DNA of 64,000 bases from Indolivaga capnocytophagoides DSM 22835 (GTDB taxonomy: Bacteria > Bacteroidota > Bacteroidia > Bacteroidales > Dysgonomonadaceae): the NCBI RefSeq assembly GCF_000426485.1, contig NZ_AUFL01000014.1, positions 62,001-126,000 of the forward strand, given 5' to 3'. The notes beneath the pieces are model-generated. The model saw nothing but the letters and a program-made list of their open reading frames with translations, was not told the DNA's origin and searched no databases. Below, in pieces: positions 1-64,000 of this stretch. A program made the position numbers and the translations under genes. How positions within the stretch are numbered: position 1 is the first letter of the stretch; the number at the start of each line of letters is the position of its first letter.

Positions 1-340
1 GCTTCATATCGAAGAATGGCTGATCGGGAGCGAGGGTCGCACCGGGAACATTACCTCCTGCGACATTTACCAATATATCAATTCGTCCGAACTTGTCCAG
101 AATATCTTTCTTACTTTGTTCAAGACTAGTAACATTCATTACATCTGCCTGAATAAAAGTGGCATCTCCTCCCTTAGCCAGAAGCTGAGAGACAAACTTT
201 TCTCCTTTTTCCTTAGAGCGACCTAATACGGCGACTTTAGCACCTTGTTCTGCCAAGTGTTTAGCTATATTTGATCCTAAAACACCATAGCCGCCTGTAA
301 CAACAGCTACTTGTCCTTGTATGCTAAATTGTTCGTTCAT
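1..340 (-). CDS. SDR-family oxidoreductase, probable D-mannonate oxidoreductase (5' part only)
   Basis: Only the first 113 codons are in the window; the gene runs off the left edge. The protein starts MNEQFSIQGQVAVVTGG and shows the classical short-chain dehydrogenase pattern: a TGGYGVLG nucleotide-binding glycine motif near residues 15-22, and VNVAGGN in place of the usual NNAG near residue 95. The start codon overlaps the uxuA stop in an ATGA arrangement, so the two genes are translationally coupled. Bacteroidetes often use an SDR enzyme next to UxuA to interconvert D-fructuronate and D-mannonate with NAD(P)H. The substrate is inferred from this neighbour; the SDR fold is clear. Confidence 0.82.
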   Translation of the reverse strand, partial: MNEQFSIQGQVAVVTGGYGVLGSNIAKHLAEQGAKVAVLGRSKEKGEKFVSQLLAKGGDATFIQADVMNVTSLEQSKKDILDKFGRIDILVNVAGGNVPGATLAPDQPFFDMK

Positions 341-1527
341 TCTTTCAGATCTGCATTAATCATTAATTCTTCATCTACGGTCGCTATCACCCCGTCGAGT
401 TGTGCAAGTGCATACATCCGTCCGAGAAATGAATAGCCGGGATTATAGCCTTTATTCTCATCTCCGAGCATAAGTCGTCCGTGGTCTACCCTCATTGGCA
501 GGCTAGGATTAGCTTTTTCGAATATGCGCACCAGATCAATGAGGTGTCCGCGCCCTTTGAGGTGCGGAGCTTCGATAAAGTTTCCGTTCGAAAGGACGTT
601 CGTGCTTCTCATGTGAATAAAATGAGTTCTTGATGCATACTTTTCGGCAAGAGCCGGAACATCATTGTGTATTCCCGCACTGAGTGATCCTGCGCAGAAT
701 GTTAAGCCATTACGTGGATGATCCACAGCCTTCAGAAACCACTCTATATCTTCGTCACTTGTAACTATCCGTGGCAATCCCAGTAATTGAAAGGGAGGAT
801 CATCCGGATGAACGCATAGGTTTACGTTGTACTTTTCACAAACAGGAATGACCTGTTCTAGGAAATATTTCATGTTTTGACGCAATTGATCTCTGTCGAT
901 GCCGTCATATAAAGCGAGTAACTGCTTGAATTTTTCGACCGGATTGAGCTCTCCCTCTTTGATATTACCATTTATAAAACCTTGGGTTTTTACAATGATT
1001 GTATCAATCAAAGCTTCTTTTTCGGCTTCAGTTATCATTGCTGCGAGGCTTTCAACCTTTTCCAGTTCTTCTGCTGTATAGGCCTTTTCAGCTCCTTTTC
1101 GTTCAAGGATATGACAATCGAAATATGCAAATTTGATCTTATCAAAATACAGCGAAGTGGTTCCATCAGGTGAAGGATAAGATAGATCGGTGCGCACCCA
1201 GTCGATGACAGGCATAAAATTATAGCAAACCGTTCTGATACCTGCCTGTCCTAAATTGGCTATGCTGGTTTTGTATTTCTCGATGAGCTCGTCCCTGTCG
1301 GCTCCTCCGTATTTGATAGACTCACTTACCGGAAGGCTTTCTACGACAGACCAGTGCAGTCCTGCTTCTTCAATGTACCATTTGAGGTTATTGATCGCTT
1401 CCAAAGTCCAGATTTCTCCATTAGGAATGTCGTGTAATGCCGTAACAATGCCTTCAACTCCAATTTGCCTGAGCATAGGGAGGGTTATCTGATCTTTTTT
1501 GCCGAACCATCTCCAAGTTTTTTCCAT
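337..1527 (-). CDS. uxuA: D-mannonate dehydratase UxuA
   Basis: A 396-residue protein that dehydrates D-mannonate to 2-keto-3-deoxy-D-gluconate in hexuronate catabolism; it is a cytosolic Fe/Mn enzyme. It begins MEKTWRWFGKKDQITLPMLR, the conserved UxuA N-terminus, followed by GVEGIVTALHDIPNGE. The metal-site region is visible as NLCVHPDDPP, LTFCAGSLSAG, FIHMRSTN and RVDHGR. I chose the ATG at 1527 over the in-frame TTG at 1533, because family members start at MxKTWRWFG. Its stop overlaps the start of the SDR gene. The length is normal for the family. A substrate link to pectin or glucuronoxylan uronates is likely but is inferred. Confidence 0.95.
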   Translation of the reverse strand: MEKTWRWFGKKDQITLPMLRQIGVEGIVTALHDIPNGEIWTLEAINNLKWYIEEAGLHWSVVESLPVSESIKYGGADRDELIEKYKTSIANLGQAGIRTVCYNFMPVIDWVRTDLSYPSPDGTTSLYFDKIKFAYFDCHILERKGAEKAYTAEELEKVESLAAMITEAEKEALIDTIIVKTQGFINGNIKEGELNPVEKFKQLLALYDGIDRDQLRQNMKYFLEQVIPVCEKYNVNLCVHPDDPPFQLLGLPRIVTSDEDIEWFLKAVDHPRNGLTFCAGSLSAGIHNDVPALAEKYASRTHFIHMRSTNVLSNGNFIEAPHLKGRGHLIDLVRIFEKANPSLPMRVDHGRLMLGDENKGYNPGYSFLGRMYALAQLDGVIATVDEELMINADLKE

Positions 1528-1563
1528 ATGCAATTATATTAGATTTATTTTTTATCTGAAAAG

Positions 1564-1571
1564 CAAAAATA
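1564..1571 (-). promoter_or_regulatory. Candidate -7 box for uxuA
   Basis: Reads TATTTTTG on the minus strand, an exact match to the Bacteroidetes TAnnTTTG -7 element, 36 nt before the uxuA ATG. No TTG box is visible at the usual upstream spacing, so this is a candidate only. Confidence 0.4.
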
Positions 1572-1652
1572 GGAATATAAGTCTATTATTATTCCATTTG
1601 ATTCTGATTATTTATGTTAAAGATCGAAAACATCCTGCCGGATCTCTAAAAA

Positions 1653-1689
1653 ATACGATTGCCGCGGCTCACGCAACAGACAATCGTAT
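1653..1689. repeat. Inverted repeat upstream of uxuA
   Basis: Perfect 9-bp arms ATACGATTG (1653-1661) and CAATCGTAT (1681-1689) around a 19-nt GC-richer loop that contains CCGCGG. It lies upstream of the uxuA promoter candidate and has no T-tract, so it may be an operator. The rest of the 1690-2291 gap is AT-rich and shows me nothing else clear. Confidence 0.4.
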
Positions 1690-2291
1690 GTAAGTAGAGA
1701 ATAAATAGAGTGTTATATAAATCAATCAAAAGAACCAATGTTCCGGGATATGTTTTATATCGCCGGAGAAAGTCAATAAATCTGATTGTTTTGAATTGAT
1801 TCTTCCCATTAGCTGCATATTTTGCAACGTTAAAATTACATATTTAGAAATACTTGAAATGTGTGGAATTCTTTATCTGTTTTATACTATAAAACGCAAC
1901 TTTTCCATAATAAACTGCTTGTTCAGACAGGTTCTTTTGTTGGTAAATCTATGAGTTGTAGGGTGACAAAACTTAATATGTGAATAACTTATGAGACACA
2001 CCAACCTTTATAGATTATTTATTGTCTGGAAAATAGATTGAAATGTTTAATTCCTAATATATGCTGTCTTTTTAATCAAAACCAATCCCTTATACATTAT
2101 CGTTGTTTACGATACAAAAGTACGGATTTATATGAAGATGTAGCAACGTGCTTGAGCCTTCGTCCGATTATTGTTCTTTAATTCTTTATATGGATAATTC
2201 TTTTTGTGATATATAATGAGTTGTCTATTAATTGTTTATTCTTTTTAATTCATTGTTTGGTTGATCAGTTTTTTTCTTTGTTTTTTAACTA

Positions 2292-5200
2292 TCATGATTT
2301 ACTTTTTAACAAAACACTGGGTGATAAACCGAATTGTTTTGTAAAACATCTGGTGAAATATTTAGGGTCATTAAAACCAACTTCGTATGCTATTTCGGCT
2401 ATGGACAGATTTTTGTTTTCCTGATTTTTAAGCAATATTTCACGAGCCAGATTCAAGCGGTAACTTCTTATAAATTGCCCGGCCGACTGCCCTGCCAGAG
2501 TCTGCATCTTTTGGTGCATCAGGCTTTTTGAAACATTCATATCGCGGATAAAATTGCTTACTTCGTAGTCTGGGTTTTTATAGTTCTTTTTTATGATTTC
2601 AAGGGCTTTGCTGAGGAATATATCGTCTTTTGATTGCTTTTCGATATTAAGGTCATCTATGTTCATATACAACCCAAAACGGCGTTGATATAATTTTCGG
2701 GTTTCCAGAATATTATGGATGCGGGTAAGCAATACATCTTCGTCGAATGGCTTATTGAGATATTCATCGACTCCGATCCTGTAACTTGCGAGACGGGTTT
2801 CTTTTGACGTTTTTGCCGTCAGCATCAGGAATGGGATATGTGAAGTGTTAATATCTTCTTTTACTTTCTGCGAAAGTTCCAACCCGTCCATGACAGGCAT
2901 CATGAGGTCGCTGACAATAAAATCAACGCGTTCTTGTTTCATTAATGATACTGCTTCTTCTCCGTTGCCGGCCTCTACTATCCGGTAATAGTCGGATAAT
3001 ATAGATGATATATAGCTTCTCATATCTATGTTGTCTTCGGCAACCAGTATGGTAAGTCTGTCAGATCCCTGTTGATCCGAATCAACAGTCTCTATACCTG
3101 AATGAGTTTCCGTATCTGCGGTTGTCTCCCGTATGATTGTTTCACTATTTGCCTCTTCTGTTTCGAGGGGTAAAAGTATACGGAACGAAGATCCCTTGTT
3201 CGGATTATTCTTTGCATAAATAACACCGTCCTGCAATTCTATGATGTTCTTACATAAGTACAGCCCGATGCCCGTTCCGCTCTGTCCCGATACCGTGTAA
3301 GACGGTTGATTTTTAGATTGATAAAAACGGTCGAATATTCGGGTTATATCTTTGTCTTCTATTCCCTGCCCATCATCCGAGACCGAGATATACAGCTTTT
3401 GTTCTTGCTTCTGGTTGGATATTTTGGTTACATAAATACGGATTATTCCATTTTCGGGAGTGAATTTCAGAGCATTCGACAATAAGTTGGATATTACCTT
3501 GAGCATTGCTTCTTCATCGAACATAATACAGGGATTATCAAGTCTGAAATGTTTCAATATCCTGATATTGCGTTCGTAGGCAAAAGCATCAAAAGGAATA
3601 ATGAGTTCATCCAAAAAAGTAACAAAATTGCCGTTAGTTTGCATTATTCCCATTTGTTCCGATTCTACTTTCCTGAAATCCATTAATTGATTTACCAGAG
3701 AGAGTAAATGTCTCGAATTACGTGATACATATTGCAATTGTTCTATAACCCTTGGGTTGGTACTAAGTTTCAGAGCCTTGTCTATAGGCCCCATGATAAG
3801 AGTGATAGGGGTACGGAACTCATGTGTGATATTTGTGAAAAAGTTAACCTTATCATTCATGGCCTCCTGTATTTTATCAGACATCTTGATCAATTGTTTC
3901 CTTTGATTTAAGATCTTCCCATTCTGTTCGATAAGTATTTCATTCTGGCGTTTCAGTTCCTCTGCCTGATCTACAAGTAAATGTTTTTGATTTTCTAATG
4001 CTTTTGTCCGTTCTATCACTTTATGGTGCAGTTCGTCTTTTTGTTTTTTCAGCATGGATATTCTCCATCGGTACAGTCGGAATATTATAAAAGCTAAAGC
4101 TAATATCGATAACGATATAAACCAGAATGTTTTATAAAAATAGGGTCGTATTTGTATCGTGAGTTCTGTTATATTTCCGTTATCCGGTTTATTGTCCGGC
4201 GATATACTCCGTACCTGTAAACTGTATGTTCCGGGTTGAAGGTTGGTGAAACTGGCAAAACGGCGGTTGCTCGGGACATCCACCCATTTATTGTCGAATC
4301 CCACTAAGCGGTACGAATAAGCTACTGTCTGCGGATTGTCATAATCCAGAGCAGAAAACTCCACCGAAAAAGATTTATCATTTTCGTGCAAGCTGATCCG
4401 GTCTGTGTAAGAAATGTCTTCATGCAGATATTTACCTGTTTCTGTCCAGACTGTTTTGTTTAAAACCTGAAGTTTAGTAAATACCACTCGTGGAGGTTTG
4501 CTGTATGCTGGTTGCTGTCTATTCTGAATCTCGGTCAATCCATTCATACTGCCGAAATATATGGCATGGGTTGACGGAGACTTATAGCTGGCGTTCCAAT
4601 AGAATTGGAGTTCATTCAGCCCGTCGTTTTTTGTATAATTGACTATACGGTTGTTTTGAGGGTTATAAGAAGATATCCCGTAGCCTGTACTCATCCACAT
4701 AGTTCCATGCTGATCTTCGAGTATGCCCAAGACCATATTATTTGCTAACCCCTGATTGGTGGTATATAAGCGGTGTTTCCATCTGCCGTCTGTTTTTTCC
4801 AATATGCAGAAACCATATCCTTTGCTGCCCAGCCATATTTTTCCGTCTTTATTTTGGTATATGCTTGTGACGTTTTTCAAGAACAGGTCATCCATCATTT
4901 TGTCCTGTAGATTGAGGTAGCTTGCGGCGCACCTTACTGTTTGTTTATTCAGCGTGTTGAGGTTTATCATTATCAAGCCGTTTTCTGTACCCGTCCACAG
5001 TATATTATTGCTGTCGATAAAGGCTCCCGGCAGGTTCTTCCGGTTTCGTATTTCCTTAGGCAGGGGAGATAGTATCCGTTCTGAACCCAGATCATAGAAA
5101 CAGATACCTTGCATTGCCCCGATCCATACACCGTTGTTTTTCTTATCGTAATTTAAACTCGAAATATAGGTGAGCTCCATGTTGTTCAATTTCGGTATAA

Positions 5201-6557
5201 TTTGCCTGAAATGAGGTCGTTCTATTGAGGACAGATTGAGTATGTTAAGCCCCTTTCCCCATGTCCCGATCCACAGGTTATTATTTCCGTCTTCTTCCAG
5301 AGCACTCACTGTATTGTGGCTGAGAAGCCCTTCTTCGTATGTGTAGTGTCTGAATTCCGATTCGCCTTTTCGTTTCAGATTTAACCCTCCTTCTACCGAA
5401 CCTACCCACAGATTACCCATATTATCTTCTGTAATTGCATTAACAGGATTAGACGAAATAGAGCTGCGGTCTTTGTCACTATGAATATAATTATGAATGA
5501 TGAGCCGAGGTAAAGTCATTTTATTGATTCCTCCTGCTTCCGTCCCTATCCATAAAACGTTTCCATCGGATAGCAGGCAATTGATAAAGTCACTGTTTAT
5601 TGTTTGGGTATTTGTTGTGTGCGAGATCCGCTCGAATCTATCTGTTGACGGATCGTAAAAGTTTAAGCCTCTCAGGGTGCTGATTACAAAAGATCCGTCC
5701 TGAGTGACGGCAAAGTCGGTTATCATGTTCTGAGTAAGTGTTTCGGGGTCATATTCCGAATGAAAATACCATTTGGATTCCTGCGTTGCCGCATTGTATT
5801 TAAACAGTCCCCTGTCTGTGCCTATCCAGATATGATTTTTGACTTTGATAATGGATGATATTGTACATTCTTTTCCAAAATCGGGAAGTCCCGGAGCCGG
5901 ATGTAAAAACAAAATACCGTCTTCCGATACAGTGGCATTATAAACGACACCTTGTCTTGCAACCCATACTTCATTGTCGATTTCTACGAGTCCTGTAAAA
6001 GTTGTATTGTCTCCCTTGTTTAATCTTTTGTTTAGGGTCAGTACGTCTTTTACTGTACCGGATGTATCGAAACTGATTCTGTAAATCTTATTATCGCCTG
6101 TAATCCATACGTTTCCTTTGTTGTCTTTATGAACGGAATGGAGGTCATTTCCCCCGATACGTGATATTTTCTGGTTCTCGGTTATGGCATTGCTCTTTTG
6201 CATTGCCTTCAGGTCGATAATATCTAAGCCTAAATCGGATATGATCCATAATCTGTTGAAATTATCTTCACAGGTCTTTCTTACGAAATTACTTTTGAGG
6301 GCGACGGGTGAACTGTTTACATCGAGTTTAATAAACTCATATCCGTCATATCTTGATAATCCACCGCCTTGTGTCGAAACCCATAGGAATCCTTTACTGT
6401 CTTTATACAGATCATCGATGAAATTGATAGGCAAACCTTCGTCGATCGAAATAGTACTGAATACATATTTTGACAGTGTATTATTAAGTGCATAATGTTT
6501 TAGCGGATAAATTATCCAGGAAAGAAAGACGATGAAAAAGACAAAAATACCTTTCAT
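2292..6557 (-). CDS. Hybrid two-component system regulator (HTCS1)
   Basis: A 1421-residue one-protein signal system. An N-terminal hydrophobic signal (residues 1-25) precedes a long periplasmic two-propeller region of repeated LWxGT/VWIGT Reg_prop motifs (about 40-700), then a Y_Y_Y domain (about 720-800) and a transmembrane helix near 817. A coiled linker leads to a HisKA domain with NITHEFRTP (His near 912), an HATPase domain with GTGIGLYLCKNI, a receiver with SDLMMPVMDG (Asp near 1216) and a C-terminal AraC-type HTH (about 1320-1421). Such proteins bind oligosaccharides in the periplasm and activate the neighbouring glycan genes. It is divergent from the GH43/GH51/GH43 set, so alpha-1,5-arabino-oligosaccharide is the likely signal (inference). 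Confidence 0.95.
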   Translation of the reverse strand: MKGIFVFFIVFLSWIIYPLKHYALNNTLSKYVFSTISIDEGLPINFIDDLYKDSKGFLWVSTQGGGLSRYDGYEFIKLDVNSSPVALKSNFVRKTCEDNFNRLWIISDLGLDIIDLKAMQKSNAITENQKISRIGGNDLHSVHKDNKGNVWITGDNKIYRISFDTSGTVKDVLTLNKRLNKGDNTTFTGLVEIDNEVWVARQGVVYNATVSEDGILFLHPAPGLPDFGKECTISSIIKVKNHIWIGTDRGLFKYNAATQESKWYFHSEYDPETLTQNMITDFAVTQDGSFVISTLRGLNFYDPSTDRFERISHTTNTQTINSDFINCLLSDGNVLWIGTEAGGINKMTLPRLIIHNYIHSDKDRSSISSNPVNAITEDNMGNLWVGSVEGGLNLKRKGESEFRHYTYEEGLLSHNTVSALEEDGNNNLWIGTWGKGLNILNLSSIERPHFRQIIPKLNNMELTYISSLNYDKKNNGVWIGAMQGICFYDLGSERILSPLPKEIRNRKNLPGAFIDSNNILWTGTENGLIMINLNTLNKQTVRCAASYLNLQDKMMDDLFLKNVTSIYQNKDGKIWLGSKGYGFCILEKTDGRWKHRLYTTNQGLANNMVLGILEDQHGTMWMSTGYGISSYNPQNNRIVNYTKNDGLNELQFYWNASYKSPSTHAIYFGSMNGLTEIQNRQQPAYSKPPRVVFTKLQVLNKTVWTETGKYLHEDISYTDRISLHENDKSFSVEFSALDYDNPQTVAYSYRLVGFDNKWVDVPSNRRFASFTNLQPGTYSLQVRSISPDNKPDNGNITELTIQIRPYFYKTFWFISLSILALAFIIFRLYRWRISMLKKQKDELHHKVIERTKALENQKHLLVDQAEELKRQNEILIEQNGKILNQRKQLIKMSDKIQEAMNDKVNFFTNITHEFRTPITLIMGPIDKALKLSTNPRVIEQLQYVSRNSRHLLSLVNQLMDFRKVESEQMGIMQTNGNFVTFLDELIIPFDAFAYERNIRILKHFRLDNPCIMFDEEAMLKVISNLLSNALKFTPENGIIRIYVTKISNQKQEQKLYISVSDDGQGIEDKDITRIFDRFYQSKNQPSYTVSGQSGTGIGLYLCKNIIELQDGVIYAKNNPNKGSSFRILLPLETEEANSETIIRETTADTETHSGIETVDSDQQGSDRLTILVAEDNIDMRSYISSILSDYYRIVEAGNGEEAVSLMKQERVDFIVSDLMMPVMDGLELSQKVKEDINTSHIPFLMLTAKTSKETRLASYRIGVDEYLNKPFDEDVLLTRIHNILETRKLYQRRFGLYMNIDDLNIEKQSKDDIFLSKALEIIKKNYKNPDYEVSNFIRDMNVSKSLMHQKMQTLAGQSAGQFIRSYRLNLAREILLKNQENKNLSIAEIAYEVGFNDPKYFTRCFTKQFGLSPSVLLKSKS

Positions 6558-6634
6558 GGCGATTACAGTTAAACAGGCTCTTGGTGACGTTTTTTATTTT
6601 ATGAATCTACTCTGTTATACAGGTGATTAAAGAT

Positions 6635-6654
6635 GAAAAGGTAACAAAAGTTAC
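6635..6654 (-). promoter_or_regulatory. Tandem GTNACCTTT element upstream of HTCS1
   Basis: On the minus strand it reads GTAACTTTTGTTACCTTTTC, two imperfect copies of a 9-nt unit, ending 77 nt before the HTCS1 ATG in sense orientation. The core can also be read as the inverted repeat GTAAC-N4-GTTAC. Similar elements precede the DPP-like peptidase, HTCS2 and tenA genes. Confidence 0.4.
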
Positions 6655-6912
6655 GTATGAAATGTATTTTTTTTATGCCATCTTTTTTTTGCTTGGACAT
6701 CTGATTTGCCCCTGCAATTTGATTTAATGACTGACCTTGTATTCAAATTTAAAAGATCTCATCTTATAGATAAAAATTGATATTATATGACAGCAAATAT
6801 TCGGTGATATATTTCGGGATCAATAACACAGATCTAAGACCTTTAGTAAAGATATATATTCTTCTCAAAAAAGAAAAACGATAATCTGGCGAGGATACTC
6901 AATTTGGCTATA

Positions 6913-6969
6913 TGTTCACCCAAAATGGAAATTTGTCCACCTTTATTTCTTTTGTAGGATCTATTTTTG
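6913..6969 (+). promoter_or_regulatory. Candidate activator site and -7 box for the first GH43 gene
   Basis: TGTTCACC (6913-6920) and TGTCCACC (6934-6941) are near-identical direct repeats exactly 21 nt apart, a spacing typical of AraC-type proteins on one DNA face. TATTTTTG (6962-6969) matches the TAnnTTTG -7 box, 37 nt before the ATG. The arrangement fits activation by the AraC domain of HTCS1. It is a pattern match only. The rest of the 6558-7006 gap is AT-rich with no further gene. Confidence 0.35.
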
Positions 6970-7006
6970 TCGTTGCTAACTTGCTTAGATACCATAAACT
7001 CCGATT

Positions 7007-7984
7007 ATGATAAAATTGATACTCTCTTTTCTTCTTTTAAGTGCGTGTTCTTTTCTCTATAGTATGAGAGGAGCCGTTCAGGATACTACATTTGTTGTAG
7101 ACGGTAATCCGATCATTAAACATAAATATACCGCCGATCCGGCAGCTTTAGTATATAACGATAAAGTGTATCTGTATGCCGGACACGATGAGTGCCCTGT
7201 CCCTGAATACAGGTATGAGATAAATGAATGGCTTGTATTTTCGTCTGATGATATGATTACATGGACAGAACATGCTGTTCCTCTAACACCGAAGGCATTT
7301 AGCTGGGCAAAAGGTGAAGCATGGGCTTCTCAAGTAATTGAGCGTAATGGTAAATTTTATTGGTACGTAACAGTCGAACATGGTTCTGTACATGGTAAGT
7401 CGATAGGTGTTGCTGTAGCAGATAACCCGTTAGGGCCGTTTGTTGATGCGAGAGGCTCTGCACTTATTGTAAATGACATGACTACCCAATATACTAAAAT
7501 CTCGTGGGACGATATAGACCCTACGGTGTGGATAGATGATGACGGACAGGCATACCTTATATGGGGAAATACCCAATGTTATTACGCAAAACTGAAAGAT
7601 AATATGATAGAGCTCGACGGGCCAGTTATGCCTATTCATTTGGATCATTTTACCGAAGCCCCGTGGATACATAAGCGTAATGACTGGTATTATTTATCAT
7701 ACGCCCAGTTCTTCCCCGAAAAGATAGGGTATTCTATGAGCCGCAGTATAAACGGACCTTGGGAATATAAAGGAATTCTGAATGAAATAGCAGGTAATTC
7801 TAATACCAATCATCAGTCTATTATCGAATTTAAAGGCGAATGGTATTTTATTTACCACAATGGAGCAGTTGAGCCTCATGGAGGAAGTTTCCGTCGTTCG
7901 GTATGTATTGATCGGCTTTATTATAGCAATGACGGAACCTTGAAGAGAGTACAAATGACATCGGAAGGATTAACCGTAAAGTAA
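7007..7984 (+). CDS. GH43 family glycosidase, lipoprotein, probable alpha-L-arabinofuranosidase
   Basis: A 325-residue five-bladed propeller glycosidase. The N-terminus has a lipoprotein signal with the lipobox LSAC near residue 14, so it is probably membrane-anchored. The three GH43 acidic residues are visible: Asp in YTADPAAL (general base), Asp in WDDIDPTVW (pKa modulator) and Glu in FTEAPWIH (general acid). There is no accessory domain. It is the first gene of the run divergent from HTCS1 and is followed by GH51 and another GH43. This context suggests removal of arabinose from arabinan or arabino-oligosaccharides. Many GH43 subfamilies are beta-xylosidases or mixed, so substrate certainty is moderate. 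Confidence 0.88.
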   Translation: MIKLILSFLLLSACSFLYSMRGAVQDTTFVVDGNPIIKHKYTADPAALVYNDKVYLYAGHDECPVPEYRYEINEWLVFSSDDMITWTEHAVPLTPKAFSWAKGEAWASQVIERNGKFYWYVTVEHGSVHGKSIGVAVADNPLGPFVDARGSALIVNDMTTQYTKISWDDIDPTVWIDDDGQAYLIWGNTQCYYAKLKDNMIELDGPVMPIHLDHFTEAPWIHKRNDWYYLSYAQFFPEKIGYSMSRSINGPWEYKGILNEIAGNSNTNHQSIIEFKGEWYFIYHNGAVEPHGGSFRRSVCIDRLYYSNDGTLKRVQMTSEGLTVK

Positions 7985-8207
7985 TCAATTTATACTGATC
8001 TTATTTTAGATACTCAAATACTGACTTGTTGATTATGGATTTTTTCTGTTGATGGTAGAGTTATTTAAAAATAAATGTAAAAAACACACTGAATATATTG
8101 GCGTGAAAGTTTTAATGCTTATTTTAGAGTCCTTGAAGCATCATGTTGCTAGTTCCTTAAATAGAAAAATCCATTAATATATATTAAAACCAATTATTTA
8201 ATCAATC

Positions 8208-10178
8208 ATGAAAAATCTCTGTAAAGCATTAAGCATTGCTTGTCTTCTCGGGATAACGCAGGCCGGATACTCTCAACAGTCGCCGTCTTACGATCTGACA
8301 CTCGATACGAAAAAAGCAGGCACAGCGATTCAATCAACTATGTACGGTTTGTTCTTCGAAGACATAAACTTTGCTGCCGATGGCGGTTTGTATGCTGAGT
8401 TAGTGAAGAACCGTTCTTTTGATTTTCCTCAAAGCCTGATGGGATGGTATGCCTTTGGTAAGGTTGAAGTAAAAAATGACAATCCACTATTCGATAAAAA
8501 TCCGAATTATGTAGTTTTATCCGATCCCGGACATCCTCATAAGCGTACCGGAATAGAGAATGAAGGATTCAGAGGTATGGGATTCAAAAAAAATGAGTCA
8601 TATCGTTTTACTGTCTGGGCAAAATCTCTTAATACAGTAGAAAATCAAGGCATAAGAATCGATTTACTGGATTCAAAGAATGACATTCTTAATACTCAGA
8701 AATTAGTGATAAACTCTTCCGAATGGAAGAAATACGAGATAGTACTTACTCCCAAAGAAACAGACGCAAAAGGACGCCTGCGTATTTTCCTTGATTCTAA
8801 AGGATCTGTTGCTTTGGAACATGTTTCGTTGTTTCCGATAGATACATACAAAGGTCGTGAAAACGGACTGAGAAAAGATTTGGCGGAAGCCTTAGCTGAT
8901 ATTCATCCCGGAATTTTTCGTTTCCCCGGAGGATGTATTGTCGAAGGTACAGATCTGGATACCCGTTACAATTGGAAAAATACAGTTGGTGCAGTTGAAA
9001 ACAGACCAGTGAACGAGAACCGTTGGCATTATACATTCCCTCACCGTTTTTATCCTGATTATTATCAGAGTTACGGACTTGGATTCTATGAATACTTTCT
9101 ACTTTCTGAAGATATCGGAGCTGAACCCTTGCCTGTTGTTAGCTGCGGATTGTCTTGTCAGTATCAGAATGATAAGGAAGAGTGCCATGTGCCATTGAGC
9201 GAATTGGATTCTTATGTACAGGATGCTCTTGATTTGATTGAATTTGCAAACGGTCCTGTTACATCCAAATGGGGTAAGGTGCGTGCTGATATGGGGCATC
9301 CTGCTCCGTTCAATATGAAATATATAGGTGTAGGTAACGAGCAATGGGGCGATGAATATGTACAACGTCTTGCTCCTTTTGTGAAGGCAATACGAGCTAA
9401 GTATCCGGAAATTAAAATAGTAGGAAGTTCAGGACCTTCGGCTGATGGAAAAGACTTTGATTACCTGTGGCCTGAAATGAAAAAACTAAAAGTGGATTTG
9501 GTTGACGAGCATTACTATAAAGATCCTGAGTGGTTCTTGAAAAGTGCCAGTCGTTATGATAATTATGATCGTAAAGGACCTGCTGTATTTGCCGGAGAGT
9601 ATGCTTGCCATGTTCCAAGCCGGGCTAATAATTTCCAGTCGGCACTGTACGAAGCTGCATTTATGACCGGACTTGAGCGTAATGCTGATATTGTGCACAT
9701 GTGTACTTATGCTCCATTGTTGGCTCATGTGGATGCATGGCAATGGAGACCCGATATGATCTGGTTTGATAACCTGACTTCGATGAAGACTCCTAACTAT
9801 TATATTCAGCAGATGTATGCTCAGAATAAAGGAACGAATACCGCTGCCCTGACTAGAAATAATCTTCCGGTATCGGGACAGGATGGTATTTATGCTTCTG
9901 CGGTATATGATAAAGACGAAAATTGCTATATCATAAAAGTCGCTAATACGAGCCCAGACTCAAAAGATATCAATGTTACGCTGACCGGATTGAAGAAGAA
10001 TGCAGTTATTTCGTTAGGTGATTGTGTTGAATTAAAATCTTCAAGCCTTGACGATGTAAATACTTTGGCACAGCCTGCTAATATTACACCGCAAAAAACA
10101 TCAGCACGTATTGAAGGAAATACCCTGAAAGTATTTGCCAAAGGCTTATCTTTTGCTTTCTATAAAGTAAAACTATAA
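8208..10178 (+). CDS. GH51 alpha-L-arabinofuranosidase
   Basis: A 656-residue secreted enzyme with a cleavable signal peptide ending near QAGYSQQ. MYGLFFEDINFAADGGLYAE is the conserved start of the GH51 catalytic domain. Residues of roughly 85-215 look like an inserted CBM4/9-type beta-sandwich (FRGMGFKKNESYRFTVWAK). The acid/base Glu lies in GVGNEQWG and the nucleophile Glu in VFAGEYACH. The C-terminal beta domain ends SFAFYKVKL. GH51 enzymes release terminal alpha-1,2/1,3/1,5-linked arabinofuranose from arabinan and arabinoxylan oligosaccharides. It lies 223 nt after the GH43 gene and is followed by a strong terminator. Its product feeds the ara operon downstream. Confidence 0.95.
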   Translation: MKNLCKALSIACLLGITQAGYSQQSPSYDLTLDTKKAGTAIQSTMYGLFFEDINFAADGGLYAELVKNRSFDFPQSLMGWYAFGKVEVKNDNPLFDKNPNYVVLSDPGHPHKRTGIENEGFRGMGFKKNESYRFTVWAKSLNTVENQGIRIDLLDSKNDILNTQKLVINSSEWKKYEIVLTPKETDAKGRLRIFLDSKGSVALEHVSLFPIDTYKGRENGLRKDLAEALADIHPGIFRFPGGCIVEGTDLDTRYNWKNTVGAVENRPVNENRWHYTFPHRFYPDYYQSYGLGFYEYFLLSEDIGAEPLPVVSCGLSCQYQNDKEECHVPLSELDSYVQDALDLIEFANGPVTSKWGKVRADMGHPAPFNMKYIGVGNEQWGDEYVQRLAPFVKAIRAKYPEIKIVGSSGPSADGKDFDYLWPEMKKLKVDLVDEHYYKDPEWFLKSASRYDNYDRKGPAVFAGEYACHVPSRANNFQSALYEAAFMTGLERNADIVHMCTYAPLLAHVDAWQWRPDMIWFDNLTSMKTPNYYIQQMYAQNKGTNTAALTRNNLPVSGQDGIYASAVYDKDENCYIIKVANTSPDSKDINVTLTGLKKNAVISLGDCVELKSSSLDDVNTLAQPANITPQKTSARIEGNTLKVFAKGLSFAFYKVKL

Positions 10179-10230
10179 CTACAAGATAATAAGAATTCAT
10201 ATTGATGATTCTTAATCTCTTATAGAAAAG

Positions 10231-10278
10231 ACAATCAGGATAATTAGTTAGTTTATTATCCTGATTGTTCTTCTTTCT
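10231..10278 (+). terminator. Intrinsic terminator after the GH51 gene
   Basis: A 13-bp perfect stem, ACAATCAGGATAA (10231-10243) with TTATCCTGATTGT (10256-10268), followed by the T/C-rich tract TCTTCTTTCT. It separates the GH51 gene from the next GH43, which therefore needs its own promoter. Confidence 0.75.
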
Positions 10279-10341
10279 GATCACCTCTTATCCGTTCAAT
10301 TATTTTAGTTCGATCATAAATTACAGATGAGCTTCAAAGCG

Positions 10342-10349
10342 TATCTTTG
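10342..10349 (+). promoter_or_regulatory. Candidate -7 box for the second GH43 gene
   Basis: TATCTTTG matches TAnnTTTG and lies 39 nt before the ATG, downstream of the GH51 terminator. No clear TTTG box sits at standard spacing. Confidence 0.4.
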
Positions 10350-10388
10350 ACCCTCTTCATCCTCAATCACTTTTAATCTAAACTGCAA

Positions 10389-11900
10389 ATGTTAAACATT
10401 TCTTTTAAAACAATTCAGAAGCTGGCATTGCTTGTCTCTACATCTCTGCTGCTGTCGTGCTCTAACAAGGAGCCTGTTTTCCGGATACAGAAAAGTCTCA
10501 ATCCGTGGGAGGATAATTACAAAGATGTTTCATCCATGCGGGATTATAAAAAGTGGGGAACATACAATGTACATGATCCTTCGGTGAAGAAAATAGGGGA
10601 TACCTATTATTCCTATTCGACCGATGCCATATACGGAGAGGATAGTGCCGCTATGAAGAATGATAACCTGCCATTTGGCTATATTCAGATTCGCAAGTCT
10701 AAAGATTTAGTAAACTGGGAGTTTACCGGATGGGCATTTCCTGAAATTCCGGAAGAAGCGGTTAAATGGGTGAGATTGAATAGTGGAGGAAATGGTGCAA
10801 CCAATATTTGGGCCCCTTACATTGTTTCATATAACAATAAGTACAGATTATATTATAGTGTTTCGGCTTTTGGCCGTCAGACATCTTATATAGGGCTCGC
10901 AGAATCCGGATCTCCCGAAGGGCCTTGGAAACAAGTCGGATGTGTGGTGAAAACAAAAGATGGAGATGTGATGAATGCCATTGATCCGAGCATTGCGGAA
11001 GATAATGTTACCGGAAAACAATGGATGGTTTACGGCTCCTATTTTGGAGGTCTGCATTGTGTTGAACTCGAGCCTTCGACAGGATTAACCAAAACAGAAT
11101 CGGATCAGGGACATCTTATAGCACGACGTTTTGATGGCAAGCGAAACAATATAGAAGCCCCCGAAATTATTTATAATCCGCAGTTTAAGAAATGGTACCT
11201 GTTTGTATCTTATGATCCTTTGGTGACAACATATAATGTACGGGCAGGGCGGTCTGATTCTCCCGAAGGTCCATTTGTCGATTTTTTTGGCAAGGATATG
11301 AGCGCCGAAGAAGACAATATGCCTATACTTACTTATGCCTATCGGTTTAATAATCATGCGGGATGGGCAGGAGTAGCGCATTGTGCAGTCTTTGATAATC
11401 ACGAAGGAAAATTTTTCATGGCACATCAGGGGCGTCTCTCTCCCGAAAACTTTATGATGGATTTGCATATCAGGGAGGTATTCTGGACAGAGGATGGTTG
11501 GCCGGTTGTTTCACCGCAGAGGTATGCCGGAGATTTTCAGCGTGCTGTGTCAGAGAGAGACCTGCTCGGAAAATGGGAAATACTCTGTATCAGAGATGTC
11601 GGGAATTCGGATCTTGACCTGAGAGATGGTCAGGTAAAGCCTGATGACCTGCGCTTGACCGACAATAGAAGGAACACTCCGAAAGAACTAATAATATCTG
11701 CGGATAAATCGGTCGGAGGTGAGTTTTCCGGGTCATGGAAATACCGCTCAGTCGGTATTCTAGACCTTGTAATAGAGGGAGAAGAAATATCCGGATTGAG
11801 ACTCTTTATCGGACACGATTGGGAGAACCACACAAATACGGTCTTGTTCACAGGCATTGATAGGAAAGGACAGTCTGTATGGGGTAAAAAAATACAATAA
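10389..11900 (+). CDS. GH43 arabinan endo-1,5-alpha-L-arabinosidase-like lipoprotein
   Basis: A 503-residue lipoprotein (lipobox LLSC, then SNKEP). The GH43 propeller holds Asp in YNVHDPSVK, Asp in NAIDPSIAED and Glu in NIEAPEIIYN. A second beta domain (about 390-503, starting DLLGKWEIL) resembles the C-terminal domain of endo-arabinanases. WAPYIVSYNNKYRLYYS and NHAGWAGVAHC are typical of endo-arabinanases that coordinate a metal through a histidine. The expected job is to cut the alpha-1,5-arabinan backbone at the cell surface or in the periplasm, making oligosaccharides for the other GH43 and the GH51. There is no adjacent SusC/SusD pair. Endo action is a family inference. Confidence 0.85.
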   Translation: MLNISFKTIQKLALLVSTSLLLSCSNKEPVFRIQKSLNPWEDNYKDVSSMRDYKKWGTYNVHDPSVKKIGDTYYSYSTDAIYGEDSAAMKNDNLPFGYIQIRKSKDLVNWEFTGWAFPEIPEEAVKWVRLNSGGNGATNIWAPYIVSYNNKYRLYYSVSAFGRQTSYIGLAESGSPEGPWKQVGCVVKTKDGDVMNAIDPSIAEDNVTGKQWMVYGSYFGGLHCVELEPSTGLTKTESDQGHLIARRFDGKRNNIEAPEIIYNPQFKKWYLFVSYDPLVTTYNVRAGRSDSPEGPFVDFFGKDMSAEEDNMPILTYAYRFNNHAGWAGVAHCAVFDNHEGKFFMAHQGRLSPENFMMDLHIREVFWTEDGWPVVSPQRYAGDFQRAVSERDLLGKWEILCIRDVGNSDLDLRDGQVKPDDLRLTDNRRNTPKELIISADKSVGGEFSGSWKYRSVGILDLVIEGEEISGLRLFIGHDWENHTNTVLFTGIDRKGQSVWGKKIQ

Positions 11901-11975
11901 GTCCCGATCCCTTATTTGTAAAGGGTTTGCGAGGTGTCGGAAGATCAGATAGATAAGTGCTGTTTTGTAGAATTG

Positions 11976-12016
11976 TAGTGAAATGAACACTAATTAATTA
12001 ATAATGTTTACTTTTG
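11976..12016 (+). promoter_or_regulatory. Candidate araR control region: palindrome plus -7 box
   Basis: TAGTGAAATGAACACTA (11976-11992) has inverted TAGTG/CACTA arms and resembles the two palindromes in front of araD, but with a shorter spacer. TACTTTTG (12009-12016) is an exact TAnnTTTG box. This suggests autoregulation of araR. I see nothing else in the remaining 11901-12165 gap. Confidence 0.45.
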
Positions 12017-12165
12017 TGAAAATAATTAGTAGCAGAAGTATCTCATTGCTGATGTTTTAATTAGTATTTTACGCTTAAGTACATAGCATGCACTTGTTGC
12101 TTTAAGAGCTTAGGTAAAAAGAAGAAATAGGTTTTACACTTTAACGGGCTATTCGGATAATACAC

Positions 12166-12858
12166 ATGACACCATTATTTTATAAAGATCAAGAAAGATT
12201 CTATGTATCTGTAGACTGTCTTATATTAGGCTTCAAAAATGATAAACTATACCTGCTGATAACAAAGCGTAAGTTCGAACCGCTAAAGGGACAGGATTCT
12301 CTGATGGGAGGTTTTATCAGACCCGATGAGAGTCTTTCGGAAACGGTTACAAGGGTTGTGTATGAATACACCGGTATTCAGGATGTATTTATGGAACAGG
12401 TCGGCGCATATGGAGAAGTAGGACGTGATATCGGAGAACGTGTTATCTCACTTGCTTATTATGCACTGATTGATATACAATCGTTTGATGAGCAGCTTTG
12501 TAAAGTCCATAATGCACGCTGGCAGGAGCTTGAAACTGTAGGAGAGCTTATATTTGACCATAAGCAGATCCTTCAGGATACAATAGAGCAGTTGAGAAAG
12601 AAAGCTGCCGCCGAACCTATCGGCTTTAATTTGCTGCCCGAAAAGTTTACTTTGCCTCAATTGCAGACTTTGTATGAAGCTATTTATCAGACTACATTGG
12701 ATAAGAGAAATTTCAGGAAAAAGATCCTTGAAATGGAAATACTCGAAAAGCAGGATGATAAAGATAAGTCATCATCAAAGAGAGGTGCTTTCTACTATAA
12801 GTTTAATAAAGAAAAATATGATCAGTTACTGAAAAAAGGATATTATTTCTCTTTGTAG
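12166..12858 (+). CDS. araR: AraR, Nudix-type transcriptional regulator of arabinose utilisation
   Basis: A 230-residue regulator: an N-terminal Nudix-like effector domain (about 10-145) and a C-terminal winged helix (about 150-230) beginning NLLPEKFTLPQLQTLYEAI. The catalytic Nudix box GX5EX7REUXEEXGU is degenerate: GGFIRPDESLSETVTRVVYE lacks the RExxEE core. The domain should therefore bind a sugar ligand rather than hydrolyse nucleotides. The Bacteroides regulator of L-arabinose genes has this architecture and is released from DNA by arabinose. It sits directly upstream of araD-araA-araB-symporter, is flanked by its own promoter-like box and a terminator, and has palindromes on both sides. 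ATP-grasp or NrtR-type NAD regulation is a weaker alternative. Confidence 0.9.
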   Translation: MTPLFYKDQERFYVSVDCLILGFKNDKLYLLITKRKFEPLKGQDSLMGGFIRPDESLSETVTRVVYEYTGIQDVFMEQVGAYGEVGRDIGERVISLAYYALIDIQSFDEQLCKVHNARWQELETVGELIFDHKQILQDTIEQLRKKAAAEPIGFNLLPEKFTLPQLQTLYEAIYQTTLDKRNFRKKILEMEILEKQDDKDKSSSKRGAFYYKFNKEKYDQLLKKGYYFSL

Positions 12859-12906
12859 CGCTCGGTTCTGATTTGGATCAGGAACAGAAACCCGAAAAGA
12901 TATTCA

Positions 12907-12953
12907 CCCCGGATAGATATTATTGATAATATGCTGTCCGGGGATGTTTTTTT
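12907..12953 (+). terminator. Intrinsic terminator after araR
   Basis: CCCCGGATAG (12907-12916) pairs with CTGTCCGGGG (12934-12943) with one G-U pair, followed by TTTTTTT. It makes araR a separate transcription unit from the ara operon. Confidence 0.8.
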
Positions 12954-12983
12954 CTGAAATATGTTATAAAACATGCGAGGTGT

Positions 12984-13003
12984 AAGTGTTTTATTAAACA
13001 CTA
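12984..13003 (+). promoter_or_regulatory. Putative AraR operator 1
   Basis: AAGTGTTTTATTAAACACTA: AGTGT and ACACT arms, extendable to AGTGTTT/AAACACT, 57 nt upstream of araD. It is one of two similar palindromes 34 nt apart, about three helical turns. Assigning them to AraR rests on position only. Confidence 0.55.
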
Positions 13004-13017
13004 ATCGCTAACATTGC

Positions 13018-13036
13018 AAGTGTAACAGAAACACTT
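13018..13036 (+). promoter_or_regulatory. Putative AraR operator 2
   Basis: AAGTGTAACAGAAACACTT is a perfect 6-bp inverted repeat with a 7-nt spacer, ending 23 nt before the araD ATG. It is close enough to the start to block transcription when occupied. Confidence 0.55.
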
Positions 13037-13059
13037 ATTGAAATTTTAATTCAAATAGC

Positions 13060-13743
13060 ATGTTAGAAGCATTAAAAGAAGAAGTTTTCAGAGCTAATCT
13101 CGATCTGGTACAGCATGGTTTGGTTATTTTCACTTGGGGAAATGTCAGTGCCATAGACCGTGCATCGGGTTTGGTTGTAATAAAACCTTCCGGCGTATCG
13201 TACGATACCATGAAAGCCGAAGATATGGTAGTTGTGGACTTGGACGGAAATGTCGTTGAAGGTAAACTTAAACCATCATCGGACACCGCTACACACGTCG
13301 TTCTATATAAAGCATTCCCTAATGTGGGAGGCATTGTTCATACGCATTCTACTTATGCAACATCATGGGCTCAATCCGGATGTGATATTCCGAATATAGG
13401 AACTACACATGCCGACTATTTTAAAGATGCTATTCCATGTACCCGTCAGATGACACCGGAAGAAGTTCAGGGAAAATATGAACTGGAAACAGGAAATGTA
13501 ATCGTCGAACGCTTTAAAGATCTGAATGCCGATTTTACTCCGGGAGTTTTAGTCAATAATCACGGACCTTTTTCGTGGGGAAAGGATGCTCATAACGCGG
13601 TACATAATGCCGTAGTATTGGAGCAGGTGGCAAAGATGGCTTTTATTTCATTTAATGTCAATCCTCAATTGAAGATGAATGAAGAACTGATTAAAAAGCA
13701 TTTCTTCCGCAAACACGGTCCGGATGCTTATTATGGTCAGTAA
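13060..13743 (+). CDS. araD: L-ribulose-5-phosphate 4-epimerase AraD
   Basis: A 227-residue class II aldolase-fold zinc enzyme that converts L-ribulose-5-phosphate to D-xylulose-5-phosphate, the exit into the pentose phosphate pathway. Visible family signatures are [32 protein letters not shown] (substrate loop), and the zinc ligands [16 protein letters not shown] (two His) plus [11 protein letters not shown] (third His). It has the normal length. It is the first gene of the araD-araA-araB-symporter run, 51 nt before araA, and lies directly behind the palindromic operators. Related epimerases such as UlaF and SgbE are excluded mainly by context. Confidence 0.95.
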
Positions 13744-13794
13744 ACACAAAATCGAAGAATATCAATAATATATAAACATAAAAAATATAATACC

Positions 13795-15297
13795 ATGGAT
13801 TTTAAAGATTTAGAAATTTGGTTTGTAACCGGAGCACAACTTCTTTACGGAGGAGACGCAGTTGTTGCAGTAGATGCACACTCAACCGAAATGGTTAAGG
13901 GACTTAACGATTCAGGTAATCTACCTATCAAAGTTGTATATAAAGGAACAGCAAACTCTTCGTCTGAAATATCTGCAATTATGCGTGCAGCCAACGGCGA
14001 TGTAAAGTGTGCAGGTATCATTACCTGGATGCATACATTCTCTCCTGCAAAAATGTGGATTCACGGATTGAAAGATTTCAAAAAACCATTATTGCACTTA
14101 CATACACAATATAATAAAGAAATTCCTTGGAATGAAATCGATATGGATTTCATGAACCTGAACCAATCGGCTCATGGCGACCGCGAATTCGGACACATTA
14201 CCAGCCGTTTGCGTAAACCTCGCAAGGTAGTTGTAGGGTATTGGAATGATAAAGATACTCAAGGCAAAATTGCATCTTGGATGCGTGTTTGCGCAGGATG
14301 GGCTGATTCACAGGATATGCTTATCATCCGTTTCGGTGATAATATGAATAATGTTGCTGTAACAGATGGAGATAAGGTAGAAGCTGAAATTCGTTTGGGA
14401 TACCATGTGGATAATGCACCTATCGCTAGATTAGTACCTTACGTAAATGCAGTGACAGAAGCAGAAATAGATGCTCTGGTTGCGGAATACGAAAAAGTAT
14501 ATGATTTTGCGGCAGACTGTAAAAAAGGAACTGAAAAATATCAGGTAGTACGTGATGCTGCAGCTCAGGAAATAGGTCTTCGCCGTTTCTTGCAGGATAA
14601 AGGAGCTAAAGGCTTTACTACAAGCTTCAACGAATTGGAAGGTATGAAACAGTTGATGGGATTTGCTTCTCAACGTTTGATGGCCGAAGGTTATGGGTTC
14701 GGAGCTGAAGGAGACTGGAAATCGGCAGCCCTTGTTCGTACTATGTGGGTAATGGGTCAAGGTTTACCCGGTGGACAATCATTCCTTGAAGATTATACAT
14801 TGAACTTCGATGGCGAAAACAGCACTATTCTTCAATCGCATATGTTGGAAATCAACCCGGATATTACAGGAGTGAAACCTCGTATCGAAGTACATTTCTT
14901 AGGAATTGGTGATGCAGGTGTTTGTGCTCGTTTGGTATTCCAAGCTCATAAAGGTACAGGAGTAGCAGCTACAATTGTAGATATGGGTAATCGTTTCCGT
15001 ATGATTGTAAACGAAGTAGAAGTAGAAGAACCAAAACCACTACCAAAACTTCCTGTAGCATGTGCATTGTGGAAACCTATGCCTAACTTCGAAGTAGGTG
15101 CAGGAGCATGGATTCTTGCAGGTGGTACTCACCACTCAAGCTTCTCTTTCTCAGTAACTACAGAAATGTTAGAAGACTATGCCGAAATTGCAGACATCGA
15201 GCTGTTGATAATCGATAAAGACACAACTATTCGTGAGTTCCGTAAAGATTTACGTAACAACGAAATATACTACATGCTTAATAAAGCATTACAATAA
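13795..15297 (+). CDS. araA: L-arabinose isomerase AraA
   Basis: A 500-residue Mn-dependent isomerase converting L-arabinose to L-ribulose in the cytosol. It starts MDFKDLEIWFVTGAQLLYGG, which is typical of AraA. Metal-ligand regions are visible: FNELEGMKQ (Glu), YGFGAEGDWK (Glu), ILQSHMLEINP (His) and LAGGTHHSSFS (His). CAGIITWMHTFSPAKMWI is another strong signature. The length matches the family. It is preceded by araD and followed by a 158-nt gap with a small hairpin before araB. Confidence 0.98.
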   Translation: MDFKDLEIWFVTGAQLLYGGDAVVAVDAHSTEMVKGLNDSGNLPIKVVYKGTANSSSEISAIMRAANGDVKCAGIITWMHTFSPAKMWIHGLKDFKKPLLHLHTQYNKEIPWNEIDMDFMNLNQSAHGDREFGHITSRLRKPRKVVVGYWNDKDTQGKIASWMRVCAGWADSQDMLIIRFGDNMNNVAVTDGDKVEAEIRLGYHVDNAPIARLVPYVNAVTEAEIDALVAEYEKVYDFAADCKKGTEKYQVVRDAAAQEIGLRRFLQDKGAKGFTTSFNELEGMKQLMGFASQRLMAEGYGFGAEGDWKSAALVRTMWVMGQGLPGGQSFLEDYTLNFDGENSTILQSHMLEINPDITGVKPRIEVHFLGIGDAGVCARLVFQAHKGTGVAATIVDMGNRFRMIVNEVEVEEPKPLPKLPVACALWKPMPNFEVGAGAWILAGGTHHSSFSFSVTTEMLEDYAEIADIELLIIDKDTTIREFRKDLRNNEIYYMLNKALQ

Positions 15298-15362
15298 TTC
15301 AACAATGGTCGCAGATGGCATTGGGGGGAGATATATGATCCCTCTGGTGCTTCTGTTTTTAA

Positions 15363-15383
15363 ATCACAGATCTTTCCTGTGAT
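15363..15383 (+). other. Intercistronic hairpin between araA and araB
   Basis: ATCACAG (15363-15369) pairs perfectly with CTGTGAT (15377-15383) around a 7-nt loop. The following tract is ACTTTCTATC rather than a T-run. It may act as an attenuator or mRNA-processing element in an otherwise continuous operon. Confidence 0.35.
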
Positions 15384-15455
15384 ACTTTCTATCTTGGTAT
15401 AAAACCTTGATATTTTCTATAACTTGCTTATTTCAACATTACATATATAAGACAA

Positions 15456-17129
15456 ATGAAATATACGATAGGCCTTGACTATGGATCAGATTCTTGCCGT
15501 GCGGTTATTGTTAACGCCGAAACAGGTGAGGAAATAGCTTCATCCGTAAAATACTACAAAAGATGGGTTGCCGGTAAATACTGCGATCCTCAAAATAACC
15601 AATACAGACAGCACCCTCTCGACTATGTAGAAGGATTGATCGATTCTGTAAAGGAAGCTTTAAGCAAATCCCCTGCAGGAACTGCCGAAAATGTAATCGG
15701 AATGTCTTTCGATACAACAGGTTCTACTCCTGCATTGATCGATAAGGACGGACAAATATTGGCGTTGCGTCCTGAATTTGCAGAAAACCCAAATGCAATG
15801 TTTATCTTATGGAAAGACCATACATCGGTAAAAGAAGCAGCCAGAATAAATGAAATAGCCAAAAGATGGCCGATAGATTATACTGCATACGAAGGCGGAA
15901 TCTATTCAAGTGAGTGGGTGTGGGCAAAAGTTGCACATGTGCTTAAAGAAGATGAGTCTATCCGTGATGCCGCTTATTCGTGGGTTGAGCATTGCGACTG
16001 GATGCCTGCTCTTATCACAGGAACAACAAAACCTGCAGATATCGTTCGCAGCCGTTGTTCGGCAGGTCACAAAGCGATGTGGCTTAAAGAGTGGGATGGG
16101 CTTCCTACCGAAGACTTCCTTGTGGAGATCGAACCCTTGTTGAAAGGTTTCAGAGATCGGTTATTTAAAGATACTTACACCAGCGATGTGAAAGTTGGAA
16201 ACCTGACACCCGAATGGGCTGAAAAGCTGGGTTTAACAACCAATGTGGCTGTAGGAGTAGGAGCTTTCGACTGCCATATGGGTGCAGTAGGTGCAGAGAT
16301 AGGACCTAAAACATTCGTTCGTGTTATCGGTACATCTACTTGCGATATCATGGTTGTGCCCTACGAAGCAATGCATGGCAAACTTATCCCCGGAATCTGT
16401 GGACAGGTAGACGGCTCTGTTATTCCCGGAATGATCGGGCTTGAGGCAGGTCAATCTGGCTTTGGAGATATTTATGCTTGGTTTAAGTCTGTTTTGGCTT
16501 GGCCAATCGAGAAATTAATAAAAGATTCTACTCTGATCAGTCAGGATGTTAAAGATAAGCTGATCGAAGAAACTTTGGATAAAATGATACCTGCTTTATC
16601 GAAAGAAGCAGAGGCTATTCCTGTTTCGGCAAGTTCGGTTCTTGCTGTGGATTGGATGAACGGACGCCGTACTCCTGATGCAAATCAGTTGGTTAAGGGT
16701 ACTATTACCGGATTGAATCTGGCTAGTTCTGCTCCTAAAATATTCAGAGCTTTAGTAGAAGCTACAGCTTTTGGTTCGAAAGCTATTATAGACCGTTTCC
16801 TTGAGAACGGTATCGAAATAGAAAGTGTTATCGGTATCGGAGGTATTTCTCTGAAATCTCCTTTTGTGATGCAGACCTTGGCTGATGTGTTAGGTATGCC
16901 TATAAAAGTGGCTAAAGCTGAACAAGCTTGTGCATTCGGTGCAGCCATGTTCGCTTCAGTAGCAGCTGGTCTTCATCCAAATGTTGAAGCTGCACAAAAA
17001 GCAATGGGACAAGGTTTCGCTTTCGAATATCAGCCAAATGCCGAAAATCACAAAATATACATGGAGGTATATGATAAATACCTGAAATTAGGCAAATTTA
17101 CCGAAAAAGAATTATTCAATCTAAATTAA
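15456..17129 (+). CDS. araB: Ribulokinase AraB (FGGY family)
   Basis: A 557-residue cytosolic kinase that phosphorylates L-ribulose with ATP. The N-terminal ASKHA fold starts YTIGLDYGSDSCRAVIV. MSFDTTGSTPALID and FILWKDHTS lie around the sugar site; VGVGAFDCHMGAVGAE holds the catalytic Asp; VIGTSTCDIM is the ATP-phosphate region; and FFGGY-like GIGGISLKSPFVMQTLADVL is near the C-terminus. It lies 9 nt ahead of the symporter gene, so they are co-transcribed. Length and motif order match AraB rather than xylulokinase or glycerol kinase. Confidence 0.96.
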   Translation: MKYTIGLDYGSDSCRAVIVNAETGEEIASSVKYYKRWVAGKYCDPQNNQYRQHPLDYVEGLIDSVKEALSKSPAGTAENVIGMSFDTTGSTPALIDKDGQILALRPEFAENPNAMFILWKDHTSVKEAARINEIAKRWPIDYTAYEGGIYSSEWVWAKVAHVLKEDESIRDAAYSWVEHCDWMPALITGTTKPADIVRSRCSAGHKAMWLKEWDGLPTEDFLVEIEPLLKGFRDRLFKDTYTSDVKVGNLTPEWAEKLGLTTNVAVGVGAFDCHMGAVGAEIGPKTFVRVIGTSTCDIMVVPYEAMHGKLIPGICGQVDGSVIPGMIGLEAGQSGFGDIYAWFKSVLAWPIEKLIKDSTLISQDVKDKLIEETLDKMIPALSKEAEAIPVSASSVLAVDWMNGRRTPDANQLVKGTITGLNLASSAPKIFRALVEATAFGSKAIIDRFLENGIEIESVIGIGGISLKSPFVMQTLADVLGMPIKVAKAEQACAFGAAMFASVAAGLHPNVEAAQKAMGQGFAFEYQPNAENHKIYMEVYDKYLKLGKFTEKELFNLN

Positions 17130-17138
17130 TATAATACT

Positions 17139-18884
17139 ATGAATTGGAATTCTCATGAATTTATTTGGCTCGACTGGCTGATTATTGTAGTCGGGATAAT
17201 TGCTGTAAGCTGGGCAGTATGGCGTTCGGTTCAAAAAGACAAACGTCTGCAACAAGGTGTCAATAGCGAGGATTATCTATTCGGTAAGGGCGAACCATGG
17301 TATATTATCGGTGCAGCTATCTTTGCTGCAAATATCGGGTCGGAACACCTTGTGGGACTTGCCGGTACCGGTGCTAAATCGGGAGTCGGTATGGCACACT
17401 GGGAGATGCAAGGATGGATGATCTTGATCTTAGGTTGGTTATTTGTTCCGTTCTATCAATTATTGAACAATAAAATGGGCAAAATCATTACAATGCCCGA
17501 TTTTCTTAAATATCGTTATACTCCAAAAACTGGCTCGTGGTTGTCAATTATCACTCTTATAGCATATGTGCTTACAAAGGTGAGTGTTACAGCATTTACA
17601 GGTGGTATTTTTATGGAGAGTCTTCTAGGTCTGCCTTTTTGGTACGGTGCTATCGGCTTGATAGTATTGACTGGTATCTTCACCGTTTTGGGTGGTATGA
17701 AGGGAGTCATGACTCTTTCTGCAATTCAAACGCCGATACTTATTATTGGTTCATTCCTTGTGCTTTTCTTAGGATTATCTGCACTTGGAGACGGAAGCAT
17801 AGGTGCAGGATGGGATGCTATGATTGCTTATTCAAAAACTCTGAATGTAGGGGCTGATGGTGTGGCACATGGTACAAATCACATGTTCCACTTCTCTACG
17901 GGAGATCCTATGTATGATGATTATCCCGGTTTCTGGGTATTTATCGGAGCATCTATTATCGGTTTTTGGTATTGGTGTACAGACCAGCATATTGTTCAAC
18001 GTGTGCTTGGGCAACGTAAAGGAGAATCTAACGAGGTCGTAATGAAACGTGCCCGCAGAGGTACTATCGCTGCAGGTTATTTCAAATTATTACCTGTATT
18101 TATGTTCCTTATTCCCGGTATGGTTGCTGCGGCATTGGCTGCACGTCCTGATAGTGGATTCTCATTGGATAATCCCGACACCGCTTTCGGAGCGATGGTG
18201 AAATTTGTATTGCCCGCAGGTGTAAAAGGTATTGTAACAATCGGCTTTATATCGGCTTTAGTTGCTTCATTAGCAGCATTCTTTAACTCTTGTGCTACTT
18301 TGTTTACTGAAGACTTCTATAAACCGATGTTTAAGGGTCAGAGTGAGGCTAAATATGTTTTGGTAGGTCGTATTGCCACAATGGTTGTTGTAATACTCGG
18401 TATTGTATGGATACCTATTATGATGAGCTTAGGCAGCCTTTACGATTATCTGCAAGGTATTCAATCTTTACTTGCTCCAGCGATGGTAGCTGTATTTGCT
18501 CTTGGTATATTCTCTAAACGGATTACGCCAAAAGCCGGAGAAGTAGGTATGATAGTAGGTTTCATTATCGGTATGGTACGTTTGGTAACTAATATCTTTA
18601 CCAATACAGGTAAAGACGTGATGACAGGTTGGTATTGGGAATCTACAGGATGGTTTTGGCAAACAAACTGGCTTATTTTTGAAATTTGGTTACTTGCCTT
18701 TATCGTAGTACTGATGATTGTAGTATCACTCTTTACAGCTAAACCAACAGCTCAACAAATTGATGCTATTACTTTCACTGATGACTATAAAAAGCAAATT
18801 AAAAATAGTTGGGATAAGTGGGATGTCGTTGCTTCATTAGGAGTAGTTGCCTGCTGTGCTCTCTTCTACTGGTATTTTTGGTAA
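17139..18884 (+). CDS. Sodium:solute symporter, probable L-arabinose transporter
   Basis: A 581-residue inner-membrane protein of the SSS/SGLT family with about 14 predicted helices. The family signatures GAAIFAANIGSEHLVGLAGTG (shown within residues 54-74) and FWYWCTDQHIVQRVLGQR are both present. It follows araB by 9 nt inside the arabinose operon, which argues for sodium-driven uptake of L-arabinose across the inner membrane. The homologous slot in Bacteroides arabinose clusters is called araP or araT, so I leave the symbol empty. Other pentoses or galactose are possible substrates. Confidence 0.92.
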   Translation: MNWNSHEFIWLDWLIIVVGIIAVSWAVWRSVQKDKRLQQGVNSEDYLFGKGEPWYIIGAAIFAANIGSEHLVGLAGTGAKSGVGMAHWEMQGWMILILGWLFVPFYQLLNNKMGKIITMPDFLKYRYTPKTGSWLSIITLIAYVLTKVSVTAFTGGIFMESLLGLPFWYGAIGLIVLTGIFTVLGGMKGVMTLSAIQTPILIIGSFLVLFLGLSALGDGSIGAGWDAMIAYSKTLNVGADGVAHGTNHMFHFSTGDPMYDDYPGFWVFIGASIIGFWYWCTDQHIVQRVLGQRKGESNEVVMKRARRGTIAAGYFKLLPVFMFLIPGMVAAALAARPDSGFSLDNPDTAFGAMVKFVLPAGVKGIVTIGFISALVASLAAFFNSCATLFTEDFYKPMFKGQSEAKYVLVGRIATMVVVILGIVWIPIMMSLGSLYDYLQGIQSLLAPAMVAVFALGIFSKRITPKAGEVGMIVGFIIGMVRLVTNIFTNTGKDVMTGWYWESTGWFWQTNWLIFEIWLLAFIVVLMIVVSLFTAKPTAQQIDAITFTDDYKKQIKNSWDKWDVVASLGVVACCALFYWYFW

Positions 18885-18929
18885 AATGAGTTTATGAAGG
18901 TCACGACCTTACTTGATTACTAGTTATAT

Positions 18930-18964
18930 GAAAAAGTGAGTCGGATAAAGAGATTCGCTTTTTC
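18930..18964 (+). terminator. Terminator hairpin after the ara operon (first)
   Basis: GAAAAAGTGAGTC (18930-18942) and GATTCGCTTTTTC (18952-18964) pair over 13 positions with two G-U or A-C exceptions. The second arm ends in five T residues. Confidence 0.6.
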
Positions 18965-19006
18965 AAACAAAGTCTTATAGACTTTAAACCTTTCCTTATC
19001 TCGAAT

Positions 19007-19049
19007 ATTCTCACTGTTGTTTTCATGGTTAAATGACAGTGGGAATTTT
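19007..19049 (+). terminator. Terminator hairpin after the ara operon (second)
   Basis: ATTCTCACTGT (19007-19017) pairs with ACAGTGGGAAT (19036-19046) with one G-U pair, followed by TTTTC. With the preceding hairpin this forms a tandem terminator that probably isolates galM from the ara operon. Confidence 0.6.
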
Positions 19050-19104
19050 CGTTCACTTTGAAAGGACTTTTTTATTGTAGATATAACCTAAATAATAGAT
19101 AATT

Positions 19105-20262
19105 ATGAAGAAAATACTTTATCTGGGATTAGTTCTGTGCTTGTTTTCTTGTGGAAATAAGCAACAGCAGGCTCCTGTGGCGGAGACTAATAATTCGGGG
19201 ATAACTTTGATGCCCGATTCTGCTTTTACAACAACTTTAGATGGTAAAGAAATTAAGCTGTATACCCTCGAATCGGGTAATGGCATTACTATGCAGGTAT
19301 CTAATTTCGGAGGGCGTGTAATCTCTCTGTGGGTGCCCGATAAAGAAGGTAAATACGAAGATATTGTGTTTGGTCACAATAATATAGATGAATATATTCA
19401 CTATCAGGGAGAACGTTGCTTGGGACCTGTTGTTGGTCGTTATGCAAACCGTATTGCTAAAGGGCAATTCACACTTGATGGCAAGAAGTACCAACTTCCG
19501 GTGAATAACAATGGACAGACACTCCACGGAGGACCCGAAGGCTTTGATATGAAAGTATGGAATGTAGACAGTATCAGCAAAAACAGTATAGCTTTATCTT
19601 ATGTTTCACCTGATGGAGAACAAGGTTTTCCGGGAACGGTTACCGTGAAAATGGTTTATACTTTGACTCCCGATAACGAGTTTAAGATCACTTATCATGC
19701 GACAACAGATAAGCCTACTCATGTAAATCTGTCTCATCACTCGTTCTTTAACCTGAAAGGAGGAGCTAATGGCACGATATTAGATCATATATTGACTATC
19801 AATGCAAGTGCAATCACTCCTGTTGATAGTGTATTGATACCTACAGGTAAACTGATGAATGTAGAAGGTACTCCTTTCGATTTCAGAAAGCCTACAGCTA
19901 TCGGAGACAGAATCAATGCTGAAAATGAGCAGTTGAAAAACGGTGGAGGATACGACCATAACTGGGTTGTTGACCGCAAGTCTGATAAAGACATTGAGTT
20001 TATAGCAAGCTTATACGAACCTAAGAGCGGACGTGTAATGGAAGTATGGTCTGACCAGCCTGCTATTCAATTCTATAGCGGCAATTTCTTGGATGGTAAA
20101 GTTACCGGAAAATACGGCAGAGCCCATAATTACAGAGAAGCTGTAGCTCTGGAAACTCAAAAGTATCCCGATACACCTAATCAGCCTAAATTCCCTTCAA
20201 CCCGTTTGAATCCGGGCGAAGAGTATACGCAGACTTGTATCTATAAGTTCTTGACTAAATAA
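19105..20262 (+). CDS. galM: Aldose 1-epimerase (mutarotase), lipoprotein
   Basis: A 385-residue beta-supersandwich enzyme that interconverts alpha and beta anomers of free aldoses. A lipobox (LFSC followed by GNKQQQ) indicates a lipid-anchored periplasmic form. GalM motifs are present: NFGGRVISLWVPD, GRYANRIAKGQF, NNNGQTLHGGPEGFD, the catalytic-region His in VNLSHHSFFNL, and ALETQKYPDTPNQPKFPSTR containing the catalytic Glu. Bacteroidetes arabinose clusters frequently carry such a lipoprotein. Here it probably equilibrates arabinose anomers before uptake, but the actual sugar is inferred. Terminator hairpins lie on both sides, so it is likely a single-gene unit. Confidence 0.93.
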   Translation: MKKILYLGLVLCLFSCGNKQQQAPVAETNNSGITLMPDSAFTTTLDGKEIKLYTLESGNGITMQVSNFGGRVISLWVPDKEGKYEDIVFGHNNIDEYIHYQGERCLGPVVGRYANRIAKGQFTLDGKKYQLPVNNNGQTLHGGPEGFDMKVWNVDSISKNSIALSYVSPDGEQGFPGTVTVKMVYTLTPDNEFKITYHATTDKPTHVNLSHHSFFNLKGGANGTILDHILTINASAITPVDSVLIPTGKLMNVEGTPFDFRKPTAIGDRINAENEQLKNGGGYDHNWVVDRKSDKDIEFIASLYEPKSGRVMEVWSDQPAIQFYSGNFLDGKVTGKYGRAHNYREAVALETQKYPDTPNQPKFPSTRLNPGEEYTQTCIYKFLTK

Positions 20263-20284
20263 GCCTGATAAACAGATATAAATA

Positions 20285-20320
20285 GAAGAGGGTAGACATG
20301 TGTTTGTTTACCCTCTTTTC
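20285..20320 (+). terminator. Intrinsic terminator after galM
   Basis: GAAGAGGGTA (20285-20294) pairs with TACCCTCTTTTC (20309-20320), leaving a T-rich end. Confidence 0.75.
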
Positions 20321-20356
20321 ATAGGATAATACTTATTAGAACAATACCTGAATAAA

Positions 20357-20944
20357 ATGAAGACTGAAAAAGAAAAAATGGCAGCAGGAGAGCATTACGA
20401 TGCTCATTGCGAAGAAATGGTTGAGGTGCGGAAAAAGATAAAGCCGCTTCTGCATAAACTGAATGTGACGGAGTATCATACCGATAAGTTCAGAGATGTG
20501 ATGAACGAGCTTTTCCCGAATTCGCATAAGAGCTTTTATGTAGAACCCCCTTTCTTTTGTGATTACGGCGATCTGATATATGCCGGAGAAAAGGTCTTTA
20601 TCAATATGGGGGCTATTATCCTTGATGGAGGAACCGTAACCATTGGAGATTATACTCTCATAGCTCCGGGTGTGCATATATACACTGCACAGCATCCGCT
20701 GGATGCCGAAGAAAGAGCCCAATGGGAAGACTGCAAACCCGTAAAGATTGGTGAACGTTGCTGGATTGGAGGGCATTCCACAATATGTCCGGGTGTAACT
20801 ATTGGTGATCGTTCTGTAATTGGTGCGGGTTCGGTTGTTGTTAAAGACATTCCTGCCGATTCTTTGGCGGTGGGTAATCCTGCAAGAGTTATTCGCAAGT
20901 TGAATAAGAACGATAATCCGAGTGAGTTGATGAATAAGAAGTAA
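20357..20944 (+). CDS. Maltose/galactoside O-acetyltransferase-family protein
   Basis: A 195-residue left-handed beta-helix acetyltransferase of the LacA/Maa/NodL group. The N-terminal mac domain (EKEKMAAGEHYDAHCEEM) is followed by hexapeptide repeats (VTIGDYTLIAPGVHIYT, VKIGERCWIGGHSTICPGV, IGAGSVVVKDIP). The catalytic His lies in YTAQHPLDAEERAQ. It is expected to acetylate free sugars in the cytosol with acetyl-CoA, often as detoxification of non-metabolised sugar. The gene sits between two terminators and so is probably independent of galM, although it lies at the edge of the arabinose region. The natural acceptor is unknown. Confidence 0.88.
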   Translation: MKTEKEKMAAGEHYDAHCEEMVEVRKKIKPLLHKLNVTEYHTDKFRDVMNELFPNSHKSFYVEPPFFCDYGDLIYAGEKVFINMGAIILDGGTVTIGDYTLIAPGVHIYTAQHPLDAEERAQWEDCKPVKIGERCWIGGHSTICPGVTIGDRSVIGAGSVVVKDIPADSLAVGNPARVIRKLNKNDNPSELMNKK

Positions 20945-20948
20945 AGAA

Positions 20949-20984
20949 GATAAGGCAGAGTTTGAATCTGCCTTATCCCTTTTT
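20949..20984 (+). terminator. Intrinsic terminator after the acetyltransferase gene
   Basis: An 11-bp perfect stem, GATAAGGCAGA (20949-20959) with TCTGCCTTATC (20967-20977), followed by CCTTTTT. It may partly serve the convergent peptidase gene as well. Confidence 0.85.
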
Positions 20985-20985
20985 A

Positions 20986-22764
20986 CTAGATAGGCTGAGT
21001 CTTTGCTTTCAGCCATTCTGTTTCAGCATCTTCCAGATAGGGTGATAACTTATTGTATACTTCGGTATGATAGTTATTCAGCCAAGTAACCTCATCGTCT
21101 GTAAGCATCTCTTTGATGATAGGAGTTGTGTCTATCGGGCAAAGAGTGATAGTTTCGAATGAATAGAAATCTCCGAACTCTGTCTTTTTATAAAGTTGAG
21201 TTCTCATAAGGTTTTCGGTACGTACTCCGTATTTGTTGTCTCGGTATATACCCGGTTCATTGGATGTTATCATTCCTATATAGATATTCACCGGATTTAT
21301 TTCGGGGCGAATGCTATGAGGGCCTTCATGTACACTCAGATAATGACCTATTCCATGACCTGTGCCATGAAGGAAATTGATACCTTCTTTCCACATCGCT
21401 TGACGTGCCAGAATATCTATTTGAGAGCCTCTTGTTCCCTGAGGAAATACAGCAGAAGTCAGCCCGATGTGACCTTTCAGAACCAGGGTGTAATCTCGTT
21501 TCATATCATCCGAAACAGCACCTACAGCTACTGTACGGGTTATATCTGTTGTGCCGTCAAGATATTGTGCCCCCGAATCAATCAGAAGTAAACCTACAGC
21601 TTTTACACTAAGACAATTGTCTGCTGTCGGATGATAATGATTAAGCGCACCGTTGGCTGCATATCCTGCAATAGTACAGAAGCTCTCTCCTGCAAAGTTC
21701 TCTTGTTTACTGCGATATTCAACCAATTTTTTGCCGATATTGTATTCAGTGACCATCCCTTTAGGAACAGCAGCTTCCAGCCATCTGAAAAAATGAACAA
21801 GAGCTACTCCGTCACGTACCATTGCCCGCCCGAATCCTTCTGTTTCTACATCATTCTTAATACTCTTCATCAAATCGGCAGGAGACAGCATATCTACTAT
21901 TCTGCAATGCTTAGGAATAGCATTATACAGACTATAACTGATCTTATTAGAGTCGATACAAACTGAGCCTTTTAGAGTCTGAGCGAAGCTATATATTTCA
22001 TCATAAGGCTTTACTGTGACTCCTTGTTCTTTGAGATACGTCTGGATAGTATCATCTAATTTATAAGAGTCTATAAATAAGATCGTTTCGGTACGTGATA
22101 CATAGGCATACGATACAACTACCGGATTGTAAATGACGTCATTTCCTCTCAGATTAAATATCCATGCTATAGTATCGAGGGTACTTACCAGCAAAGAGTC
22201 TGCTCCTGTTTTTTCGATAGAGTCAGCAATGCGGGCTATTTTTTCTTTAGCTGATTCTCCAGTATATTTTTCGGGATGGATAAACGCTTTTCCTTTTGGT
22301 ATGTCAGGACGCTCGGCCCATATCGAGTCGAAAGGGTCTGTGCTGTTTATCAAAGATATACCTTTCGGAGTCAATATTCTGATCAGATCTTGAGCCTCTT
22401 TTGCCGCATATACTTTTCCGTCAATTCCTACATTATCTCCATTCGATAATTCATCGATCAGCCAATCAGGAATCAAAGGTGTTTCCGGCAATCTTGCTTT
22501 GAATAATTTGATTTCTGATCCGGCTAATTCGCTTTCAGCCTGAAGAAAATAACGGGAATCTGTCCATAAGCCAGCCTTATCCATTGTTATCACAGCTATA
22601 CCTGCCGATCCTGTAAATCCGCTTATCCACATTCGTGATTCCCAATGTGCGGCGGGATATTCACTCAGATGCGGATCAGTTGTCGGAATTATAAATGCCT
22701 GTAAATTATGTTCTTTCATAAATTGCCTCAATAGGGCAATTTTGTTGTTGGGCGGATTATTCAT
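20986..22764 (-). CDS. Xaa-Pro aminopeptidase (M24B, long form)
   Basis: A 592-residue three-domain aminopeptidase P resembling eukaryotic APP1. It removes an N-terminal residue that is followed by proline. The creatinase-like pita-bread domain carries two metal Asp in LLIDSGAQYLDGTTDITRT, His in HGTGHGIGHYLSVHEGPH, and Glu in TSNEPGIYRDNKYGVRTEN. There is no signal peptide, so it acts in the cytosol. The ATG overlaps the TGA of the upstream S9 peptidase gene (ATGA), so the two are translationally coupled. A signal-bearing dipeptidyl peptidase coupled to a cytosolic X-Pro enzyme suggests stepwise use of proline-rich peptides. A second, shorter family member is encoded at 45090-46463. Confidence 0.93.
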   Translation of the reverse strand: MNNPPNNKIALLRQFMKEHNLQAFIIPTTDPHLSEYPAAHWESRMWISGFTGSAGIAVITMDKAGLWTDSRYFLQAESELAGSEIKLFKARLPETPLIPDWLIDELSNGDNVGIDGKVYAAKEAQDLIRILTPKGISLINSTDPFDSIWAERPDIPKGKAFIHPEKYTGESAKEKIARIADSIEKTGADSLLVSTLDTIAWIFNLRGNDVIYNPVVVSYAYVSRTETILFIDSYKLDDTIQTYLKEQGVTVKPYDEIYSFAQTLKGSVCIDSNKISYSLYNAIPKHCRIVDMLSPADLMKSIKNDVETEGFGRAMVRDGVALVHFFRWLEAAVPKGMVTEYNIGKKLVEYRSKQENFAGESFCTIAGYAANGALNHYHPTADNCLSVKAVGLLLIDSGAQYLDGTTDITRTVAVGAVSDDMKRDYTLVLKGHIGLTSAVFPQGTRGSQIDILARQAMWKEGINFLHGTGHGIGHYLSVHEGPHSIRPEINPVNIYIGMITSNEPGIYRDNKYGVRTENLMRTQLYKKTEFGDFYSFETITLCPIDTTPIIKEMLTDDEVTWLNNYHTEVYNKLSPYLEDAETEWLKAKTQPI

Positions 22765-24974
22765 TGTTCGTTCCAGTTTGGAGTAGGTAGTCCTATAAGA
22801 TTCTTCACAAAGAAATCACGGCGTTTACGTTCTCCGTATGTTTCTCCGAGGGTATGTCTTGCTCCCGGCAGTATAACAAAATCGAATTCTTTATTGCTTT
22901 GTTGCAGGGCATTTACTACTTGTAAAGTAGATGAAGGATCAACATTATTGTCCAACTCTCCTAATATCAGCATCAGCTTTCCTTTCAGCAGATGTGCATT
23001 TACCACATTCGAGCATTCTTCGTACTCTTTGCCGATAGGATATCCCATCCATTGTTCATTCCACCAGATTTTATCCATTCGGTTGTCGTGGCATCCGCAA
23101 GCAGCCACTGCCACTTTATAAAATTCGGGATGGAAAAGTACTGCTCCCATGCTGTTTTGTCCTCCGGCCGAGCCTCCGTAGATGCCAACTCTGGTAATAT
23201 CCATTTCAGGGTATTTGTCAGCGGCAGATTTCATCCATGCTATGCGGTCGGGAAATCCTGCGTCTTTCAGATTTTTCCAGCATACATCATGAAAAGCTTT
23301 CGATCGGTTGGCAGTTCCCATTCCATCTATCATAACCACAATAAATCCGAGTTCAGTTAAATGGCTCGGACGATGAGCCAGAGCAAAAGATTTTGGAACG
23401 TGAGAATCATGAGGTCCTGCATAAATATACTCTATCACGGGATATTTCTTATTCGGATCGAAATTATTCGGACGGATTATCATCCCCCAGATATCTGTTT
23501 TACCATCACGTCCTTTAGCTGAGAATACTTCGGGCATACGCCATCCGGCAGCTAATGCTTCTTTTATATCAGGTTGGAATATTGTACGGATGATTTTTCC
23601 GTCCTTCGCCGATCTTAATACAGTTGTCGGAGGAAGATCGGTACGAGAATAAGTATCCACCATATACGCATAGTCTGAACTGAATGTTACGTTGTGATTC
23701 CCATTTTCAGGGGTTAAGGCTTTGATGTTTCCATTGTCTATATTCAGAAGGTAATATTTTTCGAGATAAGGATCTTCTCCCGCATCCATCCCGCATCCTT
23801 TAAACAGGATAGTCCGTTTACTTTCATCTACATGTACCACATTTTTAACAACCCACTCTCCCTTAGTCAATTGTTTTTTTACTTTTCCGGTCGGTACGTC
23901 GTACAGATAGATATGTCTCCATCCGTCTCGTTCCGATATCCAGAGTAGTTCTTTTTCGTTTTCGAACCAGTGCTCATATACTGCATTGTAATAGATAAAC
24001 GTGTTACTTTGTTCATTTACAATTGTTCGCAGCTGATCTGATTGAATGTTTCCTCCGTAAATAACGTATTGTTGATGTCCCCGTTTATTGAAATGAAATG
24101 AAAAAGACGTACTGCTTTTATCCCATCGGATGTTATTAAGGTCGAATTGAGCATCTACATCAGGAACGTTATATTCAACAGATCGTTTTCCATCAATAAA
24201 GAATAGCACCGGTCTTCTTATTGGTAATGCGTCTCCAGGTTTCGGATAGTCATATTCTTCGGTTTTTGGCTGCAGCTGGTCTTTTGGTGAGGATGATATC
24301 AGCAGCAATTTTCTGACTTCTGCAGGACGATATTTACAGCAGATAATTTTCTTAGAGTCTGGAGACCAATAAATATTCGATGAGTAATAGTCGTACACCG
24401 AGCCATCGGTACTGATCGCTTTCGCTTGTCCTGTTGCGATATTGCGTATCCACAGATTGCCTTCGTTGATATATGCTTCGTTAATGCCATCGGGCGATTT
24501 GATTTTTTCTTTGCTGTTTTCTCGATATACACCTCCCCAGTAAGAATCTTCGGGGATTGCAGCTCCTTTTATGATTTTGTAATCAGCCAGGGTACACAGG
24601 TATTCTTGTTTATCAATAATAAATGACAGTGTATCGGTTCCTGCGAATCGAATTTTCTGAAATGGCAACTGGTACGCTTTAATCTCTTTATGCAGAAATG
24701 TTTCCAGTGAAAGAGCCAGACGTTTTTGATCGAATGCCGGAGTGGGTTCTTGTTTTTTTTCGGCATCGAGCAAGAAAAACTCTTTTCCGTTGGCTGTACG
24801 AGCCGAATACCAGAACTTAGGACTGTTTTTGATAGCTTCGATATCAGATAAACCTCGTGACATCGAACTGTATTTCGTATAGAACGAATCGGCTTTCTGA
24901 TAGAGTTCTTTCATATCTTGCCCTTGTGATAATAGGGGGTATACGGCAAGAAGTGCGATAATTAATCTTTTCAT
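22761..24974 (-). CDS. S9 family peptidase, dipeptidyl-peptidase IV-like, periplasmic
   Basis: A 737-residue serine peptidase with a cleavable signal peptide (ending about LLSQGQDM). A DPP IV N-terminal beta-propeller (about 90-480) precedes an alpha/beta-hydrolase domain. The catalytic triad is visible as Ser in YGGSAGGQ, Asp in LGELDNNVDPSS and His in LPGARHTLG. The nucleophile elbow is GGSAGG rather than the GWSYGG usual in true DPP IV, so strict dipeptide release after Pro is uncertain. It is the first gene of a two-gene unit with the aminopeptidase P, with its own upstream region. It lies next to, but is probably transcribed separately from, the GH127 locus. Confidence 0.88.
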   Translation of the reverse strand: MKRLIIALLAVYPLLSQGQDMKELYQKADSFYTKYSSMSRGLSDIEAIKNSPKFWYSARTANGKEFFLLDAEKKQEPTPAFDQKRLALSLETFLHKEIKAYQLPFQKIRFAGTDTLSFIIDKQEYLCTLADYKIIKGAAIPEDSYWGGVYRENSKEKIKSPDGINEAYINEGNLWIRNIATGQAKAISTDGSVYDYYSSNIYWSPDSKKIICCKYRPAEVRKLLLISSSPKDQLQPKTEEYDYPKPGDALPIRRPVLFFIDGKRSVEYNVPDVDAQFDLNNIRWDKSSTSFSFHFNKRGHQQYVIYGGNIQSDQLRTIVNEQSNTFIYYNAVYEHWFENEKELLWISERDGWRHIYLYDVPTGKVKKQLTKGEWVVKNVVHVDESKRTILFKGCGMDAGEDPYLEKYYLLNIDNGNIKALTPENGNHNVTFSSDYAYMVDTYSRTDLPPTTVLRSAKDGKIIRTIFQPDIKEALAAGWRMPEVFSAKGRDGKTDIWGMIIRPNNFDPNKKYPVIEYIYAGPHDSHVPKSFALAHRPSHLTELGFIVVMIDGMGTANRSKAFHDVCWKNLKDAGFPDRIAWMKSAADKYPEMDITRVGIYGGSAGGQNSMGAVLFHPEFYKVAVAACGCHDNRMDKIWWNEQWMGYPIGKEYEECSNVVNAHLLKGKLMLILGELDNNVDPSSTLQVVNALQQSNKEFDFVILPGARHTLGETYGERKRRDFFVKNLIGLPTPNWNEQ

Positions 24975-25025
24975 TTATTCTCTGTTTTTGATAAAAGTCT
25001 CTGGCTTTATATATATTTCGTACCG

Positions 25026-25044
25026 AAAAGGTGACAAAGGTTAC
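25026..25044 (-). promoter_or_regulatory. Tandem GTNACCTTT element upstream of the S9 peptidase gene
   Basis: Minus strand GTAACCTTTGTCACCTTTT: two 9-nt units in direct repeat, ending 51 nt before the ATG in sense orientation. It is identical over its core to the element at 39817-39837. Confidence 0.45.
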
Positions 25045-25142
25045 AATAAAATAACTTTTTTTCCAGTTGTGTCTTTTTGTTTTTGGCGAATATTGATTTG
25101 CCTTTACACATTCTTTTGTATAGATAAATTTCTGTATTGAAG

Positions 25143-25176
25143 AACCAGAAAGTATTTAATGATATACTTTCTGGTT
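25143..25176 (-). terminator. Hairpin terminator downstream of the GH127 locus
   Basis: A perfect 13-bp stem, AACCAGAAAGTAT (25143-25155) with ATACTTTCTGGTT (25164-25176), 52 nt beyond the GH127 stop. The T-tract on the minus side is weak (TTCTTC). It probably ends the long minus-strand transcript before the peptidase pair. Confidence 0.6.
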
Positions 25177-25228
25177 ATAAGAATCTCGGGTTGTTTTACT
25201 TTCCAAAGAAATAAACAGATCAGCAACC

Positions 25229-27646
25229 TTATTTTACTTCGAATTCATAAATGCCGATAGATTCTTTTACAGGCAATTGTACTGAAAGGCGTACAAATTT
25301 AGCGGAGACAGGCTCAAACTCTATTTGATTTTTCACGTCTTTCTCGCTTTTGTAGCTGCCTTTTGTTTTTACATCCAGCCATTGTCCGTTGGCATCCTGA
25401 TACTGAACTTTCCACGACAGAGGTATACGGCAGCCTCCCCAAGGTGCATCGTCATACCAATATACAAATGCAGAGGAAAATGTTTCGGGCTTATCGAATT
25501 CGTATGTTACCCATTCTTCCGAATTATTTTTTGGCCACAAAGAGTAAAATGGAACATGACGGTCGTTTGAATTATCAGGCCAGTATCCGTCGTTAACACT
25601 GCTCAGCGATTTGTTGGGAGCCGAAGATGTTACCTTGGCACTTGTGCAAATAGTAGGTGGGGGTAGGGGACGTGTGCGCTCTTTCGTACGGGGTATCCAT
25701 ACAGCCATTTCTCCTGCACCCCTGTTGGCCCATGCGTAGTAAGGGATAGCTGTCAGATGTTTATTTTCGATTATGACTTCGTTATCATCTCCCCTTCGCG
25801 CGCTTTTGGCATCAGCTTCGAGGCGTACTATTCCATTCAATTCGTCCGGTATAAATGATGCTGTTATCGGAACATTATCTTCAAGTACAGCATTAAGAAC
25901 CTTGTCTTGATTATCAGGCCATTCTAGACAATATACAATGGGACCCCGTTCTAAAGACACCTTTCCTCTGTCGTCTTCTACTTTATCGTTGGCTAAAGTG
26001 CGGTGAACATCCATCGGGAAGTCGACCACTATATTATCTCCTTTTTTCCATTTTCTGGAAATTGCGATATATCCGTTTGGCGATACAGTATTATCTGTTT
26101 CAACTCCGTTTACCTTTATTTTTACAGTCTCTTTTTTCGGATTCAGATAACTGTATAAATCACTGGGTACGGGCTGATTCTGTACCCATCCCGGTACACG
26201 GACAAGTACTTCGAATGTCTCTGCCTTTTTAGGATCAATAGTTATTGATACATTACCATCCCAAGGATAACCAGTCTTTTGGGCTATTTTTATATCGTTC
26301 TTATTGAGTTCTATATCCGATTCGCTTTCGATAAATAGATTTACATAGATTTTATTGTCTTTTTTAGCGTATACGTATCCGGGGATAGATGGCATAAAAC
26401 GGCAAACGTTACTGGGGCAGCAAGCGCAGCCGAACCATTCACTGCGTCCGTGCTGTCCGACCGATTCCAACGGATTGGGATAAAAGAAATGATCACCCGA
26501 AAGGCTTATTCCTGAAATCAGACCATTGTAAAGCGTCCGTTCCAATACATCATAGTATTTAGAATCTCCATGAAGAAGGAACAAACGATGGTTCCAGTAT
26601 ACATTGGCGATTGCAGCACATGTTTCGCAATAAGCCGACATATTGGGTAGTTCGTAATTCTTACCGAAGGCCTCTCCATGACCTGTAGCACCGATACCAC
26701 CTGTGATGTAATATTTTTTAGTCACTACATTGTCCCAGATATTATCTATGGCATGTAAGTAGGCACTGTTTCCGGTCAATGCGGCAACATCTGCCATCCC
26801 TGAATACATATAAGCTGCACGTACAGCATGCCCTACAGCTTCATCCTGCTCTATTACAGGTTTATGGGTCTGGCTGTATTCTCCGCTTTCGCCATGACCT
26901 CTCAGGTCTAGGAAGTATTTCGCCAGATCAAGGTATTCTTTTTTTCCTGTTACTCGATACATCTTTACAAGACCCATTTCTACAATCTGATGTCCGGGCT
27001 CGTAAGCCAATTTTCCGGGACCGAAGTCCTTTACCAGCAAATCTGCATTTTTGATTGCTACATCAAGCAGAGTTCTTTTACCTGTAGCCTGATAATGTGC
27101 TACAGCTGCTTCATACAAGTGTCCGCAGTTATAAAGTTCGTGGCTCAGGTCAGGATCTTTTTCCCAGCGTTTTGCTCCTACCCATTCATGGAGTTTTCCT
27201 GGTTCGGCAGCTGTTCGTGCGGTAAAAAGGTATCCGTCAGGTTCTTGTGCCTTCTGTATATAATAGATAAGAGTATCCATGCGAGCTTCCAAATCTTTAT
27301 TCGGATACATTTGTATCGAATACGACATGCCTTCGAGTATTTTGTAAATATCGGTATCGTCAAATGTGAATTGGGTATCGAAATATCCCGGCATAAGACC
27401 TCCTGCCTTTTTAAAATTGTCAACACGTCCTGTTATATAACATTGTTTCAGAGCGATGGGTATAGTTACGTCCTGATTGGTTTTTATACGTGGTGCCCAA
27501 AATTTATCCGAAAATTTAACCGAAACGAAAGATACCGGCTGTATCGGATAATCTTTCTGGGTCGTTTGCTGCTCGTGATGGGTGTGTGCTGCTGCCGAAA
27601 TAATGGGCAGTAATGCCAGCAGAAGACATAAGCGAAGCTTTTTCAT
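25229..27646 (-). CDS. GH127 beta-L-arabinofuranosidase-family enzyme with C-terminal discoidin-like domain
   Basis: An 805-residue secreted protein (signal ending about ISAAAHTHH). The (alpha/alpha)6-barrel DUF1680/GH127 domain covers about residues 35-650. Zinc-site and nucleophile residues known from HypBA1 are all present: Glu and Cys in AYCETCAAI near 341, and the Cys pair in FGCACCPSN near 408, where one Cys is the nucleophile. VPYYAWANRGAGEMAVW closes the catalytic unit. Residues of about 680-805 form a discoidin/CBM32-like sandwich ending SIGIYEFEVK. HypBA1 releases arabinose from beta-1,2-linked arabinofuranosides of hydroxyproline-rich proteins. Other members act on arabinan ends or aceric acid of RG-II, so the substrate is inferred. 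It starts 14 nt after the GH43 gene. Confidence 0.93.
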   Translation of the reverse strand: MKKLRLCLLLALLPIISAAAHTHHEQQTTQKDYPIQPVSFVSVKFSDKFWAPRIKTNQDVTIPIALKQCYITGRVDNFKKAGGLMPGYFDTQFTFDDTDIYKILEGMSYSIQMYPNKDLEARMDTLIYYIQKAQEPDGYLFTARTAAEPGKLHEWVGAKRWEKDPDLSHELYNCGHLYEAAVAHYQATGKRTLLDVAIKNADLLVKDFGPGKLAYEPGHQIVEMGLVKMYRVTGKKEYLDLAKYFLDLRGHGESGEYSQTHKPVIEQDEAVGHAVRAAYMYSGMADVAALTGNSAYLHAIDNIWDNVVTKKYYITGGIGATGHGEAFGKNYELPNMSAYCETCAAIANVYWNHRLFLLHGDSKYYDVLERTLYNGLISGISLSGDHFFYPNPLESVGQHGRSEWFGCACCPSNVCRFMPSIPGYVYAKKDNKIYVNLFIESESDIELNKNDIKIAQKTGYPWDGNVSITIDPKKAETFEVLVRVPGWVQNQPVPSDLYSYLNPKKETVKIKVNGVETDNTVSPNGYIAISRKWKKGDNIVVDFPMDVHRTLANDKVEDDRGKVSLERGPIVYCLEWPDNQDKVLNAVLEDNVPITASFIPDELNGIVRLEADAKSARRGDDNEVIIENKHLTAIPYYAWANRGAGEMAVWIPRTKERTRPLPPPTICTSAKVTSSAPNKSLSSVNDGYWPDNSNDRHVPFYSLWPKNNSEEWVTYEFDKPETFSSAFVYWYDDAPWGGCRIPLSWKVQYQDANGQWLDVKTKGSYKSEKDVKNQIEFEPVSAKFVRLSVQLPVKESIGIYEFEVK

Positions 27647-27660
27647 AAGTATATTGTTTA

Positions 27661-29754
27661 TTAGTTATTATTGATATTCTGATATAATTCCAGCACTTGA
27701 TTTTCACTTAGTGGTATATCGTACATAGATAAGGAATGCAATGCTCCCCGAAAAGGATGCTCCCCATCGAATTTCATTCCTAATGTCAGCTTTTCGGAAC
27801 TGCCTACACGAAGATAAATATCTTTACTCTTGACAAGGTGCCCGTTTAGGTATATTTTCTCCAAATATCCGTCAAAAGTCACTACAATGTGGTTCCATGT
27901 ATTTACGGTCGGGAGCGAAGACAACCCCATATCTTCGTACCAACCGTAATGCATGGTTATACCACTGCGGGGACTTGTCCCATATCCCAGAATTATCTTT
28001 GACAGTTCGTTATAAGATTCGTTTACATCTATAATACATTCGTTTTCGTTGGGTGTCGATTGTGCCAATACCCAAGCCGAAAAAGAGTAAGGGGCATTGC
28101 CTTTTATGGTAGTCGGCAATCCGAAATCAGATTCAAACTTCTGAGTTCCGTTAAATACGAAAGCCTTTCTCCCTTCAATGTCCTTAATCTGAACGGCTGT
28201 TCCTACAGCATTGAAGCCTCGGGATGGTGTTTTCAGATCAGCGATCCGGCCTGCTACTGATCCACTTTGATAATTATCGGCATTTATTTCAAACAGAAGT
28301 CCCGAGGGATCAGCAGCAGCAACCGAAGCTTGTTTGTTGAACGGTTGTTCATTTGCCGGAAATGGATCATTCCCTTCCGAGAATACCTTTATATTCCATA
28401 AGGCAGGGAATAACCCGTTTCTTTCGTTACCTGTAATAGTTAACCGGATGTATCTGGCTTGAGCATTACCGCGATCAATCATCGGGCTGCCCGCCAATGT
28501 GTTGTCTTGTTTATCCGAAAATAATATCCAGTCATGGCCATTGGTTGAAACTTCTATCAGATACTGATAAAAAGATGTCGGATGTTCGAATTGTGTCCAT
28601 ACACGTTTGATTGGTAGATTCTTCCCTAAATCGATTTGTATCCACTCTTTTCCTCTGGAGTTAGCTGCCCTCCAAAGTGTAGCATTATTATTGTCATTGG
28701 CATATTCGGGTCTGAAATTCTCGTTGTAATAAGAAGAGGCGGTAATCTTTTTCCCGAAGGCAATATCTTTATACGGATTGCTGTCTTTCTGTAAGTAACC
28801 CAGTCCTTTGTGAGTAGGGGTTATTTTTACAATACGACCGTCTTTGTCGAATATGAGTTTATCTATAGCCACCTGACGGAAAAATCCACGTGTCGATTGA
28901 GGTATATTGTGCCTGTGATAAACTATATAATAATCATCTCCTTCCTTTAGTATACTGTGATGACCGGGTCCATGTATGGTACTATCCTGTGACGTTTCGA
29001 GAATTGGGTTGTTGTCTCCGAATTCAAAAGGTCCCATAGGTCCTACTTTGCTTGTGGCATATTGTACCCGGTAAGTATGGTCGTGACACGATCCTGACGA
29101 ATAGGTGAAATAATAGATGCCGTTTCGTTTAAACATATAAGGGGCTTCGAAAAACTCTTTAGCCTGAGTATTCGGAATCAAAGTAGTATCGGTAAAAGTT
29201 TTCATGTCGGCATTGAGTTTACCTACTCCGCAGCCGTGATTTTTATAGATGCCCCATGTTCCCCAATATAGGTAAGTAGAGCCATCGTCATCGATAAAGC
29301 TCTGGGCATCTAGGGTTATTGACATTTTTACATAACGGTCGGGTATCAGAACAGCTTCGTCTGCGCCCAGTATATTAGTCCATGGACCGGTAGGGCTATC
29401 CGAAACCGCACAATATATTTTACAAGCCTGACTATAATAGAAGTAATATCGTCCGTCTGTTCCCAGCATGACATCCGGAGCCCAAACCTGATCGGCTGTC
29501 GGCCAATTCATAGGAGAGATAGTCCAGTTGACAAAATCCTTCGATTTCCATACCTGCGAAGGCCCTACTCCTAAGCCGGTTCCATCGGTTGTGGCATATA
29601 TGTAATATGTATCACCAAACTTTCGGACTGTCGGATCGGCAAAATATCCCGGAAGCACAGGGTTACCTGCTCCTGAGGAGTTGTATTTGACTTCTTGTCC
29701 CCAAGCCTGTAATGTGAAGATAAAAAGCAATATATGAATATAAATATTTTTCAT
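27661..29754 (-). CDS. GH43 glycosidase with F5/8 type C and LamG-like domains
   Basis: A 697-residue secreted multidomain enzyme (signal ending LQAWGQ). The GH43 propeller (about 25-320) has Asp in PGYFADPTV, Asp in SITLDAQSFIDDDG and Glu in EFFEAPYMF, plus HGPGHHSIL. A discoidin domain (about 335-465, KKITASSYYNENFRPEYAND) follows, and then a concanavalin/LamG-like domain (about 490-697). It is likely an alpha-L-arabinofuranosidase that docks on a complex glycan. In an extensin context the terminal alpha-1,3-arabinose on Hyp-Ara4 would be the target. It lies between the peptidase gene and GH127, and the WAGGTCTGAGACCTT palindrome precedes it by 26 nt. Confidence 0.9.
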   Translation of the reverse strand: MKNIYIHILLFIFTLQAWGQEVKYNSSGAGNPVLPGYFADPTVRKFGDTYYIYATTDGTGLGVGPSQVWKSKDFVNWTISPMNWPTADQVWAPDVMLGTDGRYYFYYSQACKIYCAVSDSPTGPWTNILGADEAVLIPDRYVKMSITLDAQSFIDDDGSTYLYWGTWGIYKNHGCGVGKLNADMKTFTDTTLIPNTQAKEFFEAPYMFKRNGIYYFTYSSGSCHDHTYRVQYATSKVGPMGPFEFGDNNPILETSQDSTIHGPGHHSILKEGDDYYIVYHRHNIPQSTRGFFRQVAIDKLIFDKDGRIVKITPTHKGLGYLQKDSNPYKDIAFGKKITASSYYNENFRPEYANDNNNATLWRAANSRGKEWIQIDLGKNLPIKRVWTQFEHPTSFYQYLIEVSTNGHDWILFSDKQDNTLAGSPMIDRGNAQARYIRLTITGNERNGLFPALWNIKVFSEGNDPFPANEQPFNKQASVAAADPSGLLFEINADNYQSGSVAGRIADLKTPSRGFNAVGTAVQIKDIEGRKAFVFNGTQKFESDFGLPTTIKGNAPYSFSAWVLAQSTPNENECIIDVNESYNELSKIILGYGTSPRSGITMHYGWYEDMGLSSLPTVNTWNHIVVTFDGYLEKIYLNGHLVKSKDIYLRVGSSEKLTLGMKFDGEHPFRGALHSLSMYDIPLSENQVLELYQNINNN

Positions 29755-29780
29755 AGGCTGGCTTATTTTTCAAACGATTT

Positions 29781-29795
29781 AAGGTCTCAGACCTT
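29781..29795 (-). repeat. Palindromic leader motif copy 1 (before GH43)
   Basis: Coding-strand AAGGTCTGAGACCTT, a perfect 7-bp palindrome around a central base, 26 nt before the GH43 ATG within the intercistronic gap. It is preceded by an A-tract and followed by AAA. It belongs to an eight-copy family in this window. Confidence 0.7.
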
Positions 29796-29865
29796 TTTAT
29801 TATCTATCCAAGTATAACACTGATTGATAGTTATGACTTTAAAATGTAACATTAGATACTTACGG

Positions 29866-30678
29866 TTACTTATTACATATATCCAACTTTATATTTTCAG
29901 GAAAATACTGCAACAGAAGATTATAGATATCCGGATCATATTCTTTCAGTTTTTTTGCAGTATTGATAGAATTGTGTACTCCATTAGGCTCGGTCGAATA
30001 TCTATTGCAGTTGAAAAACGATTGTACAGCTTCTGCAAAATATTCATACTTATTGCTGAGGGCATATGTGTTTTCCCATAATCCTTTTGCCTTTGCTTTT
30101 TCCATAAGAGCTTCCAATTCTGTGTCGAAATCGGGTTTTACTCCGATGATACCAACAGTATGTACAATGTGGGCAAACTCGTGTACCATTATACTTTCTC
30201 CTTCGTATCTGTCTCCGGGCATGCACATAACGTTTTCTTCGCCGAAGCTTGCGCTGTAGTCATCTTCGGGAGCACCGCCGAAACCTCTTGCCCGTTTGTT
30301 CCAGTAGGCAGTACTGTCGGGGGTACATATTTTTGCATATTCGGGCAGATCACAGACTTCTTCCGTTGCACCTATTATCATTACACGACAGCCTTTGGAT
30401 ACCATGTAGTCTTTTACATCCGGACGCTTCGACAGCATTTGTAGAATAACGGTTCGTGTTCGTTCTAATGCTTCATCGCAGACTTTATCGGATGATACAA
30501 CAGGTAAGCCTTCGGCATTGAGATATTTTTTATAGAAAGGGGCTAATCCCAAAGAATCCGGAACAGTCGATACTTTTTCGGAAGCAGCAGATGCCTGCTG
30601 TTCTTTTTTATTCGAACAGCAGACAAAAGCCAACATTGAAATAAGTAATATTGAGTTTAATAAAAGTGGTTTAATCAT
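29866..30678 (-). CDS. Lipoprotein zinc metallopeptidase-like protein (HEFAH), unassigned family
   Basis: A 270-residue lipoprotein (lipobox FVCC, then SNKKEQQ). The motif ESIMVHEFAHIVH, near residue 167, is a zincin HExxH. NKYEYFAEAVQSFFN, about 45 residues later, supplies a candidate third-ligand Glu, which fits the gluzincin layout. The segment DVKDYMVSKGCRVMIIG upstream looks like the alpha/beta lead-in of anthrax lethal-factor-like peptidases; this is only a resemblance. The gene is embedded between two glycosidase genes of one operon, 26 nt after the GH127 stop. A secreted peptidase here suggests a glycoprotein substrate. An inactive or structural role is possible, and I cannot name the family with confidence. 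Confidence 0.78.
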   Translation of the reverse strand: MIKPLLLNSILLISMLAFVCCSNKKEQQASAASEKVSTVPDSLGLAPFYKKYLNAEGLPVVSSDKVCDEALERTRTVILQMLSKRPDVKDYMVSKGCRVMIIGATEEVCDLPEYAKICTPDSTAYWNKRARGFGGAPEDDYSASFGEENVMCMPGDRYEGESIMVHEFAHIVHTVGIIGVKPDFDTELEALMEKAKAKGLWENTYALSNKYEYFAEAVQSFFNCNRYSTEPNGVHNSINTAKKLKEYDPDIYNLLLQYFPENIKLDICNK

Positions 30679-30704
30679 TTTGTTATATATTTAGAGTCTG
30701 ATCT

Positions 30705-33164
30705 TTATGGATTTACTTTCCATTCTATTACACCTCCCGAATATCCTTTACGTCCTACATCTACGACCTGAGGTCCATTTTCTTCCGCTGCTTTTTCGGT
30801 TTTAGGTCGTTGAAGTTGTACCACCATTTTCAGTTCGGTTGTAGTTACGGGTTCGAAAGAAACTTTGTTGTATTTATCCAATTCCGTTCCATAGGGAGAT
30901 GTATTTTTCACTTCTTTCCATGTATTTCCGGTTTTATATAAAAGTTTCCATGATTCGGGGGCTTTATAAATGACATCGTAGTGATCAAATGCGAGCCAAT
31001 ATACTTCTACACTCGAAATCCGCTCGGGCTTTTTGAATTTATAGCCGATAGACTCTTCTGTTCCCGCCTTCAGCCACCAGTAATGGTATGGAGTGTTTAT
31101 GTCATCGGATGATGTCGGTTCAAACTGATCATTGAAGCCCCATCCGTCTACAGGCATTGCTGCGGATGCTATTGTAGGTTCGGGTTTTACTATTGCGTAT
31201 TCTTTTGTAGCAGGAGTCCATACTACCATCTGTCCTATACCCCGGTTGTTCCATGTAGAGTATGGAATAGCCTTGAATGTAAGAGGCTTTTCTATTAACT
31301 TTCCACTGGCAGAATCTTTTTCTACGGCAAAGGCATTTCCTTCGAGAACTACGACTCCGTTTAACAGGTTCTTTTCGAAGTGAGACTCTATTTTCGAATC
31401 ACGCGGAATAACTATATCAAAAATATAATCGCGTTTCTGGTCTATACTTTCCAGCGCATACAGTATCGGTCCCTTTTCCATGGCAAGCAAACCTTTGTCG
31501 TATCTAACCTGCGGATTTGCTTCTACCCTGCGGACGGGCATGTCCATCGTTAAAGTTACCTTATCTCCTTTTTTCCATTCACGTTCTATAACCCAGTAAC
31601 CGGCACGTGTATGTTTTTTTGTTTCGCTTCCGTTTACAAGCACTTTTACCTGAGGGTTCGATCCGTCTACATAAGCATATAGATCAGAAGGTACAGGCTT
31701 ATTCTTAGCCCAACCCGGAATGCGTACCAAGAGTGTGAATTTATCATTTTTATTGGGCGTCACATCTATTTCTACATCTCCATTCCAAGGGTATTGTGTT
31801 TTTTGTACTAACTCAACTTCGGTATCTCCTACTTTCAATTTGGAATTCCCTCCCACGAATAAGTTTACATATACGTCTTTTTTGTCGATGGCATATACAT
31901 ATCCCGGAACCGATGCCATAAAACGGGTTACGTTACCGGGGCAGCATGCACATCCGAACCATTGTTGACGGGCATGTCCTCCGGGGGTACCCATCGGGTT
32001 ATCGTAAAAGAACTTGTCGCCGCTGAGTGATACTCCGGCTATCAGTCCATTGTATAGGGTGCGTTCCAGTACATCTATGTATTTGGAGTCTCCTGTTGCG
32101 AGGAACATGCGTTGATTCCAATATACATTGGCGATAGAAGCACATGTTTCACAATAGTTATTGAAGTTATTCAATTCATAATTGGGGCCGAAACCTTCTC
32201 CCTGCGGACGGGAACCGATACCTCCGTTCAGATATAGCTTTTTACTTGCCATGTTTTCCCATACACGATTGACTGCATCGAATAGTTTTTTGTCGTGCTG
32301 TAATGATGCTACATCCGTCACCCCAGAGAACAGATAACCTGCACGGACGGCATGACCTACGATCTCATCCTGATCTATGATCGGTTTGTGATCCTGGCTA
32401 TAAGGACTTAGTTTGTGTCCGTCTGTACCTCGCCCGGTTTCGTCTACAAAGTAGCGAGCCATCTTCAGGTATTTCTCATCATCGGTTACATTATACAGTT
32501 TAGCCAAAGCCATTTCGATAATTGGGTGACCCGAGGGGACATGTTTCTGACCTTCGTTGGGACCGAAAACCTGACATACTAAGTCTGCATTTTTGATTGC
32601 TACATTCAACAATGTTTTTTTTCCGGTAGCTTTGTAATGTGCTACGGCCGCTTCATATAAGTGACCGCTGTTGTACAATTCGTGGCTGTTGATCTTTTCC
32701 CAGCGCGAACTTCCCCACCAGCCTGATAAACGGGTACATTTATTGGTTACGCAGGTTGTAAGGTATCCGTCGGGTTCTTGAGCCGCTGCAATTAAGGTTA
32801 TTACACTATCGAGGTATGCATCCAGTTTGGGGTCGTATTTGACAGCCAAAGAATAAGATGCTCCTTCGATGATCTTATAAGGATCGGTGTCATCGAATGA
32901 AAAATCACCTTTGTGTTCGCCTTTGATAAGTCCTCCCGCCAGAGCGAAATTATCGAAACGTCCATTTATTTCGCATTGATGAAATGCCGAGGGAATTGAA
33001 ACTGTTCGGTTGATTTCCATGCGAGGCAGCCAGAAGTCATCCGTAAAATGAACATCCGTAAAAGGTACTTCCTTTATTTCACCCAATTGTACTTTCGATT
33101 TTTCTTCTGTTGCACCACAGCTTATCAAGGTTAAAGTTAATAGGATTGTCGCTAATCTTTTCAT
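30705..33164 (-). CDS. GH127 beta-L-arabinofuranosidase-family lipoprotein (second copy)
   Basis: An 819-residue lipoprotein (lipobox LISC, then GATEEK). It has the same GH127 architecture as the downstream copy: EVPFTDVHFTDDFWLPR start, Glu/Cys in NYCETCASI, the Cys pair in FGCACCPGN, and IPYSTWNNRGIGQMVVW near the end of the barrel. It also has a C-terminal discoidin-like domain ending GGVIEWKVNP. The two copies clearly differ in sequence, so they probably divide labour (for example different linkage positions) rather than being a recent duplication. The leader holds the WAGGTCTGAGACCTT palindrome 17 nt before the ATG, and the intercistronic gap after SusD is rich in hairpins. Confidence 0.93.
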   Translation of the reverse strand: MKRLATILLTLTLISCGATEEKSKVQLGEIKEVPFTDVHFTDDFWLPRMEINRTVSIPSAFHQCEINGRFDNFALAGGLIKGEHKGDFSFDDTDPYKIIEGASYSLAVKYDPKLDAYLDSVITLIAAAQEPDGYLTTCVTNKCTRLSGWWGSSRWEKINSHELYNSGHLYEAAVAHYKATGKKTLLNVAIKNADLVCQVFGPNEGQKHVPSGHPIIEMALAKLYNVTDDEKYLKMARYFVDETGRGTDGHKLSPYSQDHKPIIDQDEIVGHAVRAGYLFSGVTDVASLQHDKKLFDAVNRVWENMASKKLYLNGGIGSRPQGEGFGPNYELNNFNNYCETCASIANVYWNQRMFLATGDSKYIDVLERTLYNGLIAGVSLSGDKFFYDNPMGTPGGHARQQWFGCACCPGNVTRFMASVPGYVYAIDKKDVYVNLFVGGNSKLKVGDTEVELVQKTQYPWNGDVEIDVTPNKNDKFTLLVRIPGWAKNKPVPSDLYAYVDGSNPQVKVLVNGSETKKHTRAGYWVIEREWKKGDKVTLTMDMPVRRVEANPQVRYDKGLLAMEKGPILYALESIDQKRDYIFDIVIPRDSKIESHFEKNLLNGVVVLEGNAFAVEKDSASGKLIEKPLTFKAIPYSTWNNRGIGQMVVWTPATKEYAIVKPEPTIASAAMPVDGWGFNDQFEPTSSDDINTPYHYWWLKAGTEESIGYKFKKPERISSVEVYWLAFDHYDVIYKAPESWKLLYKTGNTWKEVKNTSPYGTELDKYNKVSFEPVTTTELKMVVQLQRPKTEKAAEENGPQVVDVGRKGYSGGVIEWKVNP

Positions 33165-33181
33165 CTCTCTGTGTTTATATT

Positions 33182-33196
33182 AAGGTCTCAGACCTA
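33182..33196 (-). repeat. Palindromic leader motif copy 2 (before GH127)
   Basis: Coding-strand TAGGTCTGAGACCTT, 17 nt before the GH127 ATG. Two further small hairpins flank it at 33197-33219 (TTGTTAC/GTAACAA) and 33219-33237 (AGCTTC/GAAGCT). Confidence 0.7.
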
Positions 33197-33284
33197 TTGT
33201 TACTGACCGTGTGTAACAAGCTTCGGTATTGGAAGCTAACCGTTACTTAATTATTCAGGGTCTATACTTGCTTTTTATTTTGAG

Positions 33285-33313
33285 CAATGGTAAGAATACT
33301 ACTCTTACCATTG
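33285..33313 (-). terminator. Hairpin after susD, possible attenuator
   Basis: A perfect 11-bp stem, CAATGGTAAGA (33285-33295) with TCTTACCATTG (33303-33313), starting 14 nt after the SusD stop. It lacks a T-run on the minus side. It probably acts as an mRNA-stabilising or partial-termination structure, leaving the susC-susD message more abundant than the enzyme genes. Confidence 0.55.
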
Positions 33314-33327
33314 CATTTGGTTATTAT

Positions 33328-34782
33328 TCATGGAGTAAATACCGGATCCGTTGTAGGATTGGGGTTCTGTACCATATCAGAGTTATTAATGACTTCTTTT
33401 TCGGGTATCATCATTATTAACTTATTCGAATTCGCAGGAACGGATACATCATAGTAAAAACCCATTTCTTTAGTTTTAGTTACTGACTTCTGTAATCTCA
33501 TCACATCGAAGTAATCAAGACCTTCTCCCCACATTTCTTTTCGTCTTTCGAGAAGAATTTCATCTATCAATGCATCTTTTGCAGTCACAGTTGAAACTTT
33601 GGCTCCTCTTTCTTTTTGGAGCTTGTTTAGTACTTGCAGGGCAGTTCCTGTATCGTTTTGTCTTGCAGCAGCTTCTGCTTCTACTAAATACATTTCTGCA
33701 GCACGCATATCAAACAGATCTCCGTATGGACCAGAATCTTTGAGTTCCCGAAATTTTGTTGATGCATATTTATCGCTGTAGAGGGGATTGACAATCGTTA
33801 AATTTCGAGGGTCGTCTTTCATTATTCCTTCCACAAAATGTTTTACAGGAATAAATAATTCGGCCTGCCATGGAGAATTGTTCTGCCCGAAGTCATACCA
33901 GCACGCATGAGAATCGTACCACCAATAATCCTGACTAGTTTGTATATACCCAACTACCCATTCTTTATTAACAGTCGAGAATCCGGCTTTATATTCATCC
34001 ATCGACATCAGCGAATATGATGTTGTTATATAATGGGCGTATTTTTCGGCATTAGCCCAATCGTTCATGGTCAGATAAACATTTGCCAAGAGAAAACGTA
34101 CAACGTCTATGTTATAATAATCCTTTGTCGGGCGTGTATATTTTGTCAATAAAGTTTCTGCTTCGGTCAAGTCGTCTACAATTTGTTTATATACTTCGGC
34201 AACAGTCGCCCGGGCTTTAGGAGTAAGAGTCGGTTCCAGATAGACCGGTACTCCCGGTTTATCTTTAGCAATAATGTAAGTATGCTGATAAAAACGCACC
34301 AGATTGAAATAGCATCGAGAGCGTATTGCCAAAGCTTGTCCTTTGATCTCATCCTTAGCATCCAGATCTCCGCTTACATTGTCAATATTTGCTAATACAA
34401 TATTTGCATTGCTTATTATCTTATACATGGCATTCCACATATTGATAGGGATGGGTTGTGTAGCATCGTAACGTTGCATGCTAAAGGTAGTAAAATACCA
34501 GAAATCTCCCACCTGTTCATCATTAATCATAATGTCTATACCTGTAGTTGTGGATAATGCCATAATTCCTTCCGGACTGTACACATTAGGACCATAACCA
34601 GCTCCATCTCGCATAAGTCTGTATGTTCCTAATAATTCGGATCTTAATCCGGCGACACTGGTTATGATTTGCGAATCAGACAATGATCCTGTAGGGGATG
34701 TATTCAGAAAATCATCGCATCCTGACATAGTCAGTAATGTAGATCCTAACAGGAAAGTGTATAATATATTTCTAATTTTCAT
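33328..34782 (-). CDS. SusD/RagB-family surface glycan-binding lipoprotein
   Basis: A 484-residue outer-membrane lipoprotein (lipobox TMSGC, then DDFLNTSPTG, the usual SusD start). The helical SusD_RagB fold is supported by AIRSRCYFNLVRFY (TPR region) and the C-terminal EILLERRKEMWGEGLDYFDVMRL. It forms the lid of the SusC barrel and captures oligosaccharides or glycopeptides for import. It is shorter than many SusD proteins but within range. It lies directly after susC; the leader motif overlaps the susC stop codon. Confidence 0.95.
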   Translation of the reverse strand: MKIRNILYTFLLGSTLLTMSGCDDFLNTSPTGSLSDSQIITSVAGLRSELLGTYRLMRDGAGYGPNVYSPEGIMALSTTTGIDIMINDEQVGDFWYFTTFSMQRYDATQPIPINMWNAMYKIISNANIVLANIDNVSGDLDAKDEIKGQALAIRSRCYFNLVRFYQHTYIIAKDKPGVPVYLEPTLTPKARATVAEVYKQIVDDLTEAETLLTKYTRPTKDYYNIDVVRFLLANVYLTMNDWANAEKYAHYITTSYSLMSMDEYKAGFSTVNKEWVVGYIQTSQDYWWYDSHACWYDFGQNNSPWQAELFIPVKHFVEGIMKDDPRNLTIVNPLYSDKYASTKFRELKDSGPYGDLFDMRAAEMYLVEAEAAARQNDTGTALQVLNKLQKERGAKVSTVTAKDALIDEILLERRKEMWGEGLDYFDVMRLQKSVTKTKEMGFYYDVSVPANSNKLIMMIPEKEVINNSDMVQNPNPTTDPVFTP

Positions 34783-34811
34783 TGTATTACTTTTTTTGGT
34801 TGAGTAACAAA

Positions 34812-34826
34812 AAGGCCTGAGACCTT
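34812..34826 (+). repeat. Palindromic leader motif copy 3 (between susC and susD)
   Basis: Plus-strand AAGGCCTGAGACCTT with a preceding CAAA tract. It overlaps the susC stop codon and lies 29 nt before the susD ATG. Judged by the central base and A-tract, it is the only leader copy in reverse orientation to the gene it precedes. Confidence 0.65.
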
Positions 34827-37800
34827 AGAATTGAATATTTAGACCAAAGCTGTAAGTCTTTAAGGCAGGAACACCTGATTCTCCATCTATGACACCTCCT
34901 GCCACATTGGTTGCATTGAAGTTTTCGGGGTCTGTTCCATGATTTTTCAATTTGCCGAAAGTCAGCAAATTATCTCCTTTTACATAGAATCTTAAAGAGC
35001 CGATACCCAGTTTTTTGACCAGATCACGCGGAATCGAATAACCTAATACTATATTACGCAGTCTGGCAAAGTTGTTTTTGAAGATAAACTTGTCACTGTA
35101 ACGTGCATATGAGCTGGCATCGAAGCATCGGTAAGTGTATATTTTTGCAACATCTGTAACATCACCCGGTTTCTGCCAGCGGTTATCGAGATAATCGTAA
35201 GCTGCGAAATTTTCTCTTAAGACTGTGCTTTCTGCATAGTTATAATCGTATACTACGCCGCCAAGACTGTAATAAAGCATAACTGACAGGTCGAAATCTT
35301 TGTAACGGAAGTTATTGGTAATACTGCCATAAACATCCGGCAGAGTAGATCCGGCTTTGATACGTTGTTCTGCTACATTGACTTCGCTGTAATTTTCGGT
35401 CTTTTCTTTTCCTGTAATTTTACCGGTTTCATCGAATGTATATTTATACCATCTGTTACGTCCGTTTTCGGGATTGACATCAGCCCATACCGGAGCATAC
35501 AGATCGTAACGTGATGCCCCCTCTTTCCATTTGAATACACCTACACCTACATTAAACGTTTCTTCTTTAGAAGGCAAACGGGTTATTTCATTCTTGTAGT
35601 GAGTTGCATTCAGTCCGATATTCCAATCGAAATCTTTTGTCTTGATAGCATTGTAATTCAGTTCGATCTCCCATCCTGTATTTTTTATGTCTCCGATATT
35701 TTCCATAATCGAAGACATTCCCAATGATGGAGCCAGAGGACGGGATAGCAATAAATCTTTCGACTTGCGGCTGAATACTTCGAATGTACCATTCACCTTA
35801 TTATTAAATATCGAGAAATCAAGGCCTAAATTAGCCTGTACGTTCGTTTCCCATTTGATGTTCTTGTTCGACAATTGGGATTGTACAACTCCGAATTTTC
35901 CTCCATAGCTGCTTGTTTCGAATAATCCCAGATAAGGATAATATCCGACATTATCATTTCCTACTTCTCCATAGCTGGCTTTGATTTTTAGATTGTCCAA
36001 CCACGATTTTGTACTTTTCATAAACGATTCCTCAGTAATACGCCATGATGCCCCTACCGAGTAGAATGTCCCCCAGCGGTTATCGGAAGCGAATCGTGAG
36101 GAGCCGTCGGTACGAATGCTGCCTGATATATAATAGCGGTTTTTAAAATCGTAATTAATACGGGAGAAAAAGCTCGCCAGAGCATAATTGTCGGTACCCG
36201 ACCATGCTGTAGGATCTTCTTCGGCGGTAGATATTTCTGTAAATATCGGAAGGTTTAGACCTTTACGGTATGCCCCGAATCCATTTGTTGTATATTTATA
36301 AGCTTCCTGTCCAAGCATTACATTGAGATGGTGGTCGTTACCTAACACTTTGTCATATACCAGAACATTGTTTATGGTATGTGACGTATTACGGTAAGCT
36401 GCACGAGTTACAGAACCTTCTGCCGGAATGAGAGTTCCTTCTCGTTCGGGGCTTCTCCAGTTATTATTGTATACATTCTGCAACTGGAAAGAATAGGTTG
36501 TTTTTAAAGTCAGTTCGGGAAGAATCGTAAATGTAAGAGCCGAAACGGTCTGAACATTGTCGTTCCAATTTTTGACCCTTTCGTTCAATGCTCCGTAAGG
36601 GCTCCATTTTGGCCACCAGGCACGTCCGTTGTTCCATCCTTCATCCAGTACTTTTCCTCCGGTATATTCACTTACTGCGTATTGATTGTTCTTATGATCC
36701 CACAGGTATGCTGAATATTCCGACGGATACACTCTGAACACACGTGCCGCAAATCCTCCGTTATAGTTAGTGGATGATGCGAACAGGATGCTGTTATCCA
36801 TAGAGAACCATTTACTGAGCTTTGATGTTAATGCTGCACGTCCGGTAAAACGTTTGAAGTGGTCGGCAATGAAAATACCCTTGTCATCCAGCATAGAGAT
36901 AGACATGAAATAGCTGTTCTTATCGCCTAGCGATCCGCTGATATCTACTCCATAATCTTGTTTCAATTTATTAGAAAATGCCTGGTCGAAAAGGTCTTCT
37001 TCCCAAAGCCGTTTTGCATCGGGCTTGATCTTACCGTCTAATCCGACAGGATTATCCATGTTCCAACCTGATCGATACTGACGTACAGTGCCGTCATTGA
37101 GAGTGACGGGTGAAGTGTTCCAAAATACTTTAGTTACATTATCATAGGCATATTGGCGGGCTTGCTGATCGTTCATACTCATGAAGTCGGTTGCGTCATT
37201 ATATAACCCTTCGAAAGTAAGTTCGTATTGTTTGGCTGCAGAAACTTTCTTTGGAAATTTTACAGCAAAATCGCTTGTAGCCCAGCTTGCCCTTAGGTTT
37301 ATGGTTGTTTTTCCTGATTTACCTTTTTTTGTTGTGATGAGTATTACTCCATTTCCTGCTCTTGATCCGTATAACGATGTCGAAGCAGCATCTTTAAGTA
37401 CTGTGATTGATTCAATATCCGAATAAGAAATTGAATTGAGGGGAATGTCTGACGGCACACCATCTATTACATACAGCGGGCTGCTATTGGCTGTCATAGA
37501 ACCCAATCCGCGAATTACTACAGTACCATCATCACCGGGGCGTCCCGAATTATTTATAACCTGTACTCCTGCGGATAAACCTTGTAGTCCTTGGGTAATA
37601 TTGACGGGTTGTAAAGCCTCCAGTTTTTTATCACTGACGATGGACGCAGAACCTGTAAACGATGATTTCTTTTGCGAGCCGTATGCAGTAACAATAACTT
37701 CATCAAGTTCTTCCGAGTTATCCGTTAGTTCTATTGTCAGAGTTTTTCGACCATTTAATGCAATATCCTGGCTGACATATCCCACATAAGTGATAGAGAG

Positions 37801-38076
37801 TGCTGCGTTTGGGTTGGATACAGCAAGGACGAATTTTCCATCAAGATCAGTAGTTGTTCCGGTGGATGTACCTTTTTCTTTAACTGATACTCCGATAAGA
37901 GGTTCACCTTGATTATCGGTGATTGTTCCCGACACCGAACTTTTGGTTTGCTGAATCTCTGTGATATGAGCGGCATAGCTGTTTGCTGGGTATGCCAATG
38001 ACAATAAAGTCATACATGACAGTGCTGTCACATTCAAAAAGACTTTGTCTTTAAATTTCAATTGTTTTCGATTCAT
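34825..38076 (-). CDS. SusC/RagA-family TonB-dependent transporter
   Basis: A 1083-residue outer-membrane receptor. The order is: signal (to about SYAAH), carboxypeptidase-like regulatory domain (VSGTITDNQGEPLIGVSVKE), TonB box region (DEVIVTAYGSQ), plug (VNITQGLQGLSAGVQVINNSGRPGDD and PLYVIDGVPSD), and a 22-strand barrel ending KTYSFGLNIQF. The carboxypeptidase-like N-terminal domain is typical of SusC. It imports the ligand captured by SusD into the periplasm using TonB energy. It is followed by susD after 42 nt. The imported substrate is inferred to be arabinosylated oligosaccharides or glycopeptides from the enzymes around it. Confidence 0.97.
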   Translation of the reverse strand: MNRKQLKFKDKVFLNVTALSCMTLLSLAYPANSYAAHITEIQQTKSSVSGTITDNQGEPLIGVSVKEKGTSTGTTTDLDGKFVLAVSNPNAALSITYVGYVSQDIALNGRKTLTIELTDNSEELDEVIVTAYGSQKKSSFTGSASIVSDKKLEALQPVNITQGLQGLSAGVQVINNSGRPGDDGTVVIRGLGSMTANSSPLYVIDGVPSDIPLNSISYSDIESITVLKDAASTSLYGSRAGNGVILITTKKGKSGKTTINLRASWATSDFAVKFPKKVSAAKQYELTFEGLYNDATDFMSMNDQQARQYAYDNVTKVFWNTSPVTLNDGTVRQYRSGWNMDNPVGLDGKIKPDAKRLWEEDLFDQAFSNKLKQDYGVDISGSLGDKNSYFMSISMLDDKGIFIADHFKRFTGRAALTSKLSKWFSMDNSILFASSTNYNGGFAARVFRVYPSEYSAYLWDHKNNQYAVSEYTGGKVLDEGWNNGRAWWPKWSPYGALNERVKNWNDNVQTVSALTFTILPELTLKTTYSFQLQNVYNNNWRSPEREGTLIPAEGSVTRAAYRNTSHTINNVLVYDKVLGNDHHLNVMLGQEAYKYTTNGFGAYRKGLNLPIFTEISTAEEDPTAWSGTDNYALASFFSRINYDFKNRYYISGSIRTDGSSRFASDNRWGTFYSVGASWRITEESFMKSTKSWLDNLKIKASYGEVGNDNVGYYPYLGLFETSSYGGKFGVVQSQLSNKNIKWETNVQANLGLDFSIFNNKVNGTFEVFSRKSKDLLLSRPLAPSLGMSSIMENIGDIKNTGWEIELNYNAIKTKDFDWNIGLNATHYKNEITRLPSKEETFNVGVGVFKWKEGASRYDLYAPVWADVNPENGRNRWYKYTFDETGKITGKEKTENYSEVNVAEQRIKAGSTLPDVYGSITNNFRYKDFDLSVMLYYSLGGVVYDYNYAESTVLRENFAAYDYLDNRWQKPGDVTDVAKIYTYRCFDASSYARYSDKFIFKNNFARLRNIVLGYSIPRDLVKKLGIGSLRFYVKGDNLLTFGKLKNHGTDPENFNATNVAGGVIDGESGVPALKTYSFGLNIQF

Positions 38077-38090
38077 TTTTCATTTGATTT

Positions 38091-38105
38091 AAGGTCACAG
38101 ACCTA
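38091..38105 (-). repeat. Palindromic leader motif copy 4 (before susC)
   Basis: Coding-strand TAGGTCTGTGACCTT, one mismatch from consensus, 14 nt before the susC ATG and followed by AAATC. Confidence 0.65.
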
Positions 38106-38123
38106 TTTATTTATCAGTGAACG

Positions 38124-38159
38124 AGTAAACAAGTTGAATACATTTTACACTTGCTTACT
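38124..38159 (-). other. Hairpin spanning the GH27 stop codon
   Basis: AGTAAACAAGT (38124-38134) and ACTTGCTTACT (38149-38159) pair at 10 of 11 positions. It covers the GH27 stop and the GH27-susC gap, so it could limit read-through between them. Confidence 0.4.
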
Positions 38160-39396
38160 TATTTAGCCTGTAGAATAGGCTTTCGTGAGGTTCGAGGGTC
38201 TTTTTCAGTCTCGTTTGAGTATCACCTTCATTTTGATGAGTCCAAACATTGCGTACGGTTCTGGGAGAGCGTTTCATATAAAGTGCTCCGTTTTCGAGGT
38301 CACTGTCATAGACGGTATCCATGTTCCAGTCATAGTCCAGGTCAATTTTGAAATTATTACGGTTAATAAATAAGAATGCTGCATCGCCGCCTGACAACGG
38401 CTTTACGAGAATATCTATGCCATTCAGATGCAGGTATCTGAATGCTGAGCGTCCCAGCTTATCCTGATTGATCGCTATGGCTTCTTTGTTGGTTAATAAT
38501 TCTTTTGTGAATGAGTCCATTTCTCTCAAGTCGTTTCCTGCCATTAGAGGTGCAGCCATTATACACCAGATAGCAAAGTGAGATTTGTACTCGGTTTGAG
38601 TTTGTCCGCCATTTCCGATTTCGAGCATTTCGAGATCGTTCCAATGTCCCGGTCCTGAATGTTTATCTATCGTCATGGCCTTGTCTAATATTTGCAGAAC
38701 GCCGACTCCGCCCCAGTTGAACTGGCAGTCGAAACAATCGCGGATATCGGCTGTTATCCGCCAAAGATGTCCGATGCCTTTACCCCACTCCCAAGGTTTG
38801 TTTTCTCCCCACTCACAAATGCTGAATACAATAGGGCGTCCAGATGCTTTCAGTGCATCGCTCATTGTTTTATAAGCCGATTTGGCATCCTGATCTTCGT
38901 TATAGCACCAATCGTATTTAAGATAATCTACTCCCCATTCGGCGTACTGGCGCGCATCCTGAAACTGATATCCTCTGCTGCCCGGTCTCCCCTGACAGGT
39001 AAGGCTGCCTGCGCATGAGTATATTCCGAATTTTAAACCTAAACTGTGAATGTAATCTGCTACCGGTTTCATTCCATTCGGAAAATGTTCGGGATCTACT
39101 ATTATATTTCCGTTTTTGTCTCGTCCGGTTTGCCAGCAGTCATCAATAACTACATATTCATAACCTGCGCTTTTCATACCAGATGATACCATGGCATCTG
39201 CCATTTCTTTTATAAGTTTTTCGCTTACCCGGCATCCGAATTTATTCCAGCTGTTCCATCCCATGGGTGGAGTTTGTGCTAATTGGTCGAAAGTATTTTC
39301 GCCAGATTTGTCTTTGGTTCCGAATTCTTGTTGACAATACCCCGACAGGGTAATCAAAAATAAACTTGTTGTTAATAATATTTCTTTTAATTTCAT
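38155..39396 (-). CDS. GH27 alpha-galactosidase / beta-L-arabinopyranosidase
   Basis: A 413-residue secreted (beta/alpha)8-barrel enzyme (signal ending LSGYCQQ). TPPMGWNSWNKFGC is the GH27 start; YEYVVIDDCWQ, LKYDWCYN (nucleophile Asp) and ITADIRDCFDC (acid/base Asp) are present. A C-terminal beta-sandwich follows. GH27 contains alpha-galactosidases and beta-L-arabinopyranosidases, which sequence reading alone does not separate here. Both fit: extensins carry alpha-galactose on serine, and arabinogalactans carry arabinopyranose. It is the most upstream gene of the minus-strand locus and is divergent from HTCS2. Confidence 0.92.
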   Translation of the reverse strand: MKLKEILLTTSLFLITLSGYCQQEFGTKDKSGENTFDQLAQTPPMGWNSWNKFGCRVSEKLIKEMADAMVSSGMKSAGYEYVVIDDCWQTGRDKNGNIIVDPEHFPNGMKPVADYIHSLGLKFGIYSCAGSLTCQGRPGSRGYQFQDARQYAEWGVDYLKYDWCYNEDQDAKSAYKTMSDALKASGRPIVFSICEWGENKPWEWGKGIGHLWRITADIRDCFDCQFNWGGVGVLQILDKAMTIDKHSGPGHWNDLEMLEIGNGGQTQTEYKSHFAIWCIMAAPLMAGNDLREMDSFTKELLTNKEAIAINQDKLGRSAFRYLHLNGIDILVKPLSGGDAAFLFINRNNFKIDLDYDWNMDTVYDSDLENGALYMKRSPRTVRNVWTHQNEGDTQTRLKKTLEPHESLFYRLNK

Positions 39397-39816
39397 AGGA
39401 TACAGGTTATAAAGTTTTTTAAGGGAGTAGGAGTATAATTCTTATTTCACAAAATTCGTTAAATAGAAGGCTTTCCTTATACTAAAAAACTCCAAAATGA
39501 TACAACTTTTCTCTAATATTCAGTCGGTTATAATTTATGTTATAATATTGTATTGTGGTGGTTAATAAATAATTAAGTTTTAAATCATAGGATTGTATTA
39601 TTCTTTTGGAGTATTTTGCGATAGATTACAGAATCATAAAAAATTGCGATATTTAGGATTATAGATCCTTTTGTAGAAAAGAAAACAACCATTTATTCTT
39701 TTTATCTATGCAGAAAAGACGGGCAGCCTCTCTTGTTTATAAGGTATTCTTCCAACAATTGGAAAAATTCGGTAATGAAAAAATCAGCCAATAAAGGAAA
39801 AGGTTTACAAAAGTGA

Positions 39817-39837
39817 GTAACCTTTGTCACCTTTTTG
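39817..39837 (+). promoter_or_regulatory. Tandem GTNACCTTT element A upstream of HTCS2
   Basis: GTAACCTTTGTCACCTTTTT at 39817-39836: two 9-nt units in direct repeat, sense to HTCS2. It matches the element before the S9 peptidase gene. Confidence 0.45.
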
Positions 39838-39940
39838 AAATAGCTCCAAACCCTTGAAATGGCTTGTTTAGGCGGTAGTAAAATTCTCCTTAAGGAGCAG
39901 AGGAGTGAAAAGTAACAATAGAAAGATGTGCAATTTTGAG

Positions 39941-39961
39941 GTTATTTTTGTTACTTTTTTG
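39941..39961 (+). promoter_or_regulatory. Tandem GTNACCTTT element B upstream of HTCS2
   Basis: GTTATTTTTGTTACTTTTTT is a looser copy, 107 nt before the ATG. It contains TATTTTTG, an exact TAnnTTTG -7 box, which hints that these elements may overlap promoters. Confidence 0.4.
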
Positions 39962-40033
39962 AGAATAAGTAACAGAAAGTATTTAAAGATGTATTTGTAA
40001 GTGGTAATATGTTGTACATATAAAGTGGATAAA

Positions 40034-40048
40034 TAGGTCTGAGATATT
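40034..40048 (+). repeat. Palindromic leader motif copy 5 (before HTCS2)
   Basis: TAGGTCTGAGATATT, degenerate in the right arm, 20 nt before the HTCS2 ATG in sense orientation. Confidence 0.55.
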
Positions 40049-40068
40049 AAATTAGAAATCCGGATATT

Positions 40069-43000
40069 ATGAAAAAATATATATGGCTATCTTTTGTAAC
40101 TTATTTTCTGAATATAGTTTTCGGACTGTCAATTTATGCTATTGACCTCAATTTTAAGACTTATCTTGTCGAAAACGGATTGTCTTCAAATACTGTGTAT
40201 TCAGCTTTGCAAGACACAAAAGGTTTTATGTGGTTTGGAACAGAAGACGGGCTCAACCGTTTCAACGGATATGAGTTCAAAACATACCGTAATGTACCCA
40301 GGGATACTACATCTCTGATTAATAATTACGTTTACTGTTGCTTCGAAGACAATAGCCGCATTTTATGGGTAGGCACGGAGAGAGGTGTCTGTACCTACAA
40401 TCCGCAAACCAATAAATTTAAGGCTTTCAAGATGAAGGCGCAGGACGGTACATGTATCAACGACCGCATCCAGAATATTGTGGCTGATGAAAAAGGAAAT
40501 ATCTGGATAGCGTCGTACCGCCAAGGGGTATTTTTGTATAACCGGAAATCGAATAGCTTGAAACGATATTCATTTTCGAAATATACTGATCCTTTACAAT
40601 CGTCTGATCTCATAACCTATTTATATAAGGATAAGGATAATACTATATGGACATCGGTCAACTCTACGGCATATCAGATTTATCGTCTCGATAAAAACTC
40701 AGATCGTTTTATTCCAGCTTTTCCTCATATTGCTCCATCCGAATTGAAAAAATTATCATCATATAGTATAATAGAAGATACATTCGGAACTTTATGGTTT
40801 GGTACATGGAATAACGGGTTGTACGAAGTGGATAAGATAAGCGGGATAGTAAACAGTTATCTGAATACGGAAAATGCAGATAAAATTGTACATATACATA
40901 CTATAACCGAATATGAGCCGGGAAATCTGTTGATCGGTTCTGATGATGGGTTGACTTCTTTTGCTGTTTCGCCCATTATCGGAAATAGAAGAGTGTTTCA
41001 TTTACAGGAGCCTGATATCTCGAGCCGGTTTATTTATCCGATCTATCAGGATCGGGAAGGCGGGTTGTGGATAGGTACTTATTACGGAGGTATAAATTAT
41101 GCGGCTCCCAGCCGTAACTATTTTGCAAGTTATACTCATGATCCGAATAAGAATTCGGTATCGGGAAACGTTATCAGTTCTTTTTGTGAGGACGAATCCG
41201 GTAATCTTTGGATAGGAACCGACGACGGAGGGTTGAATTACATGGATAAACGTTCGGGGCTGTTTACCTCCTATAGACCGCAGAAAGGAAAAAACAGCAT
41301 TTCTTTCCATAACATACACGGGCTGTGTTTGGATGAAAATAATCTCTGGATTGGGACATATACCGGAGGATTGAATGTGATGGATGTGACAACAAAACAA
41401 TTCAGATGTTATAAGAATAACCCCAATGATTCGACCAGCATTGATGTCAATAATATCTTTTCTCTTTACAAGGATTCCCGTAATAATATATGGGTAGGGA
41501 CTACTCAGGGGATAAATCGCTATAATAGATCTTCTGATAATTTTAACCGCATAAGAAAGCTGTCGGCTGTAACTATCGATATACTTGAATACAACAAAAT
41601 CTTGTGGTTTGCTACTATCGGAAATGGTTTGCATGTTTATGATCCGGCTACCCGCAGGTGGACAAACTATTTGTTTGAATCAAAAAACAAAAATTCGCTG
41701 ATTAGTAATGAGGTATTATGTTTATGTACCGATGATAACAATCAACTATGGATTGGAACGAACAGCGGACTTTGTAAGTTTAATCCCCAAGAGAATAACT
41801 TCACTAATATTTTACTCACTACACAAAGCAATACGATTTATAAGATTATCAGTGATAAAGAATTCTTGTGGATTACCACAGGCAGAGGGCTGATCCGTTT
41901 CGATACCAAGCGTAATCAGTTGCGTACATTCACAAAAAGCGATGGTTTGTTAAGCGATCTCTTTATTCAGAATTCAGGTATTAAAACATCCTCGGGACGT
42001 ATTTATATCGGTACAGCTAACGGATTCAATGCTTTTTATCCGAAACAAATAATAACCAACAGGTATATTCCTCCGGTGGTATTGACCGACTTTCAGATTT
42101 TTAACAAATCGGTGGACAATCCCGAAGAATACATGTCTGTCTCCAAAGACAGTATTATGCAGTTGACTTTGCCTTACAGTAAAAATGTATTCAGTCTCGA
42201 ATACACCGCACTCAGTTACTTTGCACCCGAAAAAAACGAATATGCCTTTATGCTTGAAGGTTTTGATAAGGAATGGAACTATGTAGGTAATCAGAGACGG
42301 ACAACGTATACTAATTTATCGCCCGGAGAATATACATTCCGTGTCAAGGCTTCGAATAATGACGGTATATGGAATGATGCAGGGCTTACACTTAAGATCG
42401 TAATTACGCCTCCTTTCTGGAGAACTAATATTGCCATAGTCCTGTATATAGTCATATATATAGTGGCAATGATTATTATCTCGAAATATATAAGGAAAGT
42501 GAATGCTAGAAAGGACAAAGCCAAGATGGAAAAAATGCGGGCAGCTCATGAAAAAGAAATACATGATGCTAAAATCAATTTTTTCACAACTATAGCTCAT
42601 GAGATACGTACACCTGTCAGCCTGATTATAGGTCCTCTCGAAAAGATAATAGAGATATCTGATCAATTTCCAGAGAAGATAAAAAGCGATTTAAACATTA
42701 TTGACAGGAATAGTCAGAGATTACTTTTTCTTGTAAATCAGCTGCTGGATTTTAGGAAGATGGAGCAGGAATCTGTTCAGATGTCTTATTCGGAATGTAA
42801 TGTAGATGAGGTACTGTCGAACATTTGTGAACGCTTCCGTCCTTCCCTTGAACAACGCAATATCCGACTGGAGTATCAGAGTGATAATAAAGACTTCAAA
42901 GCCGTGACGGATGTGGAGAATCTGACAAAAGCGATCAGCAACTTATTGAATAATGCTGCAAAATTTACACGGGATTACATCGAGCTATCTCTGAATACAA

Positions 43001-44106
43001 ATACTGATAACAATACTTTTTGTATACAGGTTACGGATAATGGGCGTGGTATTCCCGACGAATACCGGCAAAAAATATTTGATCTGTTTTTTCAGGTTCC
43101 GGGAAATACTAAATCGGGAACTGGTATCGGTTTGAATTTGGTGAAAAGGATTGTTGATGCTCTTGATGGAACAATAGAAGTGCACAGCATTGAAGATGAA
43201 AAGACCATGTTTACGATTGTACTTCCATCAGGGCAATGCAAGGAGGATATAATACAGCGTTTACAGTCGGAAGCAACAGAGCATATCCCTGTGGAACTGA
43301 GTGGTAATGATACATGGCGAAATGAATGTCCGGAAAAGTCGGGGAGGGCAGGACGCCTTACAATTTTGGTTGTCGAAGATAATATGGATATTCAGGAGTT
43401 TCTGTGGAAAAATCTATCGGATACCTACCGAATATTGCTTGCCGACAATGGAGAAGAAGGAATTAAGGTATTACAAGAAAATGAAGTGAATCTGATAGTG
43501 AGCGATATAATGATGCCTAAAATGGACGGAATAGAATTTTGCAGTTATGTCAGAAATAATATTTTGTGGAGCCATATTCCGATCATATTGCTTACTGCAA
43601 AAAATAATACCTCTACAAAAGTAGAAGCCATGGAAAGCGGAGCAGATGCTTATGTCGAAAAGCCTTTTTCCATTCGCTTTTTAGCAGCGCAAATCCGTAA
43701 TCTGTTATCCATCCGTGAGGCATTGCAGAAGAAGTATGCCGAAACTCCGCTTGTTCCCCTAAGCAGCATAGCAGGCAACAAGACTGATAAAGAGTTTCTG
43801 TCGAAGGTAAATGATATTATTGAGCACAATATTTCGAATGAGAACTTCTCTATGGATGATCTTGCTGAAGAACTATGTATAAGCAGCTCCGGACTTTTTG
43901 CCAAGATTAAAAATATTTCGGGATGTACTCCTAATAAGTTATTATTGCTTGTCCGTCTTAAAAAAGCCGCAGAATTACTGCAGCAAGACAATTTCCGAAT
44001 AAATGAAGTCTGTTATATGGTTGGGTTTAATAATCCTTCTTATTTTGCCAAATGTTTTCAGAAGCAGTTTGGGGTTTTACCAAAAGATTTTAAGAATAAT
44101 TCGTGA
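40069..44106 (+). CDS. Hybrid two-component system regulator (HTCS2)
   Basis: A 1345-residue regulator with a signal segment, periplasmic Reg_prop propellers (repeated LWIGT and IWVGT from about 45 to 690), a Y_Y_Y domain (about 700-785), a transmembrane helix near 797, HisKA with TIAHEIRTP (His near 844), HATPase with GTGIGLNLVKRI, a receiver with SDIMMPKMDG (Asp near 1146), and an AraC HTH at the C-terminus ending FGVLPKDFKNNS. It is divergent from the GH27-SusC-SusD-GH127 locus and is its likely activator; the ligand is unknown. Its own leader carries the palindromic motif shared with susC, susD and thiM. Confidence 0.95.
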   Translation: MKKYIWLSFVTYFLNIVFGLSIYAIDLNFKTYLVENGLSSNTVYSALQDTKGFMWFGTEDGLNRFNGYEFKTYRNVPRDTTSLINNYVYCCFEDNSRILWVGTERGVCTYNPQTNKFKAFKMKAQDGTCINDRIQNIVADEKGNIWIASYRQGVFLYNRKSNSLKRYSFSKYTDPLQSSDLITYLYKDKDNTIWTSVNSTAYQIYRLDKNSDRFIPAFPHIAPSELKKLSSYSIIEDTFGTLWFGTWNNGLYEVDKISGIVNSYLNTENADKIVHIHTITEYEPGNLLIGSDDGLTSFAVSPIIGNRRVFHLQEPDISSRFIYPIYQDREGGLWIGTYYGGINYAAPSRNYFASYTHDPNKNSVSGNVISSFCEDESGNLWIGTDDGGLNYMDKRSGLFTSYRPQKGKNSISFHNIHGLCLDENNLWIGTYTGGLNVMDVTTKQFRCYKNNPNDSTSIDVNNIFSLYKDSRNNIWVGTTQGINRYNRSSDNFNRIRKLSAVTIDILEYNKILWFATIGNGLHVYDPATRRWTNYLFESKNKNSLISNEVLCLCTDDNNQLWIGTNSGLCKFNPQENNFTNILLTTQSNTIYKIISDKEFLWITTGRGLIRFDTKRNQLRTFTKSDGLLSDLFIQNSGIKTSSGRIYIGTANGFNAFYPKQIITNRYIPPVVLTDFQIFNKSVDNPEEYMSVSKDSIMQLTLPYSKNVFSLEYTALSYFAPEKNEYAFMLEGFDKEWNYVGNQRRTTYTNLSPGEYTFRVKASNNDGIWNDAGLTLKIVITPPFWRTNIAIVLYIVIYIVAMIIISKYIRKVNARKDKAKMEKMRAAHEKEIHDAKINFFTTIAHEIRTPVSLIIGPLEKIIEISDQFPEKIKSDLNIIDRNSQRLLFLVNQLLDFRKMEQESVQMSYSECNVDEVLSNICERFRPSLEQRNIRLEYQSDNKDFKAVTDVENLTKAISNLLNNAAKFTRDYIELSLNTNTDNNTFCIQVTDNGRGIPDEYRQKIFDLFFQVPGNTKSGTGIGLNLVKRIVDALDGTIEVHSIEDEKTMFTIVLPSGQCKEDIIQRLQSEATEHIPVELSGNDTWRNECPEKSGRAGRLTILVVEDNMDIQEFLWKNLSDTYRILLADNGEEGIKVLQENEVNLIVSDIMMPKMDGIEFCSYVRNNILWSHIPIILLTAKNNTSTKVEAMESGADAYVEKPFSIRFLAAQIRNLLSIREALQKKYAETPLVPLSSIAGNKTDKEFLSKVNDIIEHNISNENFSMDDLAEELCISSSGLFAKIKNISGCTPNKLLLLVRLKKAAELLQQDNFRINEVCYMVGFNNPSYFAKCFQKQFGVLPKDFKNNS

Positions 44107-44141
44107 TCTTATATGTGATAAAATATTTATGATTACGTATT

Positions 44142-45053
44142 TTAAGTGTTGATTGGGCCTCGTTTCCGTTGGAAATATTTTATAATATATTCATTAAAGA
44201 CAATCCCGAATACAATCAGGAAGAGTCCGATATAAGTCGTTATGTATATGTGTTCGCCTAATACCAGGTGAATAAAGAATAATGAAAGGAAAGGCGATAA
44301 ATAACACATTTGATTGATCAGTGCAGAGTTATCTGTTTTACGTATTGCCAGACCAAAGAATATGAAGGGAATGCCCATTTCGAATGCTCCGACATACATA
44401 CTGGATAATACCCCGGGAATTGAATGTAGGTTGACGCCGACAAAAAATGAGGCTATCAGCAGATACATCGACCCGAATAAGAAACTAAGGAATAGTGTAA
44501 CTGTACTGTCAATATGTTTGTTCATATTATTTACGATCCAGTACGATGCCCAAAGAAAAGCACTCAGTAAAGCAAGCAACAACCCTCCTACCGGAAGTCC
44601 CTCTCCTTGTAGTCCTGTACCTCCAAGCGAGATAAACACAACTCCGGTTAAAGAGAGAGCCATTCCTATATACTTGAGCGCAGGTATCTGCTGATGGGCA
44701 AAAATGGCCAGCAATACCAATAAGACGATAGGCCAGCAATAATTTATAGGCTGTGCTACTTGCGCCGGCAGCAGATTATAAGCCTTGAATAGTACAAGAT
44801 AATACGCCACAGGATTAAGTAAGCCGATCAAAGCGAATTTACCCCATTGGCGAGAAGGAAGAGATGATAATAATGCCCATTTCCGTTGAATGGTCATTGT
44901 TACAGAGAAAATACATAAAGCTGTGAAACTGGCAATCAAAAGCATCTCGAAATGAGTAAAATTCCGTAATGCTACTTTAAACATCGTTGCAACGGTAGAC
45001 CAGCTCAATACAGCTATCGCTGCATATAGAATTGCCTTATTAGTGTCTTTCAT
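44142..45053 (-). CDS. DMT-superfamily (EamA) transporter
   Basis: A 303-residue inner-membrane protein with about ten predicted helices in two EamA halves (residues about 8-140 and 150-290). It ends with a basic tail (KYFQRKRGPINT). Such proteins export or exchange amino acids, nucleotides or other small metabolites, and the substrate cannot be read from sequence. It lies 36 nt downstream of the aminopeptidase P gene on the same strand, so the two may be co-transcribed; a link to export of amino acids is only suggestive. Confidence 0.88.
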   Translation of the reverse strand: MKDTNKAILYAAIAVLSWSTVATMFKVALRNFTHFEMLLIASFTALCIFSVTMTIQRKWALLSSLPSRQWGKFALIGLLNPVAYYLVLFKAYNLLPAQVAQPINYCWPIVLLVLLAIFAHQQIPALKYIGMALSLTGVVFISLGGTGLQGEGLPVGGLLLALLSAFLWASYWIVNNMNKHIDSTVTLFLSFLFGSMYLLIASFFVGVNLHSIPGVLSSMYVGAFEMGIPFIFFGLAIRKTDNSALINQMCYLSPFLSLFFIHLVLGEHIYITTYIGLFLIVFGIVFNEYIIKYFQRKRGPINT

Positions 45054-45089
45054 AAGTTCTGATAAACAATATATAAAGGGGGTGGGCTC

Positions 45090-46463
45090 TTATCTTAGAG
45101 CCTCAACCTCGTCTGTCGTTAAAGGTATTTTTTTACCTAACAGGTGTGAGCCTGTATCGGTGATCAGATAATCTTCTTCGTTGCGGATACCGCCGAAGTC
45201 CTTATATGTTTCGAGTTTATCGTAGTTGATAAAATCAGTGAATTTTTTCTCACTGCGCCAGAGATCAATCAGTTCTGGAATAAAGTATACTCCGGGTTCT
45301 ATGGTTAGAACAAATCCGGGTTCGAGTTTACGTCCCAAACGTAATGACTTCCGACCGAATTGAGCGCTTTTAGGCTCTCCGTTGTAGCCGACCCATACTT
45401 CACCCAGATTCTCCATATCATGAACATCAAGTCCCATCATATGACCGAGACCACAAGGAAAAAACATAGCATGAGCTCCTGCATAAACAGCTTCGGCAGG
45501 ATCACCTTTCATGATTCCTAACGATTTGAGACCTTCGCAGATAACCTGAGCCGATAGTTCATATACCTCTTTAAATGGTATTCCCGGACGTAGAGCCTGT
45601 ACTGCAGCCAGATGCGATGCTACTTGTATGTCGTAGATCTCTTTTTGGCGGGAAGAAAATTTCTTACCGGCAGGAATTGTCGAAGACATATCTCCGGCAT
45701 ATCCCATGGATGTTTCAGCTCCGGCATCTATCAGCAGCATGTCTCCTTCTTTTATTGTATTGGAATGACTGTGGTTGTGCAAAGTCTGTCCGTTGATTGT
45801 TGCTATGGTTGGAAATGACAGCCGTCCTCCTGCTGCTGTAGCTACAGACTCAAGAGCCGCCACTACTTCATATTCCTTCATGCCTATTTGCGCACAACGC
45901 ATGGCTGTCATGTGCATGTCAGCCGTGATATTACAGGCTTTTTCTATCTCAACGATTTCCTCTGCCGATTTGTATATCCGTTGATTTACCACAGCTCTGA
46001 TAAAGGGTACAGAGCCTTGTTGCTGGGGTACTTTTAAGTCGAGCCATTCCGAAAACTTTAGCTTATGTTCGGCACGATAGGGAGGAAGATAATGAACGGT
46101 TTGTCCTTTGTCCAGAGCTTTTTTCAGATACACCCTGATATCTGCAGAAGGCATGGTCTGGCTTACTCCTATTTTTTCGCTTTTTTCTTTAAGAGTCGGC
46201 TGAGTACCCATCCATACTATATGGTCGATAGATAATTCGTCCCCGAAAATAATTTCCTTATCTTCGTCTATATCTATTATTGCAGTTAATCCTGCATATG
46301 GCAATCCGAAGTAATATAAGAATGTAGAATCCTGACGAAAGTCATAAGTATTATCTTCATAGTTCATTCCCGATTCTTCATTTCCGAGAAAAAGCAATAT
46401 TCCGGAGCCAACCGCCTTTTTTAGAGAGACTCTTCGGTTGATATAGGTTTGTTTACTAAACAT
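45090..46463 (-). CDS. pepP: Xaa-Pro aminopeptidase (M24B, bacterial PepP form)
   Basis: A 457-residue cytosolic aminopeptidase P with an AMP_N domain (residues about 5-130, GILLFLGNEES and YFGLPYAGLTAII) and a creatinase-fold metal domain. Ligands: Asp in LLIDAGAETSMGYAGDMSS, His in GLGHMMGLDVHD, Glu in LTIEPGVYF and Glu in GGIRNEEDYLIT. It cleaves the X-Pro bond at peptide N-termini. This form is a common housekeeping gene in Bacteroidales, so its presence here is weaker evidence for glycoprotein use than the coupled pair at 20986-24974. Confidence 0.94.
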   Translation of the reverse strand: MFSKQTYINRRVSLKKAVGSGILLFLGNEESGMNYEDNTYDFRQDSTFLYYFGLPYAGLTAIIDIDEDKEIIFGDELSIDHIVWMGTQPTLKEKSEKIGVSQTMPSADIRVYLKKALDKGQTVHYLPPYRAEHKLKFSEWLDLKVPQQQGSVPFIRAVVNQRIYKSAEEIVEIEKACNITADMHMTAMRCAQIGMKEYEVVAALESVATAAGGRLSFPTIATINGQTLHNHSHSNTIKEGDMLLIDAGAETSMGYAGDMSSTIPAGKKFSSRQKEIYDIQVASHLAAVQALRPGIPFKEVYELSAQVICEGLKSLGIMKGDPAEAVYAGAHAMFFPCGLGHMMGLDVHDMENLGEVWVGYNGEPKSAQFGRKSLRLGRKLEPGFVLTIEPGVYFIPELIDLWRSEKKFTDFINYDKLETYKDFGGIRNEEDYLITDTGSHLLGKKIPLTTDEVEALR

Positions 46464-46723
46464 TTTTAGTCGTTTTTTTATGACACAAAAAGAGATTTGA
46501 AATCAAAATCTTAAGTATACAAATTTACACTTATTTGTTGTTGTTTCGGAGATTTGTCCCATTTTAATTTTTATGAATCTATTACTTTCTGTATAGATAA
46601 ATATTCACACAGTTTATGCCGGATAAATGCGCCTGTTTTCGTTAAATAAAGTAATAACTCGTATTTAATATGTATTTAAAGTTTATAACAGACTATGGCT
46701 TCTATACTTACCAAAATAACAAA

Positions 46724-46738
46724 AAGGGATGAGACCTT
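46724..46738 (+). repeat. Palindromic leader motif copy 6
   Basis: AAGGGATGAGACCTT, preceded by an A-tract. The left arm is degenerate. It overlaps the candidate TTG box of the radical SAM gene promoter. Confidence 0.55.
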
Positions 46739-46791
46739 GAAGTAAATTTTTAAGTTAACTTTGAGCATATTAAGCTTGCAAAGTTAATAAG

Positions 46792-46806
46792 TGGGTCTGA
46801 GACCTT
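46792..46806 (+). repeat. Palindromic leader motif copy 7 (before radical SAM gene)
   Basis: TGGGTCTGAGACCTT followed by AAAC, 17 nt before the ATG and about 20 nt downstream of the expected transcript start. Confidence 0.65.
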
Positions 46807-46823
46807 AAACTAATATTTAAAAC

Positions 46824-48053
46824 ATGAGAGTTGCTTCACCATTTTCTCATCCTCTTTACATAATGCTTAAGCCGATTGGAGCTGCATGCAATCTGGCTTG
46901 TGACTATTGTTATTACTTGGAAAAATCAAAGCTATATAAAGACAATCCAAAGCAAATAATGAGCGAAAGCCTGTTGGACAAGTTTATCGAAGAGTATATC
47001 AATTCTCAAACCATGTCTCAGATACTTTTCACGTGGCATGGAGGAGAAACATTGATGCGCCCTATTTCTTTCTACAAAAAAGCGATGGAGCTGCAGAAGA
47101 AATACTCGAAAGGCCGTATAATTGATAACTGTATACAAACCAACGGAACTTTGCTGACCGATGAGTGGTGCCGGTTCTTTAAAGAAAACAACTGGTTGGT
47201 AGGTGTTTCTATTGATGGACCAGAAGTATTTCATGACCAATATCGCCGCAATAAGCAAGGACTTCCGTCTTTTGCCAATGTAATGAGAGGTATTGAGTTA
47301 CTCAATAAGCATAAGGTGGATTGGAATGCTCTGGCCGTAATCAATAATCTCAATGCTGACCATCCGTTGGACTTCTATCGATTCTTCAAAGAGATAGGCT
47401 GCCATTACATGCAGTTTACACCGATTGTTGAACGTATCTGCAATCATGATGATGGACGTCATCTGGCATCACTGACCGATAGTACGATGGAGGTTGCCGA
47501 CTTTTCCGTAACACCCAAACAATGGGGTAACTTTCTATGTTCACTCTTTGATGAGTGGGTGAAGACAGATGTCGGCACATATTATATCCAGCTGTTTGAT
47601 GCTACTCTTGCGAACTGGATGGGCGTACAGCCCGGAGTTTGTACTTTAGATAAGACTTGTGGACATGCAGGCGTTATGGAATTTAACGGAGATGTCTATT
47701 CGTGTGACCATTTTGTGTTTCCTGAATATAAACTGGGAAACATTCAGTCCAACACATTAATTGAAATGCTTTACAGTGAGAAACAACAAAAGTTTGGACA
47801 CAATAAATTTCATACTCTTCCACTGCAGTGCAGGCAATGCCAATATCTGTTTGCATGCTACGGCGAATGCCCCAAGAATAGATTCTGTAAAACCAATACC
47901 GGAGAACATGGTTTGAACTATCTGTGTGAGGGATATTATCAATTTTTCTCTCATGTAGCACCATATATGGATTATATGAAAGATGAATTGAGTAATAACC
48001 GTGCTCCAGCAAATATAATGGATGTTTTAAGATCTGATTTATTTGCCCAATAA
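46824..48053 (+). CDS. Anaerobic sulfatase-maturase-like radical SAM/SPASM protein
   Basis: A 409-residue radical SAM enzyme. The N-terminal 4Fe-4S motif CNLACDYCYY (CxxxCxxC) lies near residue 23-32, with FTWHGGETLMRP following as the SAM-binding GGE. The C-terminal SPASM region has clustered Cys residues in CTLDKTCG, VYSCDHF, CRQCQYLFACYGECPKNRF and LCEGYY. This layout fits anSME enzymes, which convert an active-site Cys or Ser of sulfatases to formylglycine. No sulfatase is encoded in the window, so it must act on proteins encoded elsewhere or on another target. It converges on thiD. Other SPASM peptide-modifying enzymes are an alternative. Confidence 0.9.
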   Translation: MRVASPFSHPLYIMLKPIGAACNLACDYCYYLEKSKLYKDNPKQIMSESLLDKFIEEYINSQTMSQILFTWHGGETLMRPISFYKKAMELQKKYSKGRIIDNCIQTNGTLLTDEWCRFFKENNWLVGVSIDGPEVFHDQYRRNKQGLPSFANVMRGIELLNKHKVDWNALAVINNLNADHPLDFYRFFKEIGCHYMQFTPIVERICNHDDGRHLASLTDSTMEVADFSVTPKQWGNFLCSLFDEWVKTDVGTYYIQLFDATLANWMGVQPGVCTLDKTCGHAGVMEFNGDVYSCDHFVFPEYKLGNIQSNTLIEMLYSEKQQKFGHNKFHTLPLQCRQCQYLFACYGECPKNRFCKTNTGEHGLNYLCEGYYQFFSHVAPYMDYMKDELSNNRAPANIMDVLRSDLFAQ

Positions 48054-48066
48054 ATTGTCAGAGACT

Positions 48067-48879
48067 TTAAGTCCAAAAATCGAAAAAATGATGAACCGGA
48101 CCGTGACCTTTACCTATCTCGTATTCCGATCCGGCTAGAATGGCTTTATTCATATATTCTTTAGCTTTTCTTACGGCATCATTCAGGGGTAAGCCATGAG
48201 CCAAAAAAGCTGCTATGGCAGACGAAAAAGTACACCCTGTACCGTGTGTATTTCGGGTGGAGATCCGTTTCGAACGAAGTTTTATGATCTCGTCTGTTTC
48301 GGCATTGTAAAAAACATCAATCAATTCGTCCTCGGTCAGATGTCCAGCTTTGAGAAGTACCGATACCGATCGTCCGAAAGAAAGATCCTTAACGACTAAA
48401 AGCAAATCTTCCTGACTTTGGATTTTCTTGCTCAGTAATATTTCGGCTTCGGGTATATTGGGTGTTATAATTCTGGCATAAGGTATCAATTCGGTTTTCA
48501 GTGTACTAATAGCTTCGTCCTGTAAGAGTTTATCGCCCGATGTGGCAACCATCACCGGATCTAATACAATATTTTTGATATCGTATTTAAGTAATGTTTC
48601 TTTTACTGAACGGATAAGTTCAGACGAATGCAACATGCCTATCTTTATGGCATCAGCACCTATATCGTCCAATACCGATTTGATCTGTCCGGCTACAAAT
48701 GGAACAGGAATAGGATGCACACCTGTTACACCAACAGTATTTTCGTCCACAACCGCCACTATGACCGTTGCTCCGTAACATCCACATGCCGAGAATGTTT
48801 TCAGGTCGGCTTGAATACCGGCTCCTCCACTCGGATCACTGCCTGCGATAGATAATGCTCTTTTATATTGTTTCTTCAT
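48067..48879 (-). CDS. thiD: Hydroxymethylpyrimidine/phosphomethylpyrimidine kinase ThiD
   Basis: A 270-residue ribokinase-fold enzyme that phosphorylates HMP and HMP-P for thiamin synthesis. Motifs: ALSIAGSDPSGGAGIQADLK at the N-terminus and TRNTHGTGCTFSSAIAAFL (anion hole and catalytic Asp-equivalent region) near the C-terminus. I start it at the ATG at 48879 (MKKQYKRALSIAGSDP), because the extra 28 codons of the longer frame overlap tenA and are not family-like. It lies 13 nt after tenA and is probably co-transcribed with it. It has the normal length. Confidence 0.95.
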   Translation of the reverse strand: MKKQYKRALSIAGSDPSGGAGIQADLKTFSACGCYGATVIVAVVDENTVGVTGVHPIPVPFVAGQIKSVLDDIGADAIKIGMLHSSELIRSVKETLLKYDIKNIVLDPVMVATSGDKLLQDEAISTLKTELIPYARIITPNIPEAEILLSKKIQSQEDLLLVVKDLSFGRSVSVLLKAGHLTEDELIDVFYNAETDEIIKLRSKRISTRNTHGTGCTFSSAIAAFLAHGLPLNDAVRKAKEYMNKAILAGSEYEIGKGHGPVHHFFDFWT

Positions 48880-48892
48880 TTTACTACGGTGT

Positions 48893-49543
48893 TTATATTT
48901 TCCATTGTTCTTCCCTGTATGCACTTTCCCAAAACATCCACTCAAATTTAGAACACATGACAAACGCTCGGGTCATTGCTTCTTGCCCGGCTTTGGTACA
49001 TTGTCCTGCAATTTCATCACAGATAGATATAGCCTCGGATACCGATCTTTCAAAATCGTCACCGCCATATGTATCTATCCAGCTTTGATATGGATTGTCC
49101 CCTTTTATCTGGTTTTCGAGAATATAATCCCCTACCTTCTTATAAATCCAGAAACAAGGTAAAACGGCAGCCAGTGCAACTTCAAGAGGTGCATGTGCTA
49201 ATTGCTTATGCAGATATGAGGTATATAACAGGCAGCTGGGAGATGCTTCGGTTTTCACGGTTTTTAATTCATGGATAAAAGATTCATGCAGGGCCTGTTC
49301 CACACTGATGCTGTCTCCTGCAAATTTGATAAATGCCGAAATATGTTTAGCATTATTCAGTTTCGATGCTATTCCTGTTAATACTTTTCCATACTCAGAC
49401 AGATATACAGCATCCTGTCTTATGTAGAATATAAATTTATCGCGAGATAATGTTCCGGTCATTAATTCCTGTATAAACGGAAGTTCTAAAATCCGATTAT
49501 AAACCGGTGTTGCCGAAATCCATGCTTGTTCGCTCCACTTCAT
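48893..49543 (-). CDS. tenA: TenA aminopyrimidine aminohydrolase / thiaminase II
   Basis: A 216-residue all-helical enzyme that salvages HMP from degraded thiamin. The active-site Cys is visible in AAVLPCFWIYKKVG and the catalytic Glu in SKFEWMFWESAYREE; FIFYIRQDAVYLSEYGKVL is the conserved N-terminal substrate region. It sits directly before thiD, which phosphorylates its product. Two tandem GTNACCTTT elements lie upstream, so the tenA-thiD pair may have its own promoter rather than depending on read-through from thiE. Confidence 0.94.
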   Translation of the reverse strand: MKWSEQAWISATPVYNRILELPFIQELMTGTLSRDKFIFYIRQDAVYLSEYGKVLTGIASKLNNAKHISAFIKFAGDSISVEQALHESFIHELKTVKTEASPSCLLYTSYLHKQLAHAPLEVALAAVLPCFWIYKKVGDYILENQIKGDNPYQSWIDTYGGDDFERSVSEAISICDEIAGQCTKAGQEAMTRAFVMCSKFEWMFWESAYREEQWKI

Positions 49544-49601
49544 ATGATTGTATTTATTTAAGTCGTTTTTGTAATATCTTATTTATTAATGTTGTATATG
49601 C

Positions 49602-49620
49602 AAAAGGTAACAAAGGTTAT
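49602..49620 (-). promoter_or_regulatory. Tandem GTNACCTTT element A upstream of tenA
   Basis: Minus strand ATAACCTTTGTTACCTTTTG, 58 nt before the tenA ATG, sense orientation. Confidence 0.4.
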
Positions 49621-49674
49621 AAAATCAATGAACAGTCAACAGTTATCAATTATTCCTCATTGATTTTCAATTTA

Positions 49675-49694
49675 GAAAAGGTTACAAAAGTTAC
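49675..49694 (-). promoter_or_regulatory. Tandem GTNACCTTT element B upstream of tenA
   Basis: Minus strand GTAACTTTTGTAACCTTTTC, 131 nt before the tenA ATG. It is nearly identical to the element upstream of HTCS1. No other feature is visible in the 49544-49778 gap. Confidence 0.4.
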
Positions 49695-49778
49695 ATCCTT
49701 TATGTTCTTTTTTGCAGGTTTCCCTTTCTTTTATCATCACATTATCATATTTGTACATTATTTCTTTATAGATAAAAA

Positions 49779-50411
49779 TTATCCTCTGCACTCGATCAGT
49801 TCCGATAATTCATATGCTGCTGATCGTGGATCATCGGCAGACATAATAGCCGATACCACAGAAATTCCATCAGCACCGCATTTTATAATATCATGGGCAT
49901 TTGCTCGATTAATACCTCCGATACCTACACTCCGATGTTTCGATATCTGTGTTATCTGGCGAACACCCTCTAAACCTATAGCCTGAGCCGTGTCTGTTTT
50001 TGTAGGAGTGCTAAAGACCGGCGATATTCCGATATAGTCCACATCCAGCTTATTGGCATCTATTGCATCCTGTATATTTTCTACGGATAAACCGATAATC
50101 TTATCCTTTCCCAGCAGTTTTCTTGCAATATCATAGGGGATATCTCCCTGCCCGATATGTAAGCCTTCGGCATCGCATGCAAGTGCAATATCCAGCCTGT
50201 CGTTTATAATAAGCGGAATATTAAAAGGTTTCAGGCAGTTTTTCAATCTGATAGCCAATTCGTAAAATTCTTTGGATGAACAGGTTTTTTCACGGAGCTG
50301 TACCATTGTAACTCCGCCTTTTACGGCTTCTTCTACTATATATTCGAGAGGTCTGTTTAATGATAGTGATCGGTCGGTTACAAGATACAGGCTCAAGTCT
50401 AAGTCTTTCAT
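49779..50411 (-). CDS. thiE: Thiamine-phosphate synthase ThiE
   Basis: A 210-residue TIM barrel that joins HMP pyrophosphate and thiazole phosphate. Motifs: TMVQLREKTCSSKEF (substrate Arg/Lys), LIINDRLDIALACDAEGLHIGQ (Asp/pyrophosphate region), DYIGISPVFSTPTKTDTA and RSVGIGGINRANA with the phosphate-binding GGI. Its ATG overlaps the thiM stop (ATGA), so the two are translationally coupled. It has the usual length. Confidence 0.96.
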   Translation of the reverse strand: MKDLDLSLYLVTDRSLSLNRPLEYIVEEAVKGGVTMVQLREKTCSSKEFYELAIRLKNCLKPFNIPLIINDRLDIALACDAEGLHIGQGDIPYDIARKLLGKDKIIGLSVENIQDAIDANKLDVDYIGISPVFSTPTKTDTAQAIGLEGVRQITQISKHRSVGIGGINRANAHDIIKCGADGISVVSAIMSADDPRSAAYELSELIECRG

Positions 50412-51202
50412 GGTTTAATATTCTTTCTTATGGCTTCTTCATCAAGATTAAATAATGTATCCAGAAAGTTTATTTGTAAACTTCCGTTGCCTTTTGATAT
50501 TGAGGCTGCAATCTCACCTGTTATACCCATTACGGCCATGCCATGCGCAGCCGCTTCGAGCAGGTTCTTATTTACTGCCGAAAATGCTCCGACAATAGCG
50601 GTAGCTGTACATCCCATCCCTGTAACTTTAGCCATCATCGGGTTGCCATTCTTTACTGTTTCTACAGTTGCTCCGTTGGTAGTGTAATCCGTTTCGCCGC
50701 TTATCACTACTACTGCATTTGTTTGCAGAGCTAATGCCTTAGCCGAATTGAGAGCCGAATCGGAGGTATTTGTGCTGTCAACGCCTTTGGTCTGTGCCTG
50801 TGTATCGAGCAATGCGATAATCTCGGAAGCATTGCCCCGTATAATAGATGGTTTGCATTCTTCGATCAACTGCTTGCATACCTTCGACCGATAGGTTGTA
50901 GCTCCGGCTCCAACCGGATCAAAAACAATGGGGGTAGATTTTGTTAATGCTGTTTTTCCTGCTATTAGCATAGCTTCTACCCATGCAGCCTCCAGTGTTC
51001 CGATATTTATTACCAAAGAAGAGGCTATGCCTGCCATTTCTTCGACTTCGTCAACAGAGTGAGCCATTACGGGAGATGCCCCTATTGCAAGTAAAGCATT
51101 GGCTGTATTATTCATCACCACATAATTGGTTATATTATGTATGAGCGGCGATTGTTTTCTGATGAGATTAAGATCTCGGATAAGGTGTTCGATATTTATC
51201 AT
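50408..51202 (-). CDS. thiM: Hydroxyethylthiazole kinase ThiM
   Basis: A 264-residue kinase that salvages hydroxyethylthiazole for thiamin. Motifs: SPLIHNITNYVVMNNTANAL at the N-terminus, FDPVGAGATTYR, IIRGNASEI, and GMGCTATAIVGAF with the reactive Cys near the ATP site. Thiazole synthesis genes (thiG, thiH) are absent from the window, so this cluster looks like a salvage set. It is the first gene downstream of the TPP riboswitch and its terminator hairpin. A palindromic leader motif lies 14 nt before its ATG. Confidence 0.96.
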   Translation of the reverse strand: MINIEHLIRDLNLIRKQSPLIHNITNYVVMNNTANALLAIGASPVMAHSVDEVEEMAGIASSLVINIGTLEAAWVEAMLIAGKTALTKSTPIVFDPVGAGATTYRSKVCKQLIEECKPSIIRGNASEIIALLDTQAQTKGVDSTNTSDSALNSAKALALQTNAVVVISGETDYTTNGATVETVKNGNPMMAKVTGMGCTATAIVGAFSAVNKNLLEAAAHGMAVMGITGEIAASISKGNGSLQINFLDTLFNLDEEAIRKNIKP

Positions 51203-51216
51203 TCCGGTTTGTTATT

Positions 51217-51231
51217 AAGGTCTCAGACCTT
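51217..51231 (-). repeat. Palindromic leader motif copy 8 (before thiM)
   Basis: Coding-strand AAGGTCTGAGACCTT with a preceding CAAA tract, 14 nt before the thiM ATG. It sits downstream of the riboswitch terminator hairpin, so it is transcribed only when the riboswitch allows read-through. Confidence 0.7.
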
Positions 51232-51271
51232 TTTGTATTATAAATGTATCACTCAATAGTTATTACAAAGA

Positions 51272-51299
51272 AAGCCGTTTCGTATATACGAAACGGCTT
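51272..51299 (-). terminator. Riboswitch expression-platform terminator hairpin
   Basis: A perfect 28-nt palindrome: AAGCCGTTTCGTAT and its mirror, followed on the minus strand by TTCTTTG. It lies between the TPP aptamer and thiM. This suggests that TPP binding controls transcription termination, although I did not resolve the antiterminator pairing. Confidence 0.7.
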
Positions 51300-51344
51300 A
51301 ATAATAATTCTATATGTTACACTGATATAGTCTTCCTTGATTCC

Positions 51345-51445
51345 GTTTCCCTACGATGTCCATTACAACATATCAGGTTCAAGGGTCTAATCTCAGCTCT
51401 TATGACCGGCAGAAGAATCTGCTATCTATAAGAACACCCCTAACA
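51345..51445 (-). promoter_or_regulatory. TPP riboswitch (thi-box)
   Basis: The minus strand contains the THI-element signatures in order: TTAGGGGTGTTC (P1/J region), GCTGAGATTAGACCC (the conserved CTGAGA with ACCC), TTGAACCTGATATG (GAACCTGAT core) and CGTAGGGAAAC (closing GTAGGGAA). Together these fold as the TPP aptamer upstream of thiM-thiE. The helix P3 region (AGATTCTTCTGCCGGTC) is extended. The boundaries are approximate. Confidence 0.93.
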
Positions 51446-51454
51446 GAGATACAG

Positions 51455-51462
51455 CAAACTTA
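51455..51462 (-). promoter_or_regulatory. Candidate -7 box for the thi operon
   Basis: Minus strand TAAGTTTG, an exact TAnnTTTG match about 10 nt before the first base of the riboswitch, which is where the transcript should begin. No TTG box is obvious upstream. Confidence 0.5.
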
Positions 51463-51669
51463 CGTATAAATAATGAATAATGCTCCCGTATTGTGATGAA
51501 ATTTTCCTGAGCTCTTTTATTTGTTTGGTTTTAGTGTTTATGTCAATAACCAAGTTGTCCGATAAAAAGATTGAAATTTTTTTCACTTCTCCATGCAAGA
51601 TTTCCTGATTTTGGGATTTACTATATGAGTACTCACAAAATTCATGTTTAATAATTGAAAAACAAAAAA

Positions 51670-52257
51670 ATGAAAAATCTAAAGAAAATATCAGGGTTAT
51701 TACTTCTTTTTAGCTGTCTTGCAATTACTTTTGCATCATGTGATGATGACGATGATAATAATACTCCCCTACCTCAGGTAAAGGTTGAAGATGTTATTGG
51801 AAACTACTCAGGAAAACTGCTAACAACACAAGGTAAGACTTCTAATGAAGTGACTGCATCTTTCTCCGCAACCAAGGATATTATTACATTTACAGAATTA
51901 CCTGTAAAGGAAATTGTAACTTCTGTAATAAAGGATGCCACAAAAGCAGAAGCCGCTTTGAAAGAATTGGGAAAAGTTAAATATGAACTTAACTATACTG
52001 CTGCGCTTACAAGTGCGAAGACTGCTGTAGAATTGACTTTTGCTCCTAAAGCATTAGAAATTCAATTGCCGGTTGATGGTGCCAAGAAAAAAGTTGTAGT
52101 AACTTTCACTGCTAAACAAAAAGGAGTCTATACTACTGCCGGAAAGGATAAAACATTAAAGTTAGAGTTTACAGCAGAAAAAATATCTGTTGATGGCACT
52201 AATCTGACTCCACTCGATGCTATCAAATATGAAGCACCATTATCAAAAAAACAATAA
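51670..52257 (+). CDS. Small lipoprotein, DUF4840-like
   Basis: A 195-residue lipoprotein: signal MKNLKKISGLLLLFSCLAIT, lipobox FASC, then an acidic DDDDDNN stretch that is common after the anchor in Bacteroidetes surface lipoproteins. The mature part is beta-rich (IGNYSGKLLTT, KKVVVTFTAKQKGVYTT). I recall DUF4840-type proteins with such organisation but cannot confirm the family. I use the ATG at 51670; the longer frame from a TTG at 51655 adds only five residues before a proper signal peptide. Function unknown. Confidence 0.78.
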   Translation: MKNLKKISGLLLLFSCLAITFASCDDDDDNNTPLPQVKVEDVIGNYSGKLLTTQGKTSNEVTASFSATKDIITFTELPVKEIVTSVIKDATKAEAALKELGKVKYELNYTAALTSAKTAVELTFAPKALEIQLPVDGAKKKVVVTFTAKQKGVYTTAGKDKTLKLEFTAEKISVDGTNLTPLDAIKYEAPLSKKQ

Positions 52258-52279
52258 GGCGGCAGATTTTTAGCAGCCC

Positions 52280-52364
52280 TAAATCCGGTCGGTAATCAAT
52301 CGGATTTAGATCAGAAGAAAGAGTCCCGGGTTATGCCTTTTCAAGAGAAGGTGTAACTTCCGGG
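52280..52364 (+). other. Intergenic hairpins between the lipoprotein and the sigma factor
   Basis: TAAATCCG (52280-52287) pairs with CGGATTTA (52301-52308), and CCCGG (52326-52330) with CCGGG (52360-52364), enclosing a smaller CCTTTT/AGAAGG stem. No long T-run follows. They may terminate the lipoprotein mRNA or structure the sigma-factor leader. Confidence 0.45.
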
Positions 52365-52416
52365 TTCTTAATCTGAGGTAACTTACTTAAACAAAGGAAT
52401 TGTATCTGTTTTATAA

Positions 52417-52986
52417 ATGATACAGGGAGAAGATAAAGAACAAGACCTACTGCAACAAATTCTTCGTGGCGATATAATCGCTATGAAAGAATTATATAAC
52501 AATTATTCGGGATACCTTACGGCTGTCTGTTCCAGATATATCACTAATAGAGACGATGTAAGAGATGTTTTACAGGAAAGTTTTATTAAAATATTCAGTT
52601 CTATCGGTAAATTTGAGTACAGAGGTGACGGTTCTCTGAAAGCTTGGATGAGCCGTATTATCATAAATGAATCATTAAAGTACCTCAGAGAAAATGAAAA
52701 GTGGGATATAATCATCCCGACAGACGAACTTCCCGAGATTGTAGAAGAAGACGAGCCCGATTTTGATAACATCCCGACATCGGCGATAATGAACATGATT
52801 AGATCGCTTCCGGCGGGATATCGGACTGTTTTTAACCTTTATATCTTTGAAAGGAAAAGTCATAAAGAAATAGCAGCGATACTAAATATTGCTGAGAATT
52901 CATCGGCATCACAATTACATAGAGCCAAGATTACGTTGGCAAAGGAAATCGAAAAGTACAGGAAAATTAAAAAAATGGAGTTATGA
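52417..52986 (+). CDS. ECF-type RNA polymerase sigma factor
   Basis: A 189-residue sigma-70 family protein lacking regions 1 and 3. Region 2 spans about residues 25-95 (YNNYSGYLTAVCSRYITNRD, DVLQESFIKIFSSIGKFEY, the -10 recognition segment); region 4 is LPAGYRTVFNLYIFERKSHK then IAAILNIAENSSASQLHRAK. It overlaps the next gene by ATGA. Bacteroidetes ECF factors usually pair with an anti-sigma factor. Here the coupled partner is the membrane-anchored beta-barrel protein downstream, which suggests that it controls this sigma factor. Confidence 0.93.
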   Translation: MIQGEDKEQDLLQQILRGDIIAMKELYNNYSGYLTAVCSRYITNRDDVRDVLQESFIKIFSSIGKFEYRGDGSLKAWMSRIIINESLKYLRENEKWDIIIPTDELPEIVEEDEPDFDNIPTSAIMNMIRSLPAGYRTVFNLYIFERKSHKEIAAILNIAENSSASQLHRAKITLAKEIEKYRKIKKMEL

Positions 52987-54254
52987 ATAATCACTGGTCA
53001 GATAATCTGCGCAAACGGATGGAGGCTCATGAGGAACCTGCTCCCGACGGATTATGGAAAGACATTGAGCAGGCAATGATCAGTAAGCCTGCTTTAGATG
53101 TTTTACAGAAGAGAAGATCTCTGTTTTTATGGGTTAGACGCATGGGGGCTTTGGCCGCTGTTGTTTTATTTTGTCTGACAGGATATTTTATTTTCGACAA
53201 AATTACGGTGGAAATACCTAAACCCTCACCGGAATTTGTGCAGAAAAATCAGCAATTACCTTCCGATACGGTCGTTGAAGAGGAACAATTTCACAAAGAA
53301 ACAGAAGCCCTTGTTGAAAGTATTAGTAAGCCTTATAAAAATGTCGAGCGGAAGGAACCTAATGAAGTGACGGAATCTCTCTCAGGCGGAGATACCGGGA
53401 TAAAGGAAGACTCCCCGAAAGTAAACGAGTCCGAAAAAGAAGTTCCGATTAAAAAGGAATCTAAAAAATCAGCGGAGAATCATTCTAAGATACTCCCTGA
53501 TAATAAATCTGATTTTGCTTTAAATTCGGATAAAGGAGCTAATGAAACTGCACCATCAAAATGGGAAACAAGCCTTTACGCGTCTAATTTATCTTCGGGA
53601 TCGGCAAATAAATACAGAGGATATGGTAATTTAGTTTCAACTGAGTTTTGTTCTGATAATGAGGAACCTCCCTCTGTCGGACAAGGTGTATTAGGCGATA
53701 TTTTCGTTAATAATAAGTCACAGGACGTTTATACCGATGTTAAACATAAGCAGCCAGTTACATTCGGCGTGTCTGTAAGCTATCATTTGAATCAAAAATG
53801 GAGCCTTACAAGCGGAGTGACTTATACGATGCTCTCGTCAGATTTAAGGTCGGGTAGCAGCAGTTACTATTATTACAGTAAGCAGACGTTTCATTATGTC
53901 GGTATTCCTTTAAATGTGAATTATAATGTCTGGAAAAATAAAAAAATCTCCGTTTATACATCCGGGGGGGCACTTGTTGAGAAGAATGTCTCGGGAAAAT
54001 TAAAAACTGATTATATTCTGGATAATAGGGTTGAGTCAAGTAAAGAGAAAAATATATCAATAGATGATTTGCAGTGGTCCCTCAATGGCGCAGCGGGTAT
54101 ACAATATAATTTATCTCAAAAGATTGGAATATATACAGAACCGGGAATTAGCTATTATTTTAAAGATAAAAGTGAGTTTGAAACGATTTATAAAGAAAAA
54201 CCGCTCAATTTCAGGCTTCAATTTGGGTTTCGGCTTTCTTTGGGCGAATTATAA
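52983..54254 (+). CDS. Single-TM protein with C-terminal outer-membrane beta-barrel-like domain, putative anti-sigma partner
   Basis: A 423-residue protein with three visible parts. Residues 1-45 are polar and probably cytosolic (RKRMEAHEEPAPDGLWKDIE). A hydrophobic helix follows at about 50-70 (MGALAAVVLFCLTGYFIF). Residues of about 72-200 form a charged, low-complexity linker rich in Glu, Lys and Ser. Residues of about 230-423 are strand-rich with alternating aromatic residues (HLNQKWSLTSGVTYTML, FHYVGIPLNVNYNVW, LNFRLQFGFRLSLGEL) and look like an outer-membrane beta-barrel. The start overlaps the sigma-factor stop. An envelope-spanning signalling protein is possible; no known anti-sigma domain is recognisable, so this is inference. 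Confidence 0.72.
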   Translation: MNNHWSDNLRKRMEAHEEPAPDGLWKDIEQAMISKPALDVLQKRRSLFLWVRRMGALAAVVLFCLTGYFIFDKITVEIPKPSPEFVQKNQQLPSDTVVEEEQFHKETEALVESISKPYKNVERKEPNEVTESLSGGDTGIKEDSPKVNESEKEVPIKKESKKSAENHSKILPDNKSDFALNSDKGANETAPSKWETSLYASNLSSGSANKYRGYGNLVSTEFCSDNEEPPSVGQGVLGDIFVNNKSQDVYTDVKHKQPVTFGVSVSYHLNQKWSLTSGVTYTMLSSDLRSGSSSYYYYSKQTFHYVGIPLNVNYNVWKNKKISVYTSGGALVEKNVSGKLKTDYILDNRVESSKEKNISIDDLQWSLNGAAGIQYNLSQKIGIYTEPGISYYFKDKSEFETIYKEKPLNFRLQFGFRLSLGEL

Positions 54255-54328
54255 TGCTTATTTCGAAACAATCAGCTAAATAAAGACAGTACAGAAAAAA
54301 ACGAGTAGGGGACTATAAGATAATATCT

Positions 54329-54336
54329 TACCTTTG
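54329..54336 (+). promoter_or_regulatory. Candidate -7 box for the DEAD-box helicase gene
   Basis: TACCTTTG matches TAnnTTTG only 4 nt before the ATG, so transcription would begin at or within the first codons. Either the mRNA is nearly leaderless or the true start is downstream. Confidence 0.35.
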
Positions 54337-54340
54337 TTCT

Positions 54341-55681
54341 ATGAAATCAGAAGATCAGAACAAAAGCATATTATCCAATCTAGCTATTGATAGCCTGAAC
54401 GAGATGCAGATTGCAGCTCTGGATACGATAGTTAAGAATCCCAATATATTATTATTATCTCCTACCGGTTCAGGGAAAACTCTGGCTTTTCTCTTACCTG
54501 TTCTTCATCTGTTAGATGAAGGTATAACAAAAGTACAGTGTCTGATAGTTGTTCCTTCGAGGGAATTGGCTCTTCAGATTGAACAGGTCTGGAAGAAGAT
54601 GGGAACTAAATTCAAGGTCAATGTTTGCTATGGGGGACACTCTATTGATACCGAGCTGAAAAACTTAAGTAATCCACCTGCTTTGCTTATCGGGACCCCG
54701 GGGCGATTGACTGACCATCTGGATAGAAAATCTTTTGATACGGATTTTATTCAGACTTTGGTGTTGGACGAATTCGACAAATCTCTGCAATTAGGCTTTC
54801 AGGATGAAATGGAAACAATTATCGGTCGGCTTCCTCATTTACAGAAAAGAGTACTGCTGTCGGCTACATCCGATGTCGAAATTCCGAGCTTTGTGAAGAT
54901 GGAAGCTCCTGTAATTCTGGATTATATTGAAGAAGAAAAAAACGAATCTCTTTCTGTAAAGCTTGTTTTGTCTCCCGAGAAAGATAAAATAGAGACCTTG
55001 TTTAATCTTATCTGTTCTCTTGATTCGGAGCCTGCTCTTATTTTCTGTAACCACAGGGAAGTAACCGAACGTATCAGTGACTTATTGATTCAGAAAGGGA
55101 TACAAACCGGATATTATCATGGTGGGATGGATCAGGATGACAGGGAAAGAATTCTGGTTCAGTTTCGAAACGGAAGCTTAAACTATCTGGTTACAACCGA
55201 TTTGGCAGCCAGGGGGCTGGATATCCCCGAAATGAATCACGTAATACATTATCATCTGCCGTCTAAGGAGAGTGAATTTGTCCATCGTAATGGGCGTACG
55301 GCTCGTATGCATGCTTCGGGAACCGCATATATTATACAATTCAAAGAAGATAAGATGCCTGACTATGTTTCGGACGATTTAGATGTTTTACAAATCAGCA
55401 AAGGAAAGTCATTACCTAACCGTCCCGAATATCAGACAATTTATGTGAGTGGTGGTAAAAAGAATAAACTGAATAAAAGCGATATTGTCGGTTTCTTTTT
55501 GCAGAAAGGCAAACTCGATAAATCCGACTTGGGTCTGATCGAAGTAAAAGATTTTATCTCTTTTGCTGCTGTTCGTTCATCTGCAGTAAAAACTCTTTTA
55601 TCCAATATAAGAGATGAAAAGATGAAGGGTAAGAAATATAAGATAGAAGTGGCACGGAATGTCGTAAAAAAGGATAATTGA
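54341..55681 (+). CDS. DEAD/DEAH-type ATP-dependent RNA helicase with DbpA-like RNA-binding domain
   Basis: A 446-residue RNA helicase. Motifs in order: Q region LNEMQ, I SPTGSGKT, Ia PSRELA, Ib TPGRLTD, II VLDEFDK (DEFD rather than DEAD), III SATSD, IV FCNHR, V TTDLAARGLDI, VI HRNGRTARM. Residues of about 370-446 (YVSGGKKNKLNKSDIVGFFL and LIEVKDFISFAAV) form a DbpA/CsdA-type RNA-recognition domain that in E. coli DbpA targets 23S rRNA. Role: probably ribosome assembly. It is convergent with the regulator gene at 55713 after 31 nt. Confidence 0.93.
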   Translation: MKSEDQNKSILSNLAIDSLNEMQIAALDTIVKNPNILLLSPTGSGKTLAFLLPVLHLLDEGITKVQCLIVVPSRELALQIEQVWKKMGTKFKVNVCYGGHSIDTELKNLSNPPALLIGTPGRLTDHLDRKSFDTDFIQTLVLDEFDKSLQLGFQDEMETIIGRLPHLQKRVLLSATSDVEIPSFVKMEAPVILDYIEEEKNESLSVKLVLSPEKDKIETLFNLICSLDSEPALIFCNHREVTERISDLLIQKGIQTGYYHGGMDQDDRERILVQFRNGSLNYLVTTDLAARGLDIPEMNHVIHYHLPSKESEFVHRNGRTARMHASGTAYIIQFKEDKMPDYVSDDLDVLQISKGKSLPNRPEYQTIYVSGGKKNKLNKSDIVGFFLQKGKLDKSDLGLIEVKDFISFAAVRSSAVKTLLSNIRDEKMKGKKYKIEVARNVVKKDN

Positions 55682-55712
55682 CAAGATAGAAAGTGCATAT
55701 ATCCTTATTTTA

Positions 55713-57050
55713 TTACAGTTTATATTCCTCTATTTTTCGGTACAAAGTTGCTATCCCGATTTTGAGAATTCTTGCAGCTTCGGCTTTATTCCCCTTTGTG
55801 TAATTCATGATTTTTCTGATATGCAGTTTTTCTATATCCGATAATGCCATGGTTATTATAAAATCAGAAGAACTGGTATCGGGATATTGTATATCGAGTG
55901 GGAGCGTATCGATTTTTAAAGTATCATCATCTGTCAGAATTACACTGCGTTCTATCACGTTTCTTAATTCTCTTATATTTCCTTTCCATACGTTCTGTTC
56001 CAATAGTTTTAAGTAGTCCGTCGAGATGGTCACGATTCTTTTGTTTGATTTAGCAGCAAACAAATGTACAAACTCATTGACAAACAATTTTATATCAGAG
56101 ACACGTTCTCTTAGAGGAGGTAAATGGATTTGAAATACCGATAAACGATAAAACAAATCCCGTCTGAAATGTTCTATTTCAATCTCTTTCTCTAACGTGC
56201 GATTTGTCGCGGCAATAATCCTTACATCAATCTTTTGAGATTTGGTTTCTCCTATTTTCAGAAACTCTTTTGTTTCGAGCACCCTTAATATTTTAGCCTG
56301 TAAATCAATCGGCATTTCTCCTATTTCATCCAGAAAGATAGTGCCTTCATGAGCTTCTTCAAAAAGGCCTTTCTTATCTTTCAATGCCCCTGTAAATGAT
56401 CCTGCTCTGTGTCCGAATAGTTCGCTTTCTAATAGTTCTCTGCTGAAGGCAGAGCAATTGATTGCAACAAAGGGTTTATTCTTTCGAAGGCTGCCGTAAT
56501 GTATCGATTGGGCAAATACTTCTTTACCCGTTCCTGTTTCTCCGGTTAGTAATACAGTCGCATCTGTTTGTGCCACTTTTCGACCCATTTCTATAGCCGA
56601 TAGAATAGGTGCGGATTTTCCTATAATATTGTCAAAAGAATATTTCTGCTCTATTTTTTCTTCAAGCCGGTTTACTCGTTTAGATAGCTCAGCCTTTTCC
56701 AAAGCTCTGTATACCAACGGTATTATTCGGTTGTTGTCATCTCCTTTTGTAATATAGTCAAAAGCTCCGTTTTTGATAGCCTGAACACCATCCGGTATAT
56801 TCCCGTATGCCGTCAACAGTATTATTTCGGTCAGAGGTTGTATCCTTTTTATTCGGGGTATCAATTCTACACCGTTGGCATCAGGAAGCTTGACATCACA
56901 AATAATAACATCAAAATCATGTTTCTCCAACAATTTCAATCCTGCTGTCGCATCTTCAGCCTGATATACTTCTATCTTTTCCAACTCGATTATGCGAGCC
57001 ATCAGTTTACGAAGTTTTTCTTCATCGTCTATCAATAATATCTTTTTCAT
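55713..57050 (-). CDS. Sigma-54-dependent response regulator (NtrC family) of the kdp cluster
   Basis: A 445-residue regulator. The receiver domain (residues about 3-115) has phosphoacceptor Asp in VIICDVKLPDANG. The AAA+ domain has Walker A GETGTGKEV, the sigma-54 contact loop as GSFTGA instead of GAFTGA, Walker B TIFLDEIGEMP and RVLETKEF. A Fis-type HTH is at the C-terminus (GNKAEAARILKIGIATLYRK). It is the last gene of the kdp run, 28 nt after the histidine kinase gene. Classical Kdp systems use an OmpR-type KdpE, so a sigma-54 activator here is a notable exchange. Target kdp promoters are not in the window. Confidence 0.93.
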   Translation of the reverse strand: MKKILLIDDEEKLRKLMARIIELEKIEVYQAEDATAGLKLLEKHDFDVIICDVKLPDANGVELIPRIKRIQPLTEIILLTAYGNIPDGVQAIKNGAFDYITKGDDNNRIIPLVYRALEKAELSKRVNRLEEKIEQKYSFDNIIGKSAPILSAIEMGRKVAQTDATVLLTGETGTGKEVFAQSIHYGSLRKNKPFVAINCSAFSRELLESELFGHRAGSFTGALKDKKGLFEEAHEGTIFLDEIGEMPIDLQAKILRVLETKEFLKIGETKSQKIDVRIIAATNRTLEKEIEIEHFRRDLFYRLSVFQIHLPPLRERVSDIKLFVNEFVHLFAAKSNKRIVTISTDYLKLLEQNVWKGNIRELRNVIERSVILTDDDTLKIDTLPLDIQYPDTSSSDFIITMALSDIEKLHIRKIMNYTKGNKAEAARILKIGIATLYRKIEEYKL

Positions 57051-57078
57051 TGTAGATGTTTCTTTAAATTCTGAGATT

Positions 57079-58809
57079 TTAGCTCTTACTGTACGGTATT
57101 ATAAAAAAGAATGTACTGCCCATACCCGGAGAACTCTCTACTCCTATCGTTCCTCCTTGTGTTTCGATAAACTCTTTGCTGATAGCTAAGCCCAGCCCTG
57201 AACCCGATTTTGAACTTCCGGGAATTTGGAAATAACGATCGAATATTTTTTTTCTGTATCTCAAATCGATTCCTTTACCAAAGTCTTTTACCGAAAACAA
57301 AGCTCCTTTGTCATCTTTTTGCAAAGAAACTACAATTTCGCTGTCTTCCATCGAATAACGGATGGCATTAGTCAGGAAATTGATAAGTACCCATGCTGTT
57401 TTTTCGGCATCAGCAATAATATCAGGTATATCAGTTTCGACATCAATCTGAAGTTTAATCTTCTTTTGTTCTGCTTGTAACTTTGTTGTATCAATAGCAT
57501 ATCTGACGATGAGTTCCGGATCTGTCGATTGTATATTCAATTGAATATTTCCGGTCTCTACCTGAGACATATTTAATAATTCTCCGGTGATTTGCAGGAG
57601 GCGGGTACTGTCTTCCTTTATACCCTCTATAAGTTGTTTTTGCTCATTGTTCAAGATTCCGGTCTCATTGTGCTCTAGCAGTTGTGTACTCATTTTTATC
57701 GAAGATATCGGAGTCTTTAACTCGTGTGATATAGTTGCGATAAAGTTTGTCTTAGCTGAATCTAATTCCTTAAAGATGGTGATGTTCTTTAACAGTATTA
57801 CATAACCAATCAGTTCAGTTTCATTCTCTCCTGTTTTATTGATTTCTATATGGATGATTTCTTTCTCAAAAAAAGACTCTTTCTCATCAGAAAAAATCTT
57901 CAACGGTGCTTCATCTTTTTTTGCCGAAGGATTAATCAGATCTACAATAAGTGTACGGATCAGATCATTTGTCACAGCAATATCCTGAACAGGTTTATTT
58001 AGTATTTCATTGCGGGATAAGCCTGTTGTTTTCAATGCTTCGTCATTAATAAAAAGAATTACTTTATGTTCATCGAGCCCGATCACCGGATCGTGCATAT
58101 TATTGATGAGTGTTTCTACCCGCTTCTTCTCTTTGAGTATTTTTTCGAGTCTGCTATTTGAATATTCTTCCAGCTTCTCGGCCATTATATTGAAAGATCT
58201 GGCTAAATCTCCGTACTCGTTATGGCTTTCGTAGTTCAGGCGTTGGCGGTAATTCTGATTTGCTATTTCTTTTATACTCTCGGTTAATGCAAGAATAGGA
58301 TTAGCTACGTTTCCGGGTAGCTTCACAAGCAAAGCAAATGCTATAAGGAAACATAAGCCTCCGGTAATAATAATCCAGATAATAGCATTTTCTGCAGTAT
58401 TATTTGCGATATGGCTTTTCTGTACAATCGCATTCATATTGAGTTTCATCAGAGCAGCAATATCTTTTCGTATTATAATTTTGAGGCTGTCATTTTCTGT
58501 ATTAATTTTCAGGTCAGAGAATAGGTTGGATATCTGAAATGTTATGTCTGGTTCTCCTATTTCCGTTTCGTTTTTGAGTTGCTTCTTTAGATTTGTTTCA
58601 AAAGTAGAAACAGCCCTCTGATCGGTATTCATTTCATCTAAGGCCAGAAGCATATTGCGTGAGTATTCGAGCGTATTGTAATTCGCCATGAGTATGTTGC
58701 CTGTATCTTTTCTCAGATCATTTATATACCAGATACTAACACCTGACAATAACATGATCAGACAGAAAAGCAGTCCAACTCCGAATGTTAACTTGGTTTT
58801 TATTTTCAT
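57079..58809 (-). CDS. Membrane histidine kinase with HAMP and PAS domains, split KdpD kinase partner
   Basis: A 576-residue kinase. Two transmembrane helices (about 7-29 and 148-170) enclose a periplasmic sensor of about 115 residues. A HAMP segment (ALTESIKEIANQNYRQRL), a PAS domain (INNMHDPVIGLDEHKVILFI) and HisKA with ATISHELKTPISSIK (His near 360) follow, and then HATPase with NFLTNAIRYS, DFGKGIDLRYRKK and GSGLGLAISKEF. Its ATG overlaps the KdpD-N gene stop (ATGA), and the NtrC-type regulator follows. It lacks the four-TM KdpD sensor. It probably works with the KdpD-N protein as a two-piece sensor. Confidence 0.92.
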   Translation of the reverse strand: MKIKTKLTFGVGLLFCLIMLLSGVSIWYINDLRKDTGNILMANYNTLEYSRNMLLALDEMNTDQRAVSTFETNLKKQLKNETEIGEPDITFQISNLFSDLKINTENDSLKIIIRKDIAALMKLNMNAIVQKSHIANNTAENAIIWIIITGGLCFLIAFALLVKLPGNVANPILALTESIKEIANQNYRQRLNYESHNEYGDLARSFNIMAEKLEEYSNSRLEKILKEKKRVETLINNMHDPVIGLDEHKVILFINDEALKTTGLSRNEILNKPVQDIAVTNDLIRTLIVDLINPSAKKDEAPLKIFSDEKESFFEKEIIHIEINKTGENETELIGYVILLKNITIFKELDSAKTNFIATISHELKTPISSIKMSTQLLEHNETGILNNEQKQLIEGIKEDSTRLLQITGELLNMSQVETGNIQLNIQSTDPELIVRYAIDTTKLQAEQKKIKLQIDVETDIPDIIADAEKTAWVLINFLTNAIRYSMEDSEIVVSLQKDDKGALFSVKDFGKGIDLRYRKKIFDRYFQIPGSSKSGSGLGLAISKEFIETQGGTIGVESSPGMGSTFFFIIPYSKS

Positions 58810-59930
58810 GATAAAATGATTAGGTCTATACCTTCTTTTTTTAATTCCCTTAATATCTTTTTATATGTCGCCATATAGAGCAGCATTCGCCACCGGCTGA
58901 TGTACGGCATTCCGATGCAGACGGTGGATACGTCTTTTTTTATAGCTTGTTCGATAATGGCTTCCGGTATATTTTTATGTTTTAATTGTATTACTTGTCC
59001 TCCTAATTCAACAGCCATCTTGAAACTGTTTATTAATTTCCGTTGGCTGTTTAAGGCTATCTTATCGGCTTCTTCTTTCGGTGTCTGGACGTACAAAACA
59101 TACCATTCGCCGGTATAGTAGCTGGCCAGGCGTGCTGTTTTGCGGATAATATTATTGGCTTTCTTTCCATTACTACCTATGCAAGCCATAAAGTTTTTAT
59201 GTAGTCCGGGTTGGGAGGTCAATGTTTCTCTTTCCGCTTTTTTCAATACATGACTAGCTACTTCTTTTAAAGCTAATTCCCTCAAGCGGAGTATGTGTTC
59301 CGTTTTGAAGAAGTTAGCCAGTGCTGCTTGTATCTTATCAGACGGATATATTTTACCATCTTTAAGCCGATTTACCAAATCATCGGCAGAGAGGTCGATG
59401 TTCACGACTTCATCAGCCATAGCTACCACACGATCAGGAATCCGTTCTGCAACTTCTATCCCTGTAATCTTCTTCACTTCTTCATTCAGACCTTCTATGT
59501 GCTGAACGTTTACTGCACTGATTACATTAATACCCGCTTCGAGTATTTCGATAACGTCCTGCCAGCGTTTCTCGTTTTTACTGCCTTCTATGTTGGAGTG
59601 TGCCAGCTCGTCAATAATTACGGCTTCGGGGTGCAGGTTTATAACAGCCTGCACATCCAGCTCATCCAGTTCTTTGCCCTTGTAAAAGATTTTCCTTCTC
59701 TGAATTACAGGTATGCCTTTCAGAAGAGCCACTGTTTCTCGTCTGTTATGAGTTTCTATATAGCCGATTTTGATGTCTACTCCTCCTTCCAGCAAGATGT
59801 GTGCTTCCTGAAGCATTCTGTAGGTTTTACCAACACCGGCAATCATCCCGATATACAGTTTAAATTTCCCTCTTTTTGATTGTTTGATCAAATTGAGAAA
59901 ATACTCAGCACTTTTTCTGTCATCATTCAT
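58806..59930 (-). CDS. KdpD N-terminal domain protein with Usp domain, lacking the kinase
   Basis: A 374-residue protein: the KdpD-specific N-terminal domain (residues about 18-225) with Walker A-like GMIAGVGKT, RRETVALLKGIP, AVIIDELAHSN and SAVNVQHIEGLNE, followed by a universal stress protein domain (about 245-374, KNFMACIGSNGKKANNI). In E. coli these are the first part of an 894-residue KdpD that also holds four TM helices and the kinase. Here the frame ends after Usp and the kinase is a separate coupled gene. This regulatory half is thought to sense ATP, potassium or c-di-AMP in other bacteria. The stop is clean and there is no frameshift scar. Confidence 0.92.
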   Translation of the reverse strand: MNDDRKSAEYFLNLIKQSKRGKFKLYIGMIAGVGKTYRMLQEAHILLEGGVDIKIGYIETHNRRETVALLKGIPVIQRRKIFYKGKELDELDVQAVINLHPEAVIIDELAHSNIEGSKNEKRWQDVIEILEAGINVISAVNVQHIEGLNEEVKKITGIEVAERIPDRVVAMADEVVNIDLSADDLVNRLKDGKIYPSDKIQAALANFFKTEHILRLRELALKEVASHVLKKAERETLTSQPGLHKNFMACIGSNGKKANNIIRKTARLASYYTGEWYVLYVQTPKEEADKIALNSQRKLINSFKMAVELGGQVIQLKHKNIPEAIIEQAIKKDVSTVCIGMPYISRWRMLLYMATYKKILRELKKEGIDLIILS

Positions 59931-59993
59931 TGCTCGAAATTATCAGGTCTGGTTTGGAGGATGGTAAAAATAATAAAGGTATGCATTAAAGTC

Positions 59994-60557
59994 TTATTTC
60001 TTTAAATTATCCAAAGCAATATTTAGTTTTAATATGTTGATCTTTTCAGGGCCGAATAAACCAAGTAAAGGTTTTTCTGTTTGGTTTTCAATTAGTTCAA
60101 GTAGTTTGTTTTCGCCTATCTTGCGAATTTTTGCTATACGTTTTACTTGCACTTTAGCAGCCTGTACCGAAAAATCAGGATCGAGCCCACTTCCGCTGGC
60201 AGTCACTAAATCGACAGGTATTTCAGCTTTATCCACCTCCGGATTGTGTATAAGAAAAGTATCGATACGTGCCTGCACCTGTGTCAGATATTCTTCATTG
60301 GATGGTCCTTTGTTGCTTCCTGCTGACCCCGCTGCATTATAATCGACAGAAGATGGTCTTGACCAGAAATACTTATCGTCTGTAAATAATTGCCCAATAT
60401 TCGAATAGTACTTTTTGCCATTGTGTTCTATGATCTCTCCTTTTCCTTGATTCGGAGAGAATTGAGCAATTCCCCAAACCGCTATAGGATAGATAACTGC
60501 AAAAAATATAATAGTAACAATTGTAAGTCTGATGGCAGGGATAATATGCTGTTTCAT
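59994..60557 (-). CDS. kdpC: Potassium-transporting ATPase subunit KdpC
   Basis: A 187-residue single-TM subunit (helix at about 8-30, LTIVTIIFFAVIYPIAVWGI) with the conserved periplasmic segment FWSRPSSVDYNAAGSAGSNKGPSNE and DLVTASGSGLDPDFSVQAAKVQ. It stabilises the KdpFABC complex and helps ATP binding by KdpB. It starts 14 nt after kdpB. It has the normal length. A 63-nt gap separates it from the KdpD-N gene. Confidence 0.96.
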   Translation of the reverse strand: MKQHIIPAIRLTIVTIIFFAVIYPIAVWGIAQFSPNQGKGEIIEHNGKKYYSNIGQLFTDDKYFWSRPSSVDYNAAGSAGSNKGPSNEEYLTQVQARIDTFLIHNPEVDKAEIPVDLVTASGSGLDPDFSVQAAKVQVKRIAKIRKIGENKLLELIENQTEKPLLGLFGPEKINILKLNIALDNLKK

Positions 60558-60571
60558 TTTTTATATTTTTA

Positions 60572-62584
60572 TCAGATGAATAATGATACAATTATGTCTA
60601 TCAATTTAATTCCTGCAAATGGAACGAGTATCCCTCCTAATCCGTAGATAAGAAGATTACGTCTTAACAGAGCGGATGCTCCAATCGGTTTATAGGCAAC
60701 TCCTTTCAAAGCCAAAGGAATTAGGATAGGGATAATGATTGCATTGAAAATGATGGCTGAAAGTATAGCACTTTCGGAACTACTCAATCTCATTATATTG
60801 AGTCTTTGTAAAGCCGGAATAGCTGTTATAAATAAAGCCGGAATGATAGCAAAATATTTAGCGACATCGTTAGCAATACTAAATGTGGTAAGTGTACCTC
60901 TTGTCATTAACAATTGCTTGCCGATTTCTACCACCTCAATCAGTTTGGTCGGGTCGTTATCCAGATCGACCATATTTCCCGCTTCTTTGGCTGCCTGTGT
61001 TCCGCTATTCATCGCTACCCCGACATTGGCTTGAGCGAGAGCAGGAGCATCGTTTGTACCGTCACCCATCATGGCAACCAGCCGTCCTTCATTCTGTTCC
61101 TTTTTTATATAGTTCATTTTGTCTTCCGGTTTCGCTTCGGCAATAAAGTCATCAACTCCGGCTTTTTCCGAAATATATTTAGCGGTTAAAGGATTGTCTC
61201 CGGTAACCATTACTGTTTTTATACCCATCTTACGCAAGCGTTCAAAGCGTTCCTGTATACCCGGTTTAATAATATCCTGCAATTCAATCGTACCAACAAT
61301 CTTATTGTTAACCGAGACAACTAAAGGTGTTCCTCCGTTCTCTGAAATTATTTTTACCATATTAGCAACATCTTGAGGATATAGATTACCGTTCTTTTCA
61401 GCTAATGCCCGAATAGCATCGGCAGCCCCTTTGCGGATTTGCATATCTCCGACATCTACACCGGAACAACGTGTTTCGGCTGTAAATTCAATAAACTTAA
61501 AACGGGATGCAGGCATATCGTAATTTGAAGGATTCACTTGAGCCAATTCTACAATTGATTTACCTTCGGGTGTCTGATCTGCTAATGAGCTGAGAACAGC
61601 AACCCTGACAAACTCATCGTTATTTACTCCATCAGCAGGATAAAAGTGAGTTGCTTTACGGTTACCGATTGTAATGGTACCTGTTTTATCTAAAAGCAAA
61701 ACATCAATATCACCCGCAGTTTCTACAGCTTTACCGCTCTTGGTTATCACATTTGCCCGCAATGCCCTATCCATACCTGCAATACCGATTGCAGACAACA
61801 ATCCTCCGATAGTGGTAGGAATCAGACACACAAACAGTGAAATAAATGCAGCAATTGTAATAGATACATTCGCATAGTCGGCAAAAGGTTTTAATGTAAC
61901 GCAGACTATAATAAAGACAAGTGTGAATCCTGCAAGCAAGATCGTTAAAGCGATTTCATTGGGCGTTTTTTGTCGGCTTGCACCTTCTACCAAAGCGATC
62001 ATTTTATCCAAAAAACTCTCTCCGGGTTGAGTGGTAACCGATACAAAAATTTTATCAGATAAAATTTTTGTTCCTCCTGTAACCGAGCTTTTATCTCCTC
62101 CGGCTTCCCTGATAACGGGTGCCGATTCTCCGGTAATGGCACTCTCGTCTATGGTTGCTAACCCTTCTATGATTTCACCATCGGCAGGAATAATATCTCC
62201 GGCTTTGCAAATAAACACATCTCCTTTTTTTAATAAAGCAGAAGATACAGTCCTGCCGTCTTGAAGTTTTGCAGGGGTTTCTTCTCTTGTTTTGCGCAAA
62301 CTGTCTGCTTGAGCTTTTCCGCGAGCTTCTGCTATTGCTTCAGCAAAATTGGCAAATAGCAGAGTAATGAATAGAATGATGAAGACAGTGAAATTATAAC
62401 CGAAACTACCTTGTCCGTGTGCTCCGGCAAGTGTCCCGATGCTGACAATTAACATTACAAGCGTTCCGATTTCTACAGTAAACATGATTGGATTGCGGAA
62501 CATTATTCTAGGATTCAGTTTCACAAAAGATTGTTTCAGAGCCTCCTGAATCATCTCTTTTTGAAATAACGATTTATTATTCAT
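60572..62584 (-). CDS. kdpB: Potassium-transporting P-type ATPase subunit KdpB
   Basis: A 670-residue P-type ATPase that powers high-affinity potassium uptake. Visible: actuator TGES region (AITGESAPV), phosphorylation motif LLDKTGTIT, nucleotide domain residues, hinge [10 protein letters not shown] and [23 protein letters not shown] start at the ATG at 62584 ([16 protein letters not shown]); the longer frame from a TTG at 62605 adds seven residues and abuts the kdpA stop, and I consider it less likely. The operon order is kdpA-kdpB-kdpC. No kdpF could be recognised in the window. Confidence 0.97.
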
Positions 62585-62605
62585 ATTTTGAGTTTCTTTG
62601 ATCAA

Positions 62606-64000
62606 TTAATAATAAAGAGAAAAATATTCCGCAATCGGGCCTAAAGCCAATGATGGAAAGAATGATAATGCTGTAACAATAAAGATTACAGCAAAGACCA
62701 TCAGCCCGAATGTCGGCGTATCCGTTTTTAGTGTACCTTCACTTTCTGGTGTAAATTTTTTCTCGGCCAAAAGTCCGGCAATAGCTACAGGACCTATTAT
62801 GGGGATGAATCGAGACAGGATTAAAATTATTCCTGTACTGATATTCCACCACTGTTTGTTATCTCCTAGGCCTTCGAATCCACTTCCGTTGTTTGCTGAG
62901 GATGAGGTATATTCGTAAAGTATCTCACTGAATCCATGAAAACCAGGGTTATTGAGTGTTTCGGCTGTAAAGTGAGGAAATGCCGTTGCTAACCCCGTGC
63001 CGATAAGGATAAAGAAAGGATGTATTAGAGCAATAATCATTGCTATCTTCATTTCTCGCGCTTCTACTTTTTTTCCTAAGAATTCGGGTGTGCGTCCGAC
63101 CATCAATCCACTGATAAATACAGCGAGAATGATAAATATGAAGAAGTTCAGAATGCCAACACCTGCACCGCCGTAAAAGCTGTTTATCATCATAGCCAAT
63201 AATTGGTTCATTCCTGATAGGGGCATCGTACTGTCATGCATGGTATTGACCGATCCTGTAGAAATTGCAGTAGTAACAATACTCCAGAAGCCGGAAGCCG
63301 CTGCTCCTAAGCGGATTTCTTTGCCCTCCATTGCCCCCAGCGAATTGTCGACACCCATTGCCGAGATCGCCGGATTGCCATTCGTTTCCATTCCGATATT
63401 CGGGATGGTAAGTAATAAAAAACCGACTGTCATAACACCGAATATCATCCATGATAATTTTTTGCGTCCAATAAAATAACCGAAAGCAAATATCATTGCC
63501 AGAGGAATTATCATCTGAGCAATCATCTCCACCATATTGGTGAAGTAACTGGGATTTTCAAGCGGATGGGCAGAGTTCGTGCCGAAGAAACCTCCCCCGT
63601 TTGTCCCTACATGTTTAATGGCTATAAATGCAGCTGCGGGACCTCTGGACACTTCTACGATATTTCCCTGTAGTGCGGTAATACAGTCTTTTCCTTCAAA
63701 AGTCATCGGAGTGCCTTGAAACAATAATATAATGGCAACGATAAAAGATACCGGTAAAAGAATGCGGGTACAGGATTTTACAAAGAAATTATAAAAATTT
63801 CCCAATTGAGTAGTTGTCTTATCCCTGAATGCCCTGAAGATAATAGCTGCCGCCGCCATACCTGTTCCAGCCGATACAAATTGGAGAAACATCAGCCACA
63901 TCTGACCGAGATAACTCAAACCTGTTTCTCCTGAATAATGTTGTAAATTACAGTTTACCACAAAAGATATGGTTGTATTAAAAGCCAGATCGGGAGACAT
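62606..64000 (-). CDS. kdpA: Potassium channel subunit KdpA, C-terminal part (gene runs past the right edge)
   Basis: The window holds 464 codons of an open frame that reaches base 64000, whereas KdpA is normally about 560 residues. The ATG at the very edge is internal. Pore-loop filters are visible as VSFVVNCNLQHYSGE, KHVGTNGGGFFGTNSAHP, GFWSIVTTAISTGSVNTMH and YTSSSANNGSGFEG. It forms the potassium-selective pore of the Kdp complex. It ends 21 nt before kdpB. The missing 5' part and its promoter lie beyond the window. Confidence 0.96.
   Translation of the reverse strand: MSPDLAFNTTISFVVNCNLQHYSGETGLSYLGQMWLMFLQFVSAGTGMAAAAIIFRAFRDKTTTQLGNFYNFFVKSCTRILLPVSFIVAIILLFQGTPMTFEGKDCITALQGNIVEVSRGPAAAFIAIKHVGTNGGGFFGTNSAHPLENPSYFTNMVEMIAQMIIPLAMIFAFGYFIGRKKLSWMIFGVMTVGFLLLTIPNIGMETNGNPAISAMGVDNSLGAMEGKEIRLGAAASGFWSIVTTAISTGSVNTMHDSTMPLSGMNQLLAMMINSFYGGAGVGILNFFIFIILAVFISGLMVGRTPEFLGKKVEAREMKIAMIIALIHPFFILIGTGLATAFPHFTAETLNNPGFHGFSEILYEYTSSSANNGSGFEGLGDNKQWWNISTGIILILSRFIPIIGPVAIAGLLAEKKFTPESEGTLKTDTPTFGLMVFAVIFIVTALSFFPSLALGPIAEYFSLYY

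Follow-up and report, generated by a model that had tools for sequence, protein, structure and literature searches.

A probable utilization locus for arabinosylated, hydroxyproline-rich plant glycoproteins in Indolivaga capnocytophagoides

Introduction

Extensins and related proteins form a cross-linked, resistant fraction of dietary plant walls, and the use of their protein part by anaerobes is little described. The trans-4-hydroxy-L-proline dehydratase HypD is a known gut enzyme, and to our knowledge the source of its plant-derived substrate is unexplained. A gene cluster of the gut-type bacterium Indolivaga capnocytophagoides DSM 22835 raises the question of whether one locus could serve for using both the sugar and the peptide of such glycoproteins. 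The cluster occupies positions 20986-39396 of the window, by which we mean the whole 64,000-nt stretch that was analysed, and a first-pass annotation had read it as a possible complete system for dismantling extensins. We consider it probable that this is a locus of the polysaccharide utilization (PUL) type directed at arabinosylated, hydroxyproline-rich plant cell-wall glycoproteins of the extensin type.

The closest known system is that of Bifidobacterium longum, HypBA1/HypBA2/HypAA (GH127/GH121/GH43), with a counterpart in Xanthomonas euvesicatoria; the same source describes hypBA2 and hypAA homologs as absent from intestinal bacteria such as Bacteroides (PMC6085000). No earlier description of a locus like the present one was found in the literature searched for hydroxyproline, extensin or HRGPs in combination with PULs, Bacteroides/Prevotella or peptidases, with subscription papers and preprints outside the scope of the search.

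Gene content and layout of the locus

Nine minus-strand genes were confirmed by ORF and Pfam profile checks, in the order GH27, SusC, SusD, GH127, HEFAH lipoprotein, GH43, GH127, DPPIV-type S9 peptidase and X-Pro aminopeptidase, so that the GH27, multidomain GH43, SusC/SusD and HEFAH lipoprotein genes named by the first-pass annotation are all in place. The SusC-type TonB-dependent transporter (34825-38076, minus; TIGR04056, 813 bits against a cut-off of 368) adjoins a SusD-type surface lipoprotein (33328-34782, minus; PF14322 and PF07980 above cut-off), and glycosidases lie alongside. A divergent hybrid two-component sensor (HTCS; 40069-44106, plus; Reg_prop, Y_Y_Y, HisKA, HATPase_c, Response_reg and HTH_18) is linked to the locus and is its probable dedicated regulator. 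The SusC/SusD pair, the divergent HTCS and the secreted glycosidases are shared with other Bacteroidota PULs that carry an HTCS. The present type differs from those PULs in the recurrence of a dipeptidyl peptidase (DPP) and of a zinc peptidase predicted to lie at the surface, and in the amino-acid catabolic genes of some relatives, namely those for HypD and P5C dehydrogenase (P5CDH).

A terminator-like hairpin of 13 pairs (20979-20947) stands directly past the last gene of the locus, and a weaker one of 6 pairs lies between SusC and SusD; the scan gave 27 such matches against 15.9 expected, and the promoter model of the terminator/promoter scan is unsuited to this phylum. The 254-nt gap between the GH127 and DPP genes contains no minus-strand terminator-like match.

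Glycosidases and their possible targets

Both GH127 beta-L-arabinofuranosidase-type enzymes, a predicted lipoprotein (30705-33164, minus; signal judged by eye; PF07944, 363 bits) and a protein with an F5/8C domain (25229-27646, minus; PF07944, 380 bits), combine the family profile with the Glu-x-Cys and Cys-Cys motifs expected of this activity; the first-pass annotation had already pointed to the HypBA1 catalytic Cys pair. In the former, the motifs CETCA and GCACCP align with those of HypBA1 (3wkw), and the latter contains both strings too. The nucleophile of GH127 is a cysteine (PMC10850190). We propose that these enzymes would release L-arabinose from Ara-Hyp. The GH43 protein (27661-29754, minus; PF04616, 169 bits), which has F5/8C and LamG domains, is proposed to be an alpha-L-arabinofuranosidase, and the GH27 protein (38155-39396, minus; PF16499, 256 bits) is of the alpha-galactosidase type.

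Like the B. longum system, the locus pairs GH127 enzymes bearing both cysteine motifs with a GH43, and the proposed product is likewise arabinose from Hyp-linked arabinooligosaccharides. Unlike that system, it has no GH121: searched against the nine ORFs of the locus plus the HTCS, the HypBA2 model NF041578 gave no match beyond the F5/8C part of a single GH127 (24 bits against a cut-off of 3200). It also adds an alpha-galactosidase and proline-type peptidases, and has SusC/SusD where an ABC transporter is described for B. longum (PMC7263609).

An arabinan and arabinose operon adjoins the locus (7007-20262), comprising an HTCS, GH43, GH51, GH43 and araR/araD/A/B/transporter/galM; its L-arabinose catabolic part (13060-20262, plus) encodes an araD-like aldolase, araA, an araB-like kinase, an SSF symporter and galM. 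This neighbourhood fits an accessory role for the locus in pectic arabinan or RG-I/RG-II use, as a PUL in which GH127 and GH43 trim arabinose decorations and the peptidases are bystanders. GH127 proteins act on pectic structures too, and the best NCBIfam model for both is aceric acid hydrolase, at 483 and 476 bits, below the cut-off of 950; the solved structure closest to the GH43 is 5msx (220 bits), which we take to be an enzyme of an RG-II locus. We nevertheless regard a pectic target as unlikely. Pfam found neither a polysaccharide lyase nor any other enzyme for pectic backbones among the nine genes, the arabinan operon has a separate HTCS of its own, and the ties to peptidases recur in relatives, as HEFAH-GH97 and HEFAH-DPP fusions and as HypD and P5CDH neighbours.

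Arabinogalactan proteins (AGPs), with both their sugar side chains and their protein core, could also be the target in place of extensins. AGP cores are hydroxyproline-rich too, and the solved structure closest to the GH127 at 25229-27646 is 6ex6 (797 bits), presumably BT3674. BT3674 works with galactanases on larch arabinogalactan (PMC10850190). However, Pfam found no galactanase, rhamnosidase or glucuronidase family member among the nine genes, the GH43 being placed at family level only, and the alpha-galactosidase types that recur (GH27, GH97) better suit the Ser-linked galactose of extensins. An AGP target seems unlikely, slightly less probable than a pectic one, and arabinan, RG-II or AGP side-chain targets would all leave hydroxyproline catabolism unexplained.

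The proline-type peptidases

The HEFAH protein (29866-30678, minus), a predicted zinc-peptidase lipoprotein of an unnamed family, matches no Pfam family above its cut-off. Its HEFAH motif is at residues 166-170, and H166, E167, H170, Y205 and E212 are invariant across 59 sequences; the AF2 model has a mean pLDDT of 88. The HExxH motif and the conserved downstream Tyr may be features in common with PPEP and ATLF/M34 peptidases, and there are weak profile matches. In ATLF/M34 peptidases, HExxH is followed by a catalytic Tyr and a Glu ligand. The protein scores 18.6 bits against ATLF (PF07737), below the cut-off of 27.4, and assignment to ATLF/M34 was rejected for this reason; a sequence profile of 19 rows weakly matches the ATLF-like chain 9g0j (E=0.047). 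As for PPEP, the Tyr follows the first His by 39 residues in HEFAH and by 37 in PPEP-3 (His153, Tyr190; PMC12828418). A fold search gave no match at E<=0.001, the best being the collagenase peptidase domain 4ar9 (E=0.02), and PPEP was not named among the first 50 of 198 matches; the search was thus not accepted as proof of kinship with PPEP. We propose the HEFAH protein as a candidate endopeptidase for the Pro/Hyp-rich backbone.

The DPPIV-type S9 gene (22761-24974, minus; PF00930, 172 bits; PF00326, 153 bits) overlaps by 4 nt that of a three-domain M24 X-Pro aminopeptidase (20986-22764, minus; PF16189, PF00557 and PF16188 above cut-off), of which a second copy is present elsewhere in the genome. 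This coupling was as first annotated. The accompanying caveat, that the pair is probably transcribed separately, loses weight: ORF calls for Bacteroides ihuae (L030) put the start of the DPP frame 16 nt past the GH127 frame.

An aminopeptidase P (AMP_N and M24; 45090-46463, minus) is possibly also part of the system, and its homologs adjoin HypD in L098 (Prevotella communis), L062, L159 and L164. It was dropped as a marker: an apparent limitation to HEFAH carriers was seen in nine genomes, yet the gene is present in 306 of 393 genomes.

Gene neighbourhoods in related genomes

The comparison of related genomes proposed with the first-pass annotation drew on the best 80 of 526 HEFAH relatives, and the extensin-type reading, which the outcome might have contradicted, survived it. 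In a quick tree, 14 relatives share a clade (clade A) with the window protein. Within 10 kb, the clade-A loci have GH127 in 13/14, GH43 in 9/14 and DPP in 11/14; a gene fusion joins HEFAH to a GH97 of the alpha-galactosidase type in 8/14 and to DPP in 3/14 (best 80 of 526). Some HEFAH frames (e.g. L094, L102, L113) were dropped by the ORF filter, and those loci were still counted. HEFAH was the bait for clade A, so its presence is no evidence, while that of GH127, GH97 and DPP is. The GH97 of L030, the one tested, scores 675 bits to its nearest match, the retaining alpha-galactosidase 3a24, and 229 bits to an alpha-glucosidase. Neither HypD nor X-Pro aminopeptidase was found in any of the 14 loci (best 80 of 526).

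A second group of 21 relatives, separate from clade A, had aminopeptidase P (X-Pro aminopeptidase) in 17/21, HypD in 15/21, GRE activase in 15/21, P5C dehydrogenase in 9/21 and GH127 in 0/21 (best 80 of 526). All three HypD copies that were tested score above the NF043068 cut-off of 1100 (1256, 1139 and 1162 bits), two P5CDH pass TIGR01236 (752 and 762 bits; cut-off 613.6), and the HypD of L039 scores 1039 bits to HypD itself (6vxc) against 525 to the next solved enzyme. Since HypD is missing from clade A and GH127 from the second group, all the evidence for a link between GH127 and HypD comes from three genomes, in which GH127, DPP and HypD share one stretch (L039, L163 and L161+L162). For example, L161+L162 carries AMP_M24, HTCS, HypD, SusC/D, GH97, DPP and two GH127 inside about 28 kb. 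Of these three genomes, G677 and G327 have GH127 and HypD as adjacent genes, and G400 has them 10-13 kb apart. GH27, DPP and HypD occur together in L166.

Co-occurrence was tested over 393 genomes, with HEFAH taken from 17 of the 27 genomes with any HEFAH match, the other ten having matches only at E ~1e-6 or weaker. With phylogeny ignored throughout, GH127 lay <=10 kb from HEFAH in 5/17 genomes (0.5 expected, P=8e-5), DPP was present in 10/16 HEFAH genomes against 27/377 others (p=9e-8), DPP lay <=10 kb from HypD in 5/23 (0.15 expected, P=4e-7), and the HypD test minus the weak HEFAH match G640 gave 11/15 (p=0.0016). In a set of 18 HEFAH loci, 7 had a GH127, DPP or M24 match and 11 had none.

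These neighbourhoods bear on one more explanation, in which the peptidases are there for using collagen or proline peptides in general and the GH127 genes became their neighbours by chance. DPP-HypD-M24 operons without glycosidases do exist (L159, L164). Matches to the locus-type DPP (E<=1e-150) occur in 37/393 genomes of the order, own genome counted, and outside the window a gene for GH127, alpha-galactosidase or HypD lies no more than 8 kb away in only 10/37 DPP loci, leaving 27 without, though several of those contigs end sooner; the use of DPP as a universal marker is limited accordingly. In the 45 HEFAH loci outside both groups, GH127 was found in 1, DPP in 3 and HypD in 0 (best 80 of 526). 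A chance association is hard to reconcile with the GH127 and GH97-fusion counts of clade A, and the second group points to a plant diet: 7/21 record titles name a ruminant gut site and 10/21 bear RUG names (best 80 of 526), which we take to denote rumen genomes. We consider this explanation very unlikely.

Conclusions

The gene set, the conserved catalytic motifs and the recurrent linkage of glycosidases to proline-type peptidases, in some relatives with HypD and P5C dehydrogenase, are evident at the level of sequence. On the extensin-type reading, the surface HEFAH lipoprotein would cleave the Pro/Hyp-rich backbone and SusC/SusD would take up the glycopeptides. The two GH127 enzymes and the GH43 would strip beta- and alpha-linked arabinofuranose, and GH27, or the fused GH97 of relatives, would take off Ser-linked alpha-galactose. 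A periplasmic DPP could then free X-Pro/X-Hyp dipeptides, with cytosolic M24 aminopeptidases completing peptide breakdown, while the released arabinose would feed into the neighbouring araDAB pathway. An arabinosyl or glycopeptide fragment would be the signal for the divergent HTCS.

The first-pass interpretation stands in part. Its core claim, that sugar and peptide of a hydroxyproline-rich glycoprotein are both used, is independently backed: relatives tie the same kinds of peptidases to HypD, its activase and P5C dehydrogenase, and HEFAH to GH97 or DPP by fusion. The claim of a complete system goes further than the evidence, given the missing GH121, the GH43 identified to family only and the absence of X-Pro aminopeptidase from clade A (best 80 of 526). 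HypD was not found in the genome of I. capnocytophagoides itself, its sole relative there being a glycyl radical enzyme 27% identical; it adjoins peptidase relatives elsewhere, and the same-genome HypD that would mark a hydroxyproline-catabolic locus is seen in some of them.

More tentatively, and with somewhat less than even confidence, we suggest that the HEFAH proteins constitute a novel zinc endopeptidase family specialised for hydroxyproline-rich (glyco)proteins, and that in Bacteroidales they mark a class of glycoprotein utilization loci. In this class, sugar removal and proline-specific proteolysis would be inherited as one system, which in many members would also include the radical dehydration of hydroxyproline. 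The extensin-type reading is testable because relatives put the same kinds of genes beside a hydroxyproline-degrading enzyme. A locus class that brings beta-arabinofuranosidases and alpha-galactosidases together with proline peptidases, a new peptidase predicted at the surface and, in part of its members, HypD provides named genes to test, and a substrate is predicted for a family of peptidases to which Pfam devotes no entry. If the suggestion on HEFAH proteins is true, their loci would be the route, so far missing, by which plant cell-wall protein supplies the hydroxyproline used by HypD in the gut and rumen.

Organization of the locus and its surroundings

In this 4.38-Mb Bacteroidales genome, the candidate locus for extensin-type plant glycoproteins runs on the minus strand from 39396 to 20986 in the order GH27, SusC, SusD, GH127, HEFAH (a HEFAH-motif lipoprotein), GH43, GH127, DPP (a DPPIV-type S9 peptidase) and X-Pro aminopeptidase; every gene that the first-pass annotation had named here was found. 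The GH43 carries F5/8C and LamG domains, the last GH127 has an F5/8C domain, and the X-Pro aminopeptidase is a three-domain M24 protein. By ORF coordinates, the gaps from GH27 through the last GH127 are 14-163 nt, 254 nt separate that GH127 from DPP, and the M24 gene shares 4 nt with DPP. A terminator-like hairpin lies 3' of the M24 gene, and none was found on the minus strand of the 254-nt gap. A divergent hybrid two-component sensor (HTCS) starts at 40069, and 45090-46463 encodes another aminopeptidase, of the aminopeptidase P type. At E<=1e-20, this genome has two X-Pro aminopeptidase copies and each of 8 other genomes searched has one.

To the left, a plus-strand operon for arabinan and L-arabinose use (7007-20262) consists of GH43 (7007), GH51-type (8208) and GH43 (10389) genes followed by a NUDIX/AraR-type regulator, an araD-like aldolase, araA, an araB-like kinase, an SSF transporter and galM. 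An HTCS of its own, at 2292-6557, accompanies the operon. Since this operon directly adjoins the GH127 locus, arabinose use is encoded next door, which favours an extensin target and the rival, arabinan, alike. The window also holds thiamine-salvage-type genes (ThiD-like kinase, TenA, ThiM-like kinase; 48067-51202). The stretch 55713-64000 encodes a Kdp potassium transporter, a protein with a KdpD domain, a PAS/HAMP histidine kinase distinct from it, and a response regulator of the sigma-54 type.

The GH127 and HEFAH proteins

The closest solved structure for both GH127 enzymes is 6ex6 (797 and 661 bits), and both are clearly related to HypBA1 (3wkw; 313 and 322 bits), with the Glu-x-Cys and Cys-Cys motifs kept in the enzyme at 30705-33164 when aligned with 3wkw. 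Among NCBIfam models they score highest with that for aceric acid hydrolase, reaching roughly half of its cut-off. Because HypBA1 acts on Hyp-arabinosides, and 6ex6 is presumably the B. thetaiotaomicron enzyme that acts on arabinogalactan, GH127 membership by itself is insufficient to fix the substrate. The published substrates are Ara1-3-Hyp for HypBA1 (PMC6085000) and arabinogalactan for a B. thetaiotaomicron GH127 (PMC10850190).

No Pfam model reached its cut-off with HEFAH: the highest scores came from ATLF, 18.6 bits against a cut-off of 27.4, and M90, 14.9 against 26.2. A 19-row HEFAH profile gave weak matches to ATLF-type chains, namely a lethal factor domain (E 6e-4) and an ATLF-like protein (E 0.047). 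H166, E167, H170, Y205 and E212 are invariant in 59 homologs. The AlphaFold2 model (mean pLDDT 88) had no Foldseek match at E<=0.001, and the top rows, all weaker than that, were a collagenase peptidase domain and M1-type aminopeptidases. HEFAH is predicted to be a zinc endopeptidase of a family without a name, and may act in the manner of a Pro-Pro endopeptidase. The word hydroxyproline is absent from the accessible text of two PPEP papers (PMC12828418, PMC11460543), as is extensin from that of PMC12828418.

In two Planctomycetota records (L123:9986-12244, L081:2540-5458), HEFAH is in frame with a sulfatase or calcineurin-like phosphoesterase domain; the family therefore extends past plant glycoproteins. 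Loci L005-L012 encode 958-984-aa proteins with a distant HEFAH-like stretch; a scan of one of them, L005, showed a TPR protein whose ATLF score of 17.3 bits is below cut-off.

Neighbours of HEFAH in relatives

A HEFAH profile search of 84,980 species genomes gave at least 526 relatives, and the best 80 loci were kept. The window HEFAH groups with 14 of these 80 (clade A; SH-aLRT 99, quick tree). Within 10 kb of HEFAH, these 14 loci have GH127 (13/14), DPP (11/14), DUF6055 (11/14), GH43 (9/14), GH97 (8/14) and aminopeptidase P (2/14), and none has HypD (trans-4-hydroxyproline dehydratase) or X-Pro aminopeptidase. All eight clade-A GH97 domains share one reading frame with HEFAH, and HEFAH and DPP form a single frame in three other members. 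The GH97 of L030 is closest to the retaining alpha-galactosidase 3a24 (675 bits vs 229 for alpha-glucosidase). DUF6055 proteins with an HExxH motif recur near clade-A HEFAH (L048, L049, L050, L051, L052, L055, L056, L058, L059, L060 and L067) and are probably a second, unassigned zinc-peptidase family; the window ORFs gave no DUF6055 match.

Prevotellaceae from ruminants supply many of the 21 Bacteroidales records that make up a second, separate group among the best 80. Here the HEFAH neighbours are aminopeptidase P (17/21), HypD (15/21), GRE activase (15/21) and P5C dehydrogenase (9/21), with GH127 at none of the 21 loci. In Prevotella communis (L098), the called ORFs for HEFAH, aminopeptidase P, HypD and activase form a head-to-tail series of overlapping frames. 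The remaining 45 of the 80 have GH127 once, GH97 once, DPP three times and HypD never. A Prolixibacteraceae locus (L092) carries GH127, M61, DPP, HEFAH, P5C dehydrogenase and aminopeptidase P. At 18 HEFAH loci from the compared genomes, a GH127, DPP or M24 match lies nearby in 7 and none of the three in 11. With kinship ignored, GH127 and HEFAH are less than 10 kb apart in 5/17 genomes vs 0.5 expected.

HypD and the DPP neighbourhoods

The L039 glycyl radical enzyme scores 1039 bits against trans-4-hydroxyproline dehydratase 6vxc (next best 525), three HypD copies tested (1256, 1139, 1162) exceed the NCBIfam NF043068 cut-off of 1100, and two neighbouring dehydrogenases exceed the cut-off of TIGR01236 (P5C dehydrogenase). 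The product of HypD is P5C, so HypD and a neighbouring P5C dehydrogenase form one pathway. Of 393 genomes of the order, 133 have HypD, as do 12 of 16 HEFAH carriers (p=7e-4, ignoring kinship); among the compared genomes, G677 is the only one with HypD beside HEFAH itself.

With the window's DPP instead of HEFAH as bait, 37 of the 393 genomes, our own included, are carriers (E<=1e-150). Ignoring kinship throughout, DPP is found in 10/16 HEFAH carriers vs 27/377 other genomes (p=9e-8), HypD in 23/37 DPP carriers vs 110/356 others (p=2e-4), and the two lie within 10 kb in 5/23 genomes vs 0.15 expected. When the flanks of 37 DPP copies other than the window's were inspected (8 kb either side, as far as the contig extends), GH127 was near 7, HypD near 5 and alpha-galactosidase near 3; 10 copies have at least one of these and 27 have none. 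The most telling case is G400:C2:185001-224800 (L161, L162), with aminopeptidase P, HTCS, activase, HypD, SusC, SusD, GH97, DPP, GH127, M64 peptidase and GH127. Other loci contain GH127, GH43, DPP and HypD (G327), GH27, DPP and HypD (G490), or GH127, DPP, HEFAH, M24, HypD, activase and GH127 (G677). In G400, the two GH127 genes flank a gene (L162:8561-9856) for a member of M64, the IgA peptidase family; zinc peptidases may swap for one another in such loci.

Substrate of the locus

Hyp-arabinoside enzymes have been described for B. longum and Xanthomonas (PMC6085000, PMC10850190). A Latescibacteria study predicted extensin use from GH127 and general peptidases (PMC4454575); its accessible text yielded no linked locus, HEFAH or HypD. 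A system combining beta-arabinofuranosidases with alpha-galactosidases, proline-type peptidases and HypD points to a protein with Hyp-O-arabinose and Ser-O-galactose. Ser-O-galactose is a known extensin decoration. Hyp-O-arabinose is another (PMC6085000). For arabinan or RG-II as the target, HypD would be needless.

The window's own genome has no HypD, and other fates of hydroxyproline are therefore proposed for an extensin user of this kind: it could be excreted, taken by another route, or consumed by community neighbours. Comparative genomic evidence strongly supports the existence of this class of loci, and homology supports placing the window locus within it.
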